Made by a program: the position numbers and the translations under genes
The notes under the pieces: generated by a model
Database searches by the model: none
Told to the model about the DNA's origin: nothing
Seen by the model: only the letters and a program-made list of their open reading frames with translations
Assembly: GCF_900130035.1 (NCBI RefSeq)
Contig: NZ_FQXQ01000002.1
Span: 1-64,000, forward strand
Reading direction: 5' to 3'
Length of the DNA: 64,000 bases
From: Wenyingzhuangia marina
GTDB taxonomy: Bacteria; Bacteroidota; Bacteroidia; Flavobacteriales; Flavobacteriaceae
Part shown: positions 1 through 64,000 of the stretch, one piece after another
Layout of the letters: the number at the start of each line of letters is the position of its first letter
How positions within the stretch are numbered: the stretch's first letter is position 1

Positions 1-95
1 CAGGACCATTATCATCAATTACTGGATTGTTAAAACATCCTTTAACAGATAGCGGATTGGCTCAATTCTTAGCGGATTACCAAAAAGGGAATTAG
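1..95 (+). CDS. Transaldolase (fructose-6-phosphate aldolase-like), C-terminal fragment
   Basis: This is a partial gene that runs off the left edge. Frame 3 is open from the edge to a TAG at 93-95 and encodes about 30 residues containing KHPLTDSGLAQFLADYQKGN. The HPLTD-x-G-x-x-x-FLxDY pattern is typical of the C-terminus of the small transaldolase/FSA family. These cytoplasmic enzymes move a dihydroxyacetone unit in the non-oxidative pentose phosphate pathway. Such an enzyme would fit the xylose and arabinose released by the downstream locus. The identification rests on a short tail only, so the active-site Lys cannot be seen. Confidence 0.75.
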   Translation, partial: GPLSSITGLLKHPLTDSGLAQFLADYQKGN

Positions 96-121
96 GTTAT
101 AAGGTTTTTGAATTTATTATA

Positions 122-171
122 ATAAATAATACTTAATTAAACAATCGGTTGTTTAGTTAAGTATTATTTGT
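122..171. repeat. Long near-perfect palindrome centred on the unit 1 operator
   Basis: The two arms pair around a centre between 146 and 147. From 124 to 169 every position is complementary except two T-G pairs (137/156 and 145/148). One more T-G pair (123/170) and an A-T pair (122/171) extend it. The inner 12 bases are the putative LacI-type operator. As RNA it would form a long hairpin and could also help terminate the upstream transaldolase transcript, but no clear T-run follows. Confidence 0.7.
141..152 (+). promoter_or_regulatory. Putative LacI-family operator, unit 1
   Basis: The sequence is ACAATCGGTTGT, a 12-base near-palindrome with a central CpG, as is common for LacI-family operators. 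The same word recurs upstream of other units in the window (15488, 40620, 40747), with variants at 26049 and 31608. Here it overlaps the predicted -33 TTG (149-151) of the promoter for the GH95 operon. That position would let a bound repressor block RNA polymerase. Confidence 0.7.
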
Positions 172-178
172 ATATTTG
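149..178 (+). promoter_or_regulatory. Predicted Bacteroidota promoter for unit 1
   Basis: A TTG at 149-151 and TATATTTG at 171-178 match the Bacteroidota -33 (TTG/TTTG) and -7 (TAnnTTTG) elements, separated by 19 bases. The same arrangement is found upstream of the first SusC gene. If used, transcription would start near 183-186 and leave a leader of about 175 bases before the GH95 start. Confidence 0.6.
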
Positions 179-358
179 ATAATATAATTAATTTTTTATT
201 TAGTTATATTGTAAAATATATAGTATTTAGTTAGTAATTATTAGAGACTGCTATTTTTATAGTGGTCTCTATCTAATTAAACAAGGTAAAGTCATATGTT
301 TTTTTAAAAGTGTAAAAACAACACTTTGAAAAGTATCGAATTAAAAAAGAGAATAATA

Positions 359-2821
359 ATGGTGAAAAGTTTGATGAATATAGTTTTGTTTTTATCGTTT
401 GCAAATATATTTTGTCAAGGATCTGAGGATTTAAAGTTATGGTATAAAACTTCTTCAGGAAATATTTGGGAAAATGCTTTGCCAATAGGTAATGGTTTTC
501 AAGGAGCAATGGTATATGGAAATGTAGAGAAAGATATTTTTCAATTAAACGAAGGAACTGTTTGGAGCGGAAGTCCAAATAGAAACGATAACCCAAATGC
601 TTTGGAGGCATTACCAAAAGTTAGAGAGCTTATTTTTAAAGGTGAATATAAAGCTGCTGAAAACTTAGCAAATGAGAAAATAATCACCAAAAAATCTCAC
701 GGACAAATGTTTCAGTCTGTAGGGAATTTGGAGTTAACATTTACAGATCATGAAAATTATTCTAATTATTACAGAGAATTAGATATTGAAAATGCTATTG
801 CTAAAACTACTTATAATGTTGATGGAGTAACATATACTCGAGAAGCTTTTACTTCTTTTCAAGATAGAGTTATGATTATAAAACTTTCGGCAGATAAACC
901 AAATAAATTATCTTTTTCAGCATCACTTACTAGTAAACATGTTAAGCAAGAAATTAAAGTTAATGGCAAAAATGAACTTTCACTTTGGGGAACTACAAGT
1001 GATCATGAAGGTGTTGAAGGAAAAGTTAAATTTAATGCACTTGCCAGAATAAAAACGGATGGTGGTAATATCACAAAATCTGCTAATACAGTAAATATTA
1101 AAAATGCTAATTCTGTTACTATACACGTCTCCATTGCTTCTAATTTTAATAATTATAAAGATATAAATGGAGATGAAAATCAGCGAGCTAAAGATTATAT
1201 GAATAAAGCTTTCGATAAGAATTTTGAAATTATGAAGGCTCAACATATTGCTGCTTATCAAAAGTATTTTAACCGTGTGAAACTTGATTTAGGTACTACA
1301 GATGCTTCTAAATTGCCAACTGATGAACGACTTAAAAAATTTAATGATACAGAAGATCCATCATTTGTTACTTTATACTATCAATACGGTAGGTATTTAT
1401 TAATTTCTTCTTCACAGCCAGGTGGACAACCAGCAAACTTGCAAGGTATTTGGAACGGAAGTATGAAGCCAGCATGGGATAGTAAATACACCATTAATAT
1501 TAATACAGAAATGAATTATTGGCCAGCTGAGAAAACCAATCTTTCTGAAATGCATGAGCCACTTTTAAAAATGATTATGGAACTTTCCGAAACAGGAAAA
1601 GAAACAGCAAAAGTCATGTACGATGCCGATGGTTGGTTAGCGCATCATAATACTGATATATGGAGAATAACAGGTCCCGTTGATGGTTCTTTTTGGGGAA
1701 TTTGGAACGGTGGAGGAGCTTGGTTAAGTCAACATTTATGGGAACATTATTTATATACTGGAGATAAAATGTATCTAAAATCTGTATACCCTGCAATTAA
1801 AGGTGCTGCAGAATTTTATGTTGATTTTTTAGTAGAACATCCAAAATATAAATGGTTGGTAATTGCACCGGGAAATTCTCCTGAAAATGCTCCAGAAGAA
1901 CATCAAAGAGCTTCTATAACAGCTGGATCAACCATGGATAATCAACTTGTTTTTGATGTTTTTAGCACAACTATTAACGCTGCTAAGGCATTAGGAGAGG
2001 ATAAAGAATTAATTGAAAAACTAGAAGGATTAAAGAAAAGGTTACCGCCTATGCAAATAGGTAAACATAACCAGTTGCAAGAATGGTTAGATGATGTTGA
2101 TAGTCCAACAGATAATCATCGACATATTTCACACTTATATGGATTGTATCCTTCTAATCAGATTTCGCCATATAACAACCCTAAACTTTTTGCTGCAGCA
2201 AAAAACACATTATTACAAAGAGGAGATGTTTCTACAGGTTGGAGCATGGGCTGGAAAGTAAATTGGTGGGCAAAAATGCAAGATGGAAATCATGCATATC
2301 AATTAATTAAAAACCAGTTAATGCCGCTTGGTTCTGTTCGTGGTGGTGGCGGTACTTATAATAACCTTTTTGATGCACATCCACCTTTTCAAATTGATGG
2401 TAACTTTGGTTGTACTTCTGGAATTACAGAAATGTTAATGCAAAGTTCAGATGGAGCAGTACATTTAATACCGGCTTTACCAGATAATTTTAAGAATGGT
2501 ATGATTAGTGGATTAAAGACAAGAGGTGGTTTTACCATTGATAATATGATATGGGAAAATGGTAAGTTAACTTCTGTAAAAATCACATCAACTTTAGGAG
2601 GCAACTTAAGATTAAGAACACCTAATGAAATCAAATCGAAATCAGGAAAAAAACTTAAAAAAGCATCTGGTGAGAATAAGAATGATTTTTTTGTAGTTAG
2701 TGAAATTAAAGAGCCTATCATTTCTAAAGATTCTGATATTCAACCAATACAATTAAAAAGAACATTTCTATACGATATACCTACTCAAAAAGGTAGATCT
2801 TATACTTTTAAAATGAAATAG
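359..2821 (+). CDS. GH95 glycoside hydrolase (alpha-L-galactosidase or alpha-L-fucosidase)
   Basis: The protein has 820 residues from the ATG at 359; upstream in-frame codons only offer a TTG. The start MVKSLMNIVLFLSF is a signal peptide ending near CQG. The GH95 N-terminal signature GNGFQGAMVYG is present, followed by NINTEMNYWPAE (about 378-389), whose Asn residues assist catalysis in the family, PGNSPENAPEE (about 503, likely general acid Glu), HRHISHLYGLYPS (about 587) and QIDGNFG (about 678, catalytic Asp). GH95 enzymes act on terminal alpha-L-fucose or alpha-L-galactose. In a complex xylan locus, alpha-L-galactosidase acting on side-chain caps is the better guess, by analogy with the Bacteroides ovatus glucuronoarabinoxylan system. 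It is probably periplasmic and the first gene of a long operon behind an operator-bearing promoter. Confidence 0.88.
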   Translation: MVKSLMNIVLFLSFANIFCQGSEDLKLWYKTSSGNIWENALPIGNGFQGAMVYGNVEKDIFQLNEGTVWSGSPNRNDNPNALEALPKVRELIFKGEYKAAENLANEKIITKKSHGQMFQSVGNLELTFTDHENYSNYYRELDIENAIAKTTYNVDGVTYTREAFTSFQDRVMIIKLSADKPNKLSFSASLTSKHVKQEIKVNGKNELSLWGTTSDHEGVEGKVKFNALARIKTDGGNITKSANTVNIKNANSVTIHVSIASNFNNYKDINGDENQRAKDYMNKAFDKNFEIMKAQHIAAYQKYFNRVKLDLGTTDASKLPTDERLKKFNDTEDPSFVTLYYQYGRYLLISSSQPGGQPANLQGIWNGSMKPAWDSKYTININTEMNYWPAEKTNLSEMHEPLLKMIMELSETGKETAKVMYDADGWLAHHNTDIWRITGPVDGSFWGIWNGGGAWLSQHLWEHYLYTGDKMYLKSVYPAIKGAAEFYVDFLVEHPKYKWLVIAPGNSPENAPEEHQRASITAGSTMDNQLVFDVFSTTINAAKALGEDKELIEKLEGLKKRLPPMQIGKHNQLQEWLDDVDSPTDNHRHISHLYGLYPSNQISPYNNPKLFAAAKNTLLQRGDVSTGWSMGWKVNWWAKMQDGNHAYQLIKNQLMPLGSVRGGGGTYNNLFDAHPPFQIDGNFGCTSGITEMLMQSSDGAVHLIPALPDNFKNGMISGLKTRGGFTIDNMIWENGKLTSVKITSTLGGNLRLRTPNEIKSKSGKKLKKASGENKNDFFVVSEIKEPIISKDSDIQPIQLKRTFLYDIPTQKGRSYTFKMK

Positions 2822-2855
2822 AAAAATATCAATACTATAAACCAAAACATTATAA

Positions 2856-5168
2856 ATGCGTTTTAAATACTTTAATAAATCGATTTCCTTATTAGCTAAA
2901 AATTCAAGCTATTTATTTTTTTTACTAATTCCATGTTCATTTTTTGCTCAAATGGAACCTTTTAAATTACAAGAAGTAAGAATTACAGAAGGGCCTTTTA
3001 AAAATGCTCAAGATGTTGATATGAAATACATTCTTGATTTAGAACCAGACAGGTTGTTAGCTCCATATTTAATAGATGCTGGGTTTCCAACAAAAGAAGA
3101 TCGTTACGGGAACTGGGAAAGTATAGGCTTAGACGGACATATAGCTGGACACTATTTATCTGCTTTAGCAATGTTATATGCTTCAACAGATAATCAAGAA
3201 TTAAAAACACGTTTAGACTATATGCTTTCTGAATTAGAGCGTTGTCAAAACAAAAATGGTAATGGTTATGTTGGAGGAATACCACAAGGAAAAATATTTT
3301 GGGAACGCATACATAAGGGAGATATAGATGGAAGTGGTTTTGGCTTAAATAATACATGGGTACCTTTATATAATATACATAAATTATTTGCAGGTTTAAT
3401 AGATGCTTACCGTTTTACTGGAAGTGAAAAAGCTAAAATGATTGTTGTTAAACTAGTGGATTGGTTTGTTGATTTAATTGAACCTCTTTCTGATGAGCAA
3501 ATTCAAAATATTTTAAAGACTGAACATGGAGGTATTAATGAATCTTTTGCAGATTTATACATTATTACAAAAAATAAAGAATACTTAAATACAGCTAAGA
3601 AATTAACACACAAAAATTTTCTAAACCCACTACTGCAAAAAGAAGACAAGTTAACAGGACTGCATGCTAATACCCAAATTCCTAAAGTTCTTGGGTATGA
3701 AAAAGTAGCAGAATTAACAGATAATAAAGAATTATCGGAAGCTGTTAAGTTTTTTTGGCATGATGTTGCACAGACCAGAAGTGTTGCTTTTGGAGGTAAC
3801 AGTGTGGCAGAACACTTTAATCCTGTTAATGATTTTAGTGGTATGATAAAATCAAATCAAGGACCAGAAACGTGTAATTCTTACAACATGGTTCGATTAA
3901 GTAAAGCTTTGTTTTTGGATCATAATGATGTAAGTTATTTAGATTTTTATGAGCGTACACTTTACAATCATATCCTTTCAAGTCAGCATCCAGAAAAAGG
4001 AGGTTTTGTATATTTTACACCTATTCGTCCTAATCATTACAGAGTATATTCGCAACCTAATACAAGCATGTGGTGTTGTGTAGGTTCTGGTTTAGAAAAT
4101 CATACTAAATACGGTGAACTTATTTATAGCCATAACGAGAAAGATGTGTATGTTAATTTGTTTATTCCATCTACTTTAAATTGGAAAGAAAAAGGAATTT
4201 CCATAACTCAAAACACTAAGTTTCCTTACGAAAATGAATCTGAATTAGTTTTAAAACTTAAAAAGAAGCAAACATTTTCAGTGAATATTCGTCAGGCAAA
4301 ATGGGCAGAAAATTTTGAAGTTTTTGTAAATGGAAAACTTCAAAAAATACAAGGAAAACCTTCCAGTTATATTACGATTAATAGAAAATGGAAATCAGGT
4401 GATAAAATTACTGTAAAATTTAAAACTTCAACTCACTTAGAAAATTTGCCTGATGGATCTAATTGGGTAGCCTATGTTGATGGCCCTATTGTATTAGCAG
4501 CCAAAACTTCAACTCAAAATTTAGATGGTTTATTTGCTGATGATAGTCGTATGGGGCATGTAGCTCATGGTAAATATTTTCCATTAGATGAAGCTTATGC
4601 TTTAGTTGGTGAGAAAAACAGTTATTTGTCAAAAGCAAAAGACAATGGAAACCTTCATTTTAGTTTAGATTCTTTAGAGCTTCAACCATTTTTTGAAGTA
4701 CATGATGCACGTTATCAAATGTATTTTCAAACATACAGTCCTAGTGAATATGAAGAAAAGCAAGCCATGCTTAAGCAGCAAGAATTGGAGGCAGCAGCTC
4801 TTGAGGCTAAAACCATTGATAAAGTAAATTGTGGAGAGCAACAACCAGAAGTTGGACATTTATATAAAGGAGAAAAAAGTTTTTCTGGTTATGATGATAA
4901 ATTTTGGAGAAGTACTCGTGGTTATATGTTTTATCAATTTTTAAACAAAAATTCTGAAGGTAAATTTTTAGATATTTCAGTATTGGATGAATTAAAGCTG
5001 GATAATGTTAATATTTCTGTAAATGAAAAACCTGCTGAAATTATTTCAACAAAAGATAAAACCATAAGAATAAAATTGAGTGATGAAGAGATTGTAAAAG
5101 TAAAAATTACATCAACTAACAACAGGCCAACACCAAGATTTTACGAATTGAGAATATTAAAAAACTAA
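2856..5168 (+). CDS. GH127/GH146 beta-L-arabinofuranosidase
   Basis: The protein has 770 residues with a signal peptide ending near SFFAQ. The catalytic module (about 30-550) shows ETCNSYNMVRLSKALF (about 338) and MWCCVGSGLENHTKYGE (about 405). In family member HypBA1, Glu338, Cys340, Cys417 and Cys418 bind zinc and supply the Cys nucleophile; the equivalent Glu and Cys residues are all present here. The C-terminal part (about 550-770) holds the extra beta-rich domains (DUF4986/DUF6805-like) common in Bacteroidota GH146-type enzymes. It would remove beta-L-arabinofuranose. GH146 is possible instead of GH127, and the two cannot be separated by eye. It lies 34 bases after GH95 in the same operon. 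Confidence 0.85.
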   Translation: MRFKYFNKSISLLAKNSSYLFFLLIPCSFFAQMEPFKLQEVRITEGPFKNAQDVDMKYILDLEPDRLLAPYLIDAGFPTKEDRYGNWESIGLDGHIAGHYLSALAMLYASTDNQELKTRLDYMLSELERCQNKNGNGYVGGIPQGKIFWERIHKGDIDGSGFGLNNTWVPLYNIHKLFAGLIDAYRFTGSEKAKMIVVKLVDWFVDLIEPLSDEQIQNILKTEHGGINESFADLYIITKNKEYLNTAKKLTHKNFLNPLLQKEDKLTGLHANTQIPKVLGYEKVAELTDNKELSEAVKFFWHDVAQTRSVAFGGNSVAEHFNPVNDFSGMIKSNQGPETCNSYNMVRLSKALFLDHNDVSYLDFYERTLYNHILSSQHPEKGGFVYFTPIRPNHYRVYSQPNTSMWCCVGSGLENHTKYGELIYSHNEKDVYVNLFIPSTLNWKEKGISITQNTKFPYENESELVLKLKKKQTFSVNIRQAKWAENFEVFVNGKLQKIQGKPSSYITINRKWKSGDKITVKFKTSTHLENLPDGSNWVAYVDGPIVLAAKTSTQNLDGLFADDSRMGHVAHGKYFPLDEAYALVGEKNSYLSKAKDNGNLHFSLDSLELQPFFEVHDARYQMYFQTYSPSEYEEKQAMLKQQELEAAALEAKTIDKVNCGEQQPEVGHLYKGEKSFSGYDDKFWRSTRGYMFYQFLNKNSEGKFLDISVLDELKLDNVNISVNEKPAEIISTKDKTIRIKLSDEEIVKVKITSTNNRPTPRFYELRILKN

Positions 5169-5182
5169 TAATTATATAGATT

Positions 5183-6148
5183 ATGAATTATAAAAATATT
5201 AAAATTTCACTTTTGTTTATTTCCTTGCTAGCGTATGGAAGTTCTTTTGCTCAGAATCCTATCATAACAGATATTTTTACGGCAGATCCAGCACCAATAG
5301 TTTATAACGAAACTGTATATCTTTATACAAGTCATGATACAGCAACAGTTGCTGATACCAATTATAAAATGCCTGATTGGTATGTTTTTTCATCAAAAGA
5401 TATGGTGAATTGGACCAATCACGGTTCTCCATTATCACCTAAATCATTTTCTTGGGCAACGGGTGATGCTTATGCTGCACAATGTATTGAGAGAAATGGG
5501 AAGTTTTATTGGTATGTTTCTACATTTCATAAAAAAGATGAAAACAGTAATGGTGGAGCAGCCATTGGTGTTGCCGTTTCAGACAGTCCAACAGGGCCTT
5601 TTAAAGATGCTATAGGAAAAGCTTTAATTGTAAACGAAATGACTACTGAATTAAAACATGGTTGGGATGATATTGATCCTACAGTGTTTATTGATGATGA
5701 TGGACAAGCATATTTGTACTGGGGAAATGGAAGCTGTAGAATGGTGAAATTAAAAGAAAATATGATTGAGCTAGAGGGAGAAATAACCAATTTTAAACCT
5801 AAAAATTACATCGAAGGTCCGTGGGTTTACAAAAGAAAAGATTTGTATTATTTAGTATATGCTAGTGTAGGTACAAAGCCAGAGATGATTGAATATTGTA
5901 CTGCTACCAGTCCAGAAGGACCATGGGAATATAGAGGTATTATTCAAGAAAACGTGCCTAATAGTTTTACTACACATCCAGGTATTGTTGATTTTAAAGG
6001 GAAATCATATTTCATGTATCACAATGGTACACTTCCTACAGGAGGAAGTTATAGACGTTCCATTTGTATTGATTACATGTATTACAATGAAGATGGTACC
6101 ATTCAAAAAATTGTTCAAACCAAAGAAGGTGTAAAGCCTGTTAAATAA
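5183..6148 (+). CDS. GH43 glycosidase, single domain
   Basis: The protein has 321 residues with a signal peptide ending at SSFAQ. The five-bladed propeller family signature is clear: TADPAPIVYN (general base Asp near 34), [20 protein letters not shown] (pKa-modulating Asp near 164) and YIEGPWVYK (general acid Glu near 211). It is closely similar to the catalytic modules of the two GH43-CBM6 genes further down the operon but lacks the CBM6. The likely activity is alpha-L-arabinofuranosidase or beta-xylosidase on decorated xylan oligosaccharides. The subfamily is not assigned. It starts 14 bases after the GH127/146 gene. Confidence 0.88.
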   Translation: MNYKNIKISLLFISLLAYGSSFAQNPIITDIFTADPAPIVYNETVYLYTSHDTATVADTNYKMPDWYVFSSKDMVNWTNHGSPLSPKSFSWATGDAYAAQCIERNGKFYWYVSTFHKKDENSNGGAAIGVAVSDSPTGPFKDAIGKALIVNEMTTELKHGWDDIDPTVFIDDDGQAYLYWGNGSCRMVKLKENMIELEGEITNFKPKNYIEGPWVYKRKDLYYLVYASVGTKPEMIEYCTATSPEGPWEYRGIIQENVPNSFTTHPGIVDFKGKSYFMYHNGTLPTGGSYRRSICIDYMYYNEDGTIQKIVQTKEGVKPVK

Positions 6149-6161
6149 AACAATCATAAAA

Positions 6162-7721
6162 ATGAAGTTTAGATATTTTATTCAGATAGCCTTAATCCTT
6201 TTTACGATTAACAATTATGGGCAAGATAATAAAGCACACAATCCGATAATATATGCAGATGTTCCAGATGCATCCATAATTAGAGTAGAAAATACTTATT
6301 ACATGAGTAGTACTACCATGCATATGAGTCCGGGGGTTCCTATTATGAAATCTAACGATTTGGTGAATTGGGAATTGGTGAGTTATGCTTATGATAGATT
6401 AGATGAAGTAGATGCCATGAATTTGGAGAATGGTAAAAGTACCTATGGAAGAGGATCTTGGGCAAGTTGTCTGCGTTATCACAAAGGTGTTTTTTATGTA
6501 AGTACTTTTGCAGCTACTACAGGTAAAACATATATATATTCAACTAAAAACATAGAAAAAGGTCCATGGAAAAAAATATCTTTTTCACCTGCTTATCACG
6601 ATCATTCTATTTTATTTGAAAATAACAAAGCTTATATTGTTTGGGGAGCTGGAAAAATAAGTATTGCGGAGTTAAAAGAAGATCTTTCGGATATTAAAGA
6701 AGAAACAAAAAGAGTACTTATAGAAAATGCAACAGCACCTTCTGGAGATAATATTATGTTACCCGCCGAAGGATCACAATTATTTAAGATACGTGGAAAA
6801 TATTATTTGTTCAATATTTCTTGGCCAAGAGGCGGAATGAGAACAGTTATTATTCACAAAGCAGATAATCTTTCAGGACCTTGGGAAGGCCGAGTTGCTT
6901 TACAAGATAAAGGAGTAGCGCAGGGAGGTTTAGTCAGTACCCCAAAAGGGGAGTGGTTTTCATACTTATTTAAAGACAATGGAGGTGTTGGTAGAATTCC
7001 TTATATAGTACCTGTAAAATGGGTTAACGATTGGCCAGTTTTGGGAGAAAATGGAAAAGTCCCTTCAACGCTTGATTTGCCAAAGAGTAAAGGATTGATT
7101 CCTGGAATAGTAAACTCAGACAATTTTGATCGCAAAAAAAATGAAAAAGATTTACCATTGGTTTGGCAATGGAATCACAATCCAAATAATGATTTATGGT
7201 CAGTAAAAGATAGAAAAGGATTTTTAAGATTAAAAACAGGTAGGGTAGATACTTTATTGGTTCAGGCAAAAAACACACTTACTCAACGAACCATAGGACC
7301 AGAAAGTAAAGCCACAACATTATTAGATGTAAGTAACATGAATGAAGGAGATGTTTCAGGTTTGTGTTTGTTACAAAAACAGTATGGTTTTATTGCTGTA
7401 AAAAAAGAAAATGGAATAAAAAAAATCATCATGGTTAGCGCGGCTAGTGGCACCGAAAAAGAACTAGGAAGTATTCCATTAAAACAAAATCAAGTTTATT
7501 TTAAAGCAGAATGTGATTTTAAAAATCAAAAAGATTCAGGACAATTTTATTACAGTCTTGATGGTAAAAAATGGGAGTCTTTAGGTGATCTAATTAAACT
7601 ACCTTATACATTACCGCATTTTATGGGATACAGATTTGGATTGTTTAATTATGCTACAAAACAAATAGGTGGATTTGTAGATTTTGATTATTTCAATATT
7701 TCTGATAAAATATCAGAATAA
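6162..7721 (+). CDS. GH43 glycosidase with C-terminal beta-sandwich (GH43_12-like)
   Basis: The protein has 519 residues with a signal peptide ending near NNYGQ. The GH43 propeller carries NPIIYADVPDASII (base Asp near 36), YHDHSILF (Asp near 146) and LPAEGSQLFK (acid Glu near 202). The TMHMSPGVPIMKSNDLVNWE segment is typical of the XynB-like branch. Residues about 330-515 form a concanavalin-like beta-sandwich of the kind that follows the propeller in two-domain beta-xylosidases and arabinofuranosidases. It probably acts in the periplasm on xylo-oligosaccharide side chains. GH43_12 is a resemblance, not a proven subfamily. Confidence 0.85.
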   Translation: MKFRYFIQIALILFTINNYGQDNKAHNPIIYADVPDASIIRVENTYYMSSTTMHMSPGVPIMKSNDLVNWELVSYAYDRLDEVDAMNLENGKSTYGRGSWASCLRYHKGVFYVSTFAATTGKTYIYSTKNIEKGPWKKISFSPAYHDHSILFENNKAYIVWGAGKISIAELKEDLSDIKEETKRVLIENATAPSGDNIMLPAEGSQLFKIRGKYYLFNISWPRGGMRTVIIHKADNLSGPWEGRVALQDKGVAQGGLVSTPKGEWFSYLFKDNGGVGRIPYIVPVKWVNDWPVLGENGKVPSTLDLPKSKGLIPGIVNSDNFDRKKNEKDLPLVWQWNHNPNNDLWSVKDRKGFLRLKTGRVDTLLVQAKNTLTQRTIGPESKATTLLDVSNMNEGDVSGLCLLQKQYGFIAVKKENGIKKIIMVSAASGTEKELGSIPLKQNQVYFKAECDFKNQKDSGQFYYSLDGKKWESLGDLIKLPYTLPHFMGYRFGLFNYATKQIGGFVDFDYFNISDKISE

Positions 7722-7744
7722 AACTCATTTAAAATAGCTTATCA

Positions 7745-10363
7745 ATGAATCGTTTTTTTTGTAACCTAAAAATTAATGTATACTTTTTTATAACATGCAT
7801 ATTATGTGTAACAAGTATATGTGCCCAAAAATTACCTTTTCAAAATCCTAATTTAAGTTCTGAAGAAAGGGCTGAAGATTTAATTTCTAGATTAACCATT
7901 GAAGAGAAAGCAACTTTAATGTGTGATCAATCTGATGCCATTCCGAGATTAGGCATTAAAAAGTTTAATTGGTGGAGTGAAGCATTACACGGTTATGCGA
8001 ATAATGATAATGTTACTGTTTTTCCAGAACCTATTGGAATGGCTGCTTCTTTTGATGAAAAATTAGTCTACAAAGTGTTTGATGCTGTTTCTGATGAAGC
8101 TAGAGCGAAATATAACCAATGGATTCAAGATGGGAATGAAAACAAGCGTTTTTTAAGTCTTTCTGTATGGACTCCAAATGTAAATATTTTTAGAGATCCT
8201 CGCTGGGGACGTGGTCAAGAAACTTATGGTGAAGATCCTTATTTAACTTCATTAATGGGAGTTTCTGTGGTTAAAGGGTTACAAGGTCCTGATGATGCTA
8301 AATATAAAAAACTACTGGCTTGTGCTAAACATTTTGCAGTGCACTCTGGTCCTGAGTGGAGTAGACATGAGCTAAATTTAAATAACATTAATCCCCGAGA
8401 ATTATACGAAACCTATTTGCCTGCATTTAAGTCGTTAGTGCAAGATGCAGACGTACGACAGGTGATGTGTGCTTATCAAAGATTGGATGATGAGCCATGT
8501 TGTGGTAGTACTCGTTTATTACAACGTATTTTACGTGATGAATGGGGATACAAATATTTAGTAGTTTCTGATTGTGGGGCAGTAACAGACTTTTATACAA
8601 CTCATAATGTATCTTCGGATGCGACTCATGCAGCTGCTAAAGCAGTATTGTCAGGGACAGACGTAGAGTGTGTTTGGGAAAAATATCCTTTTAAAACGTT
8701 GCCAGAAGCAGTAAAAAAAGATATAATCAAAGAAGAAGATATCGATAAAAGTTTAAAACGTGTTTTAATTGGTCGTTTTGATTTAGGAGAAATGGATGAT
8801 GATGCTATTGTACCATGGGCTCAAATTCCTGCATCTGTTTTAAATAATAAAGAACATCAACAATTGGCTCTTGAAATGGCTAGAAAATCGATGACACTTC
8901 TTCAGAATAACAATAATATTCTACCATTAAAAAAATCAACAAAAAAAATAGCTGTTATAGGACCTAATGCAGATGATAAACCTATGTTGTGGGGAAATTA
9001 TAATGGAACACCTAATCAAACGGTTACTATTCTTGACGGGATAAAATCAAAAGTGTCAGAAAATAATATTTTTTATGATAAAGCTAGTGATTTGGTTGAT
9101 GATAAAGTAACGACAAGCTACTTTTCAAAAATTACTTTTGATGGAAAGAAAGGATTTAAAGCAACTTATTGGAACACTCCTGATAGAACGGGAGATATTG
9201 TTACAACTAATCAAATAATAAACCCCTTAAAATTAACTACTGCTGGTCAGCATGAATTTGCTTCGGGTGTAAAGTTAGAAGGGTTTTCGGGAAAATATGA
9301 AGGTGCGTTTGTAGCTACAGAAAGCGATGAATTGGTTTTTAAAACGGGTGCTACTGGAGTTTTTGAGTTAATTGTGAATGGAAAATCTATTACAAAATAT
9401 ACAAACTGGCGTACCATACCTGGAAGGATTCCATTTAAGGTAGAAGCGGGTAAAACCTATAATATTGAAATTCTTTTTGCGCAATCTAACAATTGGCAAG
9501 CGAATCTTGAATTTGATTTTGGTAAAGAATATGATATCGATTTTAGTGGTTTGATTAAAAAATTAAAAGGTATTGATACGGTTGTATATGTTGGAGGACT
9601 TTCCACCTTATTAGAAGGAGAAGAAATGCCAGTATCTTATCCTGGTTTTAAAGGGGGAGATCGTACTCATATTGAACTTCCATCTGTTCAAAAAAAATGT
9701 TTAAAGGCGTTAAAAGATGCAGGTAAAAACATTGTTTTTGTTAACTGTTCAGGCTCTGCAATTGCTCTAGCTGATGAAACGAAACATTGTGATGCTATTC
9801 TTCAAGCTTGGTATGGTGGGGAGTCTGGAGGACAAGCAGTTGCAGATGTTCTTTTTGGAGATTATAATCCGTCCGGAAAACTGCCTATTTCTTTTTATAA
9901 AAATTCAGATAACTTAGGTGATTTTGAAGATTATTCAATGAAAGGAAGAACATATCGATACACAGAAGATGTTTTATTTCCATTTGGTTATGGATTAAAT
10001 TATTCTGATTTTAAAATAGGTGAAGCAAAACAAAATCAATTAAGTTTAAAACAAAACCAATCTCTTAAGTTAACAATTCCTGTAAGTAATGTAAGTAATC
10101 AGGATGGGACTGAAATTGTACAAGTTTATATTCGTAAAGTAAGTGATAAAGACGGTCCAATAAAAACGTTAAGAGCTTATAAACGAGTATTTGTTAAAGG
10201 AGGAAAAACAGAAAATATATCGATTGTATTACCATATTCTTCATTTGAATTTTATGACTGGAATACTATGAAAATGAATGTTACTGCTGATGAATATGAA
10301 ATTTATTACGGTAACAGTTCAGATAGTAAAGACTTAAAAATAAATAGAGTTGTAATACAGTAA
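7745..10363 (+). CDS. GH3 glycosidase with PA14 insert, probable beta-xylosidase
   Basis: The protein has 872 residues with a signal peptide ending near SICAQ. The N-terminal GH3 barrel shows RDPRWGRGQETYGEDPYLTS, KHFAVHSGPEWSRHE (about 197) and VVSDCGAVTDFY (about 273), in which the Asp is the expected nucleophile. A PA14 domain (about 465-595, beginning KGFKATYWNTPDRTGD) is inserted in the C-terminal alpha/beta domain, followed by the rest of that domain and a fibronectin-like end. PA14 inserts in GH3 enzymes shape the substrate pocket. The KHFAVHSGPE form is common in Bacteroidota xylan beta-xylosidases. The gene closes the contiguous first part of unit 1. Confidence 0.87.
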   Translation: MNRFFCNLKINVYFFITCILCVTSICAQKLPFQNPNLSSEERAEDLISRLTIEEKATLMCDQSDAIPRLGIKKFNWWSEALHGYANNDNVTVFPEPIGMAASFDEKLVYKVFDAVSDEARAKYNQWIQDGNENKRFLSLSVWTPNVNIFRDPRWGRGQETYGEDPYLTSLMGVSVVKGLQGPDDAKYKKLLACAKHFAVHSGPEWSRHELNLNNINPRELYETYLPAFKSLVQDADVRQVMCAYQRLDDEPCCGSTRLLQRILRDEWGYKYLVVSDCGAVTDFYTTHNVSSDATHAAAKAVLSGTDVECVWEKYPFKTLPEAVKKDIIKEEDIDKSLKRVLIGRFDLGEMDDDAIVPWAQIPASVLNNKEHQQLALEMARKSMTLLQNNNNILPLKKSTKKIAVIGPNADDKPMLWGNYNGTPNQTVTILDGIKSKVSENNIFYDKASDLVDDKVTTSYFSKITFDGKKGFKATYWNTPDRTGDIVTTNQIINPLKLTTAGQHEFASGVKLEGFSGKYEGAFVATESDELVFKTGATGVFELIVNGKSITKYTNWRTIPGRIPFKVEAGKTYNIEILFAQSNNWQANLEFDFGKEYDIDFSGLIKKLKGIDTVVYVGGLSTLLEGEEMPVSYPGFKGGDRTHIELPSVQKKCLKALKDAGKNIVFVNCSGSAIALADETKHCDAILQAWYGGESGGQAVADVLFGDYNPSGKLPISFYKNSDNLGDFEDYSMKGRTYRYTEDVLFPFGYGLNYSDFKIGEAKQNQLSLKQNQSLKLTIPVSNVSNQDGTEIVQVYIRKVSDKDGPIKTLRAYKRVFVKGGKTENISIVLPYSSFEFYDWNTMKMNVTADEYEIYYGNSSDSKDLKINRVVIQ

Positions 10364-10369
10364 AATAAA

Positions 10370-10600
10370 ATGAAGAAGATTCAGAAAAAAATAACAATTC
10401 TTATTCTAGGTCTATCCTTAATGATTCCTGATGTGCAATTACAGGAAAAACAGTATTCAAATTCTGGGAATTCACAAGATGAGTTTTGGAGAGCCGCTAG
10501 AGATGAAGGGTTAACATCAATTAATTTAATGACATCAGGAAAGGATAAAGTTAGAGTTTGTTTTCAGTCCTTGCCTAATACAAATACAAGTCAAGTTTAA
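10370..10600 (+). CDS. Small secreted protein or gene remnant, function unknown
   Basis: The ORF has 76 residues and starts 6 bases after the GH3 stop. The first 28 residues (MKKIQKKITILILGLSLMIP) look like a signal peptide, but there is no clear cleavage site or lipobox. The remaining 48 residues match nothing recognised. The position in a tightly packed operon and the truncated look suggest a remnant of a longer secreted protein. A true small protein cannot be excluded. About 77 bases without a gene follow. Confidence 0.35.
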   Translation: MKKIQKKITILILGLSLMIPDVQLQEKQYSNSGNSQDEFWRAARDEGLTSINLMTSGKDKVRVCFQSLPNTNTSQV

Positions 10601-10677
10601 AACGTTCGTTTAATATAGACGGATAATTAGAACTTTAATTCATACATAAAGAAAAATAATTTTTAAAAATTACTATA

Positions 10678-12021
10678 ATGCACAATAAAAAAACAAGTTT
10701 AATGATTACATTTTGTTTGTCTACAATCTTAGCTTTTAAAGGAATAGCTCAGAACAATATTAAGCAAAAACCAATCATTCAAACAAAATATACAGCAGAT
10801 CCAGCACCAATGGTTTATAATGATACTGTATTTCTTTATACATCACATGATGAAGATGATGCCAAAGGTTTTAAAATGTTAGACTGGTTACTTTATACAT
10901 CAACAGATATGGTAAATTGGACAGAACATGGTATTGTTGCTTCACTAAAAGATTTTAGTTGGGCTAGACAAGATAATGGAGCATGGGCTATTCAAACCAT
11001 AGAACGTAATGGTAAATTTTATATGTATTGTCCAATGCATGGAGGTGGTATTGGAGTTTTGGTTTCAGATAGTCCATATGGACCTTTTAAGGATCCTATC
11101 GGGAAAAAATTAATAGATTCTGATCATGTTTGGAATGATATAGATCCATCACCTTTTATTGATGATGACGGACAAGCTTATTTATACTGGGGAAATCCAG
11201 ATGTATATTACGTGAAATTAAATAACGATATGATTTCTACTTCGGGAGAAATAGTAAAAGAGCCTACAAAACCAGCAAATTATCAAGAAGGACCATGGGT
11301 TTATAAAAGAAATGGACACTATTACATGTCTTATGCTTCAACTTGCTGTCCAGAAGGAATTGGATATGCAATGAGTGATTCACCAACAGGACCATGGGAG
11401 TATAAAGGAATGGTGGTAGAAGCGAGTGAAAAAACAAGAGGAAATCATCCTGGAATTATTGATTATAAGGGAAAATCATATTGTTTTGGACATAGTTATG
11501 ATCTTATAAAAAGAGAAACTTCTACATTTTATGAAAGACGTTCCGTAGATATGGATGAGATATTTTATAATGAAAAAGGGGAAATAGAAACATTACCATA
11601 TTGGTCTGTTAATGGGCCAGCACCTGCAGGTACTGTTAATCCATTTATGGGGGTAGAAGCTGAGACAATGGCTTGGAGTGAAGGCGTTAAAACAGATAAA
11701 AGTAAAGAGTTAGGAATTTATGTTACTCAAATCCACAATGGAGATTATATTCAAATTAGAGAAGTAGATTTTTCTAAAGGAGCAAAACAATTTAAAGTTG
11801 ATGCAATGCCCTTGTCTGGAGGTGTAATTGAGATTAGAATAGATGATAAAGATGGAGATTTATTAGGAGTTTGTAATATAAAATCTAATCACAAAGAGTC
11901 ATGGGAATCATTTAAAACTAAAATAAAAAAAGTAAGTGGAATTCATGATTTATACTTGGTTTTTAAAGGAGATACGCAGGAGCAATTATTTAACATAGAT
12001 AAATGGAAATTCAAGAAATAA
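10678..12021 (+). CDS. GH43-CBM6, probable arabinoxylan arabinofuranohydrolase
   Basis: The protein has 447 residues with a signal peptide ending at KGIAQ. The GH43 propeller has [11 protein letters not shown] (base Asp near 40), [19 protein letters not shown] (about 155) and YQEGPWVYKR (acid Glu near 205). Residues about 325-447, beginning VEAETMAWSEGVKT, are a CBM6 domain ending SGIHDLYLVFKG. The GH43-CBM6 layout matches XynD-type enzymes that remove arabinose from arabinoxylan. It is likely a duplicate of the gene at 13971. It is probably periplasmic, since no lipobox is seen. Confidence 0.87.
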   Translation: MHNKKTSLMITFCLSTILAFKGIAQNNIKQKPIIQTKYTADPAPMVYNDTVFLYTSHDEDDAKGFKMLDWLLYTSTDMVNWTEHGIVASLKDFSWARQDNGAWAIQTIERNGKFYMYCPMHGGGIGVLVSDSPYGPFKDPIGKKLIDSDHVWNDIDPSPFIDDDGQAYLYWGNPDVYYVKLNNDMISTSGEIVKEPTKPANYQEGPWVYKRNGHYYMSYASTCCPEGIGYAMSDSPTGPWEYKGMVVEASEKTRGNHPGIIDYKGKSYCFGHSYDLIKRETSTFYERRSVDMDEIFYNEKGEIETLPYWSVNGPAPAGTVNPFMGVEAETMAWSEGVKTDKSKELGIYVTQIHNGDYIQIREVDFSKGAKQFKVDAMPLSGGVIEIRIDDKDGDLLGVCNIKSNHKESWESFKTKIKKVSGIHDLYLVFKGDTQEQLFNIDKWKFKK

Positions 12022-12029
12022 AAATTAAG

Positions 12030-13964
12030 ATGAAATATATATACCTACTAAGCTGTTTATTAATATCTACTGTTGTTTTTTCTCAAAAAACAGAAAAAAT
12101 ATTAAGTCCGGATAAAAATTTAGAAGTCACTTTTACATTAAATAAAGGAATTCCGAATTATTCTATAAACTATAAAGGGAAGCAGATTTTAGAAGATTCT
12201 CCTTTGGGATTTATAACTAATAGTGGTGATTTTAGTAAAGACATCAACTTTGTTAAAGCAACTAAAGGAGAAGTTAACAAACAATATAATCAAGTTAAAA
12301 TAAAGCAATCAAATATTGAGTATAAGGCAAACACATTAAAAGTTACTTTACAAAATGGTGATGAAAAAGAAATGGCTATTTTATTTCAAGTAAGTGATAA
12401 TGATGTTGCTTTTAGATATGAACTTTCAAAATGGGGAGATACAAGAACTTGTATCATCAAAAAAGAAACAACAGGTTATAAATTTCCAAGTGTTACCACT
12501 TCTTTCCTTTCATCAATGATGAATCCAATGTCAGGGTTTGCTAGAACAGCCCCAAGTTATGAAAGTGGTTATGTTGTAGATGCCTCAATGGAGAGTAATA
12601 CCTCTAAAGAAGGTTACGTTTTTCCAGGGTTATTTCGTATTGGTGATCATGGATGGGCATTAATTTCAGAAACAGGAGTGAATAGTCAATACTGTGCTTC
12701 TCATTTAAGCGCTTATTCAAATGGAGTTTATACTGTAACATATCCTAACGAAAAAGAAAATGATGGTTTTGGAAGTGTTGGAGCTCAAATTGGACTTCCT
12801 GGTGTTACTCCGTGGAGAACTGTTACAGTAGGAGAAACCTTAGAGCCTATAGTAGAAACTACCATACCTTTTGATGTTGTAGAGCCTTTATACAAGCCTT
12901 CTCAAGAGTATAAATATGGACGTGGAACATGGAGTTGGATTGTGTGGCAAGACAACAGTATGAATTATGAAGATCAAGTAAAGTACATAGATTTAGCAGC
13001 TGCTATGAATTATGAATATATTCTGATTGATGCTTGGTGGGATGAAAGGATAGGATATGAAAAAATGGAATCACTTATAAAATATGCAAACGCTAAAGGA
13101 GTTGATGTTTTTCTATGGTATAATTCAAATGGAGCGGCTAACGATGCTTTTATGACACCATTAAATAAAATGAATACAGCCATTGCCCGAAAAGAAGAAA
13201 TGAAATGGCTTAAAAAAGTTGGTGTTAAAGGATTAAAAGTAGACTTTTTTGGAGGGGATAAGCAAGAGACTATGCGTTTGTATGAGGATATTCTTTCCGA
13301 TGCTAATGATTATGGATTGATGATTATATTTCATGGAACAACACTTCCTAGAGGTTGGGAAAAAATGTATCCTAACTATGTTGGTAGTGAAGCTGTATTG
13401 GCTTCAGAAATGCTTATTTTTTCTCAAGATGTTAGAGAAAAAGAAGCTTATTATGCTTCATTACATCCATTCATAAGAAACGCTGTTGGGAGTATGGAAT
13501 TTGGAGGTGTTTTGTTAAATAAATACTTAAACAAAGGAAATAGCAAAGGACAAAAACGTTTAACTACAGATGCTTTTCAATTAGCCACGGCAGTTTTGTT
13601 TCAAAACCCAGTTCAAATGTTTGCATTAACGCCAAATAACTTAAATGATGTACCAGATTTTGAGTTAGATTTTATGAAGGAGGTTCCAACCATTTGGGAT
13701 GAAACCAAATTTATAGATGGATACCCTGGAAAATATAGTGTGATAGCAAGAAGACATGGAAATAAATGGTATGTAGCAGCTGTAAATGCAGAGGATAAAG
13801 CCAAAAAAATAAAACTAAAGTTGCCAATGCTTAAAGGGCAAACTTTAATAATGTATAATGATAATAAAAATAGAGAAACATATCAATCTAATGTAGATGT
13901 TTCTAAAAAAGGAGAATTATCAATAACAATTCAACCTAAAGGAGGATTTGTTTTAACAAAATAA
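12030..13964 (+). CDS. GH97 glycosidase, retaining type (alpha-galactosidase-like)
   Basis: The start is placed at the ATG at 12030 (MKYIYLLSCLLISTVVFSQK, a clear signal peptide), 8 bases after the GH43 stop. An upstream in-frame ATG at 12003 would overlap that gene and spoil the signal. The protein has 644 residues, with an N-terminal beta-sandwich (about 20-280), a TIM barrel (about 285-560) and a C-terminal beta domain. GLKVDFFGGDKQ (about 402) has the Asp used as nucleophile by retaining GH97 enzymes such as BtGH97b (Asp415), and VGSEAVLASE (about 450) carries acid/base candidates. It is therefore more likely an alpha-galactosidase or beta-L-arabinopyranosidase than a SusB-type inverting alpha-glucosidase. 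Confidence 0.85.
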   Translation: MKYIYLLSCLLISTVVFSQKTEKILSPDKNLEVTFTLNKGIPNYSINYKGKQILEDSPLGFITNSGDFSKDINFVKATKGEVNKQYNQVKIKQSNIEYKANTLKVTLQNGDEKEMAILFQVSDNDVAFRYELSKWGDTRTCIIKKETTGYKFPSVTTSFLSSMMNPMSGFARTAPSYESGYVVDASMESNTSKEGYVFPGLFRIGDHGWALISETGVNSQYCASHLSAYSNGVYTVTYPNEKENDGFGSVGAQIGLPGVTPWRTVTVGETLEPIVETTIPFDVVEPLYKPSQEYKYGRGTWSWIVWQDNSMNYEDQVKYIDLAAAMNYEYILIDAWWDERIGYEKMESLIKYANAKGVDVFLWYNSNGAANDAFMTPLNKMNTAIARKEEMKWLKKVGVKGLKVDFFGGDKQETMRLYEDILSDANDYGLMIIFHGTTLPRGWEKMYPNYVGSEAVLASEMLIFSQDVREKEAYYASLHPFIRNAVGSMEFGGVLLNKYLNKGNSKGQKRLTTDAFQLATAVLFQNPVQMFALTPNNLNDVPDFELDFMKEVPTIWDETKFIDGYPGKYSVIARRHGNKWYVAAVNAEDKAKKIKLKLPMLKGQTLIMYNDNKNRETYQSNVDVSKKGELSITIQPKGGFVLTK

Positions 13965-13970
13965 AAAAGA

Positions 13971-15344
13971 ATGAGAGATTTTATCAAACTATTTTTAGTC
14001 GTTATTTTGTTTAGTTTGCACTGTTCAATAGCCACGGCTCAAAATCCAATTGTGCAAACATCTTATACAGCAGATCCAGCACCAATGGTTTATAATGATA
14101 AAGTATATTTATATACAAGTCATGATGAAGATGGATCAACTTGGTTTACCATGAATGATTGGCGACTATATACTACAGAAGATATGGTTAATTGGACAGA
14201 TCACGGAACAGTATTATCATACAAAGCTTTTGATTGGGCAAAAATTAATGCTTGGGCACCTCAATGTATAGAAAGAGGAGGAAAGTTTTACATGTATGTT
14301 CCGGTTACTGATAGGAATGGGAAAAACGGTATTGGAGTAGCTGTTTCAAATTCTCCTTATGGTCCTTTTATAGATCCTTTAGGAAAACCTTTAATACAAA
14401 ATAGTAATGCTGATATTGATCCTACAGTTTTTATAGATGATGATGGTCAGGCATATTTACTGTGGGGAAATCCTGTATGTTATTATGTAAAACTTAATGA
14501 AGACATGGTTTCTTACAAAGGAGAAATAAAACAATTTCCTAATACAGAAAAAGCCTTTGGAAAAAGAGAAGGTAAAGAAAATCCAAGAAGGCCAACAACT
14601 TATGAAGAAGGACCTTGGCTTTACAAAAGAAACAATTTGTACTATTTACTTTTTGCAGGTGGACCCATATCAGAGCATATAGGATATTCAACAAGTAAAA
14701 GCCCAGTAGGGCCTTGGAAATATCAAGGAAAGTTAATGCCAACGCAAGGAACTTCTTTCACCAATCATCCAGGGATAATTGATTTTAAAGGTAAAACTTA
14801 CTTTTTTTATCATAATGGAGCTTTGCCTGGTGGAGGTGGATTTACACGTTCTGTTTGTGTAGAAGAAGCTAAGTTTAATAAAAATGGTACTATTGTGCCT
14901 ATGAATATGACAAGTGGTATTAAAGAAAGTCTAAAACCTTTAAATCCATATGTTAAAAATGAAGCGGAAACCATTGCTTGGTCAGAAGGTGTAAAATCAA
15001 TGGAAAATAATGTTGTAGGTAATTTTGTTACAGCAAATTATAACAACAGTTTTATAAAGGTTAAAACCGTAGACTTCAGAAAAGAAGGTGCTTCAAAATT
15101 TATTGCAAGAGTTGGAACTACGCATAATGGAAATGTATCTATGGAGGTACGATTAGATAGTAAAGATGGTCAATTAATAGGAACTATAAATGTGCCGATG
15201 ACCGGAGGGAATGATAGATGGGCATTAAGAACTATTGATGTAAAAGAAGTTTCGGGAATTCATGATCTATATTTTGTTTTTAAAGGTAAAGCCGCCAATC
15301 AGATAATGTTTTTTGATTATTGGATGTTTCAAAAAAATGAATAA
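13971..15344 (+). CDS. GH43-CBM6, second copy
   Basis: The protein has 457 residues with a signal peptide ending at IATAQ. Catalytic motifs are [11 protein letters not shown] (base Asp near 34), [20 protein letters not shown] (about 146) and [11 protein letters not shown] (acid Glu near 213). The C-terminal CBM6 (about 326-457) begins [14 protein letters not shown] and ends [12 protein letters not shown]. Its layout and wording closely match the 10678 gene, and the propeller matches the 5183 gene, so the three look like tandem duplicates that may have split specificity. It starts 6 bases after GH97 and is the last gene of unit 1. Confidence 0.87.
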
Positions 15345-15487
15345 AAGAATATTGAATTTAGTTTTTTAGTGTATTTGCCTAAAAATAATAATATATCAGT
15401 TTTATCTGTTTTTTATTAACAAAACACTATATAAAATAAATTTAATTATGATTAATACGATAATATATCATATTTTCGTAAATAAAA

Positions 15488-15499
15488 ACAATCGGTTGT
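15488..15499 (+). promoter_or_regulatory. Putative LacI-family operator, unit 2
   Basis: This is an exact copy of ACAATCGGTTGT in the 223-base gap between units 1 and 2. It is followed 68 bases later by the GH43 start. A weak -7-like TATTTTCG lies just upstream at 15471-15478, so here the operator would cover the start region rather than the -33 box. Confidence 0.65.
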
Positions 15500-15567
15500 G
15501 TAGAACTGCTATTGCAACTAAATAAAAAGATTAAAAAATAAAAAATAAATAATTAATAATAAGCCTA

Positions 15568-17295
15568 ATGAAAAAAAGACAAAACCTACTATTGTTTATG
15601 ATGATGACTATGCTGTTTTATACAGGAGTAAATGGTCAGAATAAAACCCCACTATTCACAAATTTTGAATACAAGGGGGATGATAAAGTTTATAAAGAGA
15701 ATCCTTTAAACTCGGATGAATTTTATACTCCAATTTTACAAGGGTGTTATCCAGACCCCGCTATTACCAGAAAAGGAGATGACTATTATATGGTCTGTTC
15801 TTCATTTGCAATGTTTCCTGGAGTCCCAGTTTTTCATTCTAAAGATTTGGTAAACTGGACAGATTTAGGAGGAGTTTTAAATGATGTCTCTAAATTCAAT
15901 CCTCATGATACTGGAATCAGTGGAGGAGTGTATGCCCCAGGAATTACATACAATCCACACAACGATACTTTTTATATGATTGTTACTGCTTTTTCAGGAG
16001 GACTAGGGAATATAATTGTTAAAACAAAAGATCCGATGAAGGGTTGGGGAGATCCAATTAAATTAGATTTTGGAGGGATAGATCCATCTATTTTCTTTGA
16101 TGATAATGGAAAAGGTTATGTTGTTCATAACGATGCACCTGCTCAAGGAAAAGAATTATATAATGGACACCGTGTGATTAAAGTGTGGGAATATGATGTT
16201 GAAAATGATAAAGTAATTCCAGGAACTGATAAAGTTATTGTTGATGGAGGAACTGATATCACTAAAAAACCTATCTGGATTGAAGCCCCTCATCTTTATA
16301 AAAAAGATGGTAGCTATTACTTAATGTGTGCACAAGGAGGTACAGGTGGTTGGCACAGCGAAGTAATCTTTAAGAGTGATAGTCCAAAAGGACCGTTTAT
16401 TCCTGCTCCTAGCAATCCTATTCTTACTCAAAGATATTTTGGAAGAGATAGAGATAATAAAGTAGATTGGGCTGGACATGCTGATCTGGTATTAGGACCA
16501 GATAATAAATATTACGGTGTTTTCTTAGCAGTACGACCAAATGAAGAAAATAGGGTAAATACAGGTCGTGAGACTTTTATTTTACCAGTAGATTGGTCTG
16601 GAGAATTCCCTGTGTTTGAAAATGGATTGGTTCCATTAGAACCGAAATTAAAAATGCCTAAAGGTGTTGAAAATAATACTGGAAAAAATGGATTTTTCCC
16701 TAATGGTAATTTTACGTTTACAGATGATTTTACATCAGAAAAATTAGATTATCGTTGGATTGGATTAAGAGGACCTCGTGAAAGCTTTATAAAAACAAGT
16801 AAAAAAGGATTACAAATTAATCCGTTTGATACGAATATAAAAGAAGTAAAACCAACATCAACTCTTTTTTACAGACAGCAACATAATGTGTTTTCATTTA
16901 CCACAACTTTAAATTATAAGCCAAAATCTGAAAAAGATTTAGCAGGTGTTGTTGCACTACAGAACGAAGGGTCTAATTATGTATTTGGTATTACCAAAAA
17001 AGACAAAGATTATTATATAGTATTACAGAAAAATTCATGGCCAAGACGTAGAGGTACAATTATTTCTGAACTAGTAGCAAGTACTAAAATAGATATAAAA
17101 AAGCCCATAACACTTCAAATAAAAGCTAATGGAGATAAATATGAGTTTAATTACTCTTCATCAAAAGAAACTGATTTTAAAAACCTTGGAGGAACAGTTT
17201 CTGGAGATATTTTGTCTACTGATGTTGCAGGTGGTTTTACAGGAGCTTTATTAGGGCTTTACGCTACTTCTGCAAATGATGCACAACCTAAATAA
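15568..17295 (+). CDS. GH43 glycosidase with C-terminal beta-sandwich
   Basis: The protein has 575 residues with a signal peptide ending near GVNGQ. Motifs are GCYPDPAITRKGDDYYMVCS (base Asp near 62), GGIDPSIFFDDNGKGYVVHN (Asp near 171) and IWIEAPHLYKK (acid Glu near 238). Residues about 385-575 form the concanavalin-like sandwich typical of two-domain xylosidases and arabinofuranosidases. The gene stands alone between an operator and a strong terminator, so its dose is set apart from its neighbours. It is probably a beta-xylosidase or alpha-L-arabinofuranosidase acting in the periplasm. The subfamily is not assigned. Confidence 0.87.
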   Translation: MKKRQNLLLFMMMTMLFYTGVNGQNKTPLFTNFEYKGDDKVYKENPLNSDEFYTPILQGCYPDPAITRKGDDYYMVCSSFAMFPGVPVFHSKDLVNWTDLGGVLNDVSKFNPHDTGISGGVYAPGITYNPHNDTFYMIVTAFSGGLGNIIVKTKDPMKGWGDPIKLDFGGIDPSIFFDDNGKGYVVHNDAPAQGKELYNGHRVIKVWEYDVENDKVIPGTDKVIVDGGTDITKKPIWIEAPHLYKKDGSYYLMCAQGGTGGWHSEVIFKSDSPKGPFIPAPSNPILTQRYFGRDRDNKVDWAGHADLVLGPDNKYYGVFLAVRPNEENRVNTGRETFILPVDWSGEFPVFENGLVPLEPKLKMPKGVENNTGKNGFFPNGNFTFTDDFTSEKLDYRWIGLRGPRESFIKTSKKGLQINPFDTNIKEVKPTSTLFYRQQHNVFSFTTTLNYKPKSEKDLAGVVALQNEGSNYVFGITKKDKDYYIVLQKNSWPRRRGTIISELVASTKIDIKKPITLQIKANGDKYEFNYSSSKETDFKNLGGTVSGDILSTDVAGGFTGALLGLYATSANDAQPK

Positions 17296-17304
17296 TTATT
17301 AAAT

Positions 17305-17341
17305 AAAAGGCTATTTATAGTGCGCTATAAATAGCCTTTTT
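17305..17341 (+). terminator. Intrinsic terminator after unit 2
   Basis: A perfect 16-base stem (17305-17320 with 17325-17340) closes a TGCG loop, and the 3' arm ends in a T-run. It begins 9 bases after the GH43 stop. Confidence 0.9.
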
Positions 17342-17409
17342 CGTTTAGGTTTCTCTCTATCAGTATAATTAACTTAATGCAGGTGATACTAATTTTAAGC
17401 TAAAAAAGA

Positions 17410-18717
17410 ATGAAAAGAATAATAAAAAAAGGAATTGCTATAACTTCAATTATATTGATGGCCGCTTGTGGTAAAGAAGATTCTATTGAAACTTTAACAT
17501 ATCAACCCCCAAAAGAAAAACCAATAACAGTAAACATTCTTTCAGAAGAAATACATCAAAAAATTACTGGGTTTGGAGGGGCTAATAGAATGTGGGGAAA
17601 TGAAACTTTAAGTTCTAATGAAGCTGAAACATCATTTGGTTTAGGAGAAAATCAATTGGGATTGAGTCTTTTTAGAGTTAGGCTATCATCTAATAAAAAT
17701 GATTGGAATCTTATTGTTAATTCTGTGATAGAGGCCAATGTAAGAAACATAAAGGTGTTGGCATGTCCATGGTCTCCGCCAGCAGCTTTGAAAAGTAATA
17801 ATAGTGATGTTGGAGGACATCTTTTACCTGAAAATTACAAGGCTTTTAAAGATTACATAAACGAATTTATTGAATTTATGAAATCAAAAGGTGCTGTTAT
17901 AGATGTTGTTTCTATTCAAAATGAACCCGATTGGAAAGCAAATTATGAGTCATGTGATTGGACTGCAGAAGAAATGATTAATTTCTTAAAAGCTCCAGGT
18001 GAAATTGTTGGAGCAGAATTGGCTGGTCCAGAATCTCTGAATTTTAATCCACAGATGACCAATGCAATTCTTTCTGATCCTGAAGCATCAGCTAAATTAG
18101 ATATTGTAGCGGGGCATTTATACGGTAGTGGAATTGGAAAATTTCCTTTGGCAGAACAACAAAATAAAGAGATTTGGATGACAGAATGGTTGTTAAATTT
18201 AGGAACAGGAAATTCTGGAGCTACACCATGGGGAGAAAGATCAGAATTTGATAAATGGAAAGAATCAATTGAAATGCTTACCAAAATGCATGAAGCCATG
18301 ACAAGTAACTGGAATGCCTTTATTTGGTGGTACATCAAGCGTTATTATTCTTTTATTGGTGATGGAGAACAAGGAACAGTTTCTGGAAATGTATTAAAAC
18401 GCGGTTATGCATATTCACACTTTTCTAAGTTTATCCGACCAGATTATGTAAGAATAGGAACAGAGATAGTAGAAGAAACCTCTCCTTTAAAAATTACGGC
18501 ATATAAAGGAAATGAGAAGACTGTTGTTGTAATTGTTAATCCTGAAAATAAAGATTTTGAGAATGTTGAGATTAACAATATTATTTATGATAAAGCTATA
18601 AAGTATTTAACCTCTCAATGGGTTTCGATGGAGGTTGAAACACTTTCTGTTACTAATGATGTTTGTGCCTTAAGTGTCCCTGCCAATAGTGTAATTACTT
18701 TAGAATTAAACAATTAA
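17410..18717 (+). CDS. GH30 glucuronoxylanase-like lipoprotein
   Basis: The protein has 435 residues with a lipoprotein signal (ILMAAC, Cys near 20) and is likely outer-membrane anchored. The (beta/alpha)8 barrel contains GFGGANRMW, SIQNEPDW (acid/base Glu near 172) and WMTEWL (nucleophile Glu near 259). The tail FIWWYIKRYYSFIGDGEQG and HFSKFIRPDYVRIG match the GH30_8 group, in which many members cut xylan next to a glucuronic acid branch. The glucuronate-binding Arg of classical XynC enzymes could not be placed with confidence, so strict glucuronate dependence is not certain. It is the first gene of unit 3, 68 bases after a strong terminator and without a visible operator. Confidence 0.85.
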   Translation: MKRIIKKGIAITSIILMAACGKEDSIETLTYQPPKEKPITVNILSEEIHQKITGFGGANRMWGNETLSSNEAETSFGLGENQLGLSLFRVRLSSNKNDWNLIVNSVIEANVRNIKVLACPWSPPAALKSNNSDVGGHLLPENYKAFKDYINEFIEFMKSKGAVIDVVSIQNEPDWKANYESCDWTAEEMINFLKAPGEIVGAELAGPESLNFNPQMTNAILSDPEASAKLDIVAGHLYGSGIGKFPLAEQQNKEIWMTEWLLNLGTGNSGATPWGERSEFDKWKESIEMLTKMHEAMTSNWNAFIWWYIKRYYSFIGDGEQGTVSGNVLKRGYAYSHFSKFIRPDYVRIGTEIVEETSPLKITAYKGNEKTVVVIVNPENKDFENVEINNIIYDKAIKYLTSQWVSMEVETLSVTNDVCALSVPANSVITLELNN

Positions 18718-21402
<2,685 letters not shown>

Positions 21403-21405
21403 GCT

Positions 21406-22581
21406 ATGAAAAAATTAAAAAATAAAGTTTTATTCATTTTTTTGGTAACGGTATTCATCAATACTATATGTATAGCACAAGAATCTGTAATTGAAGATTT
21501 TGTGACTTCTAAAACCACCCAAGAAGGAAAAGAGTATCCACAGGTAAATTCTGAAGGAAGAGTAAGGGTTAGAATCTCAGCACCTGAAGCAAAAAAAGTT
21601 CAGTTAGATATTGGAGGTGTAAAGTATGATTTATCAAAAGATGGAAATGGTGTTTGGATTGGTGAATCAGCACCACAAGATGAAGGATTTCATTATTATC
21701 AACTTAACATTGATGGAGCTTCTGTTCCTGATCCAGGAAGTTTATACTTTTTTGGAGCAGGTCGTTGGGGAAGTGGTATTGAAGTGCCTGCCAAAGATCA
21801 AGACTTTTATGCGTTAAAAAATGTGCCTCATGGAGAAGTTCGCGAACACATTTATTTTTCTAAAGTTAACAATAGTACACGTCGTTGTTTTGTTTATACA
21901 CCACCTGAATATAATGAAAATACGAGTGAAAAATATCCAGTTTTGTATTTACAGCATGGTGGAGGAGAAAATGAGACAGGTTGGTCTAATCAAGGACATG
22001 CCAATCTTATTCTAGATAATTTATTAGCCGAAGGCAAAGCCAAGCCATTTATTATTGTTATGGATAACGGTACTTGGAGAATGCCAAAAAAATCCAATTC
22101 AAAACCTCAAGAAGAGGGAGTAAAGCGTACATGGCCACCACAAGGTTGGGCAGATGGATTTAAAAACACACTAATAAAAGATATCATTCCTATGGTAGAA
22201 GCAAACTACCGTACGTTTTCGGATGCTTCTAATAGAGCTATGGCTGGTTTGTCTATGGGAGGTATGCAAACACGTGTAATTACTTTAGACCGTCCAGATT
22301 TGTTTTCTTCTGTAGGTATGTTTAGTGGAGGTAGTATAAGTTTAGAAGATCTTAAAAAATCACCTGATTTTAAAGAAAAAGTAAAACTTTTATTTATAAG
22401 TTATGGAAGTCGTGAACTAGAAAATCCTAGACAAAGTTCTTGGGGAGATCCTAAAGAGAATACCCAAGCTTTAAAAGATTCTGGAATGAATGCTCATTTT
22501 CATGTATCACAACTAACTGCTCACGAATGGCAAAGTTGGAGAAGAGCATTTAAGGAGTTTGCAACTTTAGTTTTTAAATAA
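21406..22581 (+). CDS. CBM48-CE1 esterase (feruloyl/acetyl xylan esterase)
   Basis: The protein has 391 residues with a signal peptide ending near ICIAQ. The N-terminal beta-sandwich (about 30-130; [20 protein letters not shown]) is the CBM48-like domain usual before Bacteroidota CE1 esterases. The hydrolase has [34 protein letters not shown] (nucleophile Ser near 282) and LTAHEWQSWRR (His near 372). It starts 3 bases after the three-headed esterase and resembles its last third, so it is a probable tandem duplicate. It would cleave ester-linked ferulate or acetate from xylan in the periplasm; which of these cannot be told from sequence. Confidence 0.86.
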   Translation: MKKLKNKVLFIFLVTVFINTICIAQESVIEDFVTSKTTQEGKEYPQVNSEGRVRVRISAPEAKKVQLDIGGVKYDLSKDGNGVWIGESAPQDEGFHYYQLNIDGASVPDPGSLYFFGAGRWGSGIEVPAKDQDFYALKNVPHGEVREHIYFSKVNNSTRRCFVYTPPEYNENTSEKYPVLYLQHGGGENETGWSNQGHANLILDNLLAEGKAKPFIIVMDNGTWRMPKKSNSKPQEEGVKRTWPPQGWADGFKNTLIKDIIPMVEANYRTFSDASNRAMAGLSMGGMQTRVITLDRPDLFSSVGMFSGGSISLEDLKKSPDFKEKVKLLFISYGSRELENPRQSSWGDPKENTQALKDSGMNAHFHVSQLTAHEWQSWRRAFKEFATLVFK

Positions 22582-22599
22582 TAAGTTTTTAGTCAGTAA

Positions 22600-23757
<1,158 letters not shown>

Positions 23758-23767
23758 TAAAAAAGAA

Positions 23768-24658
23768 ATGAAAACAAGACTTGTTACAATCGTATTTTTA
23801 ATAGGACTTTTTATCACTATTCCTGTAAGTGCACAGCAAATAATTAAGTTGTATAATCAGGAAATTCCTAATTCAAAAATATCAGACATTCAAGAGTCTG
23901 GAGATGGAGTTTATGCTAATGTTACTAAACCAACATTAGAATATTTTAAGCCAGAAATAGAAAATCATCAGGGAACAGCGGTTATCATAATTCCCGGTGG
24001 TGGTTATGGAGTAGTGGTTTATGATGGAGAAGGAGTGAGTACAGCCAAAGCTTTAGCAAAAAAAGGAATAGCTGCTTTTGTTTTAAAATATAGATTGCCA
24101 AGTGATACCACTATGGAGGATAAAAAAATAGGTCCTATACAAGATGCTCAGCAAGCTATTAAAACAGTAAGAGAAAATGCCGAAAAATAGGGAATAGATA
24201 AAAATAAAGTTGGTGTAATGGGGTTTTCTGCAGGAGGACATTTAGCGGCTACTGCAGCAACTCATTATAAAAATTATTATATAGAAAATACTGAAGAAAT
24301 GAATCTTCGTCCTGATTTTCAAATTTTAGTGTATCCAGTGATTAGTATGACAGATGATTTAACGCATTCTGGATCTAGAGATAATTTATTAGGAAAAACT
24401 CCTAGTAAAGAAGATATTCATCTTTTTTCAAACGAAACACAAGTTGATAAAAATACACCACCAGCATATTTAACGCATGCTACAGATGATAAATTAGTAG
24501 ACGTTAATAATAGTATTTTTTATTATCAACAATTAAGACATCATAAAGTAGATGTTGAAATGCATCTTTATCAAAAGGGAGATCATGGTTTTATTTTTAA
24601 ACATGCTACGTGGATGAATTCACTTTTTGAATGGATGAAATTAAATAAATGGATGTAA
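23768..24658 (+). pseudogene. Acetyl xylan esterase-like alpha/beta hydrolase interrupted by TAG
   Basis: One alpha/beta hydrolase reading frame of 296 codons is split by a single in-frame TAG at 24188-24190. The first half (ATG 23768, signal peptide ending at PVSAQ) contains IIPGGGYGVVVYDGEG, the HGGG-type oxyanion region. The second half continues in the same frame with GIDKNKVGVMGFSAGGHLAA (nucleophile Ser), TDDKLVD (Asp) and KGDHGF (His). Homologs usually read EWGID before this motif, so TAG fits a one-base change from the Trp codon TGG. No frameshift is needed. The gene is likely dead or newly broken; a sequencing error or stop-codon read-through is possible. An apparent start at 24218 inside the active-site motif would not give a working protein. 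Confidence 0.85.
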
Positions 24659-24676
24659 AATTTTATAAAAGGAACA

Positions 24677-25930
24677 ATGTCTAAACATTACAAAGTCAAT
24701 GAAATAAAATTAATGCTTACTGTATTTGTTTTATGTTTTAATGTGTCTTTTTCTCAAAACAAAGAGTTAAAACCAACATATAGAAACCTTTTTCTTGAAG
24801 CAGGATATAATAAAAAAGCGATACAAGAAAAGTTGTCTAAAGCATATTCGGATTTGTTTGAAGGACCAAATAGAATTTATTTTAAAGTAGAAGATTCTTT
24901 AGGATATGTATCAGATATTAAGAACAAAGATATTAGAACAGAAGGAATGTCCTATGGAATGATGGTTGCTGTTCAGTTAGATAAAAAAGAAGTTTTTGAT
25001 CGTATTTGGAGGTTTTCAAAAACGTATTTACAACATCAAACAGGTCCTAGGAAAGGATATTTTGCATGGAGTTTTAATCCTAAAACCATGAAACAAAACT
25101 CACCAGGATCGGCTTCTGATGGCGAGTTGTATTATGTGACAAGTCTTTTGTTTGCTGCTAATAAATGGGGAAACGATACTGGAATTAATTATTACAAAGA
25201 AGCTAGAAAAATTTTAGATGCTATGTGGGAAAAAGATGGTACAGGTAATATTTATCATCTTATAAATTTAAAACACAAACAAATTAGTTTTGTTCCAGAG
25301 GGTAAATCGTATCATTGGACGGATCCTTCATATCATTTACCTGCTTTTTATGAAATTTGGGCAACGTATGCTAAGGATGGTCATGATGATTTTTACAGAG
25401 CATGTGCAGATACATCTAGAGTATTTTTACATAGGGCAACACATCCTGTAACTGGATTGAATTCTGATTATACAGAGTTTAGTGGAAAACCACATCCTAC
25501 ACCTTGGATGCCTCCCGGATTTAGATATGATTCTTGGCGTGTACCTATGAATATTGCCATGGATTATGTTTGGTATGGGAAAGATAAATCTTGGCAAGAA
25601 GGTTATGCTAAACGATTTCAAAATTTTTTAAGATCTAAAGGTTTAGATACTTATGAGGATCAATTTAATTTAGATGGTTCTAAACCTGAATTTATTTTAC
25701 AAGCAGGTACTGTAAAAAAATTAAGACATTCTATAGGCTTGGTTTCTACAGCAGCTACTACTTCTTTAATTAATAAGGAGAAGGGGAGTTTAGATTTTGT
25801 TCATGCGATATGGGATGCTAAACTAGAACCTTATGAAGATGGATATTTTGATCCTTATTATGATGGTTTATTATATCTTTTTAGCTTGATGCAATTAAGT
25901 GGTAATTATCAAATAATAACTCCACAATAA
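24677..25930 (+). CDS. GH8 reducing-end xylose-releasing exo-oligoxylanase-like
   Basis: The protein has 417 residues. The start ATG is preceded by an AAAAGGA-like ribosome site, and the signal peptide ends near VSFSQ. The (alpha/alpha)6 barrel carries RTEGMSYGMMVAVQL (general acid Glu near 89), SASDGELYYVTSLLFAAN (about 146) and LNSDYTEFSGKP (likely base Asp near 264). The sequence resembles Rex enzymes (EC 3.2.1.156), which take single xylose units from the reducing end of xylo-oligosaccharides, rather than GH8 cellulases. A periplasmic role on imported xylo-oligosaccharides is likely. It is the last gene of unit 3 and is followed by a terminator. Confidence 0.85.
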   Translation: MSKHYKVNEIKLMLTVFVLCFNVSFSQNKELKPTYRNLFLEAGYNKKAIQEKLSKAYSDLFEGPNRIYFKVEDSLGYVSDIKNKDIRTEGMSYGMMVAVQLDKKEVFDRIWRFSKTYLQHQTGPRKGYFAWSFNPKTMKQNSPGSASDGELYYVTSLLFAANKWGNDTGINYYKEARKILDAMWEKDGTGNIYHLINLKHKQISFVPEGKSYHWTDPSYHLPAFYEIWATYAKDGHDDFYRACADTSRVFLHRATHPVTGLNSDYTEFSGKPHPTPWMPPGFRYDSWRVPMNIAMDYVWYGKDKSWQEGYAKRFQNFLRSKGLDTYEDQFNLDGSKPEFILQAGTVKKLRHSIGLVSTAATTSLINKEKGSLDFVHAIWDAKLEPYEDGYFDPYYDGLLYLFSLMQLSGNYQIITPQ

Positions 25931-25947
25931 AAATAATATAAAAACAG

Positions 25948-25981
25948 AATCCTAACTTAATATTAAAGTTAGGATTTTTTT
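25948..25981 (+). terminator. Intrinsic terminator after unit 3
   Basis: An 11-base stem (25948-25958 with 25966-25976) with a 7-base loop is followed by a T-run to 25981, shortly after the GH8 stop. Confidence 0.88.
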
Positions 25982-26048
25982 ATGCTAAATATGTCATTAT
26001 ATAAGTAGCTTAGATAGCTATTACAACATATAATTTCTTAATATTAAA

Positions 26049-26060
26049 ACAATCAGTTGT
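26049..26060 (+). promoter_or_regulatory. Variant operator upstream of the LacI gene
   Basis: The word is ACAATCAGTTGT, one base from the common form, with the central CpG changed to CpA. It lies about 170 bases before the regulator start and suggests weaker autoregulation. Confidence 0.55.
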
Positions 26061-26128
26061 GTCATTTTAATATCTGTTTTTTTAGTATTTGTAGTTTATA
26101 ATAAAATTTATTGATAATTTTTTAGATA

Positions 26129-26140
26129 AAAACCGATTAA
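26129..26140. promoter_or_regulatory. Weak operator-like word
   Basis: AAAACCGATTAA matches the reverse form of the operator (ACAACCGATTGT) at 9 of 12 positions and keeps the central CCGATT. It could be a second low-affinity site for autoregulation or chance. Confidence 0.25.
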
Positions 26141-26206
26141 ATAATTAAATTACAAATGATAATATTTGGATAAGAAAATGAAAAGATATATTATGTTAAA
26201 ATGATG

Positions 26207-26214
26207 TATCTTTG
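26207..26214 (+). promoter_or_regulatory. Predicted -7 box of the LacI gene
   Basis: TATCTTTG fits the TAnnTTTG consensus, 18 bases before the start codon. This implies a very short leader. No clear -33 TTTG is seen at the usual distance. Confidence 0.45.
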
Positions 26215-26231
26215 ATTTTTATTGGAGAGAA

Positions 26232-27296
26232 ATGAAAGAACATACAGAAGTTACGATATATGATATTGCTAAAAAACTGAATTTAGCAACATCAACAATT
26301 TCCAGAGGACTTAAAGATCATCATAGTATAAGTAAAAAAACTATTGATAAAATAAAGAAAACAGCTGCAGAAATGGGGTATCGCCCAAACAATTTAGCAG
26401 CAAGTTTAAGAAGTAAAAAAACTAAAACAATAGGTGTTTTAGTGCCAACTATTACGCAACCGTTTCTCTCATCATTAATTAGCGGAATAGAAGTAACAGC
26501 AAATAAAGCAGGATACAATGTTGTTATTATGCAATCTCATGATTCCTATTTAGAAGAAGTAAGTTTAACTAAATCATTATATAGCAATAGAGTTAGTGGT
26601 GTAATTTGTTCTTTAGCTATGGAAACTGTAGATACAAATCACTTTAATTTATTTATAGATGCCAATATTCCTTTGGTTTTTGTAGATAGGGTTCCAAATA
26701 GCTTTAATACATTCCGTGTGGTTATTGATAATTTTGAATCAGGATATATAGCTACTAAACACTTAATTTCTCAAGGATGTAAAAGAATTGCTCATATTAC
26801 AGCAGGATCAGAATACAGTATTTATAATGAAAGGAAGAAGGGATACTTAGAAGCTTTAAAAGAGTTTAATTTGCCTATTGAAGAGGAGCTTATTATAAAA
26901 GTAGGAGGTATTACTTATGAAGAGGCAGAGAAAGCAAGTTACAAGTTATTAAGTTTAGAGAATCGTCCGGACGGTATTTTTGCTCCCGGAGATATTTTAG
27001 GGGTAAGTGCTATTCAGTGCGCAAAAAAAATGAGAATTAAAGTTCCTGAAGAATTATCTGTTATAGGATTTAACAATGACCCGATTTCTTATATTATTGA
27101 TCCTAACTTATCAACAATTACACATCCTGCATCAAAGATGGGGCAGACCTCTGCAGAAATAATTCTAAAAAATTTAAAACCTAATAAAAAGAAGTACGAA
27201 ATAAAAGAAATGACTTTTTTGAAAACAGAAGTGCTGGCAAGAGAATCTTCAGACAAAAAAAGACTACTAAATGTAAATAGTAGTCTTAAAATATAA
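26232..27296 (+). CDS. LacI-family transcriptional regulator
   Basis: The protein has 354 residues. The N-terminal helix-turn-helix reads VTIYDIAKKLNLATSTISRG, followed by the hinge RPNNLAASLRSKKTKTIGV and a periplasmic-binding-protein-like sugar domain (about 62-340) with the usual ISGIE, VPLVFVDR-like (IPLVFVDRVP) and GFNNDP segments. The start is supported by a GGAGAG site just upstream. It is the only regulator gene in the locus; no hybrid two-component, AraC or SusR-type regulator is present. It is therefore the best candidate to bind the repeated ACAATCGGTTGT operators and to respond to a xylan-derived sugar. The gene is convergent with the esterase at 27310, with 13 bases between the stops. 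Confidence 0.92.
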   Translation: MKEHTEVTIYDIAKKLNLATSTISRGLKDHHSISKKTIDKIKKTAAEMGYRPNNLAASLRSKKTKTIGVLVPTITQPFLSSLISGIEVTANKAGYNVVIMQSHDSYLEEVSLTKSLYSNRVSGVICSLAMETVDTNHFNLFIDANIPLVFVDRVPNSFNTFRVVIDNFESGYIATKHLISQGCKRIAHITAGSEYSIYNERKKGYLEALKEFNLPIEEELIIKVGGITYEEAEKASYKLLSLENRPDGIFAPGDILGVSAIQCAKKMRIKVPEELSVIGFNNDPISYIIDPNLSTITHPASKMGQTSAEIILKNLKPNKKKYEIKEMTFLKTEVLARESSDKKRLLNVNSSLKI

Positions 27297-27309
27297 AGGA
27301 ATCATTATT

Positions 27310-29247
27310 TTATTTGGTTCGAAAAGGAGAAGCCGGCAATCCTTCTTTATTATATAAATTAGGATTATCAGGATTATCAGCCCAAGCATATTTAACATAT
27401 TTAGGATTGGGAACTTCATCACTCCAAACAATAACCTTATTGTCTTTTATTTTAGCTTTAGCCCAAACATATTGTTTGTCTTCACCAGCAATAGCAAATT
27501 CGCTTAATTCCTCATTATCATTGGTTGTTAATCCGCTACCAATATGTGTAAAAGAAATAATTACTTTATTTCCTTCTATTTTATAATCATTATATAAAGG
27601 ACCAGAATACACTACATTTTCTTTATAAGCTAGTTTTAACCCAGCCAAAGCCATTCTTTCTCCAACATCTTTCTTGTTGTCAGGATGAATGTCATTCCAT
27701 TCTCCAAGATCAATATTAACAGTCATAGCTGTATTTGGAACCTCTAAGGCCTCTAGTTGAGATTCTCTTAATTTTGCCCAATTACTTTCTGAGGGTAAAT
27801 AAGACACATCCATATAGTTAGGAAGTTGAGCATATATAAAAGGAATATCATTATTTTTAAACACCGTTCTCCAACTATTAATTAAGGCAATCATGTAATC
27901 TTTATATTTTTCTGGTTGACCTGAATTACTTTCTCCTTGATACCATAAAATTCCTTTTACAGATATTTGTTTAAATGGAGCTACCATAGCATTGTATAAA
28001 GATGTTGGTTCGTTTTGTGGATTTATTCTTCTTATACTATTTCTTTGTCCATAAAACTTATGTGGTTTAAACACTTCTCCTACTTTATATTTCCAATAAC
28101 CTTTTAGATCAATTGTATCATTTTCTGCAACTATATAATATGGTTTATCTGGAACAAAACCTCCTTTTCCTCCATTATTGGTTACACGTACTACAAAGGT
28201 GTTTTTACCAGGTTTTAAAATGTTAGAAGGTATATGATATCTTCTTTGTGGATATTGATAAGTTGTATTTGCTACCTTTTCACCATTAATATATAATTCA
28301 TCAGCATTAACAATTCTTCCAAGAAAAACTCTTGCAGGCTTGTTCGTCATATTCGCGGGAATATTAATTTCTTTTCTATACCAAACAACACCATCTAAAT
28401 TGCTAACTCCTTGGTCTTCCCAATACCCAGGAATGTTTATGGTTCTCCAATTTTTTGGAGTAAAATTGATATCGTACCATTTTAAAGAATCAAGCAAACC
28501 TTTATCTTTTACTTTAGGAGAAGCAGGAGAGAAGTTACTTAGTTTTCTTTTTTGTTTATTTAAAAATTCAGGATCTTTATTTTCGTTGATGATATTCATC
28601 ATTTCAGGAAAATTTTTATATCCTTCTTCAGGAATCCAAGCTTCAATAGGAGTTCCTCCAACACTAGCATTTATTAATCCTATAGGAATGTGATATTTTT
28701 CGTAAATTTTCTTAGCGAAAAAATAAGAGACTGCTGAAAAAGGTCTAACCTGTTCTCCTATAGCCTTTTGCCAAACACCTCCTGTTAAGTCTTCTTTTTC
28801 ACCAGATATGCTTGTAGTAGTAGGAACTTTGTAATGACGAATTTCAGGATAGTTGGCATTTTTGATTTCATCTGCATATCTAACATCATGAATATCTAAT
28901 TGATGTACCATGTTTGATTGTCCTGCACAAAGCCAAACATCTCCAATAAGGATGTCGTTGACGTTAATACTATTCTTACCTGAAATTGTCATTTTGTATG
29001 GACCACCCGCTTTCATTCTAGGTAATATTATTTCCCATTTACCCGTATTTGATGCTTTTGTTTTATATTTTTTCTTATTAAAGGAGACCGTAATTTCTTC
29101 ATTATTACTTGCCCATCCCCAAATAGGAATTTCCGTATTTCTTTGCAGTACAATACCATCACTAATTAGTTTAGGGAGTTTTACCTGACCACTAATTTGT
29201 GAATGATATATAAAAAATAAGGTGATTAAAAATTTAAGTTTGTTCAT
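27310..29247 (-). CDS. SGNH acetylesterase with inserted beta-domain (CE20-like)
   Basis: The protein has 645 residues with a signal peptide ending at QISGQ. It resembles the sialate O-acetylesterase family: VWLCAGQSNM (nucleophile Ser111), NASVGGTPIEAWIP, ILWYQGESNS and NDIHPDNKKDVGERM (catalytic Asp and His). A jelly-roll-like beta domain (about 255-360) is inserted between the first and second halves of the SGNH fold, as in the CE20 xyloglucan acetylesterase. In this context it would remove acetyl groups from xylan oligosaccharides. It is the second gene of unit 4, 12 bases after the GH3 lipoprotein gene. Confidence 0.85.
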   Translation of the reverse strand: MNKLKFLITLFFIYHSQISGQVKLPKLISDGIVLQRNTEIPIWGWASNNEEITVSFNKKKYKTKASNTGKWEIILPRMKAGGPYKMTISGKNSINVNDILIGDVWLCAGQSNMVHQLDIHDVRYADEIKNANYPEIRHYKVPTTTSISGEKEDLTGGVWQKAIGEQVRPFSAVSYFFAKKIYEKYHIPIGLINASVGGTPIEAWIPEEGYKNFPEMMNIINENKDPEFLNKQKRKLSNFSPASPKVKDKGLLDSLKWYDINFTPKNWRTINIPGYWEDQGVSNLDGVVWYRKEINIPANMTNKPARVFLGRIVNADELYINGEKVANTTYQYPQRRYHIPSNILKPGKNTFVVRVTNNGGKGGFVPDKPYYIVAENDTIDLKGYWKYKVGEVFKPHKFYGQRNSIRRINPQNEPTSLYNAMVAPFKQISVKGILWYQGESNSGQPEKYKDYMIALINSWRTVFKNNDIPFIYAQLPNYMDVSYLPSESNWAKLRESQLEALEVPNTAMTVNIDLGEWNDIHPDNKKDVGERMALAGLKLAYKENVVYSGPLYNDYKIEGNKVIISFTHIGSGLTTNDNEELSEFAIAGEDKQYVWAKAKIKDNKVIVWSDEVPNPKYVKYAWADNPDNPNLYNKEGLPASPFRTK

Positions 29248-29259
29248 TATTTATGAATA

Positions 29260-31527
29260 TTATTTTACGGTAATTATAGTTTCTGCCATTGTTGACGCTC
29301 CTAATTCAACACTACGTTTCATAGGGCTAGAACCTCCAATGTAAATATTAAATTCTCCTGATTCAATAGTACTAGATCCATCATTTTTAATAATTTCAAA
29401 ATCTTCAGGAGTCAACTCAAAAACAATTTTTTTAGAATGTTCTGCCTTTAAGTGAATTCGTTTGGTTTTGATAAGTTTAAAATTAGGTACAGTTACAGAA
29501 GCTTTTTTATCTGAAATATAAACTTGAACAACTTCATCAGCATTTATTTTACCTGTGTTTGTAATATTTACTTCAACATTAACATTTTCTTTTTTAGATA
29601 TTGATGATGAAGAAGCTTTTATGTTGTTGTAATTAAAAGTGGTGTAGCTCAATCCAAATCCGAAAGGATATAATGGATCTACATCCATGTATTTATAAGT
29701 TCTTCCTTTCATTGCATAGTCATCAAAAGCAGGTAGCTGATCTATAGATTTTGGAAAGGTAATAGGTAATCTTCCTGAAGGAGAAACTTTTCCAAAAAGA
29801 ATATCAGCCACTGCAGTACCTCCTTCTTCACCAGGATACCAAACAAATAATACAGCATCAGCTAGTGCTTGTACTTCTGAAAGATTTATAGCACTACCAC
29901 CTGTAATAACTGCTATAATAGGTTTTTTGTCTTCAGGATTTTTATCAGCTGTTTTTCTTAATTCTTTTAGATAATCAATTTGATTTTTTGGCAAACTATA
30001 GCTTAAAATATCACCAGCAGTATCGGAATCTAAAGAATCTCCCTCTTCACCTTCTAGTTGACTAGAAACGCCTAAAACAACAATAGTAACATCACTATTT
30101 CCTGCATGGGCTGTTGCATAATTTATAGGGTTTATAGAAGGTTTGTTTAGCATAGCTCCTAGTCTGTACTGTAATTGACTGGTTGGTTCGATAGCTTTAC
30201 TAACTCCTTCTAAAATAGTAACCATATTAGGGTTAACTCCATAGTAATTTCCTAACAATATTTCTATACTAGCAGCATTTGGACCTGTAACAAAGTATTT
30301 TGATAGATCGTTTTTTAGAGGTAAAATTCCATTGTTTTTTAGAAGAACAATACTTTTTTGAGCAGCTTCTTTAGATAATTCTCTATGCTTTTCACTATTT
30401 ACTACTTCAAAAGGAATGTTATCGTATGGATTGCTTCCCACAGGATCAAATAATCCTAATTTAAATCTTGTTTTTAGCAGAGTAGCTAATTGTTCATCTA
30501 TTTCCTTTTCAGTAATCATTCCTAACTTAACAGCTTCACTAAGTGATTCGTATGTAACTCCACAGTTTAAGTTAACCCCAGTTTTTATAGCCAATGCAGC
30601 AGCTTCTGCAGCGGTTTGTACTCTTCCATGACCACCTTCATTAGGTTGATTGTATAAATCTACCAACGCCCAGCAATCAGAAACAACATGTCCTTTAAAA
30701 TTCCAGGTATTTCTTAAAACATCATCTATTAAATAGTTATTACTACAACATGGCTCTCCGTTAGTGCTATTATATGCACACATAATAGATTCAACATTGG
30801 CATCCACTAATGCTTTAAAAGCAGGTAAATAAGTTTCCCACAAATCTTTTTGATTTACTTCTGCATTAAATTCATGTCTTAATTTTTCAGGCCCACTATG
30901 TACAGCAAAGTGTTTGGCACAGGCAGCTGTTTTTAAATAATTAGGATGATCACCTTGTAAACCTTTTACAAAAGAAACACCTAGTATAGATGTTAAATAT
31001 GGATCTTCTCCGTAAGTTTCCTGCCCACGTCCCCAACGAGGATCTCTAAAAATATTGATGTTAGGTGTCCAAAAAGTCAACCCATTGTATTGTTTATGAT
31101 ATCCTTTTTTACTAGTGGCATTGTAAATAGCTCTAGCCTCATCTGATATGGCCGATGACACTCTATAAGCCAAATCTGGATCAAAAGTAGCACCCAAACC
31201 TATCGCTTGTGGAAAAACTGTGGCAGCACAAGAACGTCCTACTCCATGTAATGCTTCGTTCCAATAATCATAAGCGGGTATCCCTAGCCTTTTTATTTCT
31301 GGAGTTCCATTCATCATCTGTGCAGCTTTTTCTTCTAGAGTAAGTCTAGAAATTAAATCTTCAACTCTTGCATCTATGGGCTTTGAAGGATTTTTAAATA
31401 AAAGTGAATCTGTATACACATGATCACTTTTTGTATCTTTTTCAGTCTTATTGCTGTCTGTTTTACACGAGGATACCAAGATTGATCCTATGCATAAAAT
31501 AAAGATTTTGAAAATGTTTTTCTTCAT
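29260..31527 (-). CDS. GH3 lipoprotein, probable xylan beta-xylosidase
   Basis: The protein has 755 residues with a lipoprotein signal (ILVSSC, Cys near 21). The GH3 barrel shows RDPRWGRGQETYGEDPYLTS, KHFAVHSGPEKLRHEF and HVVSDCWALVDLYNQ, in which the Asp is the expected nucleophile. The C-terminal alpha/beta domain (GGSAINLSEVQ) and a fibronectin-like end follow. There is no PA14 insert, unlike the GH3 at 7745. Membrane anchoring and a separate promoter suggest a different place of action from the other GH3. It is the first gene of a leftward unit whose upstream region holds a variant operator. Confidence 0.87.
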   Translation of the reverse strand: MKKNIFKIFILCIGSILVSSCKTDSNKTEKDTKSDHVYTDSLLFKNPSKPIDARVEDLISRLTLEEKAAQMMNGTPEIKRLGIPAYDYWNEALHGVGRSCAATVFPQAIGLGATFDPDLAYRVSSAISDEARAIYNATSKKGYHKQYNGLTFWTPNINIFRDPRWGRGQETYGEDPYLTSILGVSFVKGLQGDHPNYLKTAACAKHFAVHSGPEKLRHEFNAEVNQKDLWETYLPAFKALVDANVESIMCAYNSTNGEPCCSNNYLIDDVLRNTWNFKGHVVSDCWALVDLYNQPNEGGHGRVQTAAEAAALAIKTGVNLNCGVTYESLSEAVKLGMITEKEIDEQLATLLKTRFKLGLFDPVGSNPYDNIPFEVVNSEKHRELSKEAAQKSIVLLKNNGILPLKNDLSKYFVTGPNAASIEILLGNYYGVNPNMVTILEGVSKAIEPTSQLQYRLGAMLNKPSINPINYATAHAGNSDVTIVVLGVSSQLEGEEGDSLDSDTAGDILSYSLPKNQIDYLKELRKTADKNPEDKKPIIAVITGGSAINLSEVQALADAVLFVWYPGEEGGTAVADILFGKVSPSGRLPITFPKSIDQLPAFDDYAMKGRTYKYMDVDPLYPFGFGLSYTTFNYNNIKASSSSISKKENVNVEVNITNTGKINADEVVQVYISDKKASVTVPNFKLIKTKRIHLKAEHSKKIVFELTPEDFEIIKNDGSSTIESGEFNIYIGGSSPMKRSVELGASTMAETIITVK

Positions 31528-31607
31528 GATATTAAGCTATATTTAAGTTTAAATTTTAGTTATTGAAATTTTAATTTTTATTTCTCATTTGATTGTTATA
31601 GTTTTAC

Positions 31608-31619
31608 ACAACCGATTGC
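31608..31619 (-). promoter_or_regulatory. Putative LacI-family operator between divergent units 4 and 5
   Basis: Read on the minus strand it is GCAATCGGTTGT, one end base from the common form and with the central CpG kept. It sits 81 bases before the GH3 start and 105 bases before GH67. It could control both directions. The TCGG half points toward the GH3 unit, as it points toward the gene at all other sites. Confidence 0.6.
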
Positions 31620-31723
31620 AAGTTATGTTGTTTTTGCTATTTTTACAATTTTTAAGTGTTTAAATTGAAAAATAATCATTTTGTGGTTTCCGAAATTTTT
31701 AAATTATAATTAATAGGTTATAG

Positions 31724-33880
31724 ATGAATAGATTAATACTGAGACAGTTTTTGCTATTAACTTTATGTTTTGTTAGTGGCAATGTTTTTTCAAATAATGG
31801 TTATAAACTATGGTTACAATATAATTTTGTTGAAGATAGTAAGTTAAGAGAAGAATATAAAGTAGGATTAAACTCAATTTTTTTTGCTGGAAATTCAGAA
31901 ACTGTAAAAGTTGCATCAAAAGAGTTGATGTTGGGACTTTCTGAAATGCTAGGTGAGGAGAACTTTAAAAACAATAAGTGGAATTCTCAATTAGTATGTG
32001 CTTCAGAAGCTTTTCTTAACCATGAATTGAAAAAACTGTTGAAAAGTGAATTAGAAGAAATCAATGATGAAGGATTTGTTCTTAAAACTTTCATGGTTCA
32101 TGGTAAGCAAAAAACAGTAATTACAGGAAAAACAGATATTGGAACCATGTATGGTGTATATCACTTCTTAAGGTTATTACAGACTCATCAATCTATCAAA
32201 CAGTTAAATGTTATAGAGTCACCAAAAATAAAAGTTCGTGTATTAAATCACTGGGATAATTTAGATAGAACCGTGGAAAGAGGGTATGCAGGGTTTTCTA
32301 TTTGGGATTGGCATCGTTTGCCAGATTATATAGATCAGAGATATATTGATTATGCTCGTGCCAATGCATCTGTAGGAATTAATGGAGTAGTATTAAATAA
32401 TGTAAATGCCAATGCACTTATTTTAACTCCTTTTTATTTAGAAAAAGTAAAAGCATTGGCTGATGTATTTAGACCTTATGGAATAAAGGTGTATTTAACA
32501 GCTCGTTTTTCTGCTCCAATAGAAATAGGTGATTTAAAAACTGCAGACCCACTTGATAAGAATGTTATTCAATGGTGGAATAAAAAAACTGAAGAAATTT
32601 ATAAGATGATTCCTGATTTTGGAGGATATCTTGTAAAAGCAAATTCAGAAGGACAACCAGGACCACAAAATTACGGAAGAAATCACGTAGATGGTGCTAA
32701 TATGTTAGCAGATGCATTAGCCACATTTAAAGGAATTGTAATGTGGAGAGCTTTTGTGTATTCTGAACATGATGTAACCGATAGAGCCAAACAAGCATAT
32801 AGTGAATTTGTCCCTTATGATGGACAGTTTAAAAAGAATGTAGTTGTTCAAGTAAAGAATGGAGCTATCGATTTTCAACCTAGAGAACCTTTTCATCCTA
32901 TGTTCGGAGCTATGCCTAAAACTCCTTTAATGATGGAGTTTCAGATTACCCAAGAATATTTAGGACAAAGTACACATACTGTGTTTTTACCAAAGTTATT
33001 TGAGGAAGTTTTACACGAAGATACTTATGTAAATGGAAAAGGATCTATTGTAGCCAAAGATGTTGACGGCTCATTACACGGAGATAAATTAACAGGAATT
33101 GCTGGTGTTAGTAATATCGGAAATGATATTAATTGGACAGGAAATGTAATGTTACAAGCTAATTGGTATGGATATGGTCGTTTGGCTTGGAACCCTTATT
33201 TATCTTCTGGAGAAATTGCAGATGAGTGGTTACGTTCAACTTTTTCTAATGATAAAAAATTTGTAGAACCTGTAAAAGAAATGTTATTAGATTCTAGGGA
33301 AGCTGTAGTGAATTACATGACACCTTTGGGATTACATCACATAATGGCCACAGGACATCATTATGGGCCTGGACCATGGGTATCTAATCTTTCTAGACCA
33401 GAATGGAATCCGGTTTATTATCACAAAGCAGATGAAAATGGTGTTGGTTTTGATCGTACAAAAACCGGAAGTAATGCGGTAGCACAATATGCTCCTGAGG
33501 TAGCAAAAATGTATGGAGACATTAAAACCTGTCCTGAGGAATATTTATTGTGGTTTCATCATGTTTCTTGGGATTATAAATTAAAAGATGGAAATGTACT
33601 TTGGGATGGAATAGCATTAAAGTATCAAGAAGGAGTAGAGGAGGTAAAGTCTATGAAAAAGACATGGCAGAAGATGAAACCTTATGTTGATGATGAGCGT
33701 TTTAAAGAAGTAAATATGTTCTTAGATATACAACTAAAAGAGGCTAAATGGTGGAGAGATTCATGTTTGTTATACTTCCAGCAATATTCAAAAAAAGAAC
33801 TACCTGTAGGAGTTGATAAGCCAGAACATACATTGGAGTATTATAAATCATTAAAATTCCCTTTTGCACCAGGAAACTAA
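31724..33880 (+). CDS. GH67 alpha-glucuronidase
   Basis: The protein has 718 residues with a signal peptide ending near NVFSN. The N-terminal alpha/beta domain (about 25-155) precedes a barrel with VLNHWDNLDRTVERGYAG, KANSEGQPGPQNYGRNH (general acid Glu near 307), VQVKNGAIDFQPREPFHPMF (catalytic Asp near 383) and EFQITQEYLGQSTH (Glu near 411). These match the GlcA67A triad of Glu and Asp/Glu. GH67 removes (4-O-methyl)glucuronic acid from the non-reducing terminal xylose of oligosaccharides and complements the GH115 next door. It is probably periplasmic. It is the first gene of unit 5. Confidence 0.93.
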   Translation: MNRLILRQFLLLTLCFVSGNVFSNNGYKLWLQYNFVEDSKLREEYKVGLNSIFFAGNSETVKVASKELMLGLSEMLGEENFKNNKWNSQLVCASEAFLNHELKKLLKSELEEINDEGFVLKTFMVHGKQKTVITGKTDIGTMYGVYHFLRLLQTHQSIKQLNVIESPKIKVRVLNHWDNLDRTVERGYAGFSIWDWHRLPDYIDQRYIDYARANASVGINGVVLNNVNANALILTPFYLEKVKALADVFRPYGIKVYLTARFSAPIEIGDLKTADPLDKNVIQWWNKKTEEIYKMIPDFGGYLVKANSEGQPGPQNYGRNHVDGANMLADALATFKGIVMWRAFVYSEHDVTDRAKQAYSEFVPYDGQFKKNVVVQVKNGAIDFQPREPFHPMFGAMPKTPLMMEFQITQEYLGQSTHTVFLPKLFEEVLHEDTYVNGKGSIVAKDVDGSLHGDKLTGIAGVSNIGNDINWTGNVMLQANWYGYGRLAWNPYLSSGEIADEWLRSTFSNDKKFVEPVKEMLLDSREAVVNYMTPLGLHHIMATGHHYGPGPWVSNLSRPEWNPVYYHKADENGVGFDRTKTGSNAVAQYAPEVAKMYGDIKTCPEEYLLWFHHVSWDYKLKDGNVLWDGIALKYQEGVEEVKSMKKTWQKMKPYVDDERFKEVNMFLDIQLKEAKWWRDSCLLYFQQYSKKELPVGVDKPEHTLEYYKSLKFPFAPGN

Positions 33881-33893
33881 TAATAAAGATAAA

Positions 33894-36794
33894 ATGAAGA
33901 TATATATTATAAAAAATAGATTATTTGTTTTAACACTGTTAATGCTGTTTTTAGTGGTAGATAATGTTAGAGCAACAACCACTCAGCAATATGTTATTAA
34001 TAAAGAGACCAATAATACTTTTCCATTAGCAACCAAAGGTAAAGTAGTTTCTATGATAATTGGGGATCATGATTATAAAGGAGTAAAACGTGTAGCTACT
34101 CATCTTCAGCAAGACCTTTTTAAAGTTACCAATGTTTTGCCTAAAATTTATGATTCTAATTCAAAAAACGAAGAATACATATTAATTATTGGAACTCTAG
34201 GAAAAAGTGAAATCATAAATAAACTTGTAAAAGAAGGAAAGATTGATGGAACTCAGTTAAAGGGAAAATGGGAGAAATTTATTACTCAAATTATTGAAAA
34301 TCCAATTAAAGGAGTAAAAAAAGCATTAGTAATTGCTGGTTCAGATAAAAGAGGAACTATTTATGGTATGTACAATTTATCTGAGCAAATAGGAGTTTCC
34401 CCTTGGCAATTTTGGGCAGATGTTCCTGCTAAAAAGCAAACAGAATTACATGTATTACCAGGAGTACATTCATTAGGAGAGCCTAAAGTAAAATATCGTG
34501 GAATTTTCATCAACGATGAAGCACCAGCACTAACAGGTTGGGCAAATGAAACCTTTGGAGGATTTAATTCTAAATTTTACGAACATGTATTCGAGTTAAT
34601 TTTAAGGCTAAAAGGGAATTATTTATGGCCAGCTATGTGGGGAAATAAATTCTATGTTGATGATCCTAAAAATGGAGAACTGGCTGATGAATATGGAATT
34701 GTGATGGGGACTTCTCATCATGAACCTCTAACAAGGGCTCATGCAGAGTGGAATAAAAATATTAATGGAGCATGGGACTTTAATACCAATGCAGAAGGTT
34801 TGAATTCTTTTTGGAAAAAAGGAATGGAGCGTATGGGGGATAGAGAAACCCTTGTAACTATTGGTATGAGAGGTGATGGAGATGAGCCAATGACAGAAGG
34901 TACTGCTATAGAATTGTTAGAAAACATCGTAAAATCACAGAGAAATATTATAAAAGAAGTTACGGGAAAACCTGTAGAAGAGACACCTCAGATATGGGCA
35001 CTTTATAAAGAAGTTCAGGAATATTACGACAAAGGGATGAAAGTTCCTGATGATGTAACACTTTTATTGTGTGATGACAATTGGGGGAATTTAAGAACTC
35101 TTCCTAGTTTAGATGCAGCTCCTAGAAAAGGAGGCTATGGGATTTATTATCACTTTGATTACGTTGGTGGACCAAGAAGTTATAAATGGATCAATACAAA
35201 TCAAATTGAGCGAACATGGGAACAAATGCACTTGGCATATGAACATGGAGTAGATCAAGTTTGGATTGTTAATGTGGGAGATATCAAACCAATGGAATTA
35301 CCAATATCTTTCTTTTTAGATTACGCATGGAATCCTAACGATTGGACAGCTGATAACTTAAAAGATTATTATGTTTTATGGGCTGAGGATAATTTTCCGA
35401 AAAAATTTAAGAATGAAATAGCAAACCTTTTAAAGTTGTATACAAAATATAATTCTAGAAGAACTCCTGAATTGTTAGATCAAAATACTTATAGTTTATT
35501 GCATTATAACGAGGCTGAAAAAGTAACTAATGATTATAAAAAACTTGCAGATAAGGCTATAAAAATAAATGAAAATTTAAAACCTGAATATAAAGACGCC
35601 TTTTATCAGTTGGTATTGTATCCAATTTTAGCAAGTGCTAATTTACAAGAACTGTATCTATATGTTGCCAAAAATTATTTATACGCAAAACAAGGAAGAG
35701 TAGCAACCAATAAATATGCTGAAAAAGTTAAAGAATTATTTAACAAGGATGCTGAATTAACAAAATATTACCATAACCAAATGGCTAATGGTAAGTGGAA
35801 CCATATGATGTCTCAAACTCATATAGGTTATAGAATTTGGAGTGATCCAAAAGAAAATATTCTTCCAAAGACTAAGACCATTCAAGTTGAAAATATTTCT
35901 GATATTGGAGTAGCTGTTGAAGGTTCTGATAAGTGGTGGCCAAATAATTTAGAAAAAGTAATGTTACCAACTTTTACAACCACAGGAAGTGATCTTTATT
36001 ATTTTGAAATTTTTAATAGAGGTAATAAACCTTTTGATTTTAAAATTAAGTCAAAATCAGAATTGATAAACTTATCTAAAACCAAGGGAACAATTACAGA
36101 TCAGGAGAGAATTAAGGTTTCTGTGAACTGGAAAAAAGTTCCTGAAGGGATAAGCAAAGGAGAATTTATTTTAGAAGCTAATGGAAAGAAAATACCTGTT
36201 TATATAGAAATTAATAATATAGATTTAAGTAAGGCTAAAGGTTTTGTAGAAAACAAAGGTATTATATCTATCAATGCATCTAGTTTTTTAGAAAAAAGTG
36301 AACCAGAAAACTTTACATGGGAAATTATAGATAATTTAGGGAAAACCAATTCAGCTGTAATTTCTTTACCAATAAAAAAAGGAAGAGTAGCTTTAAGTAA
36401 TACTTCTCCTAAACTATCTTATCCAGTTTATTTTACAAACAAAGGAAAAGTTAAAGTACATATGTATTTTGCTCCAACTATTAATTATAGATCAACAGAA
36501 GGAATGTATTATGGACTCTCTTTTGATAATCAAGACCCAGTAAAAGTAAATTATAGTTCTGAGCCTAATACTTTTAATTACAACGGAAAAGTACCACAAA
36601 ATTGGCATCAAAATGTATCCGATCATGTGAAGATAATAACTACAGAACTTGAAATTAATAAAGAAGGAAATCATACCTTAAACTACTATAGAGTTGATGA
36701 GGGATTGGTACTTCAAAAAATAGTGATAGAAACAAAAGATAGTCAATTAAAAGAATCTTATTTAGGTCCAAAAGAAAGTATTAAAATAAATTAA
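33894..36794 (+). CDS. GH115 xylan alpha-1,2-glucuronidase
   Basis: The start is placed at the ATG at 33894 (MKIYIIKNRLFVLTLLMLF, signal peptide ending near VRA). An in-frame ATG at 33864 would overlap GH67 and displace the signal. The protein has 966 residues. The GH115 core shows KYRGIFINDEAPALTGWANE, LRLKGNYLWPAMWGNKFYVD, GIVMGTSHHEPLTRAHAEW, MRGDGDEPMTEG and LLLCDDNWGNLRTLP. The C-terminal beta-rich part (about 650-966) is usual for the family. GH115 enzymes remove (methyl)glucuronic acid from internal as well as terminal xylose units. Together with GH67 it would cover all uronate positions. Confidence 0.92.
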   Translation: MKIYIIKNRLFVLTLLMLFLVVDNVRATTTQQYVINKETNNTFPLATKGKVVSMIIGDHDYKGVKRVATHLQQDLFKVTNVLPKIYDSNSKNEEYILIIGTLGKSEIINKLVKEGKIDGTQLKGKWEKFITQIIENPIKGVKKALVIAGSDKRGTIYGMYNLSEQIGVSPWQFWADVPAKKQTELHVLPGVHSLGEPKVKYRGIFINDEAPALTGWANETFGGFNSKFYEHVFELILRLKGNYLWPAMWGNKFYVDDPKNGELADEYGIVMGTSHHEPLTRAHAEWNKNINGAWDFNTNAEGLNSFWKKGMERMGDRETLVTIGMRGDGDEPMTEGTAIELLENIVKSQRNIIKEVTGKPVEETPQIWALYKEVQEYYDKGMKVPDDVTLLLCDDNWGNLRTLPSLDAAPRKGGYGIYYHFDYVGGPRSYKWINTNQIERTWEQMHLAYEHGVDQVWIVNVGDIKPMELPISFFLDYAWNPNDWTADNLKDYYVLWAEDNFPKKFKNEIANLLKLYTKYNSRRTPELLDQNTYSLLHYNEAEKVTNDYKKLADKAIKINENLKPEYKDAFYQLVLYPILASANLQELYLYVAKNYLYAKQGRVATNKYAEKVKELFNKDAELTKYYHNQMANGKWNHMMSQTHIGYRIWSDPKENILPKTKTIQVENISDIGVAVEGSDKWWPNNLEKVMLPTFTTTGSDLYYFEIFNRGNKPFDFKIKSKSELINLSKTKGTITDQERIKVSVNWKKVPEGISKGEFILEANGKKIPVYIEINNIDLSKAKGFVENKGIISINASSFLEKSEPENFTWEIIDNLGKTNSAVISLPIKKGRVALSNTSPKLSYPVYFTNKGKVKVHMYFAPTINYRSTEGMYYGLSFDNQDPVKVNYSSEPNTFNYNGKVPQNWHQNVSDHVKIITTELEINKEGNHTLNYYRVDEGLVLQKIVIETKDSQLKESYLGPKESIKIN

Positions 36795-36806
36795 AATATC
36801 ATAAGT

Positions 36807-37928
36807 ATGAAAATAATAAAAAACTCTCTACTCTTAGCAACAGCTTTAGCGATAGGAATTGGCTGTAAAAGTAGCAACAATAAAGCATCAGAAGAATTAA
36901 CATTAAAAGATGCCTATAAAAATAGATTTTACATAGGTACTGCTATGAGTAGACCTCAAATAGAAAATCTTAAATCTGAAGAAACCTCTCTAATTGCTAA
37001 AGAATTTAATAGTATTACGGCAGAGAATATTATGAAATCTATGTTTTTACATCCTGAGGAAGATGTTTTTAGTTTTGAAACATCCGATAAATATGTTGAT
37101 TTTGGGGTGAAAAATAACATGTTTATTCATGGTCATACATTAATATGGCACAGTCAATTAGCACCATGGTTTAGAGCTAAAAAAGATAGTCTTGAAATGA
37201 GTGTTGCTATGGAAAATCATATAAAAACAATTGTAGAACACTATGACGGTAAAATAGATTCATGGGATGTTGTAAATGAAGCATTAAATGAAGATGGAAC
37301 TTTAAGAAAATCTGTTTTTTTAAATACTATTGGGGAGGACTATTTACCTATGGCATTTAAATGGGCATCTGAAACAGATCCTAATGTAGATTTGTATTAT
37401 AATGACTATAATTTAACAGACACGGAAAAAAGAAAAGGTGCAATTCGTTTAATTAAACAAATTCAAGATAAAGGAGTTAAGATTGATGGAGTAGGTATGC
37501 AAGGACACTGGCATTTAAATAGACCTTCTTTAGAAGTAATAGAACAAAGTATTTTAGATTATGCTGCTCTTGGAATAAAAGTTGCTGTAACGGAATTAGA
37601 CATTAGTGTATTACCAGACCCTTGGGGATTACAAGGAGCAGAAATCAGTCAAAGATTTGAGAATAATGATAAAATGAATCCATATCCAAAGGCGTTGCCT
37701 GATTCTATTCAAACAAAATTAGCAAATAGATATAAAGATATCTTTAAGTTATTCTTAAAGCATCAAGATAAAATTAGTAGAGTTACTTTTTGGGGAATTA
37801 GCGATAAACAAACGTGGTTGAATGATTTTCCAATAAAAGGAAGAACCAATTATCCGTTACTTTTTGATAGAGAATTAAAACCTAAAAAAGCTTTTCATAC
37901 TCTTGTTGAATTGACAAAAGAAAATTAA
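36807..37928 (+). CDS. GH10 endo-xylanase lipoprotein
   Basis: The protein has 373 residues with a lipoprotein signal (IGIGC, Cys near 20). The single GH10 barrel has FNSITAENIMKSMFLHPEED, HGHTLIWHSQLAPWF, SWDVVNEALNEDG (acid/base Glu near 156) and VAVTELDISVLP (nucleophile Glu near 263). It cuts internal beta-1,4-xylosyl bonds. Being without an extra domain and grouped with glucuronidases and an inner-membrane symporter, it may act on already imported oligosaccharides rather than on the surface. The surface role more likely falls to the GH10 at 51860. Confidence 0.92.
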   Translation: MKIIKNSLLLATALAIGIGCKSSNNKASEELTLKDAYKNRFYIGTAMSRPQIENLKSEETSLIAKEFNSITAENIMKSMFLHPEEDVFSFETSDKYVDFGVKNNMFIHGHTLIWHSQLAPWFRAKKDSLEMSVAMENHIKTIVEHYDGKIDSWDVVNEALNEDGTLRKSVFLNTIGEDYLPMAFKWASETDPNVDLYYNDYNLTDTEKRKGAIRLIKQIQDKGVKIDGVGMQGHWHLNRPSLEVIEQSILDYAALGIKVAVTELDISVLPDPWGLQGAEISQRFENNDKMNPYPKALPDSIQTKLANRYKDIFKLFLKHQDKISRVTFWGISDKQTWLNDFPIKGRTNYPLLFDRELKPKKAFHTLVELTKEN

Positions 37929-37950
37929 GATTAACAATTAAATATAAAAC

Positions 37951-39408
37951 ATGAGTACTATATCAGAAAAACTATCCATTAAAGAAAAAATTGGATATAG
38001 TTTAGGTGATCTCGCTGCCAATTTGGTTTTTCAAACCTTGATGACTTATTTGGCTTATTTTTATACTGATATCTATGGACTTAAAACTAGCCATGCTTCA
38101 GTAATTATGCTAACAGTAGGTCTTATTGCTGCATTTGGTTTTAATCCTATTATTGGTGCTTTGGCAGATAGAACAGTTTCTAAATGGGGAAAATTTAGAC
38201 CTTGGATATTATGGACAGCCGTTCCTTTGGGTGTAGTTGCTTTGTTAGCTTTTAGTACCCCTAATTTTGATTACAAAGGAAAGGTGATTTATGCTGTGGT
38301 AACATACACTTTATTGTTGTTATTGTATGCTGCAAATAATCTACCATACTCTGCTCTAAGTGGTGTAATTACAGGAAACATGTCAGACAGGAATAGTTTG
38401 TCTTCTTATAGATTTGTTGGAGTAATGTTTGCCCAATTCTTTGTGCAAGTATTTATGTTACCAATTATAGAGACTGCAGGTGGTGGTGATAAAGCCGTAG
38501 GAATTGAAATTGTTATGACTTGGTTGGCAATCATAGGTACGGTAATGTTACTTATAACTTTTGTTACTACAAAAGAACGTATTGTTCCCAAACCAGAACA
38601 AAAATCTAGTGTTAAAGAAGATTTAGGAGATTTGTTTAAGAATAAACCTTGGGTAATCATACTTGCAGTAACGGCTATGGTTTTTGTTACATTAGCTATG
38701 AAAGGAGGAGCTTATGTTTATTACTTTGAAAACTATGTTGATAAAACAGCATTAACAAGTTTTATTCAACCCATATTAGGTTTTTTATCATCTATAGGCG
38801 TTAATTTCTTTGGAGAAAATCCAGTTTCTGCTGGTTTTGGTTTGTTTAATGCAGGAGGAATTATTTTTATGATTATCGGTATAACCATATCAAAAAGCTT
38901 TGCCGATAAGTACGGAAAAAGGGATGTGTTTAGAGTTGCATTGTTTATATCTACTTTGTTTATTCTGTTTTTTTATTTATTCCCTTCAACTTCTGTAGAA
39001 TTAATATTTGCCTCTCAAATATTACATGGTTTTTTCTATGGATTAACCATTCCTCTACTATGGGCAATGATTGCAGATGTAGCAGATTATTCTGAATGGA
39101 AAAATAATAGAAGAGCGACAGCAATTATTTTTTCGGCAATGATGGTTGGATTAAAAGGAGGCTTAAGTATTGGTAGTGCTTTACTAACCTATATTTTAGG
39201 ATTGTATGGATATGTAAGTAAGGAAGCATCTATAGTAGGACAAGAAATTGTACAACCAGAGAGTGCTATTCATGGTACAAAAATGTTGGTAAGTATTTAT
39301 CCTGCTATACCTTTTTTAATATGCATAGGATTATTGTTTTTCTATGAAATTAATAAAACTCTAGAAATAAAAATCGAGTCAGATTTAAAAGAAAGAAGAC
39401 TTCAGTAA
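37951..39408 (+). CDS. GPH-type sugar:cation symporter (MFS)
   Basis: The protein has 485 residues with about 12 hydrophobic segments and no cleavable signal. The N-terminal KIGYSLGDLAANLVFQTLMT and ALADRTVSKWGKFRPWILW are typical of the glycoside-pentoside-hexuronide family that includes melibiose and xyloside transporters. It would carry xylose, xylobiose or other short products across the inner membrane with Na+ or H+. It lies between the GH10 gene and a signal-less GH43, which points to uptake of small oligosaccharides followed by cytoplasmic hydrolysis. Confidence 0.9.
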   Translation: MSTISEKLSIKEKIGYSLGDLAANLVFQTLMTYLAYFYTDIYGLKTSHASVIMLTVGLIAAFGFNPIIGALADRTVSKWGKFRPWILWTAVPLGVVALLAFSTPNFDYKGKVIYAVVTYTLLLLLYAANNLPYSALSGVITGNMSDRNSLSSYRFVGVMFAQFFVQVFMLPIIETAGGGDKAVGIEIVMTWLAIIGTVMLLITFVTTKERIVPKPEQKSSVKEDLGDLFKNKPWVIILAVTAMVFVTLAMKGGAYVYYFENYVDKTALTSFIQPILGFLSSIGVNFFGENPVSAGFGLFNAGGIIFMIIGITISKSFADKYGKRDVFRVALFISTLFILFFYLFPSTSVELIFASQILHGFFYGLTIPLLWAMIADVADYSEWKNNRRATAIIFSAMMVGLKGGLSIGSALLTYILGLYGYVSKEASIVGQEIVQPESAIHGTKMLVSIYPAIPFLICIGLLFFYEINKTLEIKIESDLKERRLQ

Positions 39409-39452
39409 TTACTGAAGTAGACGAAAATATTATAATATAAAAATAGATTAAA

Positions 39453-40472
39453 ATGCCAGAAGAAAGTATAGAAAATATAGATTTTGAGACATTAAATAAA
39501 ACAGCAATTTCTAAGCCCCTTGTGACCCACATGTATACAGCAGACCCCTCTGCACATGTGTTTAATGGTAAAATATATATTTATCCATCACATGATATAG
39601 ATGCTGGAATTCCATTTAATGATAATGGAGAGCATTTTGGTATGGAGGATTATCATGTAATTTCAATGGATGATATTAACTCTGAGGCAGTTGATAATGG
39701 TTTAGCTCTTCATGTGAATGAAGTACCATGGGCAGAAAAACAAATGTGGGCACCTGATGCCGCATACAAAGATGGAAAGTATTACTTAATCTTTCCTGCT
39801 AAAAATAAAGAAGGAATTTTTCAAATAGGAGTAGCTACTAGTACCTCTCCAACTGGTCCTTTTTTAGCGGAACCTGAACCTATAAAAGGAAGTTATAGTA
39901 TAGATCCTGCTGTGTTTAAAGATAATGATGATTCGTATTATTGTTATTTTGGAGGGATTTGGGGAGGACAATTACAGAATTATAGAAATAATAACTATTC
40001 TTCAAATTACGATTTACCTAAATCAAACGAACCTGCGCTAGGACCTATTGTGGCTAAAATGTCTGAAGATATGTTACAGTTTGCAGAAGAGCCTATAGAA
40101 ATAAAGATTCTTGATGAAAATGGAGATCCATTGTTGGAAGGAGATAATAATAGACGTTATTTTGAAGGTCCTTGGATGCATAAATATAAAGGGAAATATT
40201 ATTTTTCTTATTCAACAGGAGACACACATTTGATTTGTTATGCAATAGGAGATAGTCCATATGGGCCTTTTACTTATAAAGGTGTTATTTTGAATCCAGT
40301 AGTAGGGTGGACTACGCATCATTCTATTTGTGAAATAAATAACAAATGGTATTTATTTTATCACGATTCAAGCTTGTCTAAAGGAGTAACACATTTACGT
40401 TCTATTAAGGTTGCAGAGATCACTTATAATGATGATGGAACTATAAATACTTTAGACCCTTATTTGATTTAA
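39453..40472 (+). CDS. Cytoplasmic GH43 beta-xylosidase/arabinofuranosidase (GH43_1-like)
   Basis: The protein has 339 residues. Its N-terminus (MPEESIENIDFETL) has no signal peptide, unlike every other glycosidase here, so it is probably cytoplasmic. Motifs are MYTADPSAHVFNGKIYIYPS (base Asp near 30), YSIDPAVFKDND (Asp near 152) and RYFEGPWMHKYKGKYYFSYS (acid Glu near 239). The wording matches GH43_1-like enzymes. It would cleave xylobiose or arabinoxylo-oligosaccharides delivered by the adjacent symporter. It is the last gene of unit 5 and is followed by a very strong terminator. Confidence 0.88.
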   Translation: MPEESIENIDFETLNKTAISKPLVTHMYTADPSAHVFNGKIYIYPSHDIDAGIPFNDNGEHFGMEDYHVISMDDINSEAVDNGLALHVNEVPWAEKQMWAPDAAYKDGKYYLIFPAKNKEGIFQIGVATSTSPTGPFLAEPEPIKGSYSIDPAVFKDNDDSYYCYFGGIWGGQLQNYRNNNYSSNYDLPKSNEPALGPIVAKMSEDMLQFAEEPIEIKILDENGDPLLEGDNNRRYFEGPWMHKYKGKYYFSYSTGDTHLICYAIGDSPYGPFTYKGVILNPVVGWTTHHSICEINNKWYLFYHDSSLSKGVTHLRSIKVAEITYNDDGTINTLDPYLI

Positions 40473-40490
40473 GTAATTAAATTTAATGTT

Positions 40491-40534
40491 ATTAATAAAA
40501 AAGCCATGGAAATCTCCATGGCTTTTTTATTAAT
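40491..40534 (+). terminator. Intrinsic terminator after unit 5
   Basis: A perfect 20-base stem (40491-40510 with 40515-40534) encloses an AATC loop. The 3' arm contains the T-run. The A-rich 5' arm makes it potentially active in both directions. Confidence 0.92.
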
Positions 40535-40619
40535 CTGTTTTTTAAGTAGTTCTTTATTTAAACAAACTTTGTTTTTGTGATAATGTATATTTTTAGTTTT
40601 TTTTTAATAAAAAACTAAA

Positions 40620-40631
40620 ACAATCGGTTGT
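40620..40631 (+). promoter_or_regulatory. Putative LacI-family operator 1, SusCD operon
   Basis: Exact ACAATCGGTTGT; the palindrome extends to TAAAACAATCGGTTGTTTTA (40616-40635). It overlaps the predicted -33 TTG at 40628-40630. Confidence 0.7.
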
Positions 40632-40657
40632 TTTATTGAATTTAATTAATATATTTG
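40628..40657 (+). promoter_or_regulatory. Predicted promoter of the SusCD operon
   Basis: TTG at 40628-40630 and TATATTTG at 40650-40657 are separated by 19 bases. This is exactly the arrangement at the unit 1 promoter, including the operator overlap. The implied leader to the SusC start is about 310 bases. Confidence 0.62.
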
Positions 40658-40746
40658 ATGTAAATTAGTAAGTGTGGCAATTACACATATAATTGATTAG
40701 GAATTGACAACCTAAGTTAAACTATTAATTTTTTCAATCAATAAGA

Positions 40747-40758
40747 ACAATCGGTTGT
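40747..40758 (+). promoter_or_regulatory. Putative LacI-family operator 2, SusCD operon
   Basis: A second exact ACAATCGGTTGT, 127 bases downstream of the first and inside the transcribed leader. Two sites at this distance could support a DNA loop or a roadblock. Confidence 0.65.
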
Positions 40759-40973
40759 TTGTGGGGGGATTACAATACTAATTCTAAATTAAACTATAAC
40801 TTAAATAATAAACAAACTAAGCCTATGATTCAATCGTCATTTTTTGAGAAACACATTTGTCTGTGTGGTATTTTTTTTATGATAAAAAATATAAAACCAT
40901 GAAAAGTTACTGTAAATAGATTGTAAAACTTAATAAGAATTAAGTAGTGAAAAAATCAAAACAAAATAATAAT

Positions 40974-43900
40974 ATGAAAATAAAATTATTTAAAACCCTC
41001 TATTATCATAGGGTATTTTTAATGGGGTTAATACTTCATTTTGTGCTTACTAATGAGATATATGCTGCCGATATACCTGAAGGAGTACAATTAAATAATC
41101 AGGTCAGTCAGCTTACAATTACAGGAAAAGTAATTTCTGCTGCTGATAAAATGGGGATTCCAGGAGTTACTATTATGGTTAAAGGAGAGGAAAATATCTT
41201 TACGATAACCGATTTTGAAGGTGACTATACAATTAAAGTTCCGTCTTCTAAATCAGTTTTACTCTTTAATTATATGGGGTATGAAACAGTAGTAAAGAAA
41301 GTAGGACAGTCAAAACAAATTAACGTAACGATGACTCAATCTAGTAGTGCTCTAGATGAAGTTGTTATTATTGGTTATGGTAAACAAAAACAAGCAAGTG
41401 TTGTTGCTGCAATAGCTTCAGTTAAAGGAGAAACTTTAGAAACAGCAGGTGGTGTTTCTAGTTTAGGAGCTGCCTTAACAGGGAGTTTACCAGGGGTAAT
41501 AACTACTGCTAGTACAGGGATGCCTGGAGAAGAAGATCCTAGGATTTTAATTAGAGGAAGTAGTACTTGGAATAATTCCTCACCATTGATATTAGTCGAT
41601 GGTATAGAAAGAGACATGAGTAGTGTTGATATTGGTTCTGTAGAATCTGTTACGGTATTAAAAGATGCTTCAGCAACGGCTGTTTATGGTTCAAGAGGAG
41701 GTAATGGAGTAATTCTTATTACTACAAAAAGAGGTAAAATAGGTAAGGCACAAATTAGAGCTAGGGTAAATTCAACAATTAAATACCCTTCAAAACTACC
41801 AGGAAAATATGATGCATATGATGGTTTACTAGTAAAAAATCAGGCAATTGAAAATGAGTTAGGAATTAGTCCAGAGAGTTGGAGTGATTATTTACCTCAA
41901 GCAATTATTGATAAATATAGAAACCCAGCTAATTTGGAGGAAGCTGAGAGATATCCAAATGTGGATTGGGCAGAGACATTATTTAAAAATCAAGTAATGT
42001 CTTACAATGCAAACTTAAATGTAAATGGAGGGACAGAGTTTGTTCAATATTTTGCTAGTGCTGATTTTTTAAGAGAAGGTGATTTATTTAAACATTATGA
42101 TAACGGACGTGGTTATGATCCTGGTTATGGGTATAATCGTTTAAATGTTAGGTCTAATTTAGATTTTAAACTAACACCTACTACAAAACTTAAAGTAAGT
42201 TTAGCTGGTTCACATGGAACCAAAAAAAGTCCTTGGGGACAAAATGGAGGGGAGTATACTATGTGGGATGCTGCCTATTCTACAGCACCAGATGTGTTTT
42301 TGCCAAGATATGCAGATGGTTCTTGGGGGTATTTTGCTCCAAATGAAGGGAAAGCTTCAAATTCAGTTAGAAATCTTGCAATTAGTGGTATTCAATATAA
42401 GACCACAACAAAAGTACAGACAGATTTTACATTAGATCAAGATTTAGATAAAATAGTAAAAGGGCTTAAGTTTTCAGGAAAAATAGCCTTGGATAATGTT
42501 TATGTTGAAGCAGATAGAGGAGTTAACGATTTGTATAATGATATTCAGGAAAAATGGGTTGATCCAGATAGTGGATTGATTACTTATAAAAAATCTTACG
42601 ATGCAAACAATAGATTTGATTTTCAAGAAGGTGTAAAGTGGTCTGCAACAGGAGGGAATGTAGAAGATTGGTCAACACAACGTAGACTTTTTTATCAACT
42701 ACAATTAAATTATAATGTAGATATAGAAGAACATAATATTACGGCTATGGGACTTTTTAACCGTAATAAATTTGCTCAAGGAAGTGAAATCCCCCAACCA
42801 AGAGAAGATTGGGTGTTTAGAACAACTTATAGTTATGCAGATAAATATTTATTAGATTATAACGGAGCTTATAATGGATCTGAAAAATTTGGACCGGGTT
42901 ATCGTTTTGCCTTTTTCTCTTCAGGAGGTTTGGGTTGGGTAATTTCTAAAGAAGATTTTATGAAATCGGTAAAATTTGTAGATTTCCTGAAATTGAGAGG
43001 TTCTTATGGACAAATAGGAGATGATGGTGTAAATGGAAGATTTCTTTATCGTTCTCAATTTTCTTATGGTGGAGCCGCCAGATTGGGAATGAACGGTGAA
43101 GCTGCAGCCCAAAGTCCATATACTTGGTATAATGAATCATCAGTAGGTAATCCAAATGTACAATGGGAACAGGTAGAAAAAACCAATATTGGTTTGGATT
43201 ATAAATTATTTGATGGTTTTATATCTGGTAAGTTTGATTATTTTAAAGATGTACGTAGTGATATCTTACTTGTTGGAGATCGTAGAGCCATTCCTCCATA
43301 TTTTGGAACGGAGGCTCCTGTAGCAAACTTAGGAAAGGTACAGAATCAAGGTTATGAGTTAGAAATAAAATTGAACCATACTTTTAATAATGGTTTAAAT
43401 TTATGGTCAAACATAAATATAACGCATGCAAAGAATAAAATTATTTTTGCTGATGATCCTAAGTTGTTACCAGAATACCAAAAACAAGAAAATAAACAAA
43501 TAGGTCAAGCATATTCATATGTTTCAAATGGTAATTATAATACTTGGGATGAGGTATATTCAAGTACAATACATAATACAAATGATAATCAAAAATTACC
43601 AGGTAATTATTTTATATTAGATTACAATGCTGATGGAATCATAGATACGTATGACAATATACCTTATGGATTTACAGGAAACCCACAAAATACTTATAAT
43701 ACAACTGCTGGTTTTATATGGAAAGGTTTAAGTGGATATGTGCAATTTTACGGTGTAAATAACGCATCTCGTCAGGTAGTACTACAAAGTTTATCTTCTC
43801 AAAATCATGTTGTTTATGATCAGGGGTCTTATTGGTCAAAAGAAGATTACAATGGAGAGTCACCAATCCCTCGATGGAAATCAACACCAAGTAGTTATAA

Positions 43901-44162
43901 CAATGCGAATCGTTTCTTTTATGATGGATCGTACTTACGTTTAAAGAATGCTGAAATAGCTTATACTTTTGATGCAAACTCTAAATGGGTACAAAAAATG
44001 GGGATTCAAAACCTTAAGTTTTTCATCAATGGAAATAACTTATACCTATGGTCTAAGATGCCAGACGATAGAGAGTCTAATTTTGCAGGAACTGGTTGGG
44101 CTTCCCAAGGAGCTTATCCTACAGTAAGAAGAGTGAATTTAGGAATTAATGTTACATTTTAA
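40974..44162 (+). CDS. SusC-like TonB-dependent transporter 1
   Basis: The start is placed at the ATG at 40974, which gives a signal peptide ending near IYA; an in-frame GTG at 40947 adds nine unlikely residues. The protein has 1062 residues. A carboxypeptidase-D-like regulatory domain (about 35-110; ITGKVISAADKMGIPGVTIM) precedes the plug (LDEVVIIGYGKQKQASVVAA; DASATAVYGSRGGNGVILIT) and the 22-strand barrel, ending in a C-terminal Phe (GINVTF). It forms the outer-membrane channel for xylan oligosaccharides with the SusD protein encoded 12 bases downstream. It is the first gene of unit 6. Confidence 0.93.
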   Translation: MKIKLFKTLYYHRVFLMGLILHFVLTNEIYAADIPEGVQLNNQVSQLTITGKVISAADKMGIPGVTIMVKGEENIFTITDFEGDYTIKVPSSKSVLLFNYMGYETVVKKVGQSKQINVTMTQSSSALDEVVIIGYGKQKQASVVAAIASVKGETLETAGGVSSLGAALTGSLPGVITTASTGMPGEEDPRILIRGSSTWNNSSPLILVDGIERDMSSVDIGSVESVTVLKDASATAVYGSRGGNGVILITTKRGKIGKAQIRARVNSTIKYPSKLPGKYDAYDGLLVKNQAIENELGISPESWSDYLPQAIIDKYRNPANLEEAERYPNVDWAETLFKNQVMSYNANLNVNGGTEFVQYFASADFLREGDLFKHYDNGRGYDPGYGYNRLNVRSNLDFKLTPTTKLKVSLAGSHGTKKSPWGQNGGEYTMWDAAYSTAPDVFLPRYADGSWGYFAPNEGKASNSVRNLAISGIQYKTTTKVQTDFTLDQDLDKIVKGLKFSGKIALDNVYVEADRGVNDLYNDIQEKWVDPDSGLITYKKSYDANNRFDFQEGVKWSATGGNVEDWSTQRRLFYQLQLNYNVDIEEHNITAMGLFNRNKFAQGSEIPQPREDWVFRTTYSYADKYLLDYNGAYNGSEKFGPGYRFAFFSSGGLGWVISKEDFMKSVKFVDFLKLRGSYGQIGDDGVNGRFLYRSQFSYGGAARLGMNGEAAAQSPYTWYNESSVGNPNVQWEQVEKTNIGLDYKLFDGFISGKFDYFKDVRSDILLVGDRRAIPPYFGTEAPVANLGKVQNQGYELEIKLNHTFNNGLNLWSNINITHAKNKIIFADDPKLLPEYQKQENKQIGQAYSYVSNGNYNTWDEVYSSTIHNTNDNQKLPGNYFILDYNADGIIDTYDNIPYGFTGNPQNTYNTTAGFIWKGLSGYVQFYGVNNASRQVVLQSLSSQNHVVYDQGSYWSKEDYNGESPIPRWKSTPSSYNNANRFFYDGSYLRLKNAEIAYTFDANSKWVQKMGIQNLKFFINGNNLYLWSKMPDDRESNFAGTGWASQGAYPTVRRVNLGINVTF

Positions 44163-44174
44163 GCACTAAATAAT

Positions 44175-46064
44175 ATGAAAAAATATATAAAATCAATATT
44201 TAAATATAGTCTCTTAGCGTGTATGTTTCTTTCAGGAGCTGCATGTGAAGATTATTTGAACGTAGCTGAGGATGATGCGATATCAAAAGAAGAGGCTTTT
44301 AAAAACTTTACTAATTTTCAAGGTTTTACGGAAGAGTTGTATCATTGTATACCAGATTTCACCAATAGATATTGGACGAATTCTTGGAACTGGGGTGAAG
44401 ATGAGATTCAATCAACAGCTCGTGATTTTCACTTTGGTGTAAAAATAGACAACGGAAATTTTTGGGGATGGCAGTCTGAACATGATGGATGGGGAGCTGG
44501 TTGGATGAATAAATCCAATGCTTCTAGAAACGATGATAGGATGTCTAAAGATTTATGGAAGAATGGATGGTATGGTATCCGTAAGGCCAATATGGGCTTA
44601 GAAAATCTAGATAAATTAGTAGATGCTACCCAAGAAGAGAAAGATTTAATTAAAGGACAATTATTATTCTTTAGAGCTTGGTTCCATTTCCAGTTTATTC
44701 AATATTTTGGAGGATTGCCATATATTGATATGGTTCCACCTGGAGATGAAGTGTTAAGCTACCCTAGACTAAGTTATCAAGAATGTGCTGAAAAAGCAGG
44801 GGCAGATTTTAGAGCAGCTGCTGATTTGTTACCGACACATTGGGATAATTCAACTGCAGGAAAAAGAACTTTAGGTAAAAATGATTTGCGTATTAATAAA
44901 ATCATGGCCTTAGGATATTTAGGAAAGAATTATTTATGGGCAGGAAGTCCTTTAATGAATAAAGAATCTACAGGAAATAGTAGTTATAATGCAGATTTTT
45001 GTAGAAGAGCAGCAGAGGCTTTTGGAGAATTGTTAACGCTAACTGAGGGAGGACAAGCTCCATATTCATTATTACCTTTTTCAGAGTATAGTGACAATTT
45101 TTATACTACAGGACAAAACTGGCAAATGCCAGGGGGGACTGAAGCTATTTTTAGAGGACCATATTGGGGGGCTCATGGTTCAACTTATGGGACAGCAAAG
45201 CAATATCAACCAGCCCCTGTAATAGAAGATGGAGATGTTAAATTCTTACCAACAGCCAATTATGTTGATTATTATGGTATGGCAAATGGATTGCCAATTA
45301 ATGATATTACGCAACCAGATCCGGTATCAGGATACGATCCTGAATATCCTTGGAGAGGACGTGATCCAAGATTTTATAACGATATCGTATTTGATGGAGT
45401 AAAAACGGTACAGGGTTCTATGCCGGCTGATGTTGTTCAAAATCGTTATGCCAATTTATTTACTGGTGGTAGCTATAGAGGTATAAGTACTGGTAGTCGT
45501 ACAGGATATTTACTGTATAAATTTATTCCTATTACAGCTAACAGGTATGATCAAGGACATGCTTGGGGTTCAAATTTAAATATACACTTACCGTGGATGA
45601 GATTATCTGATGTTTATATTATGTATGCAGAAGCTGCGGCTCAAGCTTATGGTTCTGCATCAGGTAAAGCAACAACATATAGTAAAACAGCTGTAGATGC
45701 TATTAATATAGTTAGAGACAGAGCGGGAGTAGGACATGTAGATGGTCAGTTTTTAGGGTCTTTAGATGATTTTATGGGAGAAGTAAGACGTGAACGAGCG
45801 GTAGAATTGGCTTTTGAAAAACACAGATTTAATGATCTTCGTCGTTGGTTGTTATTAATAGAAAGTCCTTATACACTTAAGAAGTCAATTGAATTTGATC
45901 GTACAGGTGCTTTTGATACAAGTGATCCAACAAATAATAAGGTCGTTAATATTCGTGAAGAAGTTATTTTAGAACGTAAGTTTACGGAGAAACACTACTG
46001 GTTACCTTTAAAAAATGCTGATGTAAACATGTATTTAGAGTTTCCACAAAATCCAGGTTGGTAG
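44175..46064 (+). CDS. SusD-like glycan-binding lipoprotein 1
   Basis: The protein has 629 residues with a lipoprotein signal (LSGAAC, Cys near 24). The SusD/RagB fold is shown by KGQLLFFRAWFHFQFIQYFG in the TPR-like region, RLSDVYIMYAEAAAQAYG and the C-terminal RRERAVELAFEKHRFNDLRR. It is the surface lid of the transporter encoded upstream and captures oligosaccharides. It is longer than the typical 500-550 residues, which suggests larger loops and perhaps a branched ligand. Confidence 0.92.
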   Translation: MKKYIKSIFKYSLLACMFLSGAACEDYLNVAEDDAISKEEAFKNFTNFQGFTEELYHCIPDFTNRYWTNSWNWGEDEIQSTARDFHFGVKIDNGNFWGWQSEHDGWGAGWMNKSNASRNDDRMSKDLWKNGWYGIRKANMGLENLDKLVDATQEEKDLIKGQLLFFRAWFHFQFIQYFGGLPYIDMVPPGDEVLSYPRLSYQECAEKAGADFRAAADLLPTHWDNSTAGKRTLGKNDLRINKIMALGYLGKNYLWAGSPLMNKESTGNSSYNADFCRRAAEAFGELLTLTEGGQAPYSLLPFSEYSDNFYTTGQNWQMPGGTEAIFRGPYWGAHGSTYGTAKQYQPAPVIEDGDVKFLPTANYVDYYGMANGLPINDITQPDPVSGYDPEYPWRGRDPRFYNDIVFDGVKTVQGSMPADVVQNRYANLFTGGSYRGISTGSRTGYLLYKFIPITANRYDQGHAWGSNLNIHLPWMRLSDVYIMYAEAAAQAYGSASGKATTYSKTAVDAINIVRDRAGVGHVDGQFLGSLDDFMGEVRRERAVELAFEKHRFNDLRRWLLLIESPYTLKKSIEFDRTGAFDTSDPTNNKVVNIREEVILERKFTEKHYWLPLKNADVNMYLEFPQNPGW

Positions 46065-46108
46065 TTTACATAGACAATAATAAAAATGATAATACAAATT
46101 AGAGAATA

Positions 46109-48955
46109 ATGAGATATATACAACTAAAATTAGTATTGTGTTTTGTAGTTATTGCTTCTTTCCCATTTAAATTAATAGCGCAAGAAAATAAGATAGATAG
46201 TTTAGCGGCTCAAATAAATAATGGTACTTCATTAGAAGTAGAAAAGAATCAATCAGTACAAATAGCATTTAGGAAAGTTCAAGAAAAAGACCTTTTAGGA
46301 GGTGTTTCATTTGTGAACTTGCCAGAAATTATGAATAAAAACTATACAACATATAGTTTAGATGGTTTACAAACCTATATAGGAGGTTTTAATGGAAGTA
46401 TATGGGGGAATGGTGGAGCTCTTGTACTGGTAGATGGTATACCAAGAAGTGCAACTAGTGTTCAAGCCATAGAAATTGAACAAATTAGTGTACTTAAAGG
46501 AGTTTCTGCTGTAGCACTTTACGGTAGTCGTGCAGCCAAAGGAGTTATTTATATTACCACCAAAAAAGGAAAAAATCAAAAACAACAGATTGATGTAAGG
46601 GTTAATACAGGGGTAAATACTATAAAAAGTACTCCTCAATATTTAGGTTCAGCAGAATATATGAACTATTATAATCAGGCAAGACAAAATGATGGATTAG
46701 GTGAATTGTATGACTATGAAACGATTTATAATCATGCTTCAGGAAACAATCCTTATAGATATCCAAATGTAGATTACTATTCTTCTGATTACTTGAGGGA
46801 TATTTCTACACAACAAGATGCAAACTTACAAATTTCTGGAGGTAACGATATTGCTAGATATTATACTAATGTGAGTTTTATGACCGCAGGAGATTTTATA
46901 GATTTTGGAGAAGCAAAAAATAATAGGACCCAACGTTTTAATGTTAGAGGAAATGTTGATATTGATATTACAAATAAAATATCTGCAACCATAGGAGCCA
47001 ATGCTATTTATTATAATGGAACAGGTGTGAATGCAAATTATTGGGGAGGAGCTGCTACGTTAAGACCTAATAGATTTGCTCCATTAATACCCATAAGTAT
47101 GATAGAAAGTGGAGATGTTAATTCATTAAATCAAGTACAAAATAGTACTAATATTATCGACGGGAAATATTTATTGGGTGGAACTCAACTTGATCAAACA
47201 AATCCATTTGCAGGTATTTATGCTGGAGGAAGTAATGATTATACAAGTCGTCAATTTCAATTTAATACTGCTATTAATGCAGACTTAAATGATTTACTCG
47301 AAGGTTTATCTTTCCGTACTATGTTTGGGGTTGATTATGAGTCTTCATATAACCAGGCTTACAATAATAATTATGCAACATACGAACCAAAATGGAATAA
47401 TTATGCAGGTTTTGATCAAATCTCTAGCTTAACAAAGTATGGTCAAGATGCTACTTCTGGAACACAAAACATAAGTAATAGTACTTATGGTCAAACAATC
47501 TCTTTTTCGGGACAGTTTGATTATATCAAGAGTTTTGAGGGGAATAACATATCAGCCTCTTTAATTGCATCTGCATTTCAACAATCCAGAGCAGAGGTAT
47601 ATCATAAAGTGAGTAATGGTAATTTAGGTTTACACTTAGGATATAATTATAAAAGTAAATATTATGCAGACTTTAATGGTGCTATTGTACATTCTGCTAA
47701 ACTTGCTGAAGGAAATAGAAATGCATTTTCTCCAACAGTTTCAGTAGGATGGAGATTAAGTGAAGAGAACTTCTTAAAAGATTCAGATATTATTGATAAT
47801 TTAAAATTATCAGTATCTGCGGGTATTTTAAATACTGATTTAGATATTTCTGATTATTATTTGTATGAAAGTATTTATACTCAGACTGATGGTGCTTGGT
47901 TCAGCTGGAGAGATGGATCTTTAAACAGATCAACTGATTCAAGAAGAGGTGAAAACTTGGATCTTACATTTGCTAAACGTGAAGAATTTAATGTAGGACT
48001 AGAAGCATCTTTCTTTAAGAATTTCATCAACTTTAATGGATCATTTTTCGCAAATAAAATGACAGGTAATGTAACTCAAGCAACAGTATTATATCCAAGT
48101 TATTTTACAACAGGATGGCCAAATTCATCTTTTATACCTAATATCAATTATAATGATGATAAGCGTATTGGTGCTGAATTTAACTTAAAGTTTAATAAAA
48201 AAATAGCAGAAGTTGATTGGTCATTAGGACTTACGGCTATGTACTATGATACTGAAGCTTCTAAACGTGCAGAGTCATTTGAGAATGAATATCAATATAG
48301 ACAAGGAAAACCATTAGATGGAATTTGGGGATTAAAGAGCGATGGTTTCTTTATGGATGCAAATGACATTGCTAGTTCTCCTTCTCAGACTTTTGGAGAA
48401 GTGTTTCCTGGAGATATCAAATACAAAGACCAGAATAATGATGGTGTTATTGATAATCAAGATCAAGTTTATCTTGGTAAAGGAGGATGGAGTGGTGCAC
48501 CACTTACATTTGGAGTTAATTTAACTACAAAATGGAAAGACTTAACTTTCTTTGCTTTAGCAACAGGTCAGTTTGGAGCAAATGCCATGAAGAATAGCTC
48601 TTATTTTTGGATAGATGGAGATGATAAATATTCAGTAATAGTAAGAGATAGTTGGACAGAGGAAACAAAAGAAACAGCTACATATCCTAGACTAACAACC
48701 TTAAATGGAGATAATAATTTTAGATCTTCAGATTTTTGGATGTATAGTACTAATAGAATAAACCTTTCTAAGGTTCAAGTTACTTATGATTTTCCAACAA
48801 GTATCTTAAAGAAAACATTTGTAAAAGAACTAGGGATTTACATGAGTGGTGCTAATCTATTAACCATATCTCCAGAACGTGAGACAATGGAATTAAATGT
48901 AGGAAGCTCTCCACAGACTAGATTTTATAATTTAGGAATCAAGGCTTTATTTTAA
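46109..48955 (+). CDS. SusC-like TonB-dependent transporter 2, no regulatory domain
   Basis: The protein has 948 residues with a signal peptide ending at KLIAQ. The plug appears early (about 55-160; LVLVDGIPRSATSVQAIEIE, LKGVSAVALYGSRAAKGVIY) and the barrel ends GIKALF. The carboxypeptidase-D-like regulatory domain and the usual DEVVVVGYG box, both present in SusC 1, are missing or unrecognisable, so it is about 110 residues shorter. It pairs with the SusD at 48987. A second, different SusCD pair in one operon suggests import of a distinct oligosaccharide class. Confidence 0.9.
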   Translation: MRYIQLKLVLCFVVIASFPFKLIAQENKIDSLAAQINNGTSLEVEKNQSVQIAFRKVQEKDLLGGVSFVNLPEIMNKNYTTYSLDGLQTYIGGFNGSIWGNGGALVLVDGIPRSATSVQAIEIEQISVLKGVSAVALYGSRAAKGVIYITTKKGKNQKQQIDVRVNTGVNTIKSTPQYLGSAEYMNYYNQARQNDGLGELYDYETIYNHASGNNPYRYPNVDYYSSDYLRDISTQQDANLQISGGNDIARYYTNVSFMTAGDFIDFGEAKNNRTQRFNVRGNVDIDITNKISATIGANAIYYNGTGVNANYWGGAATLRPNRFAPLIPISMIESGDVNSLNQVQNSTNIIDGKYLLGGTQLDQTNPFAGIYAGGSNDYTSRQFQFNTAINADLNDLLEGLSFRTMFGVDYESSYNQAYNNNYATYEPKWNNYAGFDQISSLTKYGQDATSGTQNISNSTYGQTISFSGQFDYIKSFEGNNISASLIASAFQQSRAEVYHKVSNGNLGLHLGYNYKSKYYADFNGAIVHSAKLAEGNRNAFSPTVSVGWRLSEENFLKDSDIIDNLKLSVSAGILNTDLDISDYYLYESIYTQTDGAWFSWRDGSLNRSTDSRRGENLDLTFAKREEFNVGLEASFFKNFINFNGSFFANKMTGNVTQATVLYPSYFTTGWPNSSFIPNINYNDDKRIGAEFNLKFNKKIAEVDWSLGLTAMYYDTEASKRAESFENEYQYRQGKPLDGIWGLKSDGFFMDANDIASSPSQTFGEVFPGDIKYKDQNNDGVIDNQDQVYLGKGGWSGAPLTFGVNLTTKWKDLTFFALATGQFGANAMKNSSYFWIDGDDKYSVIVRDSWTEETKETATYPRLTTLNGDNNFRSSDFWMYSTNRINLSKVQVTYDFPTSILKKTFVKELGIYMSGANLLTISPERETMELNVGSSPQTRFYNLGIKALF

Positions 48956-48986
48956 ATTTTTAACAATCATTAAATAACTAAATGAT

Positions 48987-50723
48987 ATGAATAAAATATT
49001 ATTAATTTTTTTATCTATTGTCTTTTTGATGACAAGTTGTGATGATCTTATTGATCCAGCAGTTGAAAACAATAGAGGACTAGACGATATGTATGGTGAA
49101 GCAGAGTATGCACAAGGTATTCTTCTAAACGCTTATACAAGACTTCCTAATAGCTCATGGACATTTAATGACGTAGCTACGGACGATGCAGTTACAAACG
49201 ATGTTAACAACAATTATTTAAAAATAGCAACAGGTCAATGGACTTCAAACCTTAATCCATTTGATCAGTGGAGAAATTCAAAAGCAGCTATTCAATATTT
49301 AAATATTTTCCTTGCTGAAGTAGACAAAGTTTTATGGGCTAAAGATGAAAATGTTAGCGAATTGTTTAGAAAGCGTTTGAAAGGGGAAGCTTATGGATTA
49401 AGAGCTCTTTACATGTATTATTTATTACAAGCACATGGAGGAGAATCTAATAATGGTGAATTACTAGGAGTTTCAATAGTTTTAGATCCAGAAGACCAGA
49501 ATTCGGATTTTAATAAGCCTAGAAACACATTTGAAGCTTGTATGCAACAATTATACAGCGATATTTCAAATGCTGAGCAACTTCTACCTTTAGACTTTGA
49601 AGAAGCAACAACATTGCCATCAGGCTATAATAACTTAGATGATTATAACAGAGTTTTTGGTGATTTTGCTAGACAAAGAGTTTCTGGGAGAATTGTTAAG
49701 TTTATCAAAGCACAGGCAGCCTTGTTAGCAGCAAGTCCTGCTTTTAGTAATGGGAACACTACCACATGGGCTGATGCAGCTAATTATGCAGGCGATTTAT
49801 TAACCATTAATAATGGTGTAGGTGGTATAGATCCATTAGGATTAACATGGTATAAAAATAGTGAAATAAACACATTAGGAACTGGAGTAAATCCTGCTGA
49901 AATTGTTTGGAGAACAGATGTAGCCGATAGTAATTCATTAGAGTTAGATAATTTCCCACCAACAGTATATGGTAGTGGACGTATCAATCCTACTCAAAAT
50001 ATAGTAGATGCCTTCCCAATGGCTAATGGGTATCCTATTTCTGATGCAAATAGTAATTATGATCCTTTAAACCCATATACAAATCGTGATCCTCGTTTAA
50101 AGTTATATATACTTGTAAATGGAGATGTAGCGGGAGTAAATAGTACAGTAATTAACACTGCTGCTGATGGTACAACAAATGATGCCTTAAATAAAGTAGA
50201 AACTTCTACTCGTACAGGATATTATTTAAAAAAGTTGCTAAGACAAGATGTAAATACAAATCCAACAACTCAAAACCAGCAAAAGCATTATAAACCACGT
50301 ATGAGATATACTGAGTTATATCTTATATATGCAGAGGCTGCAAATGAAGCTTGGGGGCCAATGGCAACAGGAGGAAGTGCTACTTTTTCTGCCTATGATG
50401 TGATTGCTGCTATTAGAGAACGTGCAGGGATTACTCAGCCAGATATGTATTTAGAATCAATTAAAGCAGATCAAGTTGCTATGCGTGAGTTAATAAGAAA
50501 TGAACGTAGATTAGAACTTTGTTTCGAAGGATTCCGTTTTTGGGATTTAAGAAGATGGAATAAAGATTTAAAAGAAACAGCCAAAGGAGTTAGTATTCAA
50601 GGAGGAGCTTATCAGTTTATCAATGTTGAAAATAGACTTTATGATAATTATATGAAATATGGCCCAATACCATATAGCGAAATTATAAAGTTTGATGCTT
50701 TAGAGCAAAATAAGGGATGGTAG
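48987..50723 (+). CDS. SusD-like glycan-binding lipoprotein 2
   Basis: The protein has 578 residues with a lipoprotein signal (FLMTSC, Cys near 18). SusD/RagB features are LKGEAYGLRALYMYYLLQAH, RYTELYLIYAEAANEAWG and RNERRLELCFEGFRFWDLRR. It starts 31 bases after SusC 2 and would form its surface lid. The sequence differs clearly from SusD 1, so the two pairs are not recent copies. Confidence 0.92.
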   Translation: MNKILLIFLSIVFLMTSCDDLIDPAVENNRGLDDMYGEAEYAQGILLNAYTRLPNSSWTFNDVATDDAVTNDVNNNYLKIATGQWTSNLNPFDQWRNSKAAIQYLNIFLAEVDKVLWAKDENVSELFRKRLKGEAYGLRALYMYYLLQAHGGESNNGELLGVSIVLDPEDQNSDFNKPRNTFEACMQQLYSDISNAEQLLPLDFEEATTLPSGYNNLDDYNRVFGDFARQRVSGRIVKFIKAQAALLAASPAFSNGNTTTWADAANYAGDLLTINNGVGGIDPLGLTWYKNSEINTLGTGVNPAEIVWRTDVADSNSLELDNFPPTVYGSGRINPTQNIVDAFPMANGYPISDANSNYDPLNPYTNRDPRLKLYILVNGDVAGVNSTVINTAADGTTNDALNKVETSTRTGYYLKKLLRQDVNTNPTTQNQQKHYKPRMRYTELYLIYAEAANEAWGPMATGGSATFSAYDVIAAIRERAGITQPDMYLESIKADQVAMRELIRNERRLELCFEGFRFWDLRRWNKDLKETAKGVSIQGGAYQFINVENRLYDNYMKYGPIPYSEIIKFDALEQNKGW

Positions 50724-50782
50724 GCTATAAAAACTGACCATTCCATAGATGATTATAATATTTAAATCTAAAATTACAAAAA

Positions 50783-51820
50783 ATGAAAAATAAGATATTT
50801 TTAATGTTCACAATCTTACTAGTTTCTTTGACAGCATGTCAAAATCAAGATTGGGAATTTGATGATTTTGAGTATCAATCTGTGTACTTTGCATATCAAT
50901 ATCCTGTAAGAACCATAACGTTGGGAGAAGATGTTTTTGATACATCATTAGACAATGAGTATAAATGTAAAATATATGCAACATTAGCAGGAGTATATGA
51001 AAATGACAAAGACGTATCTATTGATTTCTCTGTTGCAGATGCATTAACTACAGGGTTACTTTTTAATGAAGGAGGTGATCAAATAACTGCAATGCCGAGC
51101 AATTATTATAATTTATTAACAAATAAGATAAAAATTCCAAAAGGAGAGTTAATAGGAGCAATTGATGTACAGTTAACAGATGATTTCTTTGCAGATCCAT
51201 TGGCTATTAAAAACAATTATGTGATCCCGGTTCAGATGAATAATGTAATGAATGCAGATACTATTTTATCTGGTGAACCTTTATTTCCAGGGGCAAAAAG
51301 AGGTTTAGATTCAGAATGGAGTAAAGCTCCTAAAGATTTTGTTTTTTATGCTATAAAATATATAAACAAATGGCATGGTAATTATTTACGAAGAGGAAAC
51401 GATGTCATTGTAGGTAAAAACGGAAATACTGCTTTAGATGAAGAAATTATTAGACATAAAGAATATGTTGAATATGACGAAGTTTTTAAAGTAAACACCA
51501 AAGCCTTAAACAAATCAGTTTTTCAATTAGTATTTAAAGATAAAACGAATAATGATGCTAATATTTATTGTGATTTGGTAGCAACTTTTGATGACAATGG
51601 AAATTGTACTATATCAACAGAGTCTAACACATATACAGTATCTGGTACGGGTAAGTTTATTAAAGATGGAGAAAAAAATAGTTGGGGAGACAAAGATAGA
51701 GATGCTCTTTACTTAGATTATGAAATAGATTTAGCAAACATACACATAACTTCTAAAGACACTTTGGTAATGAGAGATAGAGCTGTTTCTTTTGAAACAT
51801 TTACCCCTGTAAGCCAGTAG
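50783..51820 (+). CDS. DUF1735/DUF5627-like surface glycan-binding lipoprotein
   Basis: The protein has 345 residues with a lipoprotein signal (VSLTAC, Cys near 19). The N-terminal part (about 20-165) resembles the BT_3987-type DUF1735 domain, and the C-terminal part (about 195-340; YINKWHGNYLRRGNDV) resembles DUF5627. Proteins of this layout placed right after SusD usually act as surface glycan-binding proteins. No catalytic motif is seen. Specific ligand contacts cannot be read from the sequence. Confidence 0.72.
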   Translation: MKNKIFLMFTILLVSLTACQNQDWEFDDFEYQSVYFAYQYPVRTITLGEDVFDTSLDNEYKCKIYATLAGVYENDKDVSIDFSVADALTTGLLFNEGGDQITAMPSNYYNLLTNKIKIPKGELIGAIDVQLTDDFFADPLAIKNNYVIPVQMNNVMNADTILSGEPLFPGAKRGLDSEWSKAPKDFVFYAIKYINKWHGNYLRRGNDVIVGKNGNTALDEEIIRHKEYVEYDEVFKVNTKALNKSVFQLVFKDKTNNDANIYCDLVATFDDNGNCTISTESNTYTVSGTGKFIKDGEKNSWGDKDRDALYLDYEIDLANIHITSKDTLVMRDRAVSFETFTPVSQ

Positions 51821-51859
51821 TTTTAAGTAAAATGATATTACATAAAATTTAAAATAATT

Positions 51860-53560
51860 ATGAAAAATATATATAAAATATCACTTTTAGCAAGTACTAT
51901 AGCATTATTATCTTCTTGTCAAGAAGTAGATTCTTTAGACTTTCAAGTAGAAAAATCGGAAGCTATTGCTAAAATGGAAGAGATAAATTCTTATCAAGAT
52001 TTAAAGTCTTACATAAACAGAGAAACAGATCCAAATTTTAAATTAGGTGCAGGAATCGGTATGTCAGACTATATTAGTCAAAATGTGATGTACAGATTGC
52101 TTAATAGAAATTTTGATGAAATGTCGGCAGGATATGGAATGAAACATGGTGCGATTGTCCAATCAGACGGGAGTTTAGATTTAGATAATGTCAATGAATT
52201 TATAGCGAAAGCATCAGCAGCAGAAATATCTGTTTTTGGTCATACCCTTTGTTGGCATGCCAATCAAAATGCAACTTATTTAAATAGAATAATTGCTCCA
52301 GATACACTATCGGCAACAGGTCCAGGTTGGGAATTAATAACAAAGGCTGATTTTGAAACTGATGACAATTCTAACTATTCAGTAAATTCAAATGTAGACC
52401 TTAGTTTTACTGCAGTAGGAGAAGGAGCAAATGGAACAGGAAGAGCTCTTAAATTGACTAATGCAGCAGTTCGTGCGAATGATTGGGAAGCACAGTTGTA
52501 TATAGTATTTTCTCCAGTAGTAAAATTAGGGGAGAGATATACACTTACAATGGACATACGTTCAGATGTTGATGCAAGCTATCCCACACAAGCACAAATT
52601 AGTCCAGGAGCATACAAGCATTGGGATTTCTTTGGGGCTTTGCCTTCAACAACTACATGGACTACCTATACTAAAGAAATTACCATTTCAACAAGTACAG
52701 AAAATTGTGGAGCTATCGCTTTTAACTTAGGAAAAACAGCTACTAATTTTTATTTTGACAATATAACCTTAACAAAGTATAGTGCTACAGGAAGTGTTCA
52801 AACAGAAGAAAAAACACCTGAACAGAAAAAGGAAATTGTAGGAGAAGCCTTAGATAATTGGATTTCAGAAATGGTTACAAACTGTGCTCCCTATGTAAAA
52901 GCTTGGGATGTGGTAAATGAGCCTATGTCAGATTGGCCAAATCAATTTGAGTTAAAATCAGGAGTAGGTAAGACCGATATGGCTTCTGATGAGTTTTATT
53001 GGCAAGATTATTTAGGAAAAGATTATGCCGTAGAAGCATTTAGGTTAACAAGACAATATGGAAATCCAGATGATATCCTTTTTATCAACGATTATGGTCT
53101 TGAAGGAGGAGGCGATAAATGTGATGGCCTTATCCAGTATGTAGAATACATTGAAAGTAAAGGACAAGTGGTTGACGGAATTGGTACTCAGATGCATGTA
53201 ACTTTAGGTGAAACTACCATCGAAAACATCAGAGATATGTTAACGAAATTAGCAGCAACTGGTAAGCTTGTGAAAATTTCCGAACTTGATATGGGGATTA
53301 AGGTAGGTGGATCTATAATAAAAACAGAGTATGTTACTGCAGATCAATTACAGCAGATGTCAGACTTTTATGAGCAAATTGTAAAAGCTTATTTTGAAAT
53401 TGTACCAGTAGATCAACGTTACGGTATAACACAATGGGCTATGACAGATAGTCCAGAGGATTCATTCTGGAGACGAGGTGAACCAATTGGACTTTGGGAT
53501 TTAGATTACAGTCGTAAGCCTGCTTATACAGGTTTTGCAAAAGGTCTTAGTGGTTTGTAA
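51860..53560 (+). CDS. GH10 endo-xylanase lipoprotein with inserted CBM
   Basis: The protein has 566 residues with a lipoprotein signal (ALLSSC, Cys near 20). The GH10 barrel begins about residue 45, reaches FGHTLCWHANQNATYL, then is interrupted by a jelly-roll domain of the CBM4/CBM22 type (about 155-312, starting near ELITKADFETDDNSNY and ending NFYFDNITLTKY). It resumes with AWDVVNEPMSDWPN (acid/base Glu near 353) and VKISELDMGIKVGG (nucleophile Glu near 474). This insertion is known from surface xylanases of Bacteroides xylan loci. It is likely the main cell-surface xylanase feeding the SusCD pairs. Confidence 0.92.
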   Translation: MKNIYKISLLASTIALLSSCQEVDSLDFQVEKSEAIAKMEEINSYQDLKSYINRETDPNFKLGAGIGMSDYISQNVMYRLLNRNFDEMSAGYGMKHGAIVQSDGSLDLDNVNEFIAKASAAEISVFGHTLCWHANQNATYLNRIIAPDTLSATGPGWELITKADFETDDNSNYSVNSNVDLSFTAVGEGANGTGRALKLTNAAVRANDWEAQLYIVFSPVVKLGERYTLTMDIRSDVDASYPTQAQISPGAYKHWDFFGALPSTTTWTTYTKEITISTSTENCGAIAFNLGKTATNFYFDNITLTKYSATGSVQTEEKTPEQKKEIVGEALDNWISEMVTNCAPYVKAWDVVNEPMSDWPNQFELKSGVGKTDMASDEFYWQDYLGKDYAVEAFRLTRQYGNPDDILFINDYGLEGGGDKCDGLIQYVEYIESKGQVVDGIGTQMHVTLGETTIENIRDMLTKLAATGKLVKISELDMGIKVGGSIIKTEYVTADQLQQMSDFYEQIVKAYFEIVPVDQRYGITQWAMTDSPEDSFWRRGEPIGLWDLDYSRKPAYTGFAKGLSGL

Positions 53561-53613
53561 TCATAGAAGTAAAATTATTTAATAGTAAATTAGTTTTTTT
53601 TAATAGTAAATTT

Positions 53614-53687
53614 ATCTGTTATTAGTGCTTAAGAATTGTTATCGTACAAAGTTTGTTCGTAATGTATTCTAGTATCTAATAACAGAT
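53614..53687. repeat. 12-base inverted repeat between GH10 and GH5
   Basis: ATCTGTTATTAG at 53614-53625 is the exact reverse complement of 53676-53687, with 50 bases between. A direct repeat of TTTAATAGTAAATT (53578 and 53599) lies just before it. The role is unknown. Confidence 0.6.
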
Positions 53688-53732
53688 TTTCTTTATGAAA
53701 TTAATTTTTTGAGTAAAATAAAAATATTGATA

Positions 53733-54983
53733 ATGAAATTAATAAAGTTATTAACGATGTCTATTTTGTTTACAGCAATAAGTTGTGCGAAAGATGATAT
53801 TACAACAGTTGTTTTAGAAAGTCCAGACAAGAAACAAGAAGAAGTGGATCAAGAACCTACTGATAGACCCATAGCGACCCCATTATTACATGTAGATGGT
53901 CGTGTTTTAAAAGATCCATGTGATAATGAAGTATTACTCCATGGAGTTGCTTTAACACCAAGTCCTTGGTTTAATGGAGGAGCTGTAGGAGAGTGGAGAT
54001 GGAATAATTATGATGTTGAAGGTTGTTTAAGTTACAATAAAGGAGTAATGAATAAACTTACGAATACCGACGAAGGATGGTATTTAAATTATATAAGACT
54101 CCATATAGATCCTTATTGGACTAATAATATTGGAGTAAGTGGAATATCTGAAAATGATATTTCAGAATTTAATTTTGAAAGATTTAAGAAATCTATTGAT
54201 GATGTGATTGTTCCTTTAATAAAACATGCTAAATCAAGAGGAATGTATGTGATTTTGAGACCTCCTGGTGTATGTCCACATGTTATAGGGGTAAATGGAC
54301 CCTATCATGAGTACTTAAAAACTATTTGGGGATATATATCAGACCATCCTGATTTAAAAAATAGAGACAATTTGATGTTTGAATTGGCAAATGAACCCAT
54401 ACGTATAAAACTTCCTGATGGAAGTGAAGGAGCTAATACACAAGCTCATTTTGATGAATTAAAAAAAATATTTCAATCTGTGGTAGATATTATTAGAGAT
54501 AATGGAGCAAATAATATTCTTTGGATTCCAGGTTCTGGATATCAATCACAATACAAAGGATATGCAAATAACAAAATTGAAGATGATAATATAGGGTATG
54601 CTGTTCATATATATCCTGGATATTGGGGACAAGATAATAACAATCCTGAAATCTTTAAAGCCAATTGGAATGCTAATATTAAACCGGTAGCAGATTTTGC
54701 ACCTATTGCTATTACGGAAATTGATTGGGCTCCAGAACAATATGATGTTTGGGGTAAAGGAGGTGTTACTGGTGTTGCTAATGGTTGGGGATTTGGAGCT
54801 AATTTTAAAGCAATTGTAGATGAATCAGGTAATGTAAGCTGGAATTTATTAGCTCCCGAAAATTTAATTGATAAGGGAGCATTGGATGGTGGAATTGCAT
54901 ATGATGCTAATCCAGAAGCATGTGCTTTTCCAGTTCATAATTGGTTTAAAGAATATGCTAAAGATTTTAAAAGCTGTGAGTGA
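53733..54983 (+). CDS. GH5 glycoside hydrolase lipoprotein
   Basis: The start is placed at the ATG at 53733 (MKLIKLLTMSILFTAISC, lipobox Cys near 18); the longer frame would need a TTG. The protein has 416 residues. After a Pro/Asp/Glu-rich linker (about 25-50), the GH5 barrel shows LHGVALTPSPWFNGG, YLNYIRLHIDPYW, LMFELANEPIRIK (acid/base Glu near 219) and PIAITEIDWAPEQYD (nucleophile Glu near 329). Endo-xylanase or a related endo-hydrolase is likely from context; the subfamily is not assigned. It ends unit 6, 172 bases after the GH10. Confidence 0.85.
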   Translation: MKLIKLLTMSILFTAISCAKDDITTVVLESPDKKQEEVDQEPTDRPIATPLLHVDGRVLKDPCDNEVLLHGVALTPSPWFNGGAVGEWRWNNYDVEGCLSYNKGVMNKLTNTDEGWYLNYIRLHIDPYWTNNIGVSGISENDISEFNFERFKKSIDDVIVPLIKHAKSRGMYVILRPPGVCPHVIGVNGPYHEYLKTIWGYISDHPDLKNRDNLMFELANEPIRIKLPDGSEGANTQAHFDELKKIFQSVVDIIRDNGANNILWIPGSGYQSQYKGYANNKIEDDNIGYAVHIYPGYWGQDNNNPEIFKANWNANIKPVADFAPIAITEIDWAPEQYDVWGKGGVTGVANGWGFGANFKAIVDESGNVSWNLLAPENLIDKGALDGGIAYDANPEACAFPVHNWFKEYAKDFKSCE

Positions 54984-55012
54984 TAAATAGTAGAAAGAAA
55001 TAATAACAAATA

Positions 55013-55052
55013 AAAAAACACCTAAGAATTAGTCTTCTTAGGTGTTTTTTTA
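55013..55052 (+). terminator. Intrinsic terminator at the end of the PUL
   Basis: A 16-base perfect stem (55013-55028 with 55035-55050), a 6-base loop and a T-run, 30 bases after the GH5 stop. Confidence 0.9.
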
Positions 55053-55119
55053 TACTTATAAATGATCTTAAGACTTATTTTATCTAGTAATTATATAGAA
55101 AAATATCATTCCATTTATT

Positions 55120-55127
55120 TATTTTTG
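55120..55127 (+). promoter_or_regulatory. Predicted -7 box of the FAD/Fe-S oxidoreductase gene
   Basis: TATTTTTG fits TAnnTTTG and ends 5 bases before the ATG at 55133, so transcription would start at or next to the start codon. Confidence 0.4.
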
Positions 55128-55132
55128 ATCAT

Positions 55133-58036
55133 ATGGTAAAATCACTTAAGAAATTAAATAAGCAATTAGAAGGAAGTCTTTTAACAGACAAACTTCATAA
55201 AAATATTTATGCTACAGATGCTTCGGTTTACAGGAAAATCCCAATAGGAGTTGCTTACCCAAAATCTAAAAGTGATATAAAAAGACTGGTTACATATGCC
55301 AATCAACATCAAATAAGTTTAATTCCACGAACAGCCGGAACTTCTTTGGCCGGTCAATGTGTGGGAGATGGTTTGGTAGTAGATGTATCTAAACATTTTA
55401 CTCAAATCTTAGATTATGATAAAGAACAGAAGCAAATAACGGTTCAGCCCGGAGTGATTCGTGATGATTTAAATCGTTATGTACAAGCTGATGGTTTGTT
55501 TTTTGGTCCTAATACATCTACAGCCAATAGATGCATGATAGGAGGAATGGTTGGTAACAATAGTTCTGGAACTACTTCCATTCGTTATGGTGTGACTCGT
55601 GATAAAGTTGTTCGTTTACAAACAATTTTAAGTGATGGAGATGAAGTGGTTTTTGAAGCCGTATCTACCGATGTTTTTAAGCAAAAAACAAACTTAAATT
55701 CAGTGGAAGGAAATATCTATAAAATGATATTCAATACTTTTTCAAAAACAGAGGTTAAACAAGAAATCATTAAAGAATTTCCAAATGCAGATATCCATAG
55801 AAGAAATACAGGATATGCCATTGATGAATTGTTGAAGTTTGAATTGTTTGGAGGAACTGAAAAAACAATTAACCTAGCAAAAGTATTGTGTGGTAGCGAA
55901 GGTACTTTGGCGTTTACTACAGAAATTACTTTGCAATTAGATGATGTACCGCCAAAACAAAATGTAATGGTGGCTTCACATTTTCATTCTGTTCAAGAAT
56001 GTATGGAGTCTGTGGTTGTGGCCATGAAACATCAACTTTACAATTGTGAGTTGATGGATAAAATTATCTTAGATTGTACCAAATCTATCCGTTCACAACA
56101 AGAAAATAGAACTTTTTTAGAAGGTGATCCTGCAGCTGTTTTAATGTTAGAAGTAGCTGCTGACACCATTGAAGATGCTCAACAACAAGCAGACGCTTTG
56201 ATTACTGATTTAGAAAGTCATGGATTTGGATATGCACATCCAAAAGTTACAGGAGTAAAAATAAATGGAATTCACGATTTAAGAAAAGCAGGTTTAGGAG
56301 CTTTGGGAAATTTAATTGGGGATAAAAAAGCTGTAGCTTGCATAGAAGATACGGCTGTGAGTTTATCAGATTTGCCAAATTTTATTGCTGATTTTTCTAA
56401 AATGATGAAAGAATTTAATCAGCAAGCCGTGTATTATGCACATGCTGGGGCAGGAGAAATTCATTTACGTCCCATTCTTAATTTAAAACAAACTCATGAT
56501 GTAAACTTATTCAGAACCATCACTACAAGAGTAGCGCAATTGGTAAAACAATATAAAGGTTCTTTAAGTGGAGAACACGGAGATGGAATTGTTAGGGCTG
56601 AATTTATTCCAATGATGATTGGTGAAAAGAACTTTGCCATCCTCAAACAATTAAAAGAAACTTTTGATCCCAATTATATTTTTAACAAAGGAAAAATCAT
56701 CAACCCATTTCCCATGGATAAAGCCTTGCGTTATGAGGTAGATAGAATGGAACCAGAAATAAATACCTTGATGGATTTTACAGAAAATCAAGGAATTTTG
56801 CGCTTGGCCGAACAATGTAATGGTTCGGGAGATTGTAGAAAATCGGTCGCAGCAGGTGGTACTATGTGTCCTAGTTACCGAGCCACTAAAAATGAAAAAG
56901 ATACCACCAGAGCCAGAGCCAATGCTTTACGCGAGGTGTTGACAAATAACAATGCCAAAAATAAATTTGATGACAAGACATTAAAAAAGGTTTTTGATTT
57001 GTGTATCAGTTGTAAAGCCTGTGCTAGTGAGTGTCCTAGTAATGTTGATGTTTCAATTTTAAAAGCAGAGTTTTTATATCAGTATCAAGAAGTTAATGGG
57101 TATTCTTTTAGGAGTAAATTGTTTGCCAAAATAAACAACATCAACGAGCAATTAGTTGTTTTTAGTGGGTTGATTAATATGTTTAATAATACATTATTGG
57201 CTAAGAAAATATTAGGAATTAGCACTAAAAGAACTTTGCCTAGTTTAAAGCGTTTTACTTTAACTCAATGGATTAGAAATAATCAAGAAAAGTTACAGTT
57301 AGAAAATCCTATTAAAAATGTTTATTTTTTTAATGATGAGTTTACTAATTTTTATGATGTACAAATAGGAATTGATACCATAGAACTGCTACATCAACTA
57401 AATTACCAAGTGGTGTTTTTGGAGCACGAACAAAGTGGAAGAGCTTTAATTTCTAAAGGTTTTTTAAAAGAAGCCAAAGAAGTTGCCAATATCAATATAG
57501 AGGTTTTTAGTCAGGTTATCAATCCGGAAAATGCATTGATAGGAGTGGAGCCTTCTGCTATTTTAAGCTTTAGAGATGAATATTTAAGATTGAGTAATGA
57601 CAAGGAAAAAGCTCAGCAAATAGCTGTAAATACTTTTACCATTGAAGAGTTTATTAGCAAAGAAATAGCACTTGGTAATATTCAATCAAATGTTTTTACT
57701 CAGGAAAATAAAGAGCTAAAAATTCATGTACATTGTCACCAAAAATCGTTGAGTAATAGCAAACATACTTTTGATATGTTAAATATTGTTCCTAATTACA
57801 AGGTGACCCTTTTAAATACGGGGTGTTGTGGTATGGCAGGATCTTTTGGGTATGAGCAAGAACACTACGAAGTGAGTATGCAAATGGGAGAAGATACTTT
57901 GTTTCCTAAAGTAAGAAACCTAGCCAATGATACACTTATAATAGCTTCAGGAACTAGCTGTAGACATCAAATTAAAGATGGAACTCAAAGAGAGAGTCTT
58001 CATGCAGTAACGGTGTTAAGACAAGCGTTGGCTTAA
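55133..58036 (+). CDS. FAD-linked oxidase with Fe-S domain (D-lactate/2-hydroxyacid dehydrogenase-like)
   Basis: The protein has 967 residues with no signal peptide. The N-terminal FAD-binding domain carries IPRTAGTSLAGQCVGDG (about 62) and MVGNNSSGTTSIRYG. The FAD-oxidase C-terminal domain shows YYAHAGAGEIHLRPI and SLSGEHGDGIVRAE. An iron-sulfur domain follows with CNGSGDCRKS and CISCKACASECPSNV (about 623), then a CCG-type domain ending NTGCCGMAGSFGYE. This layout is that of YdiJ-like membrane-associated D-2-hydroxyacid dehydrogenases passing electrons to the quinone pool. The exact substrate is unknown. It is outside the PUL. Confidence 0.85.
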   Translation: MVKSLKKLNKQLEGSLLTDKLHKNIYATDASVYRKIPIGVAYPKSKSDIKRLVTYANQHQISLIPRTAGTSLAGQCVGDGLVVDVSKHFTQILDYDKEQKQITVQPGVIRDDLNRYVQADGLFFGPNTSTANRCMIGGMVGNNSSGTTSIRYGVTRDKVVRLQTILSDGDEVVFEAVSTDVFKQKTNLNSVEGNIYKMIFNTFSKTEVKQEIIKEFPNADIHRRNTGYAIDELLKFELFGGTEKTINLAKVLCGSEGTLAFTTEITLQLDDVPPKQNVMVASHFHSVQECMESVVVAMKHQLYNCELMDKIILDCTKSIRSQQENRTFLEGDPAAVLMLEVAADTIEDAQQQADALITDLESHGFGYAHPKVTGVKINGIHDLRKAGLGALGNLIGDKKAVACIEDTAVSLSDLPNFIADFSKMMKEFNQQAVYYAHAGAGEIHLRPILNLKQTHDVNLFRTITTRVAQLVKQYKGSLSGEHGDGIVRAEFIPMMIGEKNFAILKQLKETFDPNYIFNKGKIINPFPMDKALRYEVDRMEPEINTLMDFTENQGILRLAEQCNGSGDCRKSVAAGGTMCPSYRATKNEKDTTRARANALREVLTNNNAKNKFDDKTLKKVFDLCISCKACASECPSNVDVSILKAEFLYQYQEVNGYSFRSKLFAKINNINEQLVVFSGLINMFNNTLLAKKILGISTKRTLPSLKRFTLTQWIRNNQEKLQLENPIKNVYFFNDEFTNFYDVQIGIDTIELLHQLNYQVVFLEHEQSGRALISKGFLKEAKEVANINIEVFSQVINPENALIGVEPSAILSFRDEYLRLSNDKEKAQQIAVNTFTIEEFISKEIALGNIQSNVFTQENKELKIHVHCHQKSLSNSKHTFDMLNIVPNYKVTLLNTGCCGMAGSFGYEQEHYEVSMQMGEDTLFPKVRNLANDTLIIASGTSCRHQIKDGTQRESLHAVTVLRQALA

Positions 58037-58110
58037 ATATTTTATAGATTAAGGTGTTCGAGAAACTCAGCATAGGCTGCTCAACATCTAGTAATAATTT
58101 ATATCAATAA

Positions 58111-61086
58111 TTAAGTCACCATTTCTAAAACATTCAAATGTTTTTTTAAGATTCCAGAAGGTGTTTGTTTGGTTTCATCAAACACACGAGTGTCTCCAAA
58201 CAAAATAAAACTATCCTTGGCTCTAGAAACGGCTACATTTAACATGTTTGGTTTGTCATCTTTGTCAAAAAACAAGGTTCCTTCATCCAAATTACTATAT
58301 ACAGAGCTAAACAATACAATATCTCTTTCGGCACCCTGTAGTGCATGAACTGTTCCTAGTTTGATGTCATTGATATTGTAACCAGCCTCAATCAAGGCTT
58401 TAGATAATTCGTTTTTCTGACTCGCAAAAGGTGTAATGATCCCCAAAACTTTTTCTATAGAATTTACTTCATAAGCTTCTTGAATGGTCTCTTCGTTTTG
58501 TCTTAACCATTTAATAATAGCATTGACTTCGTTTAAATTACAGCGACTGTTATATTTACGTTCGCTTACTCCTTCAATGTGATAAGCCAACATGGATGGA
58601 AAAATTTGATCTTCAGAAGCGCTTCCTTTCATGGGTTTTAAAATTCCTCCATAGGCCAATTCGTTACAAAAGTTGATAATCTCATCATTACATCTACGGT
58701 GTTCTAACAAAACCATTCCGGGTTGATTTCCTGTAGGTAGCAATGTTTTAAATTCGCAAGCATTTTGAGCCATTTTCATAATACTTCCATTAGAAGCTAA
58801 AAAACCTAAGTCGTTTAATAGTTCTGTTTGGTTTGGATTTGCAATTATGTTTTGATTGATTAAATTTCCTTGATCAATTTTCTGGGGAATAGACCAAATA
58901 GGTTCTATTTGTTGTAAATCGCCTACAACAATGGCTTTTTTTGCCAAAGAAAATAAAGGAATACTCACCTCTGGCGTAACTTGTCCAGCCTCATCTACAA
59001 TTAATAAATCTATAAAGTTAAAAAGAGGAAGATATTCAAAAATAGGTTTTCCTTCTTCATTTTCTCCTTGAAACTGACTGTAGATAAAATGTGGAGGAGC
59101 CATGTAAAAAGTAGCCACAAAACAAGGGGTTAGCATGGCTCTTCGTTTCCATTTTTCGCTAATGGCTTTTTCTCCAGTTCCTTTTTCAGTGTTGTTTTCT
59201 ATTGCCTCTTTGGTGGCTTCTAACCATCTTGCTTCCCAATAATGAGTGGCTAATAAAAAAGCTTTGTGTCTTAAACCAATATCTAACTCATCATAAAAAT
59301 ACTGATGTGTTCTGCTGTTGGTGTTCATTTTTTGATATTCAAAATCCCACATCTGCGCTTCGGAAACAAAAGGATAGCCCTTGATGTTATTTATTTGTTT
59401 CCAGTCATTTAGTTTGATGTTAGATTGCATGGCTAGGTTTAAATTGGCTAAAACATCTTTGATAAATTCCAAAGTTTTATTTTCATCACCAAGAATGTCA
59501 GTTGCTATTTTAAAGCTGTGGTCTTTAGGGTTTTTAGAGGTTTTATCATCAAAAAATATTTTTTTAACCTTTTCTATAAAATCAGCATTTTTGGCTTCTT
59601 TCTTTAGTTTGTCGATTTGATTACGCCATTCTTTTAAATTAAGAATGTGAATTTTATCTTTTTCAATTTTGTCTTTATCGTGAATTAAAATTGCATTTAT
59701 TTGATCAATAGAGTTGATGTAATCAGTACAAATACGAGTTCCGTTCACCAATTCATCTTCAATTAGTGTGATTTCTTGTTGTAAATGATTACAAGTATCT
59801 TCTAAAGATTCAGGCTCAAACTCATAATAGTCTTTAAATCGATTAAAAAAATAGGTTTCGGCTTCGGAAACATATTGTTTGTTTTCTAACTCACACAAAG
59901 TACCCTCGTGTCCAAATAAATTTCCTTTTAAAAAATTGATGTTTTCTAAAGATTTTGGACTTTTAGAGTTAGACGGTAAATAGGTGGCATAACCATTAAA
60001 ATCAGGAATCCAACGAGCTGATAATTCTTTTAAACTACTTTCAGAATTGATAAAACTATCAATAATATTGGTCACCGCTTGGTTATTACTAGAACAAGCC
60101 AAAATCACAGGAGCTTCCTCACCAATAATGGCCGATTTTACAAATTCAGTTGCCACAACACTTTGTAATAAAGTTGTTTTTCCAGTTCCAGGAGGTCCAT
60201 TTACTGCTGTAACAGCGTTTTCTTCGGAAGTTAAATAAGACAATAAGGTCTTACGTTGACTAATAGACAAAGGAAATTGATTGGACATTTGTCCAGTATG
60301 GAAATGATTATAACTTAAAAAACCTTGATCCGTAATGGCATTTTTTCTGTCTCTTTTATTTGGGCTAATAATTTTAGAAAGCAAAGGAAGTTCTTCAACT
60401 TCGTCTAAAATATTGTCGTACAAGAACAAAATACTTTTGGCTGTTGCAATTTTAGAACTGGTAGCAAAATACATTACTTCTGGAATGGTTTGATAATTTT
60501 CCGTTCTGTAATTCTGAATGTTTCTATAAGTAATATTTTTAAAAACTTCATTTATATAAACCCAATATTCATCCCAAGGAACAGGGATTTCCTCATCTTC
60601 AGTTAAAGGTTCTTCAATTTCTCTGGCATTTATGATTTTCTCTGTAGATGAAAAAATGAAATCATTCTGGGCATCTGCAATGGGAGCTAAATAATTTCTA
60701 ACGATTAAAGGAAATAATGCTTTTGAAGTTGACAATTGTCCAGAACGATTGACCTTTGCAGGAATCCAAAATGGTCTAATAGTTTTATTTTGATGTGAGA
60801 TGTTTTCTGAAAAATATTCTAAATAAAAAGGAGCAATTAATATTTCTGTTTCCGTAATTTCTCGCCAGTTAGCACTGTCTTTTTTACTAATCCCTTTTAG
60901 TCTATTAATTCTCCGTTCTTCAGCATCTAACATTTCTGTAGCATGCTTGGCATTGATGGTTCCATTTCCAATAAAACAGGTTTTTTCTTCGTACAAATTT
61001 TTAATTCTATTGATGTCAATCGCTAGATTTTCACTATCTGTTAAGCTGTTTTTATAATAATGAAGCCAGTTTTTTTCGTTAGCCAT
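58111..61086 (-). CDS. Superfamily I DNA/RNA helicase (AAA_11/AAA_12)
   Basis: The protein has 991 residues. Walker A is VNGPPGTGKTTLLQSVVATE (about 297), Walker B is LLIVDEAGQVTPE (about 695), and later motifs are EHRRCNDEIINF, GTVHALQGAERDIVLFSS (about 912) and NVAVSRAKDSFILFGD. A long insert (about 420-640) with coiled-coil character lies between motifs I and II. It resembles UPF1/DNA2-like helicases of unknown cellular role that are widespread in Bacteroidota. No nuclease, methylase or other defence partner is adjacent, so a housekeeping repair or RNA role is as likely as defence. It is unrelated to the PUL. Confidence 0.87.
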   Translation of the reverse strand: MANEKNWLHYYKNSLTDSENLAIDINRIKNLYEEKTCFIGNGTINAKHATEMLDAEERRINRLKGISKKDSANWREITETEILIAPFYLEYFSENISHQNKTIRPFWIPAKVNRSGQLSTSKALFPLIVRNYLAPIADAQNDFIFSSTEKIINAREIEEPLTEDEEIPVPWDEYWVYINEVFKNITYRNIQNYRTENYQTIPEVMYFATSSKIATAKSILFLYDNILDEVEELPLLSKIISPNKRDRKNAITDQGFLSYNHFHTGQMSNQFPLSISQRKTLLSYLTSEENAVTAVNGPPGTGKTTLLQSVVATEFVKSAIIGEEAPVILACSSNNQAVTNIIDSFINSESSLKELSARWIPDFNGYATYLPSNSKSPKSLENINFLKGNLFGHEGTLCELENKQYVSEAETYFFNRFKDYYEFEPESLEDTCNHLQQEITLIEDELVNGTRICTDYINSIDQINAILIHDKDKIEKDKIHILNLKEWRNQIDKLKKEAKNADFIEKVKKIFFDDKTSKNPKDHSFKIATDILGDENKTLEFIKDVLANLNLAMQSNIKLNDWKQINNIKGYPFVSEAQMWDFEYQKMNTNSRTHQYFYDELDIGLRHKAFLLATHYWEARWLEATKEAIENNTEKGTGEKAISEKWKRRAMLTPCFVATFYMAPPHFIYSQFQGENEEGKPIFEYLPLFNFIDLLIVDEAGQVTPEVSIPLFSLAKKAIVVGDLQQIEPIWSIPQKIDQGNLINQNIIANPNQTELLNDLGFLASNGSIMKMAQNACEFKTLLPTGNQPGMVLLEHRRCNDEIINFCNELAYGGILKPMKGSASEDQIFPSMLAYHIEGVSERKYNSRCNLNEVNAIIKWLRQNEETIQEAYEVNSIEKVLGIITPFASQKNELSKALIEAGYNINDIKLGTVHALQGAERDIVLFSSVYSNLDEGTLFFDKDDKPNMLNVAVSRAKDSFILFGDTRVFDETKQTPSGILKKHLNVLEMVT

Positions 61087-61276
61087 AAACCTAAATAAAG
61101 TTGTTTTTTAAGGCTTGCTAAAATAATTTTTTCACTCTTGTTTTGGGAGGTTTGAAAGAGGTATTAGTAGGAATTTATGAACAATTTGGTATTAGCTTGA
61201 TAGTGAGTTGATAGTAATAAATCTAATTATGCTAATCAATAGTAGGGGAGTTCTAAAGGTTCATGTAAAATATTAT

Positions 61277-61308
61277 AAAGCCCTTTTGAAATGTTTCAAA
61301 AGGGCTTT
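61277..61308 (-). terminator. Terminator after the PL11 gene
   Basis: A perfect 15-base stem (61277-61291 with 61294-61308) lies 51 bases beyond the PL11 stop on the minus strand. It is followed on that strand by an AT-rich stretch rather than a pure T-run. On the plus strand a short TTTT follows, so either direction is possible. Confidence 0.7.
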
Positions 61309-61359
61309 TGGTTGTGAGTTAAAAGAATAAAAGTAAAATCTATTTTTTGGTTGTTTTAT

Positions 61360-64000
61360 TTACTTAACAATTAATTTAGTTTGTACGCTACCTTCGTCGC
61401 TTATAACAGTAACAATATAAATTCCTGGACTTAAAGCATGATTAAGATTGATAGAAGACTGTCCGCTTAAAGCAATACTATGGACCAACTGCCCATGAGT
61501 ATTATATATACTTATTTGTTTTGCATCTTTTGGTAAAGTAACTTTTATGGTTTCTCCTGTACTTATTGGGTTAGGAGAGATGTATAATTTTGATTCATTT
61601 TCACTCTCACTATCTGTCATAATTTCAGAAGGAATTCCCTTTCTAGAGCCACTTCCAGAACAATTAGCTGCAACCGGAGTAATTCCTTCTACTTCTAGCT
61701 TGTCAATATTTCCTAAACCTGAAGAAGTGGTTGCTTCCAATCTAATAGAATTCACTCCAGCAGCTAAGGTAACTGTTACCATCGAGTTGCTGTTTTCAGC
61801 CCAGGTAGTCCAGTTTCCAGTACTAGGAAATGAAGCTGATGTAGCAGTATTTCCATTAATCATTACATTTCCGTTTCTATCTGTACTCCCTCCATTTGCA
61901 TATCGCCATCTTAGGGTGTAAGTTCCCGTTGACGGTACTGTTACAGACCAATCGATACCATTACCAGAAGCATTAGCAGTGTTGGCAAAACCTGAGCCAG
62001 AGTACCCCGCATTGTTACTATCTACAGTACCATCTACGCCACAGAAACCTGTTTCATTTTCTTGAATGGTAATGGTTTCTACTGTTTGATTTACAGTAAT
62101 ATTAAAGTCTTGTGTAGAAACACAACCATTACTATTGGTATAAGTAGCTGTAGCTATACAGTTTCCTGTTGGAGTTACCGTGTATTCCCTTGATGAACCT
62201 GAACTACCACATCCTGTCCATGCCCATGATCCTCCAGTTGTTGGGTGTGGACCAAATTTTACTGATGAACCTTGATTAATTGTGACATCATTAGCTGCTT
62301 GCCATGAACCACCATTTACCTGTAAATAAGGAGTAATTGTAGTAGGTGTGCAACTTAATGGAGTCGCTTCAATTGCTGCAGAATTATAAGTGTTACCATC
62401 AGTGGCAGTAACTTTTACCCAATAATAATAAGTAGTTCCATTGGTTACTGTATTATCTGAATAAGTCGTACCATTCGTTACGTATGATAATCTTCCTCTA
62501 CCAGCTGGATTAGGATCGGTATCTCTTAGTACTTCCTGAATTCCTGATATTCCTTGTAGTGACCATGATAGATTAACGACACCATTATCAGCCGAGGCTT
62601 GTAAAGTAATTCCATTTGGTACAGGCTCCACCAACTGAATATTAGGATTTGGTGGGGTAGACATTCCTCCACCAAAATAAAATCCAAGATTTGGAGGTTG
62701 GTTATAAGTATTATTCTGCCACGCAATAGCTGATCTGTAATTTGGATCGTGCATTAATGTGTACATTCTTTGAGTAGTACTGTAAGGGCTCACAAAGACA
62801 ACCATACCTGTGTTATCTGTACGTCGATATATGACTTCTTCTCTCCAATCTCCCAAAATATCAGCCATTAAACAAGGGTTGGATTTACTTCCATTGTTAT
62901 CAGAAATGGGTTCAATATTGTATAATGTCGCCATTCTATCGGTTCCAGATCCATTCCATTTACCAATGACCGTTTTGTCGAGTATTTCACGTTGGACATC
63001 GCCATCCCACCAAATACCAAAATTATAAGAAGCTCCACCACCTGTTGCAGTTGGTATATTAGTAGATATTTGTTGTCCTGTACAGCTACGAAGACCAGAA
63101 CCATCACTACCCCAAACTTCCATACCGTAGTAATTTGGATCTATATCTGCAGCCATACATCTTCCAATATCACCACTGGAATAACTAGCCCATTGTACAG
63201 TACCATTAGTGGCATTTCTTATGGCTAATCCCGGAATTGTTGAACCATTAGCATACTCTTGGGCACCAAAAAACTCCAAACCAGAAATATTAGGATTGAT
63301 ATCTGCTAAATGAGCAGCATCTCCGTGACCAAAACCAGTAGAATACATCCCAACACCATACTCATTAACTGCCATACCACCATAAGTAATCTCATCTCTA
63401 CCATCACCATCAAGATCCCCAGCAGCAAGGTTGTGGTTTCCTTGTCCAGTATAAGCAGTAGTTTGACCATTGGGATTGCTATCCCAGGCCCATTCTTTAG
63501 TTAAAGTTCCGTTTCTAAAGTTCCATGCTTCCAGTTTTATTCGTTCATAAATCCCTCTACTGATCACAAAACTAGGGTTTACACCATCAGTATAGGCAAC
63601 AGCCCACATACATTTAGTAGACCTATGACCAAGTTGAGAAAGATTCATACCTGGCAATCCCCATTGTTGTATTGGGGCAAGATCGATATATGAATCCCAT
63701 GCAATTTCTGCACCTGTTTGACCATCAAATATTGATATATAATCGGGTCCGTCGACTCTGAAAAGAAAAGGACCATTAGCTGCAGCTGTAGAACGATAGT
63801 TGATTTGTCCATCACCATCTCTGTCTCCAATATTATTTCCTAAACCGTCAATCATACCATCAGATGTTCTAGTGGCAATTTCGGCTTTTCCATCGTTATC
63901 AAAATCATACACCAAAAAATTCACCTCTTGATTGTGGATCAAATTAGGTCCCATATTAATAGACCACATAAAGGTACCATCAAGTTCATATGCTTCTAAA
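61360..64000 (-). CDS. PL11 rhamnogalacturonan lyase, T9SS-secreted (5' end missing)
   Basis: This gene runs off the right edge; the frame stays open to 64000 and adds YELDGTF before the first in-window Met. At least 879 residues are present. The eight-bladed propeller shows VYDFDNDGKAEIATRTSDG, HNLAAGDLDGDGRDEITYGG and LMADILGDWREEVIYRRTD, which are calcium-binding and signature segments of PL11. A fibronectin-like domain, a PKD-like segment, and a CBM6/35-like domain (ITIQENETGFCGVDGTVDS onward) follow. A type A T9SS sorting domain begins YISPNPISTGETIKV and ends in QTKLIVK. It cleaves rhamnogalacturonan I outside the cell, so a pectin locus may start beyond this edge. Confidence 0.92.
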   Translation of the reverse strand, partial: LEAYELDGTFMWSINMGPNLIHNQEVNFLVYDFDNDGKAEIATRTSDGMIDGLGNNIGDRDGDGQINYRSTAAANGPFLFRVDGPDYISIFDGQTGAEIAWDSYIDLAPIQQWGLPGMNLSQLGHRSTKCMWAVAYTDGVNPSFVISRGIYERIKLEAWNFRNGTLTKEWAWDSNPNGQTTAYTGQGNHNLAAGDLDGDGRDEITYGGMAVNEYGVGMYSTGFGHGDAAHLADINPNISGLEFFGAQEYANGSTIPGLAIRNATNGTVQWASYSSGDIGRCMAADIDPNYYGMEVWGSDGSGLRSCTGQQISTNIPTATGGGASYNFGIWWDGDVQREILDKTVIGKWNGSGTDRMATLYNIEPISDNNGSKSNPCLMADILGDWREEVIYRRTDNTGMVVFVSPYSTTQRMYTLMHDPNYRSAIAWQNNTYNQPPNLGFYFGGGMSTPPNPNIQLVEPVPNGITLQASADNGVVNLSWSLQGISGIQEVLRDTDPNPAGRGRLSYVTNGTTYSDNTVTNGTTYYYWVKVTATDGNTYNSAAIEATPLSCTPTTITPYLQVNGGSWQAANDVTINQGSSVKFGPHPTTGGSWAWTGCGSSGSSREYTVTPTGNCIATATYTNSNGCVSTQDFNITVNQTVETITIQENETGFCGVDGTVDSNNAGYSGSGFANTANASGNGIDWSVTVPSTGTYTLRWRYANGGSTDRNGNVMINGNTATSASFPSTGNWTTWAENSNSMVTVTLAAGVNSIRLEATTSSGLGNIDKLEVEGITPVAANCSGSGSRKGIPSEIMTDSESENESKLYISPNPISTGETIKVTLPKDAKQISIYNTHGQLVHSIALSGQSSINLNHALSPGIYIVTVISDEGSVQTKLIVK

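What the first reader, a model, noticed from the sequence alone, without database searches (positions are those of the whole stretch)
141..40758. A repeated LacI-type operator (ACAATCGGTTGT) marks the units of the whole locus
Seen: exact copies at 141, 15488, 40620 and 40747, and one-mismatch forms at 26049 (CAG centre) and 31608 (minus strand, GC- end). All but the LacI site precede a glycan gene unit, and none was noticed inside a gene. Established: LacI-family proteins bind such palindromes with a central CpG. Inference: the LacI protein at 26232 controls the 55 kb locus as one regulon. Bacteroidota glycan loci are more often run by hybrid two-component, AraC or sigma/anti-sigma systems, so a LacI-run SusCD xylan locus stands out.
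Basis: partly seen in the sequence, partly recalled or inferred. Interest (0 to 1): 0.75.

Follow-up and report, generated by a model that had tools for sequence, protein, structure and literature searches.

The report
LacI repressor regulon for xylan use
A short repeated DNA word sits in the promoters of a flavobacterium's xylan-eating gene set and of a sugar-phosphate enzyme gene, and comparison with related genomes strongly suggests that one sugar-sensing switch protein encoded in the middle of the set holds them all off until xylan sugars arrive.

Summary
ACAATCGGTTGT occurs exactly at 141, 15488, 40620 and 40747, with one-mismatch copies at 26049 and 31608. All six are intergenic, where only 5% of the locus is intergenic. 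The rest of the 3.24 Mb genome has one more exact copy, 112 bp upstream of a transketolase gene. One-mismatch words elsewhere are at chance level.

In 32 Flavobacteriaceae-type genomes with an orthologue of the LacI protein at 26232, 60 of 119 RCAATCGGTTGY words lie within 20 kb of lacI (about 1.4 expected). They precede susC, GH67, GH43, MFS, lacI and transketolase genes.

An exact flavobacterial -7 box (TAnnTTTG) lies 18-19 bp beyond the word at 22 of 94 intergenic sites read, against 14 boxes over all 48 other offsets. At those sites the operator covers the -33 region, which points to a repressor.

Best explanation: a LacI-family repressor, probably relieved by xylose or a xylo-oligosaccharide, runs one regulon from outer-membrane uptake to pentose-phosphate enzymes. 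Binding, effector and sign of control are untested. LacI-run xylan systems are known elsewhere, so this is a new member of a known kind.

The parts
141..152 (+). operator ACAATCGGTTGT (exact), upstream of the GH95-GH127-GH43-GH43-GH3 genes; centre of a longer imperfect palindrome (about 124-169)
171..178 (+). predicted -7 box TATATTTG, 18 bp after the operator at 141
   Evidence: consensus TAnnTTTG from a passage of PMC9723704
326..15344 (+). unit 1: GH95, GH127, GH43, GH43, GH3-PA14, GH43-CBM6, GH97, GH43-CBM6 (314-bp gap without operator at 10364-10677)
15488..15499 (+). operator ACAATCGGTTGT (exact), upstream of the GH43-GH43_C2 gene and its followers; no exact -7 box at 18-19 bp
15568..25930 (+). 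unit 2: GH43-GH43_C2, GH30-like, esterases (SASA/Esterase), alpha/beta hydrolase in two ORFs, GH8
26049..26060 (+). operator variant ACAATCAGTTGT, 171 bp upstream of lacI (presumed autoregulation)
   Evidence: exact word 166 bp upstream of the orthologue in L045
26232..27296 (+). LacI/GalR-family regulator, 354 aa (P0001), the presumed repressor
27310..31527 (-). unit 3: GH3 and SASA-esterase genes on the minus strand, divergent from GH67
31608..31619 (-). operator variant GCAATCGGTTGT between the divergent GH3 and GH67 genes; 18 bp further towards GH67 lies TATTTTTA (31638-31645), one letter off TAnnTTTG
31724..40472 (+). unit 4: GH67, GH115, GH10, GPH-type MFS symporter, GH43 with no signal peptide seen by eye (presumed cytoplasmic)
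40620..40631 (+). operator ACAATCGGTTGT (exact), first of a pair upstream of susC; -7 box TATATTTG 18 bp beyond it at 40650-40657
40747..40758 (+). operator ACAATCGGTTGT (exact), second of the pair, 127 bp downstream of the first; no exact -7 box at 18-19 bp
   Evidence: a pair 154 bp apart in L045
40947..54983 (+). unit 5: SusC, SusD, SusC-like, SusD, DUF5627 protein, GH10, GH5
3..95 (+). end of a probable transaldolase/fructose-6-phosphate aldolase gene cut by the contig end; the first 95 nt recur at the start of contig C9
   Evidence: (83-87% to the gene after tkt in L169, L149, L184); its 30 residues alone gave no Pfam match

Best explanation
RCAATCGGTTGY is the operator of the LacI-family protein encoded at 26232-27296. 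In the absence of inducer a LacI dimer sits on the word. Where a -7 box can be recognised at the preferred distance, the word covers about -42 to -31, so its GGTTGY half overlaps the -33 region and RNA polymerase is kept off. Intracellular xylose or a short xylo-oligosaccharide, brought in by SusCD and the GPH symporter and trimmed by the presumed cytoplasmic GH43, releases the repressor. The units of the xylan locus, lacI itself, and an operator-linked tkt gene that handles xylulose-5-phosphate are then expressed together. Shown here: places, conservation with the regulator, promoter geometry at a part of the sites, gene content. Inferred: binding, repression rather than activation, effector, and any joint action of the paired sites at susC.
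For: Own genome: 5 exact copies in 3.24 Mb, all intergenic, 4 in this locus and 1 lying 112 bp upstream of tkt. Orthologue genomes: 119 words against 39 for the pattern read backwards (table, summed by me); 60 of 119 within 20 kb and 78 of 119 within 50 kb of lacI (expected about 1.4 and 3.6). 31 of 32 genomes with the orthologue have a word against 210 of 365 sampled family genomes without one. Intergenic words precede lacI, susC, GH67/GH3, MFS, GH43, GH95, GH11-CBM60 and CBM4_9-TIG genes in relatives. lacI orthologues lie within the same 14-20 kb stretch as GH67 in 16 of 19 and as xylA/xylB in 8 of 19 stretches. An exact -7 box 18-19 bp beyond the word at 22 of 94 intergenic sites, against 14 boxes over the other 48 offsets; 20 of 87 after near-identical flanks are merged, and 0 of 32 in-ORF sites. 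The recognition-helix stretch ATSTISR is identical in the five orthologues aligned at 70-80% identity. Operator-linked tkt recurs.
Against: No binding or expression data. 72 of 94 intergenic sites lack an exact -7 box at 18-19 bp; in the own genome only 141 and 40620 (and the C5 palindrome of another LacI cluster) have one, while 15488, 26049, 31608, 40747 and the tkt site do not. With one mismatch allowed the in-ORF sites show 1 and 5 boxes of 64 at 18 and 19 bp, a small excess at 19. Four Confluentibacter loci (about 70% LacI identity) have no intergenic word next to lacI or GH67; in the two whose contigs match G336 and G139 by length a word lies about 18 kb away before a susC gene, the other two were not followed. 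G137 has the orthologue and no exact RCAATCGGTTGY. Own xylA/xylB lack the word. Another LacI cluster (C5, 42% identical) has the near-identical palindrome ACAATCGATTGT. A paper on a Rhodothermales bacterium reads its LacI proteins as activators from co-induction (PMC7409140, passages).
Confidence: 0.85

Rival explanations
1. The LacI protein binds these words but acts mainly as an activator, or as a dual regulator, of the xylan genes.
For: LacI genes next to hemicellulase clusters were read as activators in Roseithermus from co-induction (PMC7409140, passages). Most sites, among them 15488 and 40747, have no exact -7 box at the preferred distance.
Against: The one preferred geometry covers the -33 region with the -7 box 18-19 bp away, where a bound protein should block polymerase; LacI-family activation typically uses sites upstream of that region (recalled).
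Confidence: 0.1
2. Another regulator of the same genome, such as the hexuronate-type LacI on contig C5 whose cluster has ACAATCGATTGT, is the real or joint owner of the words.
For: The genome has 10 LacI-type HTH genes. The C5 gene (42% identical) is the last of a row with three TRAP-transporter genes, which faces KduI and dehydrogenase genes across a perfect palindrome with the same core and a -7 box at 18 bp.
Against: Across genomes the words cluster at orthologues of the 26232 gene, and the key helix residues differ between the two proteins (ATSTISR against NSSTVSR). Clustering at orthologues of the C5 gene was not tested.
Confidence: 0.06
3. The words are part of promoters or hairpins shared by this locus (for example copied promoter DNA or terminators) and not operators.
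For: Site 141 is the centre of a long imperfect palindrome (C3:124-169 matches its own complement at 91%) just after a gene end; the word contains TTG, as a -33 box would (recalled).
Against: The flanks of the other window sites show no such long arms (by eye) and differ from one another, and the words go with the lacI orthologue across genera; a mere promoter element would not.
Confidence: 0.03

Closest known systems
LacI-family xylose/xylan control in Xanthomonas and Caulobacter (XylR type)
   Same: Palindromic box upstream of TonB-receptor and xylose/xylan genes, with xylose/xylan induction: passages of PMC1790865 report a 20-bp palindrome of the Caulobacter xylose regulon also found upstream of Xanthomonas xylose genes and two TonB-receptor genes. 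[quoted passage not shown]
   Different: Different phylum from Xanthomonas/Caulobacter, SusCD pairs, and an operator placed on a TAnnTTTG-type promoter. Their operator letters were not seen and orthology of the proteins was not tested.
Gramella flava xylan loci
   Same: Flavobacterial xylan loci with susCD, GH10, GH67, GH43 and a lacI gene, xylA/xylB and a xylose transporter downstream of one; some of these genes rise 2.3- to 89.6-fold on xylan (PMC5306329, passages and legends).
   Different: In the passages seen, lacI was only labelled; no operator, promoter geometry or regulon was described.
beta-1,3-xylan loci surveyed in PMC12125979
   Same: The legend of its Fig. 7 lists LacI regulators, XylA, XylB, Tal and Tkt among genes of such loci, most of which are in Bacteroidota (passages). 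So LacI and Tkt/Tal near Bacteroidota xylan loci have been drawn before.
   Different: The regulator studied there (XylRA, in Vibrio) has an AraC-type DNA-binding domain; no LacI operator was seen in the passages.
Bacteroides LacI regulators UxaR, UxuR, KdgR, UxmR
   Same: Bacteroidota LacI-family regulators of sugar catabolism predicted by comparative genomics (PMC3878776 table; PMC4052901 passages).
   Different: They are assigned to uronate pathways; B. thetaiotaomicron XylR is an NrtR-family protein.
Hybrid two-component or ECF-sigma/anti-sigma xylan loci of Bacteroides
   Same: Control of xylan genes in the same phylum (review PMC10766802, abstract and passages).
   Different: Membrane sensing; no such gene was found among the 34 window proteins scanned.

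Membership tests
LacI/GalR transcription factors | N-terminal LacI HTH domain (PF00356) above the curated cut-off | tested here: met
   38.5 bits against 27, residues 8-53
LacI/GalR transcription factors | Periplasmic-binding-protein-like sensor domain | tested here: met
   PF13377, 106 bits; solved relatives CcpA, PurR, RbsR
LacI/GalR transcription factors | Even palindromic site with central CG | tested here: met
   RCAATCGGTTGY is an imperfect even palindrome with central CG, if it is this protein's site; the rule is from PMC4052901 (passage). The own lacI site at 26049 has CA instead of CG
LacI/GalR transcription factors | Binds the site and is released (or held) by a small effector | not testable with these tools
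   needs gel shift or calorimetry
A named LacI equivalog or subfamily of NCBIfam (CytR, RbsR, CcpA, PurR and others) | Score above the curated cut-off | tested here: not met
   17 families matched, all below cut-off (best CytR, 200 of 436 bits)
XylR of Xanthomonas/Caulobacter type | Orthologous protein and same operator word | not tested
   no sequence of those proteins was compared; their operator letters were not seen
NrtR-type XylR of Bacteroides | NrtR (Nudix-related) family protein | tested here: not met
   the Pfam and NCBIfam matches of P0001 are LacI-type HTH and sugar-binding domains
SusCD polysaccharide utilization locus | Adjacent SusC and SusD genes with glycan-active enzymes | tested here: met
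   two SusC/SusD pairs at 40947-50723 with GH10, GH67, GH115, GH43 and others
Hybrid two-component or ECF-sigma-run locus | Sensor/regulator of that kind in the locus | tested here: not met
   no histidine kinase, response regulator, sigma or anti-sigma match among the 34 window proteins scanned (cut-off 1e-5); such genes elsewhere in the genome were not searched

The most novel reading that the evidence does not exclude
In one lineage of this family a single cytoplasmic LacI repressor, not a surface-sensing hybrid two-component system, controls the xylan economy from SusCD uptake to the pentose-phosphate enzymes. Its operator half-site doubles as the -33 part of a TAnnTTTG promoter, so operator and promoter can travel as one cassette that recruits new genes. 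In this genome the cassette seems to have captured one of two tkt-tal copies (nearly identical at the ends that could be read) while the other stayed free of it.
Probability: 0.45. Interest if true: 0.6.

Novelty: new member of a known kind. Interest (0 to 1): 0.45.

Why it matters
Bacteroidota glycan loci are usually explained by membrane-sensing activators. A one-component repressor with a defined 12-letter operator and a preferred promoter geometry gives a testable regulon in a group with few defined regulators, proposes new members by the word alone (GH11-CBM60, CBM4_9-TIG, tkt-tal), and suggests an inducible promoter design for flavobacteria.

Tried and rejected
One-mismatch words across the own genome: rejected as regulon members. 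The 13 places outside the window found (one exact, twelve with a mismatch) were read. Ten lie inside ORFs (one of them, C3:443497, at the very start of a 310-aa ORF). Three do not: the exact one before tkt, C5:143061 (the palindrome of another LacI cluster), and C1:522849, between two ORFs of 115 and 111 aa. The control word gives 25 such matches against 20.

Site beside Confluentibacter lacI: looked for with up to two mismatches and by eye, not found in the intergenic stretches. Own xylA/xylB region and the C10 tkt promoter: no site up to two mismatches.

Terminator or hairpin reading: only site 141 has long arms. Looping by paired sites: pairs recur (127, 154, 300, 311 and 317 bp apart), but no helical rule is evident; left as a hint. 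No structure prediction was made; it would not decide binding.

Errors of mine: the tkt query was read one base out of frame, so its TktN hits are unreliable; tkt positions come. In one search ten sites from lacI+ genomes were counted as lacI-; one search gives the corrected grouping. Not all 119 places were read in context.

Literature: PMC12125979, PMC5306329, PMC10766802, PMC3878776, PMC1790865, PMC4052901, PMC7409140 and PMC9723704 were seen as passages from 'find' only, none read whole. Searches listed no title or abstract beginning that describes a LacI operator for a Bacteroidota xylan locus; they cover open-licence PubMed Central only.
Full report
WHAT WAS CHECKED. The word ACAATCGGTTGT is at all places given. 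The window is the first 64 kb of contig C3 of a 3.24 Mb, 11-contig genome. Pfam places a xylan-type locus at about 326-54983: GH95, GH127, several GH43, GH3, GH97, GH30-like, esterases, GH8, LacI, GH67, GH115, GH10, a GPH symporter, two SusC/SusD pairs, GH10 and GH5. LacI is the only regulator matched among the 34 proteins scanned (cut-off 1e-5). All six sites are intergenic. Five of the six gaps longer than 150 bp in the locus carry a site; the gap 10364-10677 does not.

IS IT MORE THAN CHANCE? Exact copies: 5 in the own genome, 4 of them here; the reversed word has 2. The other 59 relatives hold 15 exact copies together. One-mismatch copies are not enriched (20 against 25 for the control), so the two variant sites stand on position and conservation. 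The fifth exact copy, C4:585496-585507, lies 112 bp before the ATG of a transketolase at C4:585620 (PF00456 on its first 43 residues).

DOES IT GO WITH THE LacI PROTEIN? Orthologues at E up to 1e-90 are in 32 of 397 sampled genomes of the family, own genome included. In a sample of the phylum at E up to 1e-100 all 13 of 395 genomes with a hit are of the same family, though that sample holds many members of this family. In the 32 genomes RCAATCGGTTGY occurs 119 times, the pattern read backwards 39 times (columns summed by me). 60 of 119 are within 20 kb and 78 within 50 kb of the lacI gene, about 1.4 and 3.6 expected if spread evenly, and 29 of 32 genomes have at least one within 20 kb. Without the own genome it is 56 of 113 within 20 kb. 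At least one word is present in 31 of 32 orthologue genomes and 210 of 365 others. Species of one genus are not independent, so probabilities should not be taken literally; the 32 genomes span 25 genera. Of the 15 exact-word loci in relatives other than the own genome, 12 have the word inside an ORF and 3 between ORFs; for five of those 14 genomes (G004, G038, G040, G050, G052) the orthologue was not searched for. Among distinct sites read in lacI+ genomes 94 are intergenic with full flanks and 20 are in ORFs, but the stretches were chosen around hits.

WHAT FOLLOWS THE WORD IN RELATIVES. In 20 orthologue loci (19 stretches, plus L045) and 38 further stretches around hits, intergenic words precede lacI, susC, GH67/GH3, GH10, MFS, GH43, GH95, GH11-CBM60 and CBM4_9-TIG genes, a dihydroxy-acid/phosphogluconate dehydratase-family gene and a mandelate-racemase-family gene. 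The closest named relative, a MAG with 79% LacI identity (L045), has the exact word upstream of lacI and a pair upstream of susC 154 bp apart, mirroring 26049 and 40620/40747. Other words lie inside ORFs and look like background, for example in a 1437-aa AcrB-type pump gene.

TRANSKETOLASE. Nine single-chain tkt copies were found in 8 of 31 orthologue genomes (own genome left out). Three have the word 205, 206 and 316 bp upstream (G204, G078, G188). Two more (G156:C5, G345:C28) lie behind a GH3-PA14 gene on the same strand that has the word upstream. G090, G144, G186 and G156:C11 have no intergenic word upstream among the places; in G186 tkt and tal follow xylB and xylA and end about 14 kb before the GH95-GH127 genes. 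In the own genome there are two tkt starts, both at contig ends (C4 with the word, C10 without), and two ends of a probable transaldolase gene identical over 95 nt, both at contig starts (C3, followed by site 141, and C9, without a site). The gene after tkt in G204 is TAL_FSA; the 30-residue end in the window resembles it but gave no Pfam match alone. The simplest reading is a duplicated tkt-tal pair that broke the assembly, with the word-bearing copy leading into this locus, as the G186 gene order suggests. The bodies of the genes were not seen and the other pairing of the ends is not excluded.

HOW IT WORKS. Over 97 distinct intergenic sites with full flanks, read in both directions, exact TAnnTTTG occurs 15 times at 18 bp and 7 times at 19 bp beyond the word, and 14 times at all other 48 offsets from 0 to 49. 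After merging sites whose flanks are at least 70% alike it is 20 of 87 sites against 13 boxes elsewhere. The 32 in-ORF sites have no exact box at 18-19 bp and 2 at other offsets; with one mismatch allowed they have 1 and 5 of 64 at 18 and 19 bp, against 30 and 22 of 194 at intergenic sites. The 22 sites are in 14 genomes, 17 on the GGTTGY side and 5 on the other; one is the C5 palindrome that may belong to another LacI. The lacI- group has only 3 intergenic sites (none with an exact box), too few to compare. In Flavobacterium the sigma-A -7 box TAnnTTTG lies at -12 to -5 (PMC9723704, passage), so these words span about -42 to -31 and their TTG falls where the -33 box lies (that box is recalled). 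A protein bound there should exclude polymerase: hence a repressor. Sites 141 and 40620 both have TATATTTG exactly 18 bp away; 31608 has a one-letter-off box towards GH67. Sites 15488, 26049 and 40747 have none that is exact; they may act as roadblocks or auxiliary sites (inference).

EFFECTOR. Not tested. xylA/xylB in 8 of 19 orthologue stretches and a GH43 without a visible signal peptide behind the GPH symporter make xylose or a short xylo-oligosaccharide the likely inducer.

WHAT IS KNOWN. See Closest known systems. Some genes of the G. flava xylan loci, which include a lacI gene, rise 2.3- to 89.6-fold on xylan (PMC5306329, passages), which fits; whether that genome carries the word was not tested. 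LacI, Tal and Tkt are listed in a figure legend on xylan loci (PMC12125979), so their neighbourhood is not new. No operator of this kind was seen in the listings or in the passages read.

VERDICT. Observation confirmed; interpretation supported and widened; a new regulon of a known kind, with tkt-tal capture and the operator-on-promoter geometry as its most interesting parts.

Noticed in passing
window 1-95 and own-genome contigs C4 end, C9 start, C10 start: Two tkt-tal copies, nearly identical at the ends that can be read, seem to have broken the assembly; only the C4 copy has the operator upstream.
   Followed up: partly
window 23732-24190 and 24218-24658: An alpha/beta-hydrolase (BD-FAE-like) that lies in one 306-aa ORF in G336 (L172:4967-5887) appears here as two short ORFs, so the gene may be broken.
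   Followed up: no
L028 (own genome C5:137061-149072), palindrome at 6001-6012: A second LacI gene (42% identical) in a row with three TRAP-transporter genes, facing KduI and dehydrogenase genes across a perfect ACAATCGATTGT with a -7 box 18 bp away: a likely hexuronate regulon with a near-identical operator.
   Followed up: partly
window 124-169: The operator at 141 is the centre of a long imperfect palindrome (91% self-complementary over 46 bp), which could double as a terminator for the gene ending at 95.
   Followed up: no
L152, L153, L108, L099; also G357:C7:125388/125705 and G173:C6:63783/64100: Operators come in pairs 278-321 bp apart, in the first four loci beside susC (the G357 and G173 contexts were not read); the meaning of the spacing is unknown.
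   Followed up: no
window 55133-63969: After the xylan locus come an FAD-oxidase/iron-sulphur protein, a large AAA helicase and a rhamnogalacturonan-lyase-family protein with a secretion-system sorting tail.
   Followed up: no
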